Of a DNA stretch of 35,726 nt, positions 1 to 35,726 are shown piece by piece. A program made the translations under genes and the position numbers. This DNA is from a virus, in IMG/VR virus record IMGVR_UViG_3300047480_000615, positions 1 to 35,726 of that record; one strand, given 5' to 3'. A model generated the notes under the pieces. That model did no database searches. It saw only the letters and a program-made list of their open reading frames with translations, and was not told the DNA's origin. The stretch's first letter is position 1, and every line of letters starts with the position of its first letter.

Positions 1-1648
1 GAATTCTTTCCTTACTACCAGTTGCTAGTCGTGTTTCAAGTGGTGCATACTTAAAGATTGGCTCTTTTGCTGTAACTACACCTGCAGCATGAATACCAGT
101 TCCACGAATACGTCCACGAAGTTGTTCTGCATATTTAACTACTTCTGGATACTTCATTCTAAACCATTGTGCATTTGCTGATCTTGTAAAATCATCCCAA
201 GTATCAACAGTTTTTAGTACTTTGTTTACATCATTAAGTGGAATATTAAATGCTCTTGAAACGTCACGAACTACGCCCTTATCTTTAAATTCAAGGAAGG
301 TTGCAATTGAAGCAACATTTTTATATTCACGTTCAAGATATGCCTTAACTTCTTCACGTCTATCATCTGCAATATCAGAATCAATATCTGGAAAGTCATT
401 ACGATCTGGATTAATAAAGCGAAAGAATAGTAGGTTATATTTAATTGGGTCAATATCTGTAATGCCAAGTGTATAACAAACTAAAGATCCTGCAGCAGAC
501 CCACGACCAGGACCAACCATAATTCCTTGTTCTTTTGCCCAATTTAACATATTATGAACAACTAAAAAATATGGTGAAAACTTTTTATCTTTAATAATTT
601 CTATTTCTTCATTAAGTCTGGCAACATATCTTTGATCATTATTTAATCCCTTTTTCTTCAATCCAGCAGAAGCTAGTGCAAGTAATTCTGCATCTGGGTC
701 AGTTACCTGAATAGGAAGTAAGTCAAGATTATTATGAATTGTATATTCTTCTACTTTGTTTGCAATATCAACAGTATTAGAATAAATATCTTCACGTTTT
801 ATACCCTGCTGTTGCATAGCAGATTTAATTTCTTCATAAGATAGTAAATGAATATCAAAACTTCTGAATGACATCATACGATCTTCACCATATAAATAAT
901 CAAGACGTTTCATGGGGTCTTCAATCTTTGAAGATTTATCAAATGTTGCACTCTTATCTACCTTTGCATGTGTAGTAAGAATAAGCATCATTTCCTGAAT
1001 TACCTTTTGACTTTTATCAGAATGGTGGCAATCAGGTGTTACTACAGCTTTTACATCATATGTATCAGCCATATCTAGTAATTCTTTATTTAATTCTGGT
1101 GGATTATGTGGCATTACTTCAACATAAAAGTCTTCTCCAAACACTTCTTTAAACCATAGCATGTGCTTCTTTGCTGCAGCATATTCTTTATGTTCAATAG
1201 CCTTTGCTAATAATCCAGACATACAAGCAGAAAGAACAATAATACCCTCTTTATATTTTTCTAAAATTTCAAAATCAATACGAGGCTTTTTATAAAATCC
1301 CTCTGTCCATGCTAATTCATTTAGTCTATTTAAATTTTCAAGACCTTTATCATTTTTTGCTAAAAGAACAATATGATTATAGATCATGTCTAATGGCTCA
1401 TGTCTGTCAGCCTTATCACGATTATCAAATCTATCAGCAGTTATATATCCTTCAATACCAAGAATTGGCTTTACACCATTTTCTTTTGCTGCCCTATACA
1501 TTGGTCTATGACCAGATAGTGCACCATGATCTGTTACTGCAATTGCAGGTAGACCAATTTCACTTGCTCTTTTTGCGTATTCCTCTGGTGTTGCCACTCC
1601 ATCCATAAGAGAGTAGTGAGTGTGCACATGCAATGGAACGTAAGTCAT
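1..1648 (-). CDS. DnaE-like DNA polymerase III alpha subunit, N-terminal part (runs off the window)
   Basis: C-family replicative DNA polymerase; 549 codons are visible and the 3' part lies beyond position 1. The ATG at 1648 follows an AAAGG ribosome site and opens with a PHP domain. H7, H9, D16, the TDHG motif (D40, H41), E66, H92, C142, D206 and H208 match the metal-binding pattern of non-degenerate PHP domains such as that of Thermus, not the eroded E. coli DnaE version. The palm domain carries PGRGSAAGS and then FPDIDSD, where D421 and D423 correspond to the first two catalytic aspartates of DnaE; the third would lie outside the window. It is the last gene of the replication block, after helicase, primase and SSB. 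Family assignment is firm. PHP proofreading activity is inferred only from the retained residues. Confidence 0.95.
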   Translation of the reverse strand, partial: MTYVPLHVHTHYSLMDGVATPEEYAKRASEIGLPAIAVTDHGALSGHRPMYRAAKENGVKPILGIEGYITADRFDNRDKADRHEPLDMIYNHIVLLAKNDKGLENLNRLNELAWTEGFYKKPRIDFEILEKYKEGIIVLSACMSGLLAKAIEHKEYAAAKKHMLWFKEVFGEDFYVEVMPHNPPELNKELLDMADTYDVKAVVTPDCHHSDKSQKVIQEMMLILTTHAKVDKSATFDKSSKIEDPMKRLDYLYGEDRMMSFRSFDIHLLSYEEIKSAMQQQGIKREDIYSNTVDIANKVEEYTIHNNLDLLPIQVTDPDAELLALASAGLKKKGLNNDQRYVARLNEEIEIIKDKKFSPYFLVVHNMLNWAKEQGIMVGPGRGSAAGSLVCYTLGITDIDPIKYNLLFFRFINPDRNDFPDIDSDIADDRREEVKAYLEREYKNVASIATFLEFKDKGVVRDVSRAFNIPLNDVNKVLKTVDTWDDFTRSANAQWFRMKYPEVVKYAEQLRGRIRGTGIHAAGVVTAKEPIFKYAPLETRLATGSKERI

Positions 1649-1672
1649 TATTACCTTTCAAGTTTAAGAAGC

Positions 1673-1701
1673 GGTGGGGAGAGGGGGAAGTTCTCCCCAC
1701 C
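1673..1701 (-). terminator. Strong hairpin between SSB and polymerase genes
   Basis: A perfect 10-bp stem (GGTGGGGAGA at 1673-1682 with TCTCCCCACC at 1692-1701) and a 9-base loop lie just after the SSB stop codon. No real U-tract follows in the direction of transcription (CGCTTCTTAAAC). It may be a weak attenuating terminator, or a 3' stabiliser that keeps SSB mRNA more abundant than polymerase mRNA. Confidence 0.6.
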
Positions 1702-1708
1702 ACGATTA

Positions 1709-2359
1709 TTACCAGCTATCAGATGCTGATGAGACTGCGTTATCAAATCCTAGATAGAACGATTCTTGTTCAGAATAAGGAACTTGACGAATTGTTGATT
1801 CTAAATCAAATACTTCAAACTTTGACCAATCAAACTTTTCTGTATCTTGTTTTCCTGGAATTAGAACATATGTTGTTTCTGTGCCCTTTCCACTACGCTT
1901 TAATTTCCAGGTCATGTTTGTTAGACCTTCTGAATCTCCAGCATACTCACGGATTGTATCAAATGTTGCTGATTTGCTAACACCCATACTCCAAACTGCT
2001 ACATATGGATCATTAACTCCATCTTCAACTAAAACGTTAATATAGAAACGCATTCTTGCTCTCCAACCAGCCTTCATATCCTTGCGATGCATTTCGCAAC
2101 CAAAGCAACGACCTTCTGACTCAATTGAACATGCAGCTTTACGCTTATAATCTTTTGGATTTGTATGTTCTGAAACAACAATGGCTAAGCCATTTTTTTC
2201 ATTATAGAATGACGAGTCTGCATCTAATTCATTTACAAAGCGAACAGTTACACCTTGACCGTCTTCTAGTTTTAGCCAATTTACTTTTGGACCATTGCTT
2301 CCTGCCTTTGGCTTATCAAGCAGCTTTTCAATGTCTTTTAGTCCTTTTACAATACTCAT
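1709..2359 (-). CDS. Single-stranded DNA-binding protein, T4 gp32-like with zinc site
   Basis: 216 residues; coats ssDNA during phage replication. H65, C77, C85 and C88 form a zinc-binding set with almost the same numbering and spacing as the His64/Cys77/Cys87/Cys90 site of T4 gp32, inside a region rich in aromatic and basic residues as expected for an OB fold. The N-terminus (MSIVKGLKDIEKLL) is basic and helical, like the gp32 region used for cooperativity. The C-terminus ends in a short Ser/Asp tail with a final Trp, less acidic than in gp32. An AAGGAG ribosome site lies 12 bases before the ATG. It sits between primase and polymerase, as expected for a replisome component, and is followed by a strong hairpin. 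Homology to gp32 is inferred from the zinc pattern, not from an alignment. Confidence 0.82.
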   Translation of the reverse strand: MSIVKGLKDIEKLLDKPKAGSNGPKVNWLKLEDGQGVTVRFVNELDADSSFYNEKNGLAIVVSEHTNPKDYKRKAACSIESEGRCFGCEMHRKDMKAGWRARMRFYINVLVEDGVNDPYVAVWSMGVSKSATFDTIREYAGDSEGLTNMTWKLKRSGKGTETTYVLIPGKQDTEKFDWSKFEVFDLESTIRQVPYSEQESFYLGFDNAVSSASDSW

Positions 2360-2407
2360 ATTGTTTTATTTCTCCTTAGTATTTTACCCTGTACATGGGT
2401 AGTGGAA

Positions 2408-3361
2408 CTATTGTAGCACATTAGACACTAGGTCGTCAAATTTAGACACGAATTTTTTTAAGTCATTGTCTGATAAATCTGATACATCTTTTACACTTTC
2501 TGGAAGTGATGCTTTTACTGCACTTGAACCAAGTATATTTACTAGCTTATTAGACATTTCTTTTCCAGCCTCATCATTATCTCCTAAAACTATTACATTA
2601 TTGAAGTATTGCTTTAATAATTCCCTTTGTTTTTTAGATACTGAAGCACCAAGGGTTGCGACAGCGTGTGCACCAACTTGCTCTAGCCTAATTGCATCAA
2701 ATGATGACTCTACCACAAATATTTTATCAAATCTTTTTGCTCTAAATAAATTAAACATAGTACTACTCTTTTTTAATCCATAAGAGTTTTTAAACTTTTT
2801 ACCCTCTACAGATCTTCCAACAAATCCTATGCAGATACCATCAGGGGAGTGAACTGGAATTGTAACCATATCTTGCATTTCAGAATATCCAAGTTGATAC
2901 TTTACTACACTATCTTTTGTAATTCCACGACCCATATAATACTGTGCTGCTCTTTGTGACTCTAGTGCAGACCTATTTAATTTATCAATTAGTTCAATAT
3001 CAAACTCTTCAAATTCTGGTTTTATATCAAGCTTTGCCTCAAGTAATTCAATAAAATCATTGTCATCTTTTTTAGAATCTATAAGTCTTGTTGACTCAAA
3101 GTATGAACGCTTTGTTACATACATGACTAGTTCTATTAAGGTATGAGATTCCTGACATCCAAAGCAATAGAATAATCCTGATTCTTTTGCAACTTCTGCA
3201 GCAGGTGATCTATGGTTATTGTGATATGGACAAAATATAATAAAGTCGGACTCTACTTCATAAACAATTGTTATACCAGCAGCTAGTAGACTTCTTCTGA
3301 CTTGATCTTCTGTGTAGAAGGTATCAAGATTGGCTTGTTTTTGTCTATTCCCTCTAAACAC
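2408..3361 (-). CDS. DNA primase, CHC2 zinc finger plus Toprim
   Basis: 317 residues; makes RNA primers for lagging-strand synthesis. The N-terminus has a DnaG-type zinc finger (C44, H47, C66, C69: FCPYH ... FYCFGC). The Toprim domain shows the catalytic Glu in VVESSFDAI (E218) and the metal-binding Asp pair in GDNDEAG (D261, D263). The protein is about half the length of bacterial DnaG and lacks a recognisable C-terminal helicase-binding domain. The start is GTG at 3361, preceded by AAGG at short spacing; the next in-frame ATG would delete the zinc finger. The 5' end overlaps the upstream gene by 79 bases, so the two are translationally linked. Assignment is firm. Confidence 0.93.
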   Translation of the reverse strand: MFRGNRQKQANLDTFYTEDQVRRSLLAAGITIVYEVESDFIIFCPYHNNHRSPAAEVAKESGLFYCFGCQESHTLIELVMYVTKRSYFESTRLIDSKKDDNDFIELLEAKLDIKPEFEEFDIELIDKLNRSALESQRAAQYYMGRGITKDSVVKYQLGYSEMQDMVTIPVHSPDGICIGFVGRSVEGKKFKNSYGLKKSSTMFNLFRAKRFDKIFVVESSFDAIRLEQVGAHAVATLGASVSKKQRELLKQYFNNVIVLGDNDEAGKEMSNKLVNILGSSAVKASLPESVKDVSDLSDNDLKKFVSKFDDLVSNVLQ

Positions 3362-3594
3362 TCTGCCTTCTTCTTTCCAACATAAACACCATAGACTGAT
3401 ATTTTAAAATCAAATGTCTTACCATTATAACTGATAGTCCAGTCTGTGTCAATATCATATCTTGGTACATACCCTTCAGCCTTCATTGATACTGTAATCA
3501 TTGTTAAATATTGATCTTTTAATCTAGAAATATGCGAATCATCATAAATCTCACCCTCAAGGCTAAATCTCTTTATTGACTTATGTGCATACAT
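3283..3594 (-). CDS. Hypothetical protein between helicase and primase, probably leaderless
   Basis: 103 residues of unknown function. The protein mixes a charged N-terminal helix with beta-strand-like segments (WTISYNGKTFDFKISVYGVYV) and ends in a Lys/Glu-rich tail. No known motif is recognised. The ATG at 3594 lies exactly six bases after an extended -10 element at 3601-3609, which would start the transcript at or next to the A of the ATG; no Shine-Dalgarno sequence is present. It overlaps the primase start by 79 bases, so it heads a primase-SSB-polymerase transcription unit. Its position suggests an accessory replication role, but nothing in the sequence proves that. Confidence 0.75.
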   Translation of the reverse strand: MYAHKSIKRFSLEGEIYDDSHISRLKDQYLTMITVSMKAEGYVPRYDIDTDWTISYNGKTFDFKISVYGVYVGKKKAECLEGIDKNKPILIPSTQKIKSEEVY

Positions 3595-3600
3595 ACAATT

Positions 3601-3609
3601 ATTATATCA
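3601..3609 (-). promoter_or_regulatory. Extended -10 promoter TGATATAAT, leaderless arrangement
   Basis: The minus strand reads TGATATAAT, then AATTGT, then the ATG at 3594. The last base of the -10 hexamer is seven bases from the A of the start codon, the usual distance to +1. The -35 region (GGCAGC at 17-bp spacing) has no consensus. The same nonamer recurs at other gene heads in the window. Confidence 0.7.
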
Positions 3610-3620
3610 ATGAAATTGCA

Positions 3621-4847
3621 CTAGCTGCCCTCAAAATCCTTATAAATAAAGCGACCTGAATCAAAATCAATATCTACCATAAATTCCCCTGAAAATCCGT
3701 GACGATTCTTTCTAAATGCACACTCTAAAATACTGCTTCCAGTTACACGACCTAATGCTAAAACCCAGTCAGCATCATATGCTAATTGCTTTGACCATGC
3801 TACTTGACCTAGTGATGGAACGCTATTCATATCAGTTGCATCATCTGGTGTAGCAGAAGCAATTGCAACCACTGGAACCTGTGAAGAAATAGCTAGTACT
3901 TTTAATTCACGAGATATATTTTTAATCTTAACTGTTTCATTATTACTTGTTCCAGAATTATCTTGCATTAATTGAATATAGTCAATAAATACTACATCTG
4001 GAGAATACTGATCAATTTTACCTCTAATAACTGATGGAGATACTTCTCCTAATCCATCATTAGAAACAATATAAAATGGTGGCTTATCTTTTAAGTGTTG
4101 CCTTGCCCAGTTATTAAAACCTTCAATATCAACCATACCTGCACTTAATTTTCTATGAGAAAAATATCCCTCAGCCATGATTGTGTATACACGATTTCTA
4201 ACTTCTTTTTCTGTCATTTCAAGAGAAATAACTAATGGTACTTTCCCTGACTTCCAAGCTTGTACAGCCATAAAGATAGCCAACCAAGACTTACCAATGG
4301 CAGGGTAAGCAAGAAGTATACCAAACTGACCAGGAGTAATACCAGCAGGTAGATAGTTATCAAAACCTGCGAGATTTGTCTTAACGCCTTGTACACCTTT
4401 ATCACTCAACTCCTTTACATGAACAAAATGTGCTGTTGCATCCTCAATATCTGTAGCATCAATATCTCTTACATCTGAACTAATTCTTTTTAAATCTGAT
4501 GTCTTTGCAATGATAGTATTTAATGCTTCTATTGGCTGATGATCATTTAATTGTTTTGCACCAACCATTAAAACATTTTTAAGGTTATCTTCAAGATATT
4601 GAGTTCTTAATTCTTCAAGGTGGTGCTTGGTACTTCCAATTTCTCCAACAGGATTAAAGTCTCTAAACTTTTCAATTAGCAACTCCTTTGTTGGAACTAT
4701 GGAATTATTTTCATAATATGTTCTTACAAAGTCCCAAACATCTTTATGGCTTCTAAATAATGAATCTGGATTTGCTTGAAACAAAACATGTATCTGCTTA
4801 TCATTTAATACTGCAGATATTACTTTTGCCTCTAAGTCAATACTCAT
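3621..4847 (-). CDS. DnaB-like replicative helicase
   Basis: 408 residues; RecA-fold hexameric helicase that unwinds the phage replication fork. The helical N-terminal domain (about 1-120) is followed by a linker and the ATPase core. The Walker A loop is AYPAIGKS (residues 180-187), with Ala in place of the first Gly. Walker B is VVFIDYIQLM with D289. Downstream are the helicase motif around NISRELKVLA and an Arg-rich C-terminal segment (FRKNRHG). The ATG overlaps the upstream stop codon as ATGA. The preceding 102-residue gene may be its loader. Assignment is firm from motif order and neighbours. Confidence 0.93.
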   Translation of the reverse strand: MSIDLEAKVISAVLNDKQIHVLFQANPDSLFRSHKDVWDFVRTYYENNSIVPTKELLIEKFRDFNPVGEIGSTKHHLEELRTQYLEDNLKNVLMVGAKQLNDHQPIEALNTIIAKTSDLKRISSDVRDIDATDIEDATAHFVHVKELSDKGVQGVKTNLAGFDNYLPAGITPGQFGILLAYPAIGKSWLAIFMAVQAWKSGKVPLVISLEMTEKEVRNRVYTIMAEGYFSHRKLSAGMVDIEGFNNWARQHLKDKPPFYIVSNDGLGEVSPSVIRGKIDQYSPDVVFIDYIQLMQDNSGTSNNETVKIKNISRELKVLAISSQVPVVAIASATPDDATDMNSVPSLGQVAWSKQLAYDADWVLALGRVTGSSILECAFRKNRHGFSGEFMVDIDFDSGRFIYKDFEGS

Positions 4848-5152
4848 CTATTCAACCATTCTTTCGCTTGTTCTCTTAGTAACTTTCTAGTGGCATCATC
4901 TTCTATTTTTGCCTTTCTAGAATCATACACCTTATCAGCATTATTTACAAACCACTTCCAAGATGGGGATGCAGATACCTGTACATAGTATTCAATTAAC
5001 TCATAGCACTCTTCAACACCATAAGACTCAATCAAAGCATCTGCAGCCCACTGCTGTGTATGGATATTTATATTTTCTTCTTTTAAGTTTTTTTGCTTGA
5101 CTAAGCTTTTGTATTTAGAAATAAGTGCAAACCTATATTTCTTTTCTACCAC
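4844..5152 (-). CDS. Small protein coupled to the helicase; possible helicase loader
   Basis: 102 residues, lysine-rich and predicted mostly helical, with a Trp/Tyr-rich centre (EYYVQVSASPSWKWF). No recognised family motif. It starts at GTG (5152) a few bases after the previous stop codon and ends in an ATGA overlap with the DnaB-like gene, so the two are translated together. Phage helicase loaders are often small basic helical proteins encoded next to the helicase, and this one has no ATPase motif, as in T4 gp59-type loaders. The loader role is inference from position and size only. Confidence 0.7.
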   Translation of the reverse strand: MVEKKYRFALISKYKSLVKQKNLKEENINIHTQQWAADALIESYGVEECYELIEYYVQVSASPSWKWFVNNADKVYDSRKAKIEDDATRKLLREQAKEWLNR

Positions 5153-5154
5153 AA

Positions 5155-5358
5155 TTAATCTTCTAATTCTTGCTTAGCTTCTTCTACCTTTTCAATGACT
5201 TTCTTTTCTACAAAGTCGTATACTCTGTTCACTGCTTCATCTACGCCTTCTTCTGCACGAACAAAGTCTGTTACACCAATATCAATTCGTAAACTTTGAA
5301 AGTTTCCTAAATTAAGAGTATAACCTAATGTTACTGACACGTCTGTCTTTTCTGACAC
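5155..5358 (-). CDS. Small acidic hypothetical protein
   Basis: 67 residues, function unknown. The first half is beta-like (VSVTLGYTLNLGNFQSLRID) and the second half is an acidic helix (VEKKVIEKVEEAKQELED). The start codon is GTG with a good AAGGAG ribosome site seven bases upstream. It lies between the HTH protein and the putative loader, three bases from the latter. The short N-terminal 'SEKTDVSV' resembles the start of the preceding gene's product (MSDKTDKE), perhaps by chance. Confidence 0.7.
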   Translation of the reverse strand: MSEKTDVSVTLGYTLNLGNFQSLRIDIGVTDFVRAEEGVDEAVNRVYDFVEKKVIEKVEEAKQELED

Positions 5359-5367
5359 TTTGGCTCC

Positions 5368-5883
5368 TTACCATGTGTTTTCTTGCCAAGTAGGAATAAA
5401 CCTACCATCCGATGTCTTCGTATAGAGCATTATAGCATCTCCCATCTTAGAACGCAAATCCTGTTCAGTTGGAACATTTAATGGTGTCACTTTTCCATCT
5501 GCCCTAGGTCTTCCAAAATGAATTCCTGTCATAATTTCTCTTATTTCAAAGATATGGTCTTCAGAATAATATGCTTTAATCTGCAAACCTCTCTTGCCTT
5601 CTATGTTATCAGGAATTGGTGGAGGAATCAAGCCAGACGCAATATATTTACCAAATTGTAATCTTGACCTATTTAATAGTTTTGCTGCATTTGCTACAGT
5701 ATATGCTCTTTTTCTAAACTTTTTAAAATCTGTATATAGCATTGTTTGCATTTTTCCTTGACTAGCATTATAAAATTCAACAATATTACTTGCCCTGTTT
5801 GAATGTACTAGTTTTACTAGATCATTATTAATAAAAAATAGCTTTTTTACAGGCTTTATTTCTTTATCAGTTTTATCTGACAT
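5368..5883 (-). CDS. HTH DNA-binding protein (MerR/excisionase-like)
   Basis: 171 residues. Around residues 58-90 the segment YTVANAAKLLNRSRLQFGKY followed by IASGLIPPPIP matches a winged helix-turn-helix of the MerR/excisionase class: a helix-turn-helix that selects a pathway of residues, then a Pro-rich wing. A lysine-rich N-terminus and a basic segment near 'FGRPRADGK' could also contact DNA. An AGAGG ribosome site precedes the ATG. It sits where virion genes give way to replication genes, so it may regulate that switch or the replication operon. The regulatory role is inference; the fold call is moderately sure. Confidence 0.7.
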   Translation of the reverse strand: MSDKTDKEIKPVKKLFFINNDLVKLVHSNRASNIVEFYNASQGKMQTMLYTDFKKFRKRAYTVANAAKLLNRSRLQFGKYIASGLIPPPIPDNIEGKRGLQIKAYYSEDHIFEIREIMTGIHFGRPRADGKVTPLNVPTEQDLRSKMGDAIMLYTKTSDGRFIPTWQENTW

Positions 5884-5893
5884 TTATGCCTCT

Positions 5894-6325
5894 TTACGGT
5901 CTTTCTCCAATAGCAATTATTGATACGTTGATTACTGGATCACCATTTACAGCAGCAGAATTAAAAAGCTTTACATCACAGCTATTGCTGTTTAGATTAG
6001 TAATTACAGCATATATTGGTGCAGCCTCTCCAGAAACTGTTTGAACTGATACCGTAACTATTGGTGTTGATGAAAAATTAAAGTTAAATCTAGTTGTAAG
6101 GTCTGACTGTGTTGAAAATTTTGGAGATAATGTATTTGCTGAAGCATAAAATGTTAAATTTGATGTCGCAGTCTCAACACTTCTTGGTGGATTAGTTGGA
6201 TAAGAAATCTTAGATCTATTTGCAGATTGAAGACTTACAATAGAGTTTATGTTATTAATTTCATTAGCCATTGTTAAGATATAAGAAATATCTAAAGGTT
6301 GACCTCTGTCTGGTAAAGTTGGCAT
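5894..6325 (-). CDS. Small tail-associated protein with beta-rich C-terminal domain
   Basis: 143 residues. The N-terminus (LDISYILTMANEINNINS) looks helical and could trimerise. The C-terminal part is a run of beta strands (FNFSSTPIVTVSVQ ... SCDVKLFNSA ... VINVSIIAIGERP), a pattern seen in H-type lectin-like receptor-binding domains of phage fibres. It closes the tail gene block. It has its own extended -10 element at 6341-6349 and an AGGAG ribosome site. A carbohydrate-binding or fibre-tip role is inference. Confidence 0.65.
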   Translation of the reverse strand: MPTLPDRGQPLDISYILTMANEINNINSIVSLQSANRSKISYPTNPPRSVETATSNLTFYASANTLSPKFSTQSDLTTRFNFNFSSTPIVTVSVQTVSGEAAPIYAVITNLNSNSCDVKLFNSAAVNGDPVINVSIIAIGERP

Positions 6326-6340
6326 TTTTTCTCCTATTAC

Positions 6341-6349
6341 ATTATATCA
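6341..6349 (-). promoter_or_regulatory. Extended -10 promoter TGATATAAT
   Basis: The minus strand reads TGATATAAT immediately after the stop codon of the 200-residue upstream gene. The predicted start near 6334 gives a leader of about nine bases that begins with the GGAG of the ribosome site. No -35 consensus is visible. Confidence 0.6.
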
Positions 6350-6952
6350 TCATGACTGCAGTGGCAAAACATAGGTCATTGTGCCACTAGATAATTCTAT
6401 ATTTATATCAAAAATAGCTAAGTGATCTTTTATCTCATTAATTTTAGAGTCTAATTCACTTCCAGATAAATCACTAAGACCATATGAAGAAATTAGTCCT
6501 ATAATTTCAACATTTGTTGGTCCATGAACGCTTGGTGCAACATTTGCAGTACTTTTTGCTATGGTTGTACTATCTGTTAAAACTCTATCATGATATTCAA
6601 AGTGACCTGAACTTGTTCCGTTATACCATCTTAAAAATATATCTGTCTGATGTTGTTTAAAATTTTGAGAATGATTGTGTGCAATTGATGCTGATACTAG
6701 GGATATATCATAGTTATATATAGTTGGAGTCTCCCACGTTATTGTAAATGACGATTGGCTTCCTCCAGACTCTAGGTTTTCTACAACTGCTGATCTCAAT
6801 GGTCTGTATTGACCAATACTTTTTATAGTATATAGTGGAGACCATGCAGAAACCCTGTTTCTATCTTCAGATACGATTCTAAATTGTAATGTATGATTTC
6901 CATTTATATCTGGTGGTGGAAGTTTTTCAACAGGAATCCTGATTTTTGACAT
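6350..6952 (-). CDS. Minor tail protein, fibronectin III-like
   Basis: 200 residues. The N-terminal half has the strand pattern of a fibronectin type III module (HTLQFRIVSEDRNRVSAWSP ... SFTITWETP), common in tail and fibre proteins of siphoviruses. The rest is a mixed alpha/beta region without a recognised motif. The ATG overlaps the upstream stop codon as TAATG. It follows the 372-residue tail protein directly and is probably part of the same tip or fibre complex. Precise role unknown. Confidence 0.65.
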   Translation of the reverse strand: MSKIRIPVEKLPPPDINGNHTLQFRIVSEDRNRVSAWSPLYTIKSIGQYRPLRSAVVENLESGGSQSSFTITWETPTIYNYDISLVSASIAHNHSQNFKQHQTDIFLRWYNGTSSGHFEYHDRVLTDSTTIAKSTANVAPSVHGPTNVEIIGLISSYGLSDLSGSELDSKINEIKDHLAIFDINIELSSGTMTYVLPLQS

Positions 6953-8070
6953 TATGAAACACCAAATCTATATTCTATATAACTGATAGAGTTTTCCCTT
7001 TTTAAAATAGGATATGCATCCTGTGTCTTTACATACTCTGCTGCAGTTAGTCCATAAAGTGGATTTACTGTTGATACATTTTCTAACCTTATCCCATCAA
7101 GTGCTATAAAGTAATCGTTAGATGCAATATTGCTATCAATTACAGAAGAATATACTCTAATTTTATTTATATTACTCCATGAGAAATTGGGTGATACTTC
7201 AAAATCAGATATTTGTTTCTCTAATACCTTATATCTTCCATTTGATAAACTTAAGTCTGACTGAGTTGCAATCATTGAAACACTTGCACTTGGAGATCCA
7301 GGAACATTATTATAGAATTCTAGTATAAATCTAGCACCACCAGTTGGTGCAACATCGTTATCAAACTGTCTACTAAGAACAGAAAATGCTAATTTTATTT
7401 TATCTGTAGGTAAATTATTTCCCATATTTATATTTAAAGTATTATTTTCTACATAGTAAGAAGAGGCAGAATAATTAAAGCTTGAGTCAATTGAAGCTGA
7501 GTTACCATACAAAAACAAAGATTTTGATAAGTATCTTGGCTGTTCATTTCTATCTTTTCTTTCTGGAAATTCAAATGCTGGTGAATCACTTTCAACAAAA
7601 GAGAATAGTGGTAATTCTGCGTTTGTCTCTGGATTTGTATTTGAAATATCTCCATTTGCTAGTAATGGAATATCTCCAAAATATTGAACAACAGAGGCTG
7701 ATCCAAGAGTGCCGTATGTCCAGGATTCTGAATTTGTAAATGTTGTTAAAATTTTACTATTATATCTTTCAGCAAGTACATTTGATTCTGCTGGATATAA
7801 TCCTATTTCTGTAATTTGAAATCTTTGATCAGTAGGTAGTTGTGCTTTAAATACAATTTTTTCTACCCCTTCTTCTTTTATTAAACCCTTTGACAAAACT
7901 GGCACTCTTGCAACTTCAAAATTTAAAGAATCTGATTCTTGAACAAATGTTGTTGATGAAGAATTTGATACAGCATTTCCACCAATTCCAACAGCAATAT
8001 GACTTGCAAATTCAGGGGCTTGGTTTAATAGGTATTTAGCAATTAGGTTTTTTCCAGTATTTGTAATCAT
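6952..8070 (-). CDS. Tail fibre or tip protein
   Basis: 372 residues. The N-terminus (MITNTGKNLIAKYLL, then HIAVGIGG) matches a pattern common in phage fibre and tip proteins that attach to the baseplate. It is followed by 'QITEIGLYP', typical of the same domain. From about residue 170 a second beta-rich region resembles a jelly-roll carbohydrate-binding module (YVENNTLNINMGNNLPTDKI ... YFIALDGIRLENV). A GAGGTGA ribosome site precedes the ATG, which overlaps the stop codon of the -1 frame segment described separately. Host recognition is inferred. Confidence 0.75.
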   Translation of the reverse strand: MITNTGKNLIAKYLLNQAPEFASHIAVGIGGNAVSNSSSTTFVQESDSLNFEVARVPVLSKGLIKEEGVEKIVFKAQLPTDQRFQITEIGLYPAESNVLAERYNSKILTTFTNSESWTYGTLGSASVVQYFGDIPLLANGDISNTNPETNAELPLFSFVESDSPAFEFPERKDRNEQPRYLSKSLFLYGNSASIDSSFNYSASSYYVENNTLNINMGNNLPTDKIKLAFSVLSRQFDNDVAPTGGARFILEFYNNVPGSPSASVSMIATQSDLSLSNGRYKVLEKQISDFEVSPNFSWSNINKIRVYSSVIDSNIASNDYFIALDGIRLENVSTVNPLYGLTAAEYVKTQDAYPILKRENSISYIEYRFGVS

Positions 8071-8237
8071 TATGTCACCTCATATATTGTACCATCTGCG
8101 TTGATTTGAATCTGTGCAATTTCATCACTTTTTATATTTTCAAATTCAATAACAATGTCTCCATTGGTATCAACATAGATGTACCCCTTTTCTACGGTTA
8201 TTTCGTCTCCATTTTCATCTATATACGAATATATGAT
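8070..8237 (-). other. Start-less coding segment in the -1 frame, probable C-terminal extension of the proline-rich tail protein
   Basis: 55 codons stay open in the -1 frame relative to the proline-rich gene and overlap its last codons. No usable ATG, GTG or TTG lies near the 5' end. The product (YIDENGDEITVEKGYIYVD ... IVIEFENI) reads like a genuine beta-rich domain and continues smoothly from the upstream protein's IESKIPSRS. Its TAA overlaps the next ATG as TAATG, the usual junction in this operon. The junction (ATATATTCGTATATAG) has no canonical slippery heptamer. Either recoding or a one-base deletion would join it to the upstream gene. Confidence 0.6.
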
Positions 8238-8881
8238 CTACTTGGTATTTTAGACTCAATATCTATAGTAAATACCCCAGTCATTGGAGATAATTTATTC
8301 ATGATAGATAGCTGCTTTGAGGCATTAAATATCTTTCTTATATCTGATAAATTAGATATAATTGAATATTTTTGATTAACGCCATCCACTGTATTTGATG
8401 TTAAAACTTGAGAAAGTTCAATAGCTGATAATTGTTCAAATGCAATTCTCTTAATCGTATCTGATGGTATTTGTTGAACTAAATCAGAAATTTTTGTTAC
8501 ATCTCTTCCTGGAGTTTTTACAACACCTAAATCTTTTGCTGTTGGTGGTTGTGGTGGCGGTGGAGCTACTACTGGATATACTGGTGGAACATATGGATCA
8601 TTGCCTGGACCTGGTAGTGTATCAAAATTATTATTATTAGTAGGAAGCTTGGTTGGAGGTGGCTCATAAACAGTAACAGATCCAATACCACCACTTGAAG
8701 TTCTACCTTCTCTTGCATTAGCATTAGTTGCTGTTGATGGATTAGATATTGGAGTTCTACCTTCTCTAACATTTGCTCTATTTAATATTGTAGAAGCTGC
8801 TGTATTTCTTATTGCTTGTTGTGCAGGAGAAACAATATTGCCTCCAGCACCAACAATATATCCTGCTTTTAATGGTGGCAT
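8219..8881 (-). CDS. Proline-rich tail protein, frame apparently interrupted at its C-terminus
   Basis: 220 residues in the intact frame. The N-terminal half is low in complexity, with two REGRT repeats, an Asn stretch and a proline-rich tract around residues 85-115 (PVVAPPPPQPPTAKD). The C-terminal half is helical (IKRIAFEQLSAIELSQVL) and then turns beta-like at VFTIDIESKI. The reading frame stops at 8219 while coding character continues in the -1 frame to 8070. A GGAGG ribosome site precedes the ATG, which is two bases from the upstream stop codon. The linker-like composition and the position between hub and fibre genes suggest an adaptor. Function not known. Confidence 0.7.
   Translation of the reverse strand: MPPLKAGYIVGAGGNIVSPAQQAIRNTAASTILNRANVREGRTPISNPSTATNANAREGRTSSGGIGSVTVYEPPPTKLPTNNNNFDTLPGPGNDPYVPPVYPVVAPPPPQPPTAKDLGVVKTPGRDVTKISDLVQQIPSDTIKRIAFEQLSAIELSQVLTSNTVDGVNQKYSIISNLSDIRKIFNASKQLSIMNKLSPMTGVFTIDIESKIPSRSYIRI
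8700..8767 (-). repeat. Direct 14-bp repeat encoding REGRT twice
   Basis: The plus strand has gttctaccttctct at 8700-8713 and again at 8754-8767, 54 bp apart (18 codons). Both copies encode REGRT in the linker of the proline-rich tail protein. The multiple-of-three spacing indicates an in-frame internal duplication. Confidence 0.7.
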
Positions 8882-8882
8882 C

Positions 8883-11800
8883 CTAAACCTCCAACAACCT
8901 TATTTGACTTAAAACATCTGAGTATGTTCTTTTATAGTTTACAGACATAACAATAAATCTTTTATTTTCATCTACTATTTTAACATTTTCTGCAATATCA
9001 TAATCTACTTTTACAATATCTCCAATTTGAATATGCGGAATTGCAAAGGCACTTATTTCTAAAACCCTTCTTGGTTTAATAGTTTTATTAATCATCCAAG
9101 ACATTAAACTTCTAGCAGAATCCTCATCCTGAATATAAGAAGAATCTAGAGAAAATGCCTTGTTGCCATATATTGACCTACTGCTCTTGATATCTCCATA
9201 AATTTTTTGTGCTGATTCTGGTGAACTAATCATTCCATCAACAATTAGTGGATCTGACATATTCGATATTTCTTTAAAATAATCATCAACAGTAAGGACA
9301 TTTGATATATTTTGAGTAAATGTAATTCCTTGAATTGCAAGGAAGTTAGAAGCTTCCTCACTTAAAGAAATAGGCATATCTGTAGTATTAAATATTAAAA
9401 ATTCTGCACCATAAGATCCTGGCAAAAATCCAGACACAACATATGTTTTTTCAGAATTAAATATTGGTACCATTTGTGCTATTAATGCTGGATATGCTTG
9501 ATCATATTTAATGTTAAAATAGGCACACTCACGAAGAATAGTTCCAAATTCTTCAAAGTATATTTCATAACCTGGTGGCTTTTCGGATCCTATTGATGAT
9601 AAGTATGTTGACTGAATAATTCCAGACATTGCATATTTTCTCATTGCTTCTGATACGGTTATATTATTATCTCCAACTAGCGACAATGAGTTATTTAATG
9701 TTGAACTTACAGTAACTGAATTTGAACTACCAGCCCTATTCTTTAATGCATATATATTTTCAAACATACATTTTGAAGACGATCTAGTAAACAATGCAGC
9801 ATTAAATCCTGAATTACTTTTAATTGATGGTAAAGGATTTGTGTCATCAACCGTTGCAACTAGTGCATTATTTAGATATAAATAGAACCTATATGTGTTT
9901 TCACCAATTCTTTCAGACTCTATTCCAAGGTCGTACACTGTTGGATTGGCTTGATTAAGTCTACCTTGTCCAACAAAAGTTCCAGAATCTACTAAAATTT
10001 CTGCGGTACTACCCCATAGTTTTACTGGCACTGCAATATTTGTTTTACCAGCCTCTGCTGTATTGGTAGTTTTATTTAATACTTTATAGAATATTATATT
10101 ATGTAATACCTGACCACTTTGTGCAAAGTTTGTAGAAACGCTAGTAGTGTTGTTAAAATAATTTAAAACATCTTTTGATAATGCACATATTTCAAAATAA
10201 TATCCTGAATTATTATTCTTATCAAGCATGTATGCAATACCACCAGAAGCTGCGGTAAGTTCTGAAGACTGGTTTAATGTATTTGTTGTATTAAAATATG
10301 TTGTAGCATTTTGTGGATTTTGATTTGTATCATCAACCTTACTTCCAATAATTCTCATTCTAGTTCCAACATGCATATAGTCTCTGTCAAATTCTTTATA
10401 GACATATGTAACTACGTCTCTTGAACTTGTTGATTCTAGTCCAGTTGGCTGTGGAGTGAATGTTTTTGGACCAGAAAATACCATCGCTGATGACTGAACA
10501 GTTCCTTCTGTTTGAACTATAGTTGATGAGTTTGATTCTGATCTAACTGTATTTCTAAATGGATTAACAACCTTTCCAGATATCTCAGACTTACCTTTAG
10601 ATATTTCATCATTTCCAATAGATGAAGAAATTTCTGCACTTAAAATTGGATATTCAATTGATTCTGCTGGAGTTGTACTAAAAATATATTTTGAATCCAT
10701 TCTAAAAGATTTTTTATTTTCTAAATTTGTCCAGTAGCTATTTAAACCTGCATAATGGTTTACTACTGATGTTCCAAATTGTCCTCTACCGTGACTCTTT
10801 ACTACTCCATTTTTATAGGTAACACCAGATTCTAATCCAGGTATGTCTGCAGAAGTTAGTTCTTCATAGTATGGCTCTACATATATTCTAAGTCTTCCAG
10901 ATTCCCAAATTTTTCCATTAAATGGTAACTTTGAAAAGTATTTTTGATATTCTTGATTATTAGCAATCCATACATTTCCAAATCCACTTACTGTAAATTC
11001 TTTTGCATCATATCTAATTACTTCACCATTTGCATATAGATATCCCTGAAATCTTGGTAGGTAATAGACAACATCTGGACCAACATCAATTATATTTTCT
11101 TTTATCTCATGGTTTTCTACATATGGAACAACATTGGATAAATCTGTATTTAGAGTTACAGCCCCTAATCCATATCCTTCTTTACCAACAGGCTTATTTG
11201 AAGTTTTTGAAGACTCTTGCTCTCCTATTTCCCATAATAAGGCTGACTTATATCCATACGTCCTGTCCCTACCATCTGGCAATTCTGCCTGTTCTAGCCT
11301 TGATATATCTCTTTGTATGTATCTAGTAGTGTAATTAATTTTTCCATCGTTGATAATTTTAGTATCACTTCCAGATATTGTTTCTATATTTGGAACTACT
11401 GAACCACTTTTTTGTCCATATAGGGTTATAAGTCTTTCTGAAATTGATGTATCTGTATCTCTAACGCTAATATCTGGTAGCAAATATTCTTTTGGCATAA
11501 TCACAAAGTTGTTATATTCATCAAAGAACATAGCTGTTTGAGTAGACTGTGCAAGTCTTTCTAAAATTTCTGCAACAGAGGCATCTGGTTCAACAAAGAA
11601 AAATGGAATTACTGGATCATTTGCTGTTGATATTCCTTTAAATATATAATTTCCAAATCCAATATTGTCAAGCATCGTTGCTATCGCTGTGGTTAGTGTA
11701 CAGTTTTGAATAAATAAAGATGGTGCATTTGCGGTTTCAAGTCTAAAAAATGCATCTCTTAAATTTAAAGATATATCATTCATTGCACTATTTGCAGATA

Positions 11801-13328
11801 TTGAATTTTCTGAGTATAGGCTTTTTAGTGGAACAAATTTATCTGCCCCGTTTACATTTAAAATAGTTTCATAGAAATCAAATCTTATTTGTGGTTTTAA
11901 GTTATTATAAACAATACTTCCAGTACCAGATTCTTTATCAAATATATTATTTTCTGTAAAAGCATTATTATGATTAGAAACATTTAAGTTTCCAGTTGAG
12001 GCTGCAAGACCTCCAATTGGTAATCCATAATCAGTTGCTGAAAGTTCTTTATTTATACTAAAATCAATAACATAGTCTGTAAAATTACATTTAAGTCTAG
12101 GAGACATTTCTATTAAATCAAAAGGAACATTTGGTGCATACATTGTTTCAACATTTAGCCTTAATCCTTTTATAAATGTAAAGTCTCTATATACCTTTTC
12201 TCCATCTTGAATAAAGTATAGTGGATCAACAAGTTCTTCAACTAAACCTATTCTTTTTGTATCATCATCCTCTAATAAAGAAAATCCATATTCAGCAGGA
12301 GATATATCCCATTCTTGATCTCCAGTATTCCAAATATATAACTCTCCAGCCTCATCCAAGTATTCACCAACAACATATGATTGTCCATTAATTGCATTTA
12401 TTGGTAATTGAGTAGAAGCTCCAACGTATCCAATAAAGTGAAAGCTTTCTCTATATTCGTCTGGAATCTTTATCCCATATGATAACTCAACATATCCATC
12501 CCATGGAACAATTCTACTATTATCTCTTCTTAATGAGTCTTGATCAAATACAACTGCATCATTCCAATTATCATTTGAATCTAGATACTGCACCCTCCAT
12601 CTTTTTGGAATACTTGATTTTGATAAATTTTGTAGTGGATCTGATATTAATGAGTTATCAACTCTAATATTACTTCCAACAACCTGCTCACCATCAATTC
12701 CAGTAGCATTTGGATCTGCAAGATTTGTTTGCATTTTTATAACAATTCTATTTGCCGCAACTTCTTCTTTATATACAATGAATGGGGCAACATCTGTTAT
12801 TGGATAACCAGTTGAAACACTTGCAGATGTTGAAGAAACTCCAAACTCTTGTCCAACTTCTTTTCTATAAGATGTCCAGTATTTAAACTGATCTTTTCTA
12901 GATGAAAAATAATATCTTGGTCTTCTACCAGATCTAACACTATCTACATACTTACCATCAAAAAATAATATTTTATTAATTCCAGACCTAGGTCTAAATG
13001 GGTTAAAACATTCTTTTAAAGAATAATACATTTGTCTTTCTGTTTCGTCAGAAAGGAATACTGCTGGTTTTTCTTCATCTAAAGCTAAATATTCTGAGGC
13101 ATTTTGAGATTCAAGTGCATCAGTATATAAGTCTAAAGCATCATTACTATCATACGTTGAAGATAGTGTTTGATAGTTTACACTTGCAGAATATGGTCTA
13201 TATCTATAATTTCCATAATTTTGTATATTAGTTAATATATTTTGATTCCATTCAGCAATTACCAATGGATCGATTGATATACCATTTTTAGATTGTAGGT
13301 GATTAATTAAATCATTATCAAAAAACAT
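8883..13328 (-). CDS. Large baseplate/tail hub protein with a LamG-like domain
   Basis: 1481 residues; the largest tail protein after the tape measure. Its place two genes after the tape measure fits the tail-tip hub that anchors fibres. The C-terminus (IPHIQIGDIVKVDYD ... MSVNYKRTYSDVLSQIRLLEV) has the ending typical of hub proteins related to the gp27/gp44 family. Around residue 1000 a concanavalin/LamG-like stretch appears (FDRDYMHVGTRMRIIGSK ... GGIAYML ... GYYFEICAL), often used for glycan contact. A strong GAGGAGGT ribosome site lies five bases before the ATG. No peptidoglycan hydrolase motif was recognised. The hub role is inferred from position and the C-terminal pattern. Confidence 0.78.
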   Translation of the reverse strand: MFFDNDLINHLQSKNGISIDPLVIAEWNQNILTNIQNYGNYRYRPYSASVNYQTLSSTYDSNDALDLYTDALESQNASEYLALDEEKPAVFLSDETERQMYYSLKECFNPFRPRSGINKILFFDGKYVDSVRSGRRPRYYFSSRKDQFKYWTSYRKEVGQEFGVSSTSASVSTGYPITDVAPFIVYKEEVAANRIVIKMQTNLADPNATGIDGEQVVGSNIRVDNSLISDPLQNLSKSSIPKRWRVQYLDSNDNWNDAVVFDQDSLRRDNSRIVPWDGYVELSYGIKIPDEYRESFHFIGYVGASTQLPINAINGQSYVVGEYLDEAGELYIWNTGDQEWDISPAEYGFSLLEDDDTKRIGLVEELVDPLYFIQDGEKVYRDFTFIKGLRLNVETMYAPNVPFDLIEMSPRLKCNFTDYVIDFSINKELSATDYGLPIGGLAASTGNLNVSNHNNAFTENNIFDKESGTGSIVYNNLKPQIRFDFYETILNVNGADKFVPLKSLYSENSISANSAMNDISLNLRDAFFRLETANAPSLFIQNCTLTTAIATMLDNIGFGNYIFKGISTANDPVIPFFFVEPDASVAEILERLAQSTQTAMFFDEYNNFVIMPKEYLLPDISVRDTDTSISERLITLYGQKSGSVVPNIETISGSDTKIINDGKINYTTRYIQRDISRLEQAELPDGRDRTYGYKSALLWEIGEQESSKTSNKPVGKEGYGLGAVTLNTDLSNVVPYVENHEIKENIIDVGPDVVYYLPRFQGYLYANGEVIRYDAKEFTVSGFGNVWIANNQEYQKYFSKLPFNGKIWESGRLRIYVEPYYEELTSADIPGLESGVTYKNGVVKSHGRGQFGTSVVNHYAGLNSYWTNLENKKSFRMDSKYIFSTTPAESIEYPILSAEISSSIGNDEISKGKSEISGKVVNPFRNTVRSESNSSTIVQTEGTVQSSAMVFSGPKTFTPQPTGLESTSSRDVVTYVYKEFDRDYMHVGTRMRIIGSKVDDTNQNPQNATTYFNTTNTLNQSSELTAASGGIAYMLDKNNNSGYYFEICALSKDVLNYFNNTTSVSTNFAQSGQVLHNIIFYKVLNKTTNTAEAGKTNIAVPVKLWGSTAEILVDSGTFVGQGRLNQANPTVYDLGIESERIGENTYRFYLYLNNALVATVDDTNPLPSIKSNSGFNAALFTRSSSKCMFENIYALKNRAGSSNSVTVSSTLNNSLSLVGDNNITVSEAMRKYAMSGIIQSTYLSSIGSEKPPGYEIYFEEFGTILRECAYFNIKYDQAYPALIAQMVPIFNSEKTYVVSGFLPGSYGAEFLIFNTTDMPISLSEEASNFLAIQGITFTQNISNVLTVDDYFKEISNMSDPLIVDGMISSPESAQKIYGDIKSSRSIYGNKAFSLDSSYIQDEDSARSLMSWMINKTIKPRRVLEISAFAIPHIQIGDIVKVDYDIAENVKIVDENKRFIVMSVNYKRTYSDVLSQIRLLEV

Positions 13329-13925
13329 TTATACCTCCTCAAACGAGGTGGAAATATTCCAAAGATCGTGATTAAATTGACCTCTTTTTACAATTTTATA
13401 ATCAAAAGAAGTAAAAAATACTTCAACAACATCTGAATATAATCCAAGATTATCTACATAGTATGGATCTACTGAAGAAAAAGAAGATGGTTTATCATAT
13501 GCTAAAAACATATAAAAAGATCCAGTATTATTTTCATACCATCTAAGCAAGTCTTCTCCACCTGCACCACCATCAGCAGTATATTCAGTTAATGAATTAT
13601 TTAAAATAGTTCCATTAGTATTATATTCTGCTACACCACTGTGTGATCTTGATGGCAATAAGTTCCAAGCTACTGATAAAGAAATCTTGTCTGCAATATG
13701 ATAAGATCTCATATGTGCATTTACCATTCTTTTTCTATTTTCAATTCTAGTAGGAGTAATTGATATTTCAGATCTATTATGATCAGAAAGTATTAAGAAA
13801 TCTTCTTTTTCTACCCCTTCAATTTGAGGTACTCCATTAATAATGCCATTTGAATTATTAGATAAAATAACAGCCTGTGGTCTATTCCATCTTTTTCTAG
13901 AACTTAAATATGCTCCACTAACCAT
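13329..13925 (-). CDS. Distal tail / minor tail protein
   Basis: 198 residues, encoded directly after the tape measure. Siphoviruses usually place the distal tail protein here. It is beta-rich with many aromatic residues (WYENNTGSFYMFLAYDKP; VVEVFFTSFDYKIVKRG), consistent with a ring-forming tail-end protein. The ATG overlaps the tape measure stop codon (TAATG), and an AGGAG site lies further upstream. No enzymatic motif. Distal tail identity rests on gene order; a general minor tail role is safe. Confidence 0.7.
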   Translation of the reverse strand: MVSGAYLSSRKRWNRPQAVILSNNSNGIINGVPQIEGVEKEDFLILSDHNRSEISITPTRIENRKRMVNAHMRSYHIADKISLSVAWNLLPSRSHSGVAEYNTNGTILNNSLTEYTADGGAGGEDLLRWYENNTGSFYMFLAYDKPSSFSSVDPYYVDNLGLYSDVVEVFFTSFDYKIVKRGQFNHDLWNISTSFEEV

Positions 13926-16900
13926 TAGTATCTAATACTCCTAACGTTTCCTCTATTTGTCTGAGACAGTTTTGCCATTACTACGTTTGCAATATCTTCT
14001 GGCGAAGCACTTGTTCCAGCAACATTTACATTAATGTTATATGTATCATTATACATTACTGAGTTTGTCACAGAAGTTGATCCAACACCAACAGAACTGT
14101 CTGGAACATTATAGGATGGACCACCAAGTTTAGGAAACACTCCATTATTTATCATTTCTAACAATGGCATATTTGCTTGTGCTGCAGACTTTCTTACAAC
14201 AAATTCTCCAGGAGTTAGTAATGCTGGAACCCTATCAATATTACCCTTTCCTGGAACATTTCCTCCAATAGCAAACTTCTTTATCATTCCACCATACATT
14301 ACTCTTTGTAAGCTTTCTCCAAATGTTGAATTAAAATAGTCAACCATTGTATTATATGATTGCTTATATTCTGATAAGAAACCAGCCTGTTCTTTTGTTA
14401 GACCACCCTTTCCTACCTTCATTCTTTGAAGCTCTAAAATTGCTTTTCTTTGTTCAAGCATATAGAGTTTTGTTTCAATTTTTTCTCTTTCTCTTGAATT
14501 AGCAAGTCTTTGTTGCTCTAAGTTATATATTTGATCTTGAGCATCTCTAACCTTTAAGTTTCTTTGATAAATATTTTCTTCAATAGCATCAATATTTGAT
14601 TCAATTTGTTCTCTAGTAAGAAGTTGACCATTAATTTCAACCTTAAGATTCTTTATATCTTCTTCTTTTTGTTTTTCAAGTGCTGCCCTTGTATCTTCAA
14701 TTCTATAATTTGCCTCATTAGCAGTCATTTGAGACATAATTTGAGCAGCAGTAGAAACATTTCCTTCTGCCAAAGCTTTAGCAAGGCTTATTCTAGAAGC
14801 TTCCTGCTCCTTTAACCTACTGTTTGATTCAGCAACGCCATCCAGCAAAGAAATTCTTTCATCATACCTCTTATTTAAAGCATCTTCTTGCTTTGATAGC
14901 TGATCAAGACCTCTCTGATTTAAATCAATTGTTCTTTGATCTAATTCATTTTGCCTTTCCTGAAGATCAATAACATCTTGATATTGTTGAATTTGTGCTG
15001 CCAATCTTTTATCAACTAGTTCAAATCTATTCATTAAATAATCTAGCCAATTTTTGGCACCGCCAGATCCAGATCCAGACCCGTCTTTATCGTCAGGATT
15101 TTTGCCACCAGTTTCATCAACTCCTGGAGTATACATTAATGATTCAATATACTTCTGAGCCCTTTGCATCATGTTCTCTTGAGTTGCATAGCCTTCTCTA
15201 TATGCACTATTTCCTGATCCAGGAGTTAAAGAAGCAAGTGCAAAAGCCATGGCAGCTTGTGGAGTAATTTGTCCATCAAGAATAAATTTTGACCTAACTT
15301 CTGGTGGAAGAGCATTTAATAGAGCAGTATATTCACTAATTTTATCCATAGAAATATTATTTTCAACCATACTTGTTATAATGTCAAGCCTTAGCTGTTT
15401 GTCACCCTCTTCTGGGAACATTGTTTTTAATTCATTCATTGTTAATAAGAATTGTTCTGCACTCATTCCAGATTCTGTAAATGCCATTTGAGCCTTTATT
15501 TGCATTTCTGGATCGCCTTCAAATTCATCAAATACGGCTTTTAATCTTTCCTTTATTGCATCTGGTAATGCTGATGCGTCAATTTTAATATCAAAAGCCT
15601 CATTTGACATAGCTGCAAATTCAGCAAGGGCTTCTGGACCTTGTGTCTTTAATATATCTATTTGTTGCTGCAGTCCATCATTAATTAATTTAGTATTTTC
15701 ACTTATTTCTTTAGATTTTTGTCTATACGTTTCTAATGATATGGAGCCACTTTCATAAGCCATATTTAAAGCTTCTTGAGCCATTTGATTTTGTTCTGCT
15801 GACTTTGTTAAAATATTAGAAGCTTCAGCAGATTTTTGCATAATTATGTTGTAATAGTTTGCTGCTGTTGCAATATCTTCTTGAGATGGTCCAAGAAGCT
15901 GATCTTTTCCATAGTTTGCAAGACCAAGTAGCCCACCACCTATTGCACCAATAGCAGCTCCTGGAACAGCACCTATTCCTCCAAAAAGTGCACCAATACC
16001 TGCACCTGCCGTCAATCCCATTGCTGTAGGTGCTAAAACTGATGCAGCTAATGATCCACCACCATCATTCTTTTGAGAATATGCAGACATGTTTAGTGCA
16101 GCTTGTTTTCCAAATATTGATGCAATTCCTTCTGATGCTAATGTAGCATATTTAGAAAATCCACTCTTTGATTCCATATCTTTTGCAAACTGTTGAGCAA
16201 TTCCAGCCTGTCTTAAATCTTCTATTCCAGTTCCAGCAAGTCTTTGTTGTCCTTGTGCAAATAATTTTTGTTGTTCAGTTAACATGTTTGCAAAATTATT
16301 ATTTTTAATATCTTTTACAGCATTTTTTGTTAAGAAATCAGATACTGCAGTAGGACCTTTTTTCTTTAATTCTGCCTGGAAATCAATTGGTATTCTTGGA
16401 TTCTTTAATAAATCTTCCTTTACCTTTCCATCATCATAAATCATTTCAATTAAATCTGCTCTAATTTTTATTCTTAGTGATGGATCTTCCATCGCTGCAG
16501 CAACCGCATCAATATATCCTTGGATATCTTTTGATGTCATATCAAATGCTGCTGAAAGTACTGCAATATCATTTGAAACTACATTTACTAAACTACCTTC
16601 TCTTCTAGCAGCCTCATATGTTGACATGGTTTCTGCCATGTCTCCTCCAGTTAGTGCTTGATAATATGCTGTAGATTGCTCATTTGTAAGATTTCTTTGT
16701 GCTCTTCTGCTTTGTAAACTTAGTGCACCTGTTGCTTTTGCAAATTCTGCAACTGTTTTTGCTGATCCAGTCATTGCATTTGCTTGTTCCATTGCAGCTT
16801 TTCTAATATTTGCTGCTGATTGCTTTACTGCATCATTATGAAGTTTATAAGCAGCAACTGCCATACCAACAGTAAGGGTTAATGCACCCATAGGACTCTT

Positions 16901-19900
16901 TAGCATTGGAAGAAGACCAGAAACTACTGACACTCCTGATGAGAATTGCATTATTTTTTGTCCAATTTCACCAATTCCACCTTCAGCTGTTGACATAGCG
17001 GCACCAAGTGTTGTTGCTGCTAGTGATGCTGTAAATATCTTACTTCCAAAGGTTGATGTAGCCTGAGCCTCTTTATTTTTTGCTTTAGTTAATTCTTCAG
17101 AAGCTAATAATTCTTCAGGCGTTGCACCAGCAGCCATCATTTTCGATCTTTCTCTTCCATTTATCATTCTTGCAAATGGAGTTGCTAGTGTATTTAAGAA
17201 TTTTTGTTTTCCAGTTAATTGACCTTGAATCATTTCTGGTGAAGCTGTTATTGTTGGCGGTAAAGAAAGTCCTGGCGGAAGACTAGGGGTAATAGTTGGA
17301 GTACCACTAAGTGCACCAATCTGTTGAGAGGCTCTTCTATCAACCATTCTGATAGTTTCTTCTGCTGCATTAGCTGCATTTTCTCCAGACCTTATGATTC
17401 CTTGACCATAACCTCTGCTCCATTCATCTCCAAGTTGTGCAGATCTTTCTGCTGGACTTGAGCTTTGCTGTGCTCTTGCTGTTGCTTCTTCTACAGAATC
17501 AACCATTCTAAATGCTGATGCCTCTAAAGCCCTTACCTCACCAGCCTGTTGCTGTACACTAGTATTTTTATAAGAACCCATTCCAGGAATAGGTATTCTT
17601 TGTCCTCTAGACCCTCTATTTATGTCTCCACCAAAAGCACCAACGGTTGTAATTGTTTCTCTTCTTGAAGACATTGATTCTTGAAATATAGCGGCTTCTG
17701 CTTTATCTGCTGCATTATTTAAAGTTGTTCTAAGTGAATTTTCAACAGATGTATAAAAAGTATTGTCGTCTACTAAGGAATCTCCAACTAGATTTAATTC
17801 TGATATTAAATTATTTTTCCAGTCATTCCATAAAGTTGATGACTGAACTGATTCATCAAGACCCATCTTCATTCCAGAAAATGCTACATCTGAAAATTGT
17901 GAAAAGTACTCTGCACCCTGCGTTCCTGTATACTGACCTCTATTAAATTTTTCAGGTGTATAAAATCCATAATTACTAAATCCTACTGCAGAAGTTGCTG
18001 CACTTAATCCTCTAGAAACTGCAGATTCTGGATATTGACTAGCAATCTGCTCCATTTGTGCCCTTGTCATAGGTACTGAAGGAGTGGCATGTGCAAAAAC
18101 CATTCCAGATTGCTGCCCCACTCTATTTGCATTTGGATCTATTTCTAATACTGCAGATCTAAATCTTTCTAAAGTAATTTTTACATCTTCTGGAATTGAT
18201 TCAAAAGCTTGTGCAACTAAGTCTAATCTTGAAGATAGTTTCTGTTCTATATATCTTTCAACTGCATTGTAACTTATTTGGCTTTGATAAGTTCTGCTTG
18301 GATCAAATCCATCTACATAACCTGGTATATTTCCAGATATCATTCCAGTAATTAACGGAGCATACTTTTGAGCCATTGGTGCTGGAATTACTGCTTCTCC
18401 AGGGGTTAGCATTGCTGGAACTGTATCTCTATTTCCACTTCCTGGAACAGAAATTACTCCAGAGTTGTACCCCTTAGCCTTCTGCATTGCTCTTCCTGCT
18501 GTTGCAAAACCTGGAAGTCTAGATGCTTGTAGTTGTGTGGCTATTAAGTCCATATATGCTCTGTTTAAACCATTTATTGCACCCTGTGCTGCACCTGCTG
18601 CCCCAACCTGTTCTATAAAGGCAGCATTAACTGCTTCTGATGCAACAGATAATTGTTGTGCAGCCATTGCTGCATCAATTTCTGCAAGGCTTAAATACTT
18701 AGAACTTTGAGAAAGTGCTTTAATTGCACCTATTGGACCACCAGTTAAAAATCCTTTTGTAAAGGCTCCAAAGCCTTGACTTAACTTTAATAATGTTCCA
18801 ACCAAGTTCATTAATAAGCCAAAAAACATTGTTCCAGCAGGAATTACAATACCTGTAATAATTGTGGCAATTGCAATAAATTGTTTTTTACCCTCTGATA
18901 AACCATTAAACTTATCTACAATTTTTCCAATAAAGTTTAGTATTGGTATAGATACCTTTAAGAATATTTCTCCAATAGGAGCAATTGCTACCTTTAAATC
19001 TTCAATAGCTTTTTTAAATTTATTTGAAACTGCATCTTCTACTGCTCTCAATTCTTTGTTAGCAGTATAAGCTAATTCTATTGCTGACTGACTAGCAAGT
19101 TGTAAAACTTTGTTAGCCTGACCACCTTCTTTAATAATGTTGGTAAATAAAGATCCAAGTCTTGCGAATTGATATTTTCCGAATATTGCTTCAATTGACT
19201 GTTGTTTTTGGAAGTCTGAAAGAGTTGAAAGTGCTTGAGCAAGACCTGTGACTGTTCCCATAAGGTCTCCCTTATTTGTTTCTACAATTTGATTTAAATT
19301 AATTCCAAATCCAGCAAGTGTTTGAGTAGCAGTTTTAGTTGGATTAATTAATGAAGCTAGACCTGACTTTAGTGCATTTGCACCTTGCTCAGCACTAACA
19401 CCACCTTCTTCCATGGCTGCTAAAAATACTGTTAAGTCTTTTACATCTCCACCTAAACCTTTAATTACTGGTGCAACTCTTGGAATTGCTTCTGTGATAT
19501 CGTCAAGGGAAACTATGGTTTGGTTTTCAACAGAGTTTAAATAATCAATTGTTCCAGATAATTCTTTTGTACTAATTTGAAAAGCATTTTGTAATGAAAT
19601 AATTGTATTCATTGATTTTTGCTGATCAATATTACCAAGTGTAGCTAGTCTATTTGTTTGAGCAATTGCCTCATTTAATTTTATTCCCTGATAACCTGCA
19701 GCAGCTAAATCAGCAGCTAGATTTATTGTATCTTTTACTGCAATATTATATTTTGTATATGATTTTGCTAAATCTTCAACACCTTTTAATGCTGCTGCTG
19801 TTTGATCTTCTGTTGTGAATATATCTCCATAAACTCTTTTAAATCTTATTGCAGCCTGTTCTAAATCGCTAAATGTTTTTGCAGCAGTATTTCCAAATAT

Positions 19901-20476
19901 TGTAAGTGGCACTGTAAAACCAACCATAAGCTGACGACCAGCCCACTGCACATTTTTACCAAAATTAATTAATTGGGTAGTGCCCTGTTTGAACATGGTT
20001 GACATTAGCTGTGTTCTTTCAGAGGCAATTGCCATCTGTGAAGAAAGTTCAGTAAGAGGTCTTACTGCTAGTGCACCTTGAAAACCTTTTGCAGCAGCAG
20101 TTGTAGCAATAAACTGAGTCTGCATTCTTTTTGCACGTTCAGCAGCAAGTGCCATTGTTTCTGCAGCAATAGCACTATTTTTATTAAATTTTGCACTAAA
20201 GAATTGACCTAGAGTAACTTTTCCTTTTGAAAGATTCTTGTCTAATGTTGCAGCAGCAGTTGAAAGCTTTACAGTCTCTGCAGTAAATGCTCCAGTTTTA
20301 TTTATAGCAAATTGTAAATCTTTTGAATATTTTGCAGCAAATTGTGCTTGATCTCTTGCCCCAGAATTTAGGGACATCATGAAGGCATTAATTTGTTGCT
20401 GAAGAGCCTTTAATTGTTGTGCAGCACTACCAGTATTGATTTCAATATCAATAATGCCCTTGGCTACTTCTGCCAC
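13925..20476 (-). CDS. Tail tape measure protein
   Basis: 2183 residues; sets tail length, fills the tail lumen and is likely ejected with the DNA. The sequence is Ala/Gln-rich and helical throughout. Hydrophobic segments lie near residues 530-560 (IATIITGIVIPAGTMFFGLL), near 1180-1205, and in a Gly/Ala-rich stretch near 1490-1520. Two copies of a signature found in many actinophage tape measures occur: VPAMLTPGEAVI near 690 and VPALLTPGEFVV near 2087. The C-terminal region (about 1880-2050) is strongly coiled-coil. The start is GTG with a GAGGTGA ribosome site, overlapping the stop codon of the chaperone GT frame. At about 1.5 angstrom per residue the predicted tail is near 330 nm (inference). 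Confidence 0.96.
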   Translation of the reverse strand: MAEVAKGIIDIEINTGSAAQQLKALQQQINAFMMSLNSGARDQAQFAAKYSKDLQFAINKTGAFTAETVKLSTAAATLDKNLSKGKVTLGQFFSAKFNKNSAIAAETMALAAERAKRMQTQFIATTAAAKGFQGALAVRPLTELSSQMAIASERTQLMSTMFKQGTTQLINFGKNVQWAGRQLMVGFTVPLTIFGNTAAKTFSDLEQAAIRFKRVYGDIFTTEDQTAAALKGVEDLAKSYTKYNIAVKDTINLAADLAAAGYQGIKLNEAIAQTNRLATLGNIDQQKSMNTIISLQNAFQISTKELSGTIDYLNSVENQTIVSLDDITEAIPRVAPVIKGLGGDVKDLTVFLAAMEEGGVSAEQGANALKSGLASLINPTKTATQTLAGFGINLNQIVETNKGDLMGTVTGLAQALSTLSDFQKQQSIEAIFGKYQFARLGSLFTNIIKEGGQANKVLQLASQSAIELAYTANKELRAVEDAVSNKFKKAIEDLKVAIAPIGEIFLKVSIPILNFIGKIVDKFNGLSEGKKQFIAIATIITGIVIPAGTMFFGLLMNLVGTLLKLSQGFGAFTKGFLTGGPIGAIKALSQSSKYLSLAEIDAAMAAQQLSVASEAVNAAFIEQVGAAGAAQGAINGLNRAYMDLIATQLQASRLPGFATAGRAMQKAKGYNSGVISVPGSGNRDTVPAMLTPGEAVIPAPMAQKYAPLITGMISGNIPGYVDGFDPSRTYQSQISYNAVERYIEQKLSSRLDLVAQAFESIPEDVKITLERFRSAVLEIDPNANRVGQQSGMVFAHATPSVPMTRAQMEQIASQYPESAVSRGLSAATSAVGFSNYGFYTPEKFNRGQYTGTQGAEYFSQFSDVAFSGMKMGLDESVQSSTLWNDWKNNLISELNLVGDSLVDDNTFYTSVENSLRTTLNNAADKAEAAIFQESMSSRRETITTVGAFGGDINRGSRGQRIPIPGMGSYKNTSVQQQAGEVRALEASAFRMVDSVEEATARAQQSSSPAERSAQLGDEWSRGYGQGIIRSGENAANAAEETIRMVDRRASQQIGALSGTPTITPSLPPGLSLPPTITASPEMIQGQLTGKQKFLNTLATPFARMINGRERSKMMAAGATPEELLASEELTKAKNKEAQATSTFGSKIFTASLAATTLGAAMSTAEGGIGEIGQKIMQFSSGVSVVSGLLPMLKSPMGALTLTVGMAVAAYKLHNDAVKQSAANIRKAAMEQANAMTGSAKTVAEFAKATGALSLQSRRAQRNLTNEQSTAYYQALTGGDMAETMSTYEAARREGSLVNVVSNDIAVLSAAFDMTSKDIQGYIDAVAAAMEDPSLRIKIRADLIEMIYDDGKVKEDLLKNPRIPIDFQAELKKKGPTAVSDFLTKNAVKDIKNNNFANMLTEQQKLFAQGQQRLAGTGIEDLRQAGIAQQFAKDMESKSGFSKYATLASEGIASIFGKQAALNMSAYSQKNDGGGSLAASVLAPTAMGLTAGAGIGALFGGIGAVPGAAIGAIGGGLLGLANYGKDQLLGPSQEDIATAANYYNIIMQKSAEASNILTKSAEQNQMAQEALNMAYESGSISLETYRQKSKEISENTKLINDGLQQQIDILKTQGPEALAEFAAMSNEAFDIKIDASALPDAIKERLKAVFDEFEGDPEMQIKAQMAFTESGMSAEQFLLTMNELKTMFPEEGDKQLRLDIITSMVENNISMDKISEYTALLNALPPEVRSKFILDGQITPQAAMAFALASLTPGSGNSAYREGYATQENMMQRAQKYIESLMYTPGVDETGGKNPDDKDGSGSGSGGAKNWLDYLMNRFELVDKRLAAQIQQYQDVIDLQERQNELDQRTIDLNQRGLDQLSKQEDALNKRYDERISLLDGVAESNSRLKEQEASRISLAKALAEGNVSTAAQIMSQMTANEANYRIEDTRAALEKQKEEDIKNLKVEINGQLLTREQIESNIDAIEENIYQRNLKVRDAQDQIYNLEQQRLANSREREKIETKLYMLEQRKAILELQRMKVGKGGLTKEQAGFLSEYKQSYNTMVDYFNSTFGESLQRVMYGGMIKKFAIGGNVPGKGNIDRVPALLTPGEFVVRKSAAQANMPLLEMINNGVFPKLGGPSYNVPDSSVGVGSTSVTNSVMYNDTYNINVNVAGTSASPEDIANVVMAKLSQTNRGNVRSIRY

Positions 20477-21149
20477 TATTTAATCACCTCGTAATCTAGC
20501 CCCATTCCAATTCCAAAACCAGCCTGTTGTGCTGCTCTTCCTTGTAGGGCAAGAATATCATTTGGGTTAGAAGTCTTTCCACCACTAAAAGCTCTAGCCT
20601 TTATTTCTTCCCACTTCTGCATAGATGCACCATCTTTAGAGCTATCTATGTCAACTCCTTGTAAAGAAGCTAGAAATTTCTTATCTTCAAAATCTTCTTC
20701 GCTCTTCTGTTCTAGAATTGCTAGAAGTTCTGGCATTGATAAGCTATCCTCCAGTTCTTGATAGTTCTTCCAGAAGCCCAGAAGAAATACTTTTGTTTCT
20801 ATCTTGGCGAGATCTAGTTCGTTCCAGCTAGAGCCGCCGCTAGTACGTTTGGGTCATTCAGCTTTATCCCTGCTGCTATTTCTATAACCTTATAAATAGT
20901 TGGTAGATCAATAACCTCTTCTAGCTTTTCTTTTTCTGCAAGTTCAGGCTTATACTGCTTCATTGCAATAACTGCACAATCAAGAAGTAAGTCCATTGAC
21001 TTGATATTATCTTCTGCAATTTTTTGATCTGAGATTTTTTCAAATTCTTTCATGAATTCTCTCAATAATGCGATCTTTAAAGGCTTCATTGTAATGCTTG
21101 AGCCATCTAATAATTCAACGTCTACGATTTCGTATACGGTAGTTGCCAT
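20476..21149 (-). CDS. Tail assembly chaperone GT fusion, made by -1 frameshifting
   Basis: Predicted 224-residue product. Translation begins at 21149, shares 101 residues with protein G, slips at CCCAAAC (20847-20853) and continues in the -1 frame for 123 residues to the stop codon at 20476. The -1 frame stays open across the whole overlap and encodes a plausible T domain (RTSGGSSWNELDLAK ... GFWKNYQELE ... MPELLAILEQKSEEDF). In lambda-like phages G and GT bind the tape measure and recruit tail tube subunits. The position immediately before the tape measure, which it overlaps, fits. An ORF starting at ATG 20736 is only the end of this T segment, not a separate gene. Confidence 0.9.
20814..21149 (-). 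CDS. Tail assembly chaperone G
   Basis: 111 residues; the unshifted product. It acts with the GT fusion to hold the tape measure before tail tube polymerisation. The protein is acidic and alpha/beta (MATTVYEIVDVELLDGSSIT ... LLREFMKEFEKISDQ), as in other phage G proteins. A strong AGGAGGA ribosome site precedes the ATG, and an extended -10 element lies at 21175-21183. The stop codon TAG comes 33 bases after the slippery heptamer. Most ribosomes should stop here, giving an excess of G over GT. Confidence 0.9.
   Translation of the reverse strand: MATTVYEIVDVELLDGSSITMKPLKIALLREFMKEFEKISDQKIAEDNIKSMDLLLDCAVIAMKQYKPELAEKEKLEEVIDLPTIYKVIEIAAGIKLNDPNVLAAALAGTN
20847..20853 (-). promoter_or_regulatory. 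-1 programmed frameshift site CCCAAAC
   Basis: In frame 0 the codons are GAC CCA AAC GTA, so the heptamer C CCA AAC fits the X XXY YYZ rule and re-pairs as CCC AAA in the -1 frame. The -1 frame has a stop codon (TGA) immediately upstream and is open downstream to 20476. Location between major tail protein and tape measure is the classic place for this event. Confidence 0.9.
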
Positions 21150-21174
21150 CTATTCCTCCTAAGAATATAAGACA

Positions 21175-21183
21175 ATTATATCA
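21175..21183 (-). promoter_or_regulatory. Extended -10 promoter TGATATAAT for the chaperone-tape measure unit
   Basis: The minus strand reads TGATATAAT a few bases after the terminator of the major tail gene. Predicted +1 near 21168 gives a leader of about 19 bases carrying AGGAGGA. This restarts transcription for the chaperone, tape measure and tail-tip genes. Confidence 0.7.
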
Positions 21184-21193
21184 TAATCCCCTT

Positions 21194-21227
21194 AAAAAAC
21201 AATACCCACCCCTTTTGAGGGTGGGTA
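21194..21227 (-). terminator. Rho-independent terminator after the major tail gene
   Basis: A perfect 9-bp stem (TACCCACCC at 21203-21211 with GGGTGGGTA at 21219-21227) and a 7-base loop are followed, in the minus direction, by a six-T run (21199-21194). It lies 23 bases after the tail tube stop codon. Confidence 0.88.
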
Positions 21228-21249
21228 CTGAACTATATTTAATTATAGA

Positions 21250-21921
21250 TTATGCACCAACGACACGATCAACGATTTTACCGTATGAACCGTTTGCTGC
21301 TGGAAGTAGACGGAAAGAAACTTCGTACATAGAAGGTTCGTTACGCTTTGCAGAAACTGTTACGTTATCAATAGATAATGCACGGTTTGCTACATATACA
21401 CGCTCTACTTTATCAGCACCTACTGCAGTTGGATCTCCAGAACCTGGACCAACAGCAATAAGAGCACGTTCCACAGGAACTTCGCCTAGATCACCAGCTG
21501 TAAGAGATAATGTCTTTTCATCTGGATCTACGTCATCATAATTAGAATCTGCAGTTGCAATTGCAACAACAAGGTTTTCAAGGGTAGCTTCAGCAAATGC
21601 TGTAACCATGTTAACTTGCATACCTTGCTTGAATAATTTAGCAACGTCTAGCAATTGGTCTACCTGAACTTCACCAAAATCTGGTTGGAATTGTACTTCC
21701 AAACCATTTGATGTATATCCAACGTTTCTCCAATCTGAAGCAGCTCCTTCAAGGGTGTCTGCGTAACCGATTCCACTTTCAAAAGTTGGAATGCTGCTAA
21801 CACTAGCACCATTAAATGAATAAACTTCTGCAGCTGAGTTCCATTCAAGTGGTCCTTGTCTGGATACGAAAAGCTGTGCTGCACCGATAATAATTTGGTT
21901 TGAATTACCACGAATAGCCAT
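21250..21921 (-). CDS. Major tail tube protein
   Basis: 223 residues; the polymerising subunit of the tail tube. The place between tail terminator and chaperones G/GT is diagnostic. The sequence is beta-rich (NQIIIGAAQLFVSRQGPLEW ... NGLEVQFQPDFGEVQVDQLL), with a C-terminal segment (NVTVSAKRNEPSMYEVSFRL) typical of tail tube folds. A GAGGTGA ribosome site precedes the ATG. The gene has noticeably more CG-containing codons than its neighbours, as does the capsid gene, which suits high expression. A possible promoter upstream and a strong terminator downstream make it a discrete unit. Confidence 0.9.
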   Translation of the reverse strand: MAIRGNSNQIIIGAAQLFVSRQGPLEWNSAAEVYSFNGASVSSIPTFESGIGYADTLEGAASDWRNVGYTSNGLEVQFQPDFGEVQVDQLLDVAKLFKQGMQVNMVTAFAEATLENLVVAIATADSNYDDVDPDEKTLSLTAGDLGEVPVERALIAVGPGSGDPTAVGADKVERVYVANRALSIDNVTVSAKRNEPSMYEVSFRLLPAANGSYGKIVDRVVGA

Positions 21922-21977
21922 ATTTGATTTTCACCTCTTTTTGGTCAAAAAATTTATGGATGGCGTTTCCTAAGATA

Positions 21978-21983
21978 ATTATA
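21978..21983 (-). promoter_or_regulatory. Possible -10 element TATAAT for the major tail gene
   Basis: The minus strand reads GATATATAATTATC in the only sizeable non-coding stretch upstream of the tail tube gene. It has a full TATAAT hexamer but no TGN extension and no convincing -35. The leader would be about 50 bases. Confidence 0.4.
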
Positions 21984-21997
21984 TATCTAGTTTTTCA

Positions 21998-22180
21998 CTA
22001 ATCTTCATTAAATTGCTTAAAATGATAATCATATCTAATAATTAGGTCTCTTTTTGGCTCATATTCCATGAAATTATCAACATCCATTTGGGTATCAGTA
22101 AAGCCAGACTGATACACGTTAAAGCAATGAAAGTAATATTTATACATATTATCAGATTCTAGGTATCCTGGTAAAGTTTT
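21998..22180 (-). other. -1 frame continuation of the tail terminator gene, or a separate 49-residue gene
   Basis: 60 codons remain open in the -1 frame past the tail terminator stop. The product (KTLPGYLESDNMYKYYFHCF ... RDLIIRYDYHFKQFNED) alternates like the closing beta strands of a tail terminator fold and follows naturally from the upstream LIHRILDRK. An AAAA run at 22177-22180 allows a simple AAA-to-AAA slip or a one-base deletion; the joined protein would have 181 residues. Alternatively an ATG at 22147 gives a 49-residue protein, but no good ribosome site precedes it. Confidence 0.55.
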
Positions 22181-22542
22181 CTATCTAAAATTCTATGAAT
22201 TAAGCTAGTGAAGTCAATTGTAAGACCATATCTATCTCTTTCATTTCTAATTGGATTTTGAGAATTATCTAAAAATCCGCCAACAATTGTATATCTCATC
22301 TGATCTGTTTTAATTGAGTGTAAATTATTAGTATTTCTAACTCTAGTAAATTTATCAAATATAATATATGGCTTACCCTCATTACTTACCCAAGAAGGTA
22401 TGTTAGAGGCTGGGGCTGGGAAAAATGGTATTAAATCCATACCTCCAGAAACCTGTGCATACTGGTTATAGAATGAAGGAGCCTTGGTTTTAAATTGCTC
22501 CCAAACATATCTATTAATAATTTCTTCTGGCTGATATACCAT
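22159..22542 (-). CDS. Tail terminator protein, possibly truncated by frameshift
   Basis: 127 residues in the intact frame. Its place, third after the head-tail adaptor and just before the tail tube, is that of the tail terminator, which caps the tube and joins it to the head. The sequence has a helical start (EEIINRYVWEQFKTKAPSFY), central strands (QMRYTIVGGFLD) and a helix (DFTSLIHRILDRK). It then stops early, whereas the expected final strands occur in the -1 frame. A GGAGGTAAGTA ribosome site precedes the ATG, which overlaps the previous stop codon. Family assigned from order and fold pattern only. Confidence 0.65.
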   Translation of the reverse strand: MVYQPEEIINRYVWEQFKTKAPSFYNQYAQVSGGMDLIPFFPAPASNIPSWVSNEGKPYIIFDKFTRVRNTNNLHSIKTDQMRYTIVGGFLDNSQNPIRNERDRYGLTIDFTSLIHRILDRKLYQDT

Positions 22543-23225
22543 TACTTACCTCCTGGTGCATTCATAATCCATGATAAGGCTGCTTTTCTTCCAACCATAG
22601 ATGCACCTTTACCTTTTACTGCAGAAGAAAAATATTTCTCATATTCTCTTGGATTTGAAAAATACTTATAAAACTTTATATTTTTAAGATGAAACTCTGT
22701 AAAATATTTTCCATAAAATTCATTAAATGCCCTGACAAAAGATCCTCTAGTTGCTTCTCCTCCAGGATTAGATATAAATATTGGACCTTTTCTAAATACT
22801 TCTTCTCCATCAATTTCAAAGAACAGTGCTTTAGCCTCTACTTCTGTAACCACTACAGGCTCTCCACTTTCCATTACTTCTGCTTTATCATAAAATGCCA
22901 TATCTGATGTTGGTGAAGGAATCTCTGACTCTAAGAACGATGCATCAATAACTGCTGAGGTATTATTTACACTTAGTCCAAGTTCAAAAAGTCTGCCCAT
23001 AGGGTCTCCAATTTGCCCCCATTCATATACATGATGTAACATTCCTGGATGCATAGATGCTAGACTATCTAGATACTCATAAAAAGCCTCTACTGACTCA
23101 TCACCTAGTTTTTGATTTAAAACCTTTTTATTTCTTTTTAATTCTGAAGTAAAAGAGTCTGTATATTTTATACTATTTTCTAGCATCTTTATTACATTGT
23201 CTGCTTTAATTCTGGCTTTTATCAT
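22542..23225 (-). CDS. Tail completion / neck protein (gp10-like position)
   Basis: 227 residues from the ATG at 23225, which overlaps the previous stop codon as ATGA and has GGAAGG at good spacing; a GTG at 23240 is a weaker alternative. The basic N-terminal helix (MIKARIKADNVIKML) and position between head closure and tail terminator match tail completion proteins of the HK97 gp10 type. The C-terminus is basic and aromatic (IKFYKYFSNPREYEKYF). It is longer than the usual 110-160 residues, with extra beta sequence in the middle. Role inferred from synteny. Confidence 0.6.
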   Translation of the reverse strand: MIKARIKADNVIKMLENSIKYTDSFTSELKRNKKVLNQKLGDESVEAFYEYLDSLASMHPGMLHHVYEWGQIGDPMGRLFELGLSVNNTSAVIDASFLESEIPSPTSDMAFYDKAEVMESGEPVVVTEVEAKALFFEIDGEEVFRKGPIFISNPGGEATRGSFVRAFNEFYGKYFTEFHLKNIKFYKYFSNPREYEKYFSSAVKGKGASMVGRKAALSWIMNAPGGK

Positions 23226-23695
23226 TCTAAGCCTTCCCACTTTTGAGCAGCTGATCTAGATATATAAACTCTGTACATTCCAATATTTCCAAACATATCA
23301 AAGCTAGGAATAATTGTCTTTATTTCATACTTTGTTTTTACAGTCTCTGCTTTTGTTTTTAAATTTTCTGTATTAATCCAAGCAGGTTGTCCACTAGCAT
23401 CTCTAATATTTGTAATGGATAAAGCACCTAATGGATAGTATTTATTATTTGACATCTTTCTAATATCTTCATTTGTTCTAAAAAATATATCAGATGAGTA
23501 TACTATTGATTTGTCTCTAACCTTGACTTCCCCATTTAAATCACCAGCAGCAGCAGTAATTGCAGAACAATTGACAGTTCTGTCAAATACCCACTTTTTT
23601 ACTATGTTTCCATACTGGGTTTGTTCTTCTTCTGCATAATATAAATCTGCAGTCATTGGGTATAATATTGTATCTAGTGAACCATCAAAAAGCAT
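23222..23695 (-). CDS. Head closure / head-tail connector protein
   Basis: 157 residues, beta-rich (ADLYYAEEEQTQYGNIVKKW ... KYYPLGALSITNIRD), with the strand pattern of small head closure (stopper) proteins. It follows the head-tail adaptor and precedes the tail completion gene, the usual order of neck genes. ATG at 23695 lies directly after the previous stop codon. No catalytic motif. Assignment by gene order. Confidence 0.6.
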   Translation of the reverse strand: MLFDGSLDTILYPMTADLYYAEEEQTQYGNIVKKWVFDRTVNCSAITAAAGDLNGEVKVRDKSIVYSSDIFFRTNEDIRKMSNNKYYPLGALSITNIRDASGQPAWINTENLKTKAETVKTKYEIKTIIPSFDMFGNIGMYRVYISRSAAQKWEGLE

Positions 23696-24571
23696 TTATA
23701 ACACCCCAACACGGATGTCATTCTTATACTTAGTTAAAATTCTGTCAACAATCATGTTGCCAGTTGATGCATTAAAATTCTTTGCAAACTTAATTTTAAA
23801 GTCTTCATTATCAAAAGATTCAATATATTTATTTAAATATTTCATATTTCCAGAAGATAGATCAGAGCATAAAAGTTCTGCAGCTTCTTGAATATCTTGT
23901 GGAATTACTCTATATCCATAATCAGCATCAATAATATAGTCATATCCATCAGCAAATGTTCTTCCTAGATATCTATCTCTCCATACTTCAGGATACTCTG
24001 TTTTATTTTGCTGACTTTCAACTGGCACAACGGATGTTTTATCCTTACTAATAGCAAAGGTTACTTCATTATTATTTGATTCTGAGTCATATAATAGGAC
24101 ACCATTTTCATATACTTTATAAAGCTTATTAATCTTTTCATTAATTACTAGGAAATCTGATCCATTTCCTACTACTTCCTTTTCTTTTCTAACAAATCCA
24201 AATCCCTGAGAAACTTCAGAGTCAATAATATAACGAGCAGTTCTTTCCATATCCTTAACTGCAGAAAGTGATTTATTTAAAGACGTTGATAATCCTGATA
24301 AGTCTGATATATATGGTCTTACTACATCAATATTTGTAGTAACAACTTCTTCATCTAGATAGTTTGTTACAATAGCATCCAAAATTCCATCATATTTTGC
24401 ATATCTATCATCTAGTGTAAATGTAACTTGTCCAGATGTTGCAGCAGTTGCCTCATCTGAAAATTCAAGTTCACTTACTAAGTCTGTATAAGAGAGAGTA
24501 TATACTGCTGAAGGAACTAGTCCTGAAAAAGATACTGTTGGAGCCTGTCCATTAATTCTTAAAACTTCCAT
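23696..24571 (-). CDS. Head-tail adaptor with an N-terminal beta domain
   Basis: 291 residues. The N-terminal 90 residues form a beta module (NGQAPTVSFSGLVPSAVYTL) resembling an immunoglobulin or fibronectin-like fold. The remainder is largely helical (IPQDIQEAAELLCSDLSSGN), like adaptor proteins that bind the portal ring. It is longer than typical adaptors (about 110-150 residues) because of the extra domain. ATG overlaps the preceding stop codon as TAATG. Adaptor role inferred from order and from the helical C-terminal half. Confidence 0.58.
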   Translation of the reverse strand: MEVLRINGQAPTVSFSGLVPSAVYTLSYTDLVSELEFSDEATAATSGQVTFTLDDRYAKYDGILDAIVTNYLDEEVVTTNIDVVRPYISDLSGLSTSLNKSLSAVKDMERTARYIIDSEVSQGFGFVRKEKEVVGNGSDFLVINEKINKLYKVYENGVLLYDSESNNNEVTFAISKDKTSVVPVESQQNKTEYPEVWRDRYLGRTFADGYDYIIDADYGYRVIPQDIQEAAELLCSDLSSGNMKYLNKYIESFDNEDFKIKFAKNFNASTGNMIVDRILTKYKNDIRVGVL

Positions 24572-24762
24572 TATTTAGAGCCGAAAACTTCAGCTACCTC
24601 CTCTGGAGATGCAATTCTTAATCTTGGAAATTTTTCAATCCAAAAGTTTGCATCTTTCTTGGATACTATATTATATCCCCTTGTTAGCTTTCCAAGTTCT
24701 TTGTCGTTAACACTTGCATTCTCAACAAATAAAGCAACAAGATCTTGTTTTTTAGTATTCAT
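24571..24762 (-). CDS. Small protein at the head of the connector operon
   Basis: 63 residues of unknown function. It ends in SPEEVAEVFGSK and has a KRK-poor, helical composition with a WIEKFPRLR segment. It starts ten bases after the -10 element at 24772-24780, so its leader would be only about three bases and there is no ribosome site. The stop codon overlaps the adaptor ATG. It may be a small head-binding protein, but nothing in the sequence identifies it. Confidence 0.6.
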   Translation of the reverse strand: MNTKKQDLVALFVENASVNDKELGKLTRGYNIVSKKDANFWIEKFPRLRIASPEEVAEVFGSK

Positions 24763-24771
24763 ACCATCTAT

Positions 24772-24780
24772 ATTATATCA
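24772..24780 (-). promoter_or_regulatory. Extended -10 promoter TGATATAAT for the connector operon
   Basis: The minus strand reads TGATATAAT, nine bases, then the ATG at 24762. The element lies between the HNH gene and the connectors, so it restores transcription downstream of the inserted HNH unit. Confidence 0.65.
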
Positions 24781-24797
24781 TTTATAAATAAGTAGAG

Positions 24798-25139
24798 TTA
24801 TAAGATTTTCCAATCTTTATTTTGCTTTGTTTTAAGCCTATGACAGTTGGCACATAGAGTTTGTAGGTTAGATTCATCATTATTTTTTCTATTTCCATCA
24901 ATATGATCTACATCAAGTTGGCATAAATCTTCTGGCACAAAACCACAAATACTACAAGTTTTTGAAAAAAAAAAACTATATGGTCTATTACGTCTTGTTT
25001 TAATTAAAAAAGCGGCTCTACTACAACGCCACTTATCAAATCCGTTTTTTGTTTTTCCCTTATATTGTATGCTTGTAGGTCCACAAACTGAACATAATGC
25101 ATCTCTATTTAATGAGTTTATTTCTGTTAGTTTATGCAT
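24798..25139 (-). CDS. HNH endonuclease, free-standing (putative homing type)
   Basis: 113 residues. The C-terminal half is a classic HNH nuclease: DVDHIDGNRKNN with catalytic H79, then N91 and the C96/C99/H100 cluster (LCANCH), with C62 and C65 completing a zinc site. The N-terminal half has C16, C19 and C39, perhaps a second zinc-binding DNA-contact module. The basic N-terminus fits DNA binding. It sits between the capsid and connector genes, where such genes are often inserted, with its own leaderless promoter and no ribosome site. It could be a homing endonuclease, or a packaging-associated HNH protein, though those normally sit beside the terminase. Confidence 0.88.
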   Translation of the reverse strand: MHKLTEINSLNRDALCSVCGPTSIQYKGKTKNGFDKWRCSRAAFLIKTRRNRPYSFFFSKTCSICGFVPEDLCQLDVDHIDGNRKNNDESNLQTLCANCHRLKTKQNKDWKIL

Positions 25140-25145
25140 ATTATA

Positions 25146-25154
25146 AGTATAGCA
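25146..25154 (-). promoter_or_regulatory. Extended -10 promoter TGCTATACT, leaderless HNH gene
   Basis: The minus strand reads TGCTATACT, six bases (TATAAT), then the ATG at 25139. The distance places +1 at the A of the ATG. The element abuts the base of the hairpin at 25155. Confidence 0.6.
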
Positions 25155-25184
25155 TAGGGGGTATGCTTTTACACATACCCCCTA
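25155..25184 (-). terminator. Strong hairpin after the capsid gene
   Basis: A perfect 11-bp stem (TAGGGGGTATG at 25155-25165 with CATACCCCCTA at 25174-25184) and an 8-base loop lie 19 bases after the capsid stop codon. No U-tract follows; instead the HNH promoter begins at the next base. It could terminate weakly, stabilise capsid mRNA, or both. Confidence 0.65.
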
Positions 25185-25203
25185 CAAATTTGCTTAGTAG
25201 CAA

Positions 25204-26202
25204 TTAGTCTTGCATGTAAGCAACAGCATCAGTTTCTTCGATTTGTACACCGAAACGTAGGAATACTGTATATTCTACAGTGTCCTTCTTTGGCTTGAAC
25301 TCACGATGAACTGTTACATCTCTCTGGAAGCCCCAGATACGGTTTTCTGGGAATGTAAGTGATACATAACCAGCTGGCATCAAAGGAACTTCAACTAGTG
25401 GAAGACCAAGAACACGGTATTGAATTGGAGCACCAATTGTTTGTGGTGCAGCACCGTCAATAACACGTTCTACGATTCTTTCTGAGTTTAAGTTACCTGT
25501 TGAACCAAGACCGTTGATGATACCTGCAACTGTTTCTGTATCAGCATAGAATTTCATTGCTGCACGAGAAGCACGGTACTTGCGAGGCATTGCTAGGACT
25601 AGTCCTTGCAAGTCTTCTACAGTTGTACCGTATGTTGCACTGTGACCACCGTCTGTTTCTTTAGCAACAAAGCCCTCAAGAATGTTGAGGAAGTTGTTGG
25701 TTCCAGCTCCAGTACCGTTGATTGCTAGATCTTCAAGATCGTTAGCGAAAGCACGAGTCATGGTACGAACCAAGTGGTCTTCAAGACCTGCACCTTCGAT
25801 GTTATCTTCAAGAGCTTCAGTTGATACTTCCCAGTCAAGACGGATCTTCTTGGTAGTTACTTCAACCTTTGTGAATGCAACATCTGCATTTGTGTAGGTA
25901 GCGTCAGCCTGTGCTGCTGCACGGATAACACGTTCTCCTACGTTCATCTTTTCTAGTTCTGCTGTGTTTGCTCTCATTGTGACTCTACGTCCATCACGAG
26001 CTAGTACCTGCTGTTCAAAGATATACTCAATAAACTGACGTGACTGTTCAGGCTGCAAAATACCGCCATCAGACACTAGATCACCAACTGGGTTAGTATT
26101 GTCAAGAACTCCTGCGATTGGATCGCTTACGCCTCCAATTCCACCAGATACGATGGAACCTGCTGCAGCAGCCTTTTCTAGAATTTCATTGTTTTCTGTC
26201 AT
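25204..26202 (-). CDS. Major capsid protein, HK97 fold
   Basis: 332 residues; the main shell subunit. The order protease-scaffold then capsid, the N-arm followed by a long helix (NAELEKMNVGERVIRAA is preceded by FIEYIFEQQVLARDG) and beta-rich E-loop and P-domain segments (KIRLDWEVSTEALED ... DVTVHREFKPKKDTVEYTVF) match HK97-type capsids of PBSX-like phages. The residues before about 45 may be a scaffold-like or cleaved arm. A very strong GGAGGTGA ribosome site precedes the ATG. Codon use is richer in C and G than in the surrounding genes, as expected for the most abundant product. A hairpin follows. Confidence 0.9.
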   Translation of the reverse strand: MTENNEILEKAAAAGSIVSGGIGGVSDPIAGVLDNTNPVGDLVSDGGILQPEQSRQFIEYIFEQQVLARDGRRVTMRANTAELEKMNVGERVIRAAAQADATYTNADVAFTKVEVTTKKIRLDWEVSTEALEDNIEGAGLEDHLVRTMTRAFANDLEDLAINGTGAGTNNFLNILEGFVAKETDGGHSATYGTTVEDLQGLVLAMPRKYRASRAAMKFYADTETVAGIINGLGSTGNLNSERIVERVIDGAAPQTIGAPIQYRVLGLPLVEVPLMPAGYVSLTFPENRIWGFQRDVTVHREFKPKKDTVEYTVFLRFGVQIEETDAVAYMQD

Positions 26203-26228
26203 TTTTTATTTCACCTCCAGTTTTCTCT

Positions 26229-27599
26229 TTAATGATATAGGTCAGCGGAATTGAGGAAACGTCCACCCCACATAGACCCTTTTTTGATTTGTGTTCCCTG
26301 AACGACACCGCCAAGGTCGCCAGACTTGCGGACAGCGGTTTCGTCTTCTAGACCATCTACACGCTTTCCAAACTCTTCAAGATTACCTTTTACTGCTGTA
26401 ACTTCCTCTGTTACTGTAGTAACGCCCTTTTTAAGGTCTGCAATCTCTGCATTTAGTGATTTAATTGTTGAAACAAGTTCACTCACTGCCTCTGTTACTG
26501 AAACCTTGATTTCGTCAACAGCCTTTACAAGCTCAGAATCAACTGATTCAGTAGCAACAGACTGTTCAACTGCTTCTTCAGAAGCAGCCTCTGCAGGAGC
26601 TTCTTCAGGATCAGCGGACTTTTCAACTGTTTCTTCAACAGCGTCAACTGCATCAACTGATTTTTCTACGGTTTCTTCGGCAGGAGCTTCTTCAGCAGCT
26701 GGAGCTTCAACTTCAGCAGCTACTTCTTCAACAGTGTCTTCTGTAACTTCTACATTTTCTTCTGACACGTTGTTCTCCTCCTTTATATTGTTTTCCACAA
26801 TTGACTCTTGATTGTCAATCGCTGTATTTTCAGATGATAAATCTGAATTCTCTGATTTTGATAGGCTATCTACGCCAATAAACTTATTTAACAGACCTTT
26901 AATAGTCATAGCTTTTTCCGAATCCTTTGTTTCTACGAATCCAATATTTTCCATAGTGGAATCGCATGAAGGGCAGCTTGTGCTGTCATCTGAAGCTAGT
27001 CTGATCAAATCATCAGTCTTGCACCAATAGACATTTTCAAGGTCTGCTTTTGTAATTATACCAGTAATTTCATTATGCCCATTTACTTTTTGAATAGACA
27101 CGATATTTGCAAATTGATTTGCAGGATTATCTACTAATGATAATTCATGAAGTTCATATTCTTTTACAAGACGAACATTTTTATCCATGCTCTTATTGTA
27201 CATATCTTCAGACTCTTTGATTACTCCACCGATTGAAAAACCCGAAAGAGTGCCGTCAAGAACTTTTTCCCAAGTGTCTTGAGCACCTTTGGAAATGTAA
27301 GCATCAACGTAAACACCGTTATAAAAACTGTCAGAACTTTTATCAAAGAACTTCTCCTGTCTGAAATTTACCATTCTACCAACAGCAACTGGTTGGTGCA
27401 TTTCACGAATATTTCCTTTAAATTGTTCAAAAGCTTTTACACTTACCTCAGAAGGAACAATGTCAGATTGCTTGTCTACGTTATCCAACGTTGCAAACCC
27501 AGAAACGATTCTTCGTTCCTTATCTACCTTGGCGATTGGCATTGATAAAGATACGTTGTCTTTATCTGATGACCAATAAGCCTTATTTAAAGGTGTCAT
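26229..27599 (-). CDS. Capsid maturation protease fused to scaffold, with zinc-ribbon insert
   Basis: 456 residues. The N-terminal 165 residues match the XkdF/HK97-type prohead protease: REMHQPVAVG with likely catalytic H68, LSGFSIGG with S122, and ELSLVDNPAN. A short Cys-rich insert follows (C193, C209, C212). Next comes a Glu/Ala-rich low-complexity stretch (about 265-350) with repeated EETVEKS, and then a coiled coil (EIKVSVTEAVSELVSTIKSL) of scaffold type. Protease-scaffold fusions are known in phages; cleavage would release the scaffold during maturation. It has a promoter-like element and an AGGA ribosome site, and lies just before the capsid gene. Confidence 0.88.
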   Translation of the reverse strand: MTPLNKAYWSSDKDNVSLSMPIAKVDKERRIVSGFATLDNVDKQSDIVPSEVSVKAFEQFKGNIREMHQPVAVGRMVNFRQEKFFDKSSDSFYNGVYVDAYISKGAQDTWEKVLDGTLSGFSIGGVIKESEDMYNKSMDKNVRLVKEYELHELSLVDNPANQFANIVSIQKVNGHNEITGIITKADLENVYWCKTDDLIRLASDDSTSCPSCDSTMENIGFVETKDSEKAMTIKGLLNKFIGVDSLSKSENSDLSSENTAIDNQESIVENNIKEENNVSEENVEVTEDTVEEVAAEVEAPAAEEAPAEETVEKSVDAVDAVEETVEKSADPEEAPAEAASEEAVEQSVATESVDSELVKAVDEIKVSVTEAVSELVSTIKSLNAEIADLKKGVTTVTEEVTAVKGNLEEFGKRVDGLEDETAVRKSGDLGGVVQGTQIKKGSMWGGRFLNSADLYH

Positions 27600-27629
27600 A
27601 TCATTCCTATTATATATGTGTTTTATTAT

Positions 27630-27638
27630 ATTTTATCA
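27630..27638 (-). promoter_or_regulatory. Extended -10 promoter TGATAAAAT for protease-capsid
   Basis: The minus strand reads TGATAAAAT 30 bases before the protease ATG, leaving a leader of about 24 bases with AGGA. A second TATAAT at 27610-27615 lies too close to the start codon to serve a ribosome-bound leader. Confidence 0.55.
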
Positions 27639-27648
27639 GATTGTTATA

Positions 27649-29202
27649 TTAACCTTGTACCCTGCCTTCTCCACCAGGATTTCTTCCTGTTGGAGTTGAG
27701 GCAGAGTCTGTTGCGTTATTAGTTCTTTCCTGATCTCTTCTTCTTGTTCCTGCTGTTTGTGCGTTTTGTTCTGCTCTTTGTTGAGGGGTCATAGCGACTT
27801 TTTCATCGCCGTCTGGCATTAAAGGTAAGCCAAGTCTTGGTCTGATATCGTTTGGAGTAATAACCTGCCCCCTTAAATATCTTTCATCAATCTGACTCTG
27901 TGTATTTTCATCAGTCAGAGTAAGTTCATTAAATTTAAATTTTAGAATATCTGTCTGTTCTTTAATAATCTTATTAATTGTCTTTTCTAAGTTTTTCTGT
28001 GCTGGTCTAGCAACCTGTTCTTTAAACGTTCTATCAGATGCTAGAGCGGCTGCAATTGACATTCCTTGACCAGATCCAACCTTTGAAATTGGAACCTGAT
28101 GTGCCATTAAAATATCATTTGTATTTGATTCACGATATTTTGTAAAAGATCCTTCTTGAATACCATTTTCAACTGGCTCCATCTTAAATTCAACTTTATT
28201 GTCTGGAGTATCTCCAGGAAGTGGAATAAATAATGTTCTGTGATTTTGTCCACGAAGACCTGATTGTAAAAATCTAAATAACTTATCTTCTGAATCTGCA
28301 GAAAGCTTTGCACCTTTTAGCCAGACTACATATCTTGGAACTGCCTTATTTTCAAAATAATCAATATTATATTTTGCAGCAAGTTGATCTCCAACCATTG
28401 ATGTTGCAGCAGATACTGAATCTGGAACACCATAGTATGTATTCTTTGGACTGTACTTTTTAATATGAATCAATTCATTTGGTCTTGTATCAGTTGTTAC
28501 TGGATTTACTGTTTTTGTATCTTGAAAGTTTTTAAAGAATACTGCCCTTTGATTTACAATTTGAACATATCCATCACGAAGTCTTCGTACACGAATTGTG
28601 GTTGCTGGAATATGACCAATATATCCAATCTCTCCATTAATCTTTCTTCCAATTTCAATGTAACCATTTCCAGTAGCTTCATAATCTGTAAATGCTTTTT
28701 CAATTACATGAGTAAATGTATCTTCATCATTTAGTCCCTCAAGCCATTCAGATAGTTCTGTCTTTAATCTTTCTACCTTTCTTTGGGCACGAGCTCTTGA
28801 ATCTGTATCTTCCATCTCTTCGATTCTTTGCTTTACTGAGTCTGACATAATAAAGTTATATCCAAGACCTACAGTATTTGCTACCTTAGAATTTACTGCA
28901 GCATGGTTTGCAAACGAATTATCATAAAAGAATGCAAGTTCATCTAGATTGTATGGTGGCAGAACTACATCAAAAAGACCATACGCTGTAGTAATATCTT
29001 TTTCTGGAAAAAGCTGTTTTGAGCCAGTATTATCCTGCCCCATATAGGCTTTATTCATTCTTGAAATTCTACGCTTAAAGTTAGCATCTAGTCCATCAAA
29101 TGATTTTACTAACTCTAATTCTGCGGAAAATGGGTCATATTTTTCAACAGACTTTGCATTATCCGTTCTATCAATTTTTGCTATTACTTTATCTTCAGTC
29201 AT
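27649..29202 (-). CDS. Portal protein, PBSX/XkdE-like
   Basis: 517 residues; dodecameric DNA gate at the head vertex. Segments typical of this portal family are present: a clip/stem region TGNGYIEIGR and IPATTIRVRRL, LIHIKKYSP, YYGVPDSVSAA, KAVPRYVVWLKG, and MAHQVPISKVG before the C-terminal helix. The C-terminus is low in complexity (RRDQERTNNATDSASTPTGR). It overlaps the upstream gene by eight bases. No terminase gene lies in the window, although it normally precedes the portal; it must be beyond the right edge or displaced. Confidence 0.92.
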   Translation of the reverse strand: MTEDKVIAKIDRTDNAKSVEKYDPFSAELELVKSFDGLDANFKRRISRMNKAYMGQDNTGSKQLFPEKDITTAYGLFDVVLPPYNLDELAFFYDNSFANHAAVNSKVANTVGLGYNFIMSDSVKQRIEEMEDTDSRARAQRKVERLKTELSEWLEGLNDEDTFTHVIEKAFTDYEATGNGYIEIGRKINGEIGYIGHIPATTIRVRRLRDGYVQIVNQRAVFFKNFQDTKTVNPVTTDTRPNELIHIKKYSPKNTYYGVPDSVSAATSMVGDQLAAKYNIDYFENKAVPRYVVWLKGAKLSADSEDKLFRFLQSGLRGQNHRTLFIPLPGDTPDNKVEFKMEPVENGIQEGSFTKYRESNTNDILMAHQVPISKVGSGQGMSIAAALASDRTFKEQVARPAQKNLEKTINKIIKEQTDILKFKFNELTLTDENTQSQIDERYLRGQVITPNDIRPRLGLPLMPDGDEKVAMTPQQRAEQNAQTAGTRRRDQERTNNATDSASTPTGRNPGGEGRVQG

Positions 29203-29566
29203 CGCCGTGAGCCTTTAGTCCTTTTGCTGCATCTATCCATGCACCTGTATCAAATTCAGATGCTATTAATCCATTTTTCATTCTATCTACTTGAACAGAA
29301 TGCTCTTCATCAGAAATTCTTGTTACACCAGCCATAAATTGAGCCTTTCCTGGACCTGCACCATAATGTGCTGCTGCCTGTGTAATTCTATTGATTGCCT
29401 GAATATCATATTTTCTGGCAGGAATATTCATAAAATTTCCTTCTCCATCACCAAAAATTTTACCATTTTCCATTTTCCATACATATAAGCCATATTCTGC
29501 ATTATTTTCTACTACTCTTACTTTTGGCTTATTTGGCAATTTATTTAACATATTTTCATAATCCAT
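29195..29566 (-). CDS. Small protein upstream of the portal, probably leaderless
   Basis: 123 residues from the ATG at 29566 (MDYENMLNKLPNKP). An ORF start at 29584 is less likely: its first codons are the promoter element itself (ATG TGG TAT AAT), without a ribosome site. The chosen ATG lies exactly six bases after TATAAT. The protein is alpha/beta with a central AAAHYGAGPGKAQFMAG motif and an acidic C-terminus (DAAKGLKAHGDD). No family recognised. It overlaps the portal start by eight bases, suggesting a packaging or head role, which is inference. Confidence 0.7.
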   Translation of the reverse strand: MDYENMLNKLPNKPKVRVVENNAEYGLYVWKMENGKIFGDGEGNFMNIPARKYDIQAINRITQAAAHYGAGPGKAQFMAGVTRISDEEHSVQVDRMKNGLIASEFDTGAWIDAAKGLKAHGDD

Positions 29567-29572
29567 GACATG

Positions 29573-29581
29573 ATTATACCA
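29573..29581 (-). promoter_or_regulatory. Extended -10 promoter TGGTATAAT, leaderless arrangement
   Basis: The minus strand reads TGGTATAAT, CATGTC, then ATG at 29566. It begins three bases after the stop codon region of the LamG-like gene. No -35 consensus (GAGTAT at 17 bp). Confidence 0.65.
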
Positions 29582-29583
29582 CA

Positions 29584-32500
29584 TTAAATAGGTTTATACT
29601 CAAAAGTGGTCCAGTCAGCGTCATTTAATACCTTAACACTATCAAAATCTACACTAAGTATGCTATTATCGTCACCAATAACATATGAAAGACCAAGATA
29701 TGTATCAAATATATTTTTACCATCAATTGATAAAACTGTTACTGGAATTAACTCTTGATTTAGTGCACCTAACCAAGTTACTGATCCAGACAATGCTCCC
29801 CACGAACCATCTCCAAATTCTAGTGCATCAAGCCAAGCATCAGTTATGGTCAAGCTTAGTCTAATTTCATTGATGTCAGAAAATGCTGAAACATTGTTTA
29901 CTCTAATTCCAGGATATATTTCTAACTGACCAGATACTCCTTCAGCCACTCCAGATATTTCTCTATAAAAGTTTATACTTTCATCTTGTAGGGATATTAC
30001 AATAGAATTCCATTTAAATGGCTTTATTTTTACGGCAGTAACTTCTTTTCCATTTAAAAAGAACTTTACCCCTTCAATATCTTGGTTTGTTACAGAGTCT
30101 ACTAATCTTATCTTGGCTCTTCTTTGATCTAATTCTGGAGTTAAATAAATTAAATACTCATCAAAAATATTTGATATTTTACCTATTAACTTTTCTTCAG
30201 CAAAATAGTCAGCTTCATTAAACATTAAGTACATCTGCAATCCAACCATTCTAAAGTCAGCCTTTAGAGTTTCATTTATTGTAAAAGATAGCCCATTGTC
30301 AGTAGTAGAGCCATCCCATGGAAGTACAGATATCCCACTATTTCCAGAGATATATAAATATGAATTTGTCTCATGATTAATAACTACTGGATTTTTTGCC
30401 TTATATTGATACTCGTTGCCTATCCTTGATATTGGATTTATAGTTCTGCCAGTTGGTGATCCTATTTTAAATAGACTTACTTCATCAAAAGCTAGTGATG
30501 AGAATGACATTTTTTTAATAACCATATTTTCAGTATTTATACCTTTTGAAGATATTAATATATGAGTGGTAATGTAATAGTCATTAAAGTCAACTCCATC
30601 TTTTGGAGGAAATATTATTGTTGAGTCAGATACATCAAACTTTGTAGTATTTAAATTACTTTCATTATCAAAATCTATTACCCTGTCATTTCCTATATGA
30701 ACCGTATTGATATAGTCAGTGAAAGGAATCATTCCAACATTTTCTTTATTTTGTAAAGTAATGTATGATCTTGCTGACATATTTTCATGATACAGCGTTG
30801 AGTCTTCATTTTCTTTTGAATATAGTGTATATGGAATATCTATATTAAATTGAACTAAATCTAAGTCATAGTACCTTGATCCATCTTCTAAATTAATATA
30901 CTTTCCAAAATACGTTAATGGCACTGAAGACTCCCAATATCCAGTAGCAGCTACATCTAAATAGGTAGTTACATTACTTAGTTGTGGAATAAGAGTATAT
31001 GTACCAATATAATGAAAAAGTCCATCTGCATTTATTGCAAAACCATTTGAGTCAAAATATTCTGGATTTTTTTCTAAAAAGAATTTATTGTTTAATGTTA
31101 AAGATAATATTTTTCCACTAAAAGTTGCACCATTTATACCAGCAAAATTTAAAGAAGTGTTGTCAAGATTTGATAGCACTTGACTAGTTTGTGGATAGTC
31201 CTCAATTATTTTATCTATATTAATTCCTACTGGAATAAATGACTCTTCTTCTAATTCTTGTGCAAACAATAATTCATTATTATAAATATACTGTAAACTT
31301 CCAGATTGTATTTTTGCCTCAAAGTAGTTAGTGGTGGTACTATTTGATAGATATAAAACTGATTGATATGTGTCTATGTCATTTGATGTCTTTATAACAG
31401 AATAGATTGATTTTGTTGGATACCCAGTTTTATTTACTTTTGAAAAATAAATTGTTGAATCAATTTCTGAATATCCTGAATTTGGCTTCATCTTAATAAA
31501 AGGATATTCTTCATCTTGAATACTAAAGTTATCATAATCAAATGTTGACCAAATTTCTTCAGCAGCTGACTGACTTAAACTTGCTGAATTATTTGTAAAT
31601 ATGATATCTGGTAAATCTAGGTCTGGTAAAGATAGTCCTTCAGAAGTAACCTTTAAGTTATTTGAATAGCCATTTGTCCAAGGTGTTCTATCTGGATAAG
31701 ATATTGTTGAATTATAGTTTGAATATGGGAAGTCTACATAAGTTAAATCTCCACCAAGTGACACAACAATGCTTTCTTGATTTTCTACACCTTGACCATA
31801 AACAAATCTTCTTTTTGCTACTTGTTCAGTAATTATATATGGGAATATTGACAAAACATCAATTTCAAATGGCTGAGTTTTATGATGTCCAAAAAATCCT
31901 AAATAATCTTCCTGTGACGAAGGAAATGTTGAAATATTTAAAGATTCAATTGGAATTGATATTACCTTTTCTCCATTTATCATTAAATATATTTCAGAAA
32001 GTGTCTGTCCAAAATGTACTAACATTGGTCTATACCATTGACCAACAAAATAAGATTTTTTATACTGACCAACCTTAATAACTATAAATTCTGAATCTAT
32101 ATATATGCCATCATCTGACGCTACTGGACCAAATATTTTTAATTCTTCTGAAGACTCATTATTTATTCTCATCCAAAATTCAGCAGTTATATTTGAATAT
32201 ATGCCAGACTGATTTAAAAATCCTTTTCCTGGAAATATTAAAGATGGAACATAGGCTTCTTCTTCTAAATAAGAATAAAGACCTCCATCAACTGATGCTG
32301 AAAATATAGCACTTGGACTTCCTCCATCAATTTCATCTTCAAACAAACTTGTTGAATATAGTCCACCATCTGTTTGATTATCAAATATTACTGACAGTTC
32401 TTTGCTTAAAATAGATACTGTATTTTTTGAACCATATACCATTGGTATACCAGCTGTTTCTGCTAGTAACACATTATTGTACTGTAATAAATATCCAGTA

Positions 32501-33201
32501 TCAGTATTATCAAATCCATACGGATCAATTGGAACACACTTTACTACTCCACCATTTATATTAATTGCATCATAAATATTTGATGGCAAACTTTCTACCT
32601 GAGACCCAGTATCAAATGAATTAAATGGTTCTGACCATTGACCTATAGATAGTCCAGAAATAATTACTGCGGTATCTCCGTCACCAGAACCAGCAAATGC
32701 ATCATACTCAAATCTTATAAGTGCTTGTATATTGTCCTCACTGTCAAGATCTTTTGTGTACTCTATTTTATTCCATCTATCTTTATTAAATGAAGTTATA
32801 GTGTCATAGTACTCTTGACCATTTATTAAAAATCCTATTTGTATTTCTGAGATAAGGGTTTCTTCTGGAATATAAAAATAGGCATTTATACATATGCTGC
32901 CTTTTAGTTTATCAACCTTATCCTCATATGATATTGAAGGAGATAGTGCTTCTGCATATGAAGATGAAGAAGATTGTCTGTATACCTTGCTTACTAAAGA
33001 ATCTTCTATAGGATTACCTGATGGAATACTTACTGATCCAGAAACAGACATGTTGTCAAATTCCCAGTCTTCTGAGGATATTTCTTTTGCTGACTCAGAA
33101 ATTAAAGATACAAAGTTTATATTTTCATCAATTGCCCACAAAGCCAGTGGGTGTTCAGCAAATACTCTAGAAGCGTAAAGATTTGAACTTTTATAAGACA
33201 T
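29584..33201 (-). CDS. Large LamG/concanavalin-like virion protein
   Basis: 1205 residues, almost entirely beta-rich. A LamG-like module lies about residues 320-470 (SNITAEFWMRINNESSEELK ... YFVGQWYRPMLVHFG ... IYLMINGEKVISI ... GFFGHHKTQPFEIDVLSIFP). Similar strand patterns recur later (YLSNSTTTNYFEAKIQSGSL; WNSIVISLQDESINFYREI), so at least two more jelly-roll modules are likely. A DGGLYS motif occurs twice near 280-310. The fold is typical of glycan-binding tail or head fibres. It is unusual that it lies upstream of the portal rather than with the tail tip genes. No signal peptide, enzymatic motif or collagen repeat seen. Confidence 0.75.
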   Translation of the reverse strand: MSYKSSNLYASRVFAEHPLALWAIDENINFVSLISESAKEISSEDWEFDNMSVSGSVSIPSGNPIEDSLVSKVYRQSSSSSYAEALSPSISYEDKVDKLKGSICINAYFYIPEETLISEIQIGFLINGQEYYDTITSFNKDRWNKIEYTKDLDSEDNIQALIRFEYDAFAGSGDGDTAVIISGLSIGQWSEPFNSFDTGSQVESLPSNIYDAININGGVVKCVPIDPYGFDNTDTGYLLQYNNVLLAETAGIPMVYGSKNTVSILSKELSVIFDNQTDGGLYSTSLFEDEIDGGSPSAIFSASVDGGLYSYLEEEAYVPSLIFPGKGFLNQSGIYSNITAEFWMRINNESSEELKIFGPVASDDGIYIDSEFIVIKVGQYKKSYFVGQWYRPMLVHFGQTLSEIYLMINGEKVISIPIESLNISTFPSSQEDYLGFFGHHKTQPFEIDVLSIFPYIITEQVAKRRFVYGQGVENQESIVVSLGGDLTYVDFPYSNYNSTISYPDRTPWTNGYSNNLKVTSEGLSLPDLDLPDIIFTNNSASLSQSAAEEIWSTFDYDNFSIQDEEYPFIKMKPNSGYSEIDSTIYFSKVNKTGYPTKSIYSVIKTSNDIDTYQSVLYLSNSTTTNYFEAKIQSGSLQYIYNNELLFAQELEEESFIPVGINIDKIIEDYPQTSQVLSNLDNTSLNFAGINGATFSGKILSLTLNNKFFLEKNPEYFDSNGFAINADGLFHYIGTYTLIPQLSNVTTYLDVAATGYWESSVPLTYFGKYINLEDGSRYYDLDLVQFNIDIPYTLYSKENEDSTLYHENMSARSYITLQNKENVGMIPFTDYINTVHIGNDRVIDFDNESNLNTTKFDVSDSTIIFPPKDGVDFNDYYITTHILISSKGINTENMVIKKMSFSSLAFDEVSLFKIGSPTGRTINPISRIGNEYQYKAKNPVVINHETNSYLYISGNSGISVLPWDGSTTDNGLSFTINETLKADFRMVGLQMYLMFNEADYFAEEKLIGKISNIFDEYLIYLTPELDQRRAKIRLVDSVTNQDIEGVKFFLNGKEVTAVKIKPFKWNSIVISLQDESINFYREISGVAEGVSGQLEIYPGIRVNNVSAFSDINEIRLSLTITDAWLDALEFGDGSWGALSGSVTWLGALNQELIPVTVLSIDGKNIFDTYLGLSYVIGDDNSILSVDFDSVKVLNDADWTTFEYKPI

Positions 33202-33211
33202 GAGGTACCTC
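33202..33211. promoter_or_regulatory. 10-bp palindrome GAGGTACCTC forming the leader of the LamG-like gene
   Basis: The sequence lies directly before the ATG at 33201 and contains the GAGG ribosome site. Counting seven bases from the -10 element puts +1 at 33211, so the predicted leader is exactly this palindrome. It may serve as an operator or fold to hide the ribosome site. Confidence 0.4.
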
Positions 33212-33217
33212 TAGACT

Positions 33218-33226
33218 ATTTTATCA
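33218..33226 (-). promoter_or_regulatory. Extended -10 promoter TGATAAAAT for the LamG-like gene
   Basis: The minus strand reads TTTGTGATAAAATAG between the reductase gene's stop codon and the LamG-like start. The 11-mer TGATAAAATAG also occurs in plus orientation at 35202-35212, before the rightward gene. Confidence 0.6.
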
Positions 33227-33235
33227 CAAACAGCC

Positions 33236-35179
33236 CTAGTTACCTGCGATATCTACAATCTCACAATATCCAGCAACACAAGAAAGCTCTTGACTTCCAG
33301 TTGTTCCATCTGTTGTTTCATATAAAGAAAGCATGTCCCAACGAATTGTGTCAGGCATTCTCTTTAGATAATCTTCATACTCTTCTTTTGTAATTTCTTG
33401 ATATGGAGCTTGTTTATATGAATGCTCTACTGCTGGTAAGAAAGATACTCCACCAATAGAATCAAAATTATCGTATACCCATGCACCAACACCCATCCAT
33501 TCATGTTCGTGAACATTTACTGTTACTGAAGGATTATGCTCTGTCCAATTTGTTCTATATGTTTTCCACATTTCAAGATGATCAATAGCAGTAAGATCTT
33601 TTGTTAGAACTGCATTCTTTGGAGCCTTGATTGGGAAATAAAATACAGTAGTAGCTTCTGGCTTCATAACATCTGGCTCAAATGGGACTCCAGAGTCTTT
33701 TAGGAACTGTGTTAAAGGATCTTTATTATCTGCCCTAACACTTCTAATGTAGTATTCTGAGTACCATGGGTGTATGCCAGAAGATACTCCAGTAAGCTGA
33801 GAAACGGTCCCTGACGGCTTTACACAGGTAATTGATACTGAGGGATTAATATTTAAATTCTTTGCCTCATTTTTATTTGTTAAAACTGATAGATCTCTCA
33901 TATCATTTAATAAATCTACTAGACTATCGTTGTTTGTAGCAGTTAATTTATTTCCGTAAATACCTGTCAAAGATACTCCAAGAAGTCTTTCTTCTTCACA
34001 GTTATCTTTCCATGATTTTCTGATGTATTTAAAGTTTGTAAGAGTTGATTGCCATGTACCCAAAATTGTAGCAAGTCTTACTTTTTCAAGAAGATCTTCT
34101 CTACTATCAGATGCTTCAATTACAACCTCTGTAAGATTACAAAATTCATTTGGACGAAGTAAAATTTCTCCACAAGGGTTTGTACCTGCAACTAATGAAG
34201 AATCTCTACGACCAAATTTATCAATATGCTTACGAACGCTATCCATATTAAAAATACCACGTTCACCAGATTTTGATTCGTATAGGTTACGCCATTCACG
34301 AAGGAACTGTGCAGTATTTGGTTTTGTATTATAAACAGCAGAGTTATTTGCTAATGCTCTTTGACCATTACCTTCCCACCACTGACCACTCTTTGCCTTT
34401 GCCATTTCAAAGTCATCAAGATTTGACAAAGAAATAAGAGCACTTCTTCTTACTCCACCAACAACAACAACTTCTCCAATTTTACACATAATATCGTGTG
34501 CCTCAATTGGCTTTAATCTTCTTCCTGCAGCCATTTTAAATGTCTCAATTGTAAATTTAAATAAGTCATTTAATGGATCTGGACCTGATGCACGACCACC
34601 AAAGGTTTTTAGTCTTGCTCCAGCAGGGCGAACTTTTGACATGTCCCAGTTTGGAATTTGACCTTGATAAAGCAAGGCAATTAATTCTTTATATGCCTTA
34701 GCCCAACCAAGCTTTGAATCATCAACAACAATTGTTGTATCTGTTGGATGAAATTCTTCTGCAATTGCTGGAAGTGCGTTTGTATATTTTTGCTCAACAC
34801 TAAATCCAACACCTGTTCCATTCATAAGAATATACATTGCCTCATCAAAAGCACGAGGGCTATCAACAGCAATAAATGAACAGTTATATGCTGCAATATG
34901 ATCACGTTCTAGTGCTGGACCTGCAGTCATTAATGCTCTCATTGAAGGCATAATTTTATGATTTAAGATAGCTTCTTTTACTTCGTTGAATATTTTTGCA
35001 TTTGGACTATAACCATAGTTTAGTACCAAATGATCTTTCATGAAGTTAGTATATCTGTCAACAGTTTCCTGCCAAGTTTCTCTACGATTTTCACTTTCAA
35101 TCCAACGAGCATATCTTGAAATATGAATAAAATTACGGTAAGGATCTGTAATAGATCCATTTGAGTCAATAAATGACAT
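33236..35179 (-). CDS. Class II (B12-dependent) ribonucleotide reductase
   Basis: 647 residues from the ATG at 35179 (MSFIDSNGSITDPYRNF); a GTG at 35191 adds four residues but lies only one base from AAAGGG. Converts ribonucleotides to deoxyribonucleotides using adenosylcobalamin. Visible motifs: YNCSF with the first redox Cys, GTGVGFS, NPCGE with the thiyl-radical Cys (C336 here) and catalytic Glu, EFCNL with the partner Cys, and PSGTVSQLTGVSSGIHP. The C-terminal pair SCVAGYC supplies reducing equivalents. No separate small subunit gene is present, as expected for the monomeric class II type. The length is slightly below the 739 residues of the Lactobacillus enzyme. It boosts dNTP supply during infection. 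No cobalamin riboswitch fits in the short leader. Confidence 0.92.
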   Translation of the reverse strand: MSFIDSNGSITDPYRNFIHISRYARWIESENRRETWQETVDRYTNFMKDHLVLNYGYSPNAKIFNEVKEAILNHKIMPSMRALMTAGPALERDHIAAYNCSFIAVDSPRAFDEAMYILMNGTGVGFSVEQKYTNALPAIAEEFHPTDTTIVVDDSKLGWAKAYKELIALLYQGQIPNWDMSKVRPAGARLKTFGGRASGPDPLNDLFKFTIETFKMAAGRRLKPIEAHDIMCKIGEVVVVGGVRRSALISLSNLDDFEMAKAKSGQWWEGNGQRALANNSAVYNTKPNTAQFLREWRNLYESKSGERGIFNMDSVRKHIDKFGRRDSSLVAGTNPCGEILLRPNEFCNLTEVVIEASDSREDLLEKVRLATILGTWQSTLTNFKYIRKSWKDNCEEERLLGVSLTGIYGNKLTATNNDSLVDLLNDMRDLSVLTNKNEAKNLNINPSVSITCVKPSGTVSQLTGVSSGIHPWYSEYYIRSVRADNKDPLTQFLKDSGVPFEPDVMKPEATTVFYFPIKAPKNAVLTKDLTAIDHLEMWKTYRTNWTEHNPSVTVNVHEHEWMGVGAWVYDNFDSIGGVSFLPAVEHSYKQAPYQEITKEEYEDYLKRMPDTIRWDMLSLYETTDGTTGSQELSCVAGYCEIVDIAGN

Positions 35180-35201
35180 TTTGTGATGCACACCCTTTAT
35201 C

Positions 35202-35210
35202 TGATAAAAT
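35202..35210 (+). promoter_or_regulatory. Extended -10 promoter TGATAAAAT, rightward
   Basis: The plus strand reads TCTGATAAAATAG in the divergent gap, with TTGTGA at 35181-35186 as a possible -35 at 18-bp spacing. The downstream leader carries AGAAGG before the ATG at 35251. Confidence 0.55.
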
Positions 35211-35221
35211 AGAATAGTTAT

Positions 35222-35227
35222 ATTCTA
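35222..35227 (-). promoter_or_regulatory. Possible -10 element TAGAAT for the reductase gene
   Basis: The minus strand reads GTGTAGAATATAAC. It matches five of six -10 bases and is placed to give a leader of roughly 35 bases before the reductase ATG. No good -35. Confidence 0.3.
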
Positions 35228-35250
35228 CACGAGTATTCAAGAAGGGTCAA

Positions 35251-35487
35251 ATGGAAATATCTATACAAGAGATTCACAGTTACTTAAATCTTGTCAATGA
35301 AGGCAAGGCAGAAAAAATTAATTGTCCACTTAATGAGACAGATATTGTTATTAGTAAAATTGATGAAAATAATAAAGTTTTCTTTCAATGCATTTCTTGT
35401 AATACAAAGTTTTATTTAGGAATAAATAAGATTCAAAAAATTAAAAAGTATCTAGCTGCAGACTTATTTCTTAAAAAGCAGTTTTGA
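35251..35487 (+). CDS. Small rightward protein, possible incomplete zinc ribbon
   Basis: 78 residues; the only clear plus-strand gene. NCPLNET at residue 25 and QCISCNTKF at 47-50 resemble a zinc ribbon, but only three cysteines (C25, C47, C50) are present, so metal binding is uncertain. The ends are helical and Lys-rich. It has an AGAAGG ribosome site and is divergent from the reductase. Its last 24 bases overlap, tail to tail, the minus-strand gene at the window edge. Function unknown; small divergent proteins at this type of boundary are often regulatory (inference). Confidence 0.7.
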   Translation: MEISIQEIHSYLNLVNEGKAEKINCPLNETDIVISKIDENNKVFFQCISCNTKFYLGINKIQKIKKYLAADLFLKKQF

Positions 35488-35721
35488 ATTTCCTGTTGGT
35501 TCATTAATAAACTTTCTATCAATAAATCTTTTTTCCCCAGACTTTTTAATCTTACCTTTTTCTGAAAATGTATCAAACACAGTTCCAGGATTTAGATAGG
35601 AGACTATTCCTTGACCAATTACAATTGCATAAACTTCTTCATCAAATTCTTTTGAGTCATTTGTTAAATTAATTATAAGTGTTGGACATTTAAATTTTTT
35701 ATCATACTCGTCTCTTGGCAT
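35464..35721 (-). CDS. Small hypothetical protein at the right edge
   Basis: 85 residues from an ATG at 35721, five bases from the window end, so a longer start upstream cannot be excluded. The protein is alpha/beta with a hydrophobic strand (YAIVIGQGIVSYLNPG) and a Lys-rich tail (SEKGKIKKSGEKRFIDRKF). No motif recognised. The 3' end overlaps the convergent rightward gene by 24 bases, leaving no room for a terminator between them. Confidence 0.6.
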   Translation of the reverse strand: MPRDEYDKKFKCPTLIINLTNDSKEFDEEVYAIVIGQGIVSYLNPGTVFDTFSEKGKIKKSGEKRFIDRKFINEPTGNSKLLFKK

Positions 35722-35726
35722 AGACT

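Follow-up and report, generated by a model that had tools for sequence, protein, structure and literature searches.

What reads the short promoter-like boxes that recur before the genes of this phage DNA, and how do they govern its virion genes? The window, positions 1 to 35,726 of IMGVR_UViG_3300047480_000615, is a 35.7-kb fragment of a phage genome with 34% GC and AT-rich intergenic gaps. An earlier note had listed nine boxes of the form TGNTAWAAT or close to it; all nine coordinates and strands are correct, eight boxes match exactly, the one at 25146 reads TGCTATACT, and each lies shortly ahead of a gene (Table 1). Its description of them as marking most transcription-unit heads is fair. 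The gaps lacking an extended -10 include the operon-internal ones ahead of the MCP, portal, TMP and DNA polymerase genes; the gap before RNR instead carries a conventional -35/-10 promoter. It is plausible that the promoters break the virion block into many transcription units, but a strong hairpin precedes only two of the sites, 21175 and 25146, and is followed by a T-run only at 21175.

Table 1. Promoter boxes and hairpins in the window.
Feature	Position	Strand	Context
Extended -10 TGATATAAT	3601..3609	-	before ORF 3283-3594; predicted RNA start 3594 = A of ATG (leaderless)
Extended -10 TGATATAAT	6341..6349	-	before ORF 5894-6325 (tail region); short leader with SD GGAG
Extended -10 TGATATAAT	21175..21183	-	before ORF 20814-21149 (tail assembly chaperone, by synteny); SD AGGAGG
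Extended -10 TGATATAAT	24772..24780	-	before ORF 24571-24762; ATG 9 nt downstream, no SD
Extended -10 TGCTATACT	25146..25154	-	before HNH endonuclease ORF 24798-25139; predicted RNA start = A of ATG (leaderless)
TGATAAAAT	27630..27638	-	before head protease gene 26229-27599
TGGTATAAT	29573..29581	-	before ORF 29195-29566; ATG 29566 exactly at predicted +1 (leaderless)
TGATAAAAT	33218..33226	-	before large ORF 29584-33201; SD GAGG
TGATAAAAT	35202..35210	+	before plus-strand ORF 35251-35487; SD-led
TGCTACAAT, tenth extended -10, absent from the earlier note	2410..2418	-	before SSB 1709-2359; -35 TTGACG, 18-nt spacer
RNR promoter, conventional TTGACC-17-TAGAAT without TGN (contrasting class)	35222..35250	-	
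Intrinsic-terminator-like hairpin with T-run	21200..21230	-	3' of major tail protein gene, just upstream of 21175 promoter; -22.4 kcal/mol
Strong hairpin AGGGGGTATG...CATACCCCCT without T-run	25156..25183	-	3' of MCP gene; -23.4 kcal/mol with second small stem

In a genome of this composition, TATAAT-like words could arise by chance in AT-rich gaps, or the motif could belong to a translation-initiation signal; the counts leave next to no room for either idea. Over the whole window and both strands, TGNTAWAAT occurs 18 times, a number reached by one of 100 shuffles (mean 9.9). On the sense strand of the gaps, which amount to roughly 1.0-1.4 kb of noncoding DNA, there are 8 matches against 0.39 expected, and none of 5,000 first-order Markov resamples reached 8. 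Genes contain 5 sense matches, with 4.9 expected, and 5 antisense matches, so that the comparison of intergenic with intragenic frequency proposed in the earlier note bears its observation out: the excess is confined to noncoding DNA. When the window was pooled with 18 related contigs, the density of TGNTATAAT in sense noncoding DNA was about 80 times that in genes (112 noncoding-sense, 24 gene-sense and 12 noncoding-antisense occurrences). Among 280 permutations of the same letters it ranked first by far in noncoding-sense DNA, with 112 occurrences versus 13 for the runner-up, while inside genes it fell below the median permutation. The boxes thus lie on the sense strand upstream of genes and not within them, with TGN directly 5' of a TATAAT-like hexamer; the logo reads T-R-TG-N-TATAAT, with T at -17 and A or G at -16, and shows no conserved column at -35. 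Markov resampling and letter permutation, together with the orthologue conservation described below, rule out chance or AT-richness, and the distance to the ATG, which varies from 6 to more than 45 nt, rules out a part of the translation signal.

Conservation was scored on dereplicated orthologous junctions, with shuffled sequence and within-operon junctions as controls. At four sites the extended -10 was kept in 96-100% of junctions (6341, 31/32; 21175, 32/32; 29573, 37/38; 33218, 22/23), compared with about 2% in shuffled sequence and mostly 0-5% at within-operon junctions. At 29573 the spacing to the start codon was 6 or 7 wherever it could be scored. Retention was 60% of 15 junctions at 3601 (spacing 6 at six loci and 7 at three), 31 of 47 in the 27630 region, where the position varies, 8 of 21 at 24772 and 8 of 17 at 35202. 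No orthologue of the HNH endonuclease ORF at 25146 was found among the relatives examined.

The distance between box and ATG, taken from gene calls at dereplicated sites, is bimodal: 50 sites have 5-9 nt, only 7 have 10-13 nt and 131 have at least 14 nt. The sites accordingly form two classes with few between, one leaderless, with the ATG peaking 6-9 nt past the box and no Shine-Dalgarno sequence (SD), and one SD-led, at 14 nt or more; an SD is present in 6 of the 50 sites at 5-9 nt (absent in 44) and in 109 of the 131 at 14 nt or more. In the window, the start codon follows the -10 box at 6-9 nt, with no SD, at 3601, 25146 and 29573 (6 nt each) and at 24772 (9 nt). This split is absent from the earlier note. 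RNA would be expected to start about 7 nt past the -10 box, and we infer that it often starts at the start codon itself and that these genes are translated leaderless. Between about a quarter and a third of the promoters would have their start codon at +1 or no more than 3 nt from it and so yield a leaderless mRNA lacking an SD, and most of the others would provide a leader of at least 8 nt bearing one. Several start codons were corrected on this basis, as leaderless genes are misplaced by SD-based gene callers; at 29573, for example, the mechanically called ORF (ATG 29584) begins upstream of the site, and the better start, ATG 29566, is kept in relatives.

In the 35.7-kb fragment compared, structural and replication genes are homologous to, and syntenic with, those of Stanwilliamsviridae phages of Streptomyces (Jay2Jay, StarPlatinum, Muntaha): the order of the genes is the same, and MCP, portal, RNR and TMP have homologues there. 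The proteins are 40-63% identical. Although the Streptomyces phages have 48-53% GC, they carry extended -10 boxes before chaperone and holin genes, and TGATATAAT precedes the same chaperone gene as at 21175 in Jay2Jay and StarPlatinum, which again argues against AT-richness as the origin of the word. A literature search found no paper on the promoters of Stanwilliamsviridae. An RNR scan of genome contigs for a host returned nothing beyond one Patescibacteria MAG (50%) and one fragment from Clostridiales, so that assignment to an actinobacterial host rests on relatedness and on whiB, an actinobacterial marker (PMC10202952). Taken together, the sites are very probably extended -10 promoters read by the primary-sigma (SigA/sigma70-type) holoenzyme of the host, and the phage an actinophage related to Stanwilliamsviridae. 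Such a holoenzyme would recognise T-R-T-G-N-T-A-T-A-A-T, the TG contact replacing the -35 contact.

The -35 regions are consistent with this reading. The earlier note held that they lack consensus; this is mostly borne out, the best TTGACA match with a spacer of 15-19 being 2-3 of 6 positions at six of the nine sites, 4 of 6 at 29573 and 35202, and 5 of 6 at 6341 but with a 15-nt spacer. As judged from sequence, a -35 is dispensable or absent. In the window and 18 relatives, dereplicated virion-block sites comprised 68 with TG only and 2 with a TTGACA-like -35, versus 84 and 29 elsewhere, which upholds the extended -10 without -35 as the standard promoter of that block. Matches to a -35 are no more frequent in the virion block than chance predicts, with a mild excess at the 29573 and 33218 junctions when spacers of 15-19 are allowed, whereas outside it TTGACA-like -35 boxes exceed chance about sixfold. 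At the SSB junction, for instance, 24 of 30 dereplicated orthologues have the extended -10, all 24 with a -35 of at least 5/6, so that relatives keep both the extended -10 and a TTGAC -35; among RNR orthologues, 57% have a -35 of at least 5/6, compared with 4% in shuffled sequence. The contrast between virion block and elsewhere, which the earlier note did not contain, rests on this first set because too few virion sites of a second set, B, were left after dereplication (4 new TG and 10 non-TG), whereas the above-chance -35 rate elsewhere was repeated there (13 seen, about 3.1 expected). Some "-35-only" matches fall in conserved coding sequence ahead of the primase gene, where they may be a coding coincidence. 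The extended -10 would thus be essentially the sole promoter type of the virion (late) block and, elsewhere, be used alongside promoters with a TTGACA-like -35. The motif is nevertheless not specific to virion genes: in relatives of 60-100 kb, sites occur all along the genome, including replication and small-gene regions, which rules out a virion-only motif.

A virion block without -35 boxes would also suit a phage-encoded sigma factor or polymerase that reads them as late promoters of a separate enzyme, like T4 gp55 on TATAAATA, and a sigma-70 factor is indeed encoded by two freshwater phages of Planktophila, E7 and F5 (PMC10202952). We nevertheless consider this very unlikely. A Pfam search of 33 related contigs, seven of them 73-102 kb long, would miss sigma factors or polymerases that have diverged very far; it gave no Sigma70_r2 match and no Sigma70_r4 match above cut-off, the one weak sub-threshold r4 match being in contig G018 (E 2.7e-5). 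Moreover, the motif serves non-virion genes too, and its hexamer is the sigma70/SigA consensus, which in the same genomes also occurs with TTGACA and without TG. Sites without TG are enriched for TTGACA, the pattern expected of one sigma factor with interchangeable elements.

The earlier suggestion of a phage factor acting without a -35 therefore finds no candidate sigma factor above cut-off in those contigs, yet a sigma-modifying factor is conceivable, since whiB is present in all seven related contigs longer than 70 kb, its products carrying a G-V/I-W-G-G segment as Wbl proteins typically do. Proteins of the Wbl family bind to region 4 of SigA. With host SigA still reading the boxes, a WhiB-like phage factor on sigma region 4 could, like T4 AsiA, keep the polymerase from recognising the -35 late in infection and leave only the extended -10 promoters active. 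The 68-to-2 against 84-to-29 distribution would fit, but promoters with TG only are common beyond the virion block as well, strong constitutive promoters would give the same picture, the contrast is seen in one set, and whiB was not seen in the 35.7-kb window itself; we regard this added step as improbable, if less so than a phage sigma factor. The fuller scheme, in which WhiB would switch the host polymerase from host promoters and a -35-dependent class outside the virion block (RNR, SSB and others) to an extended -10 class alone driving virion genes, is likewise a long shot. The distribution nonetheless makes it a testable question whether SigA polymerase is redirected by a phage WhiB that blocks its recognition of the -35. 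In the preferred reading we infer the start sites, the use of host SigA and the late timing.

Although the promoter is of an ordinary kind, a whole group of environmental actinobacterial phages uses it as its standard switch. For these actinophages, abundant but for the most part uncultured, the analysis maps promoters at the level of sequence and predicts where their RNAs start. The extended -10 of sigma70/SigA consists of TGN before the -10, with TRTG forming the "-16 region" in Gram-positive bacteria. The element here is identical, with TGN-TATAAT, T at -17, a purine at -16, no need of a -35 and TTGACA more often at TG-less sites; what is unusual is its use as nearly the only promoter type of a phage virion block. 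T4 late promoters, TATAAATA, are read by gp55 without a -35 and likewise serve virion genes, but their consensus differs from the TGN and TATAAT found here, and the 33 contigs yielded no gp55-like sigma above the Pfam cut-off. In Mycobacterium tuberculosis, promoters have a -10 without a conserved -35, TGN makes them strongest and many transcripts are leaderless, but among the TANNNT promoters only 7% have TGN, and the hexamer is not strict (PMC3898074); the phages share the -35-less actinobacterial -10 and, by prediction, the leaderless genes, whereas their strict TGNTATAAT is the most enriched noncoding word. Leaderless "TA-led" genes, which lack an SD and have their -10 about 12 bp ahead of the start codon, make up more than 20% of genes in Actinobacteria (PMC3160421); here a low-GC phage shows the comparable arrangement, and its box is the complete TGNTATAAT in place of TANNNT.

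The window is a tailed phage fragment (35.7 kb, 34% GC; virus record) that carries nearly all its genes on the minus strand. These include DNA polymerase III alpha, SSB, primase, DnaB helicase and a ribonucleotide reductase (RNR), together with tail genes, a 2183-aa tape measure, chaperone, major tail and major capsid with an HNH between, head protease and portal; a large ORF of 1205 aa had no Pfam match. By MCP (about 40%), portal (53%) and RNR (63%), the closest deposited phages are Streptomyces phages of Stanwilliamsviridae, which share the gene order and provided the tail gene names by synteny. Many low-GC environmental contigs are nearer.

The earlier note had listed nine extended -10 boxes and read them as standard -35-less promoters of the virion cluster. 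All nine are present (Table). Within gaps delimited using corrected gene starts, TGNTAWAAT occurred in sense 8 times vs 0.39 expected, a count reached by 0 of 5000 first-order Markov resamples; inside genes it occurred 5 times vs 4.9 expected, so the equal intragenic frequency named earlier as counter-evidence was not found. Over 1.0 Mb with 1006 gene starts, made up of the window and 18 related contigs, TGNTATAAT was 80-fold denser in sense noncoding DNA (112 copies in 49.5 kb) than in gene interiors (24 in 856 kb), with 12 copies on the opposite strand of noncoding DNA. It topped all 280 rearrangements of its letters in noncoding DNA (112 vs 13 for the runner-up) and fell under their median inside genes.

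Positions of promoters and other features, with retention of the box at orthologous junctions after dereplication (shuffled background 2-3%)
Position	Feature	Gene 3' of site	Kept	Start
3601	extended -10		9/15	A of ATG exactly at predicted +1
6341	extended -10		31/32	SD-like leader
21175	extended -10	chaperone	32/32	SD-like leader
24772	extended -10		8/21	A of ATG 3 nt from predicted +1
25146	extended -10	HNH		A of ATG exactly at predicted +1
27630	extended -10	head protease	31/47	SD-like leader
29573	extended -10		37/38	A of ATG exactly at predicted +1
33218 (-)	extended -10	large ORF 29584-33201	22/23	SD-like leader
35202-35210 (+)	extended -10		8/17	SD-like leader
35250-35245, 35227-35222 (-)	-35 and -10 of RNR promoter	RNR
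3424-3452 (-)	perfect TTGACA-17-TATAAT within ORF 3283-3594, 5' of primase start
20737-20813	77-nt gap between two small ORFs 5' of tape measure gene
21922-22158	237-nt leader, TATAAT without TGN, conserved TTAGGAAACGCC stretch downstream	major tail
24798-25183 region	HNH endonuclease ORF with own hairpin and leaderless-type promoter
G018:7310-7408	L144 of a distant relative: weak Sigma70_r4-like match under cut-off, E 2.7e-5

Within-operon control junctions (MCP, portal, polymerase, TMP, 20476, 8883) had an extended -10 in 0-5%. Other junctions listed as controls (major tail 9%, helicase 22%, RNR 22%, SSB 77%) may bear their own promoters and hence are not clean negatives. The counterpart of the 21175 promoter, TGATATAAT, lies 23-24 nt 5' of the chaperone gene in Jay2Jay and StarPlatinum, in stretches of about 48% GC. 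Among 150 aligned sites, T at -17 (61%) and A/G at -16 (73%) preceded the fixed TG and hexamer, and no column near -35 exceeded 0.1 bit; as TG and hexamer were built into the search, the independent results are the flanking preference and the missing -35.

Over all regions, TTGACA matches of at least 5/6 accompanied 8.9% of TG sites (chance 2%) and 14.6% of non-TG sites, an insignificant difference (p = 0.10). In the virion block (set A), matches were at chance (1/69 TG sites, 1.4 expected; 1/66 non-TG sites, 1.1 expected), whereas elsewhere they reached 9/93 (2.3 expected) and 20/126 (2.5 expected). The virion block had 68 TG-only and 2 -35-bearing sites, the other regions 84 and 29 (Fisher p = 3e-5, optimistic because the sites, dereplicated at 65% identity, still come from related phages). 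Nine additional contigs again had more matches outside the block than chance would give (13 vs about 3.1 expected). RNR orthologues carry TTGAC-17-TAGAAT/TACAAT without TGN, and SSB orthologues TTGAC with TGC-TACAAT, a -35 that falls within the primase gene 3' end, where coding constraint may raise its conservation. Thus classical and extended -10 promoters coexist in the same genomes, the pattern that a single primary sigma would give, and the virion genes apparently use the -35-free type. The major tail leader carries TATAAT, TGNTATAAT or TGNTATACT in relatives. Relatives L083 and L101 carry comparable words at this conserved part of the coding sequence, so the promoter-like word at 3424-3452 may either be fortuitous in coding DNA or serve as a primase promoter embedded there.

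Sigma70_r2 had no match in any of 33 related contigs, and Sigma70_r4 one, below threshold. All seven related contigs >70 kb encode whiB, an actinophage marker (PMC10202952). Given this and the lack of a clear sigma factor in the 33 contigs, the boxes are probably read by host SigA. Relatives have WhiB-like proteins of 93-96 aa (L308, L141, L142, L143, L309), which are probably core to the group, and the WhiB proteins contain a G-V/I-W-G-G segment. Wbl proteins bind SigA region 4, so that an AsiA-like late switch by phage WhiB is a fair, if unproven, idea.

The 35202 box overlaps the RNR promoter, and their predicted starts are separated by about 2 bp, so that joint occupancy is hardly possible; several relatives retain both, and the pair could act as a mutual-exclusion switch. 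The HNH ORF had no orthologue among the fetched relatives, in which a hairpin lies directly 5' of the 24571 gene's promoter, and the unit looks like a mobile insertion in a terminator/promoter gap. The 77-nt gap at 20737-20813 lies where tail assembly chaperones usually have a programmed frameshift.

Among 192 dereplicated TG sites, the start codon lay 5-9 nt past the box in 50 (6 with SD), 10-13 nt in 7 and at least 14 nt in 131 (109 with SD). If RNA starts about 7 nt past the box, the first class would be leaderless or have leaders of at most 3 nt and the last would have room for an SD; at the intermediate, nearly empty spacing neither kind of start would work. Spacing at 29573 is 6 or 7 in every scorable relative, and 6341 orthologues of the same gene are SD-led (15 nt) in some relatives and short-leadered (8-9 nt) in others.

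The earlier observation was correct and its promoter reading largely so; to it are added conservation across the whole group, a split into leaderless and SD-led genes, and -35 use that differs by region. The extended -10 sites themselves are a known kind of promoter. Leaderless genes with a preceding -10 box are common in Actinobacteria (PMC3160421); in M. tuberculosis, promoters lack a -35 consensus and the TGN class is strongest (PMC3898074).
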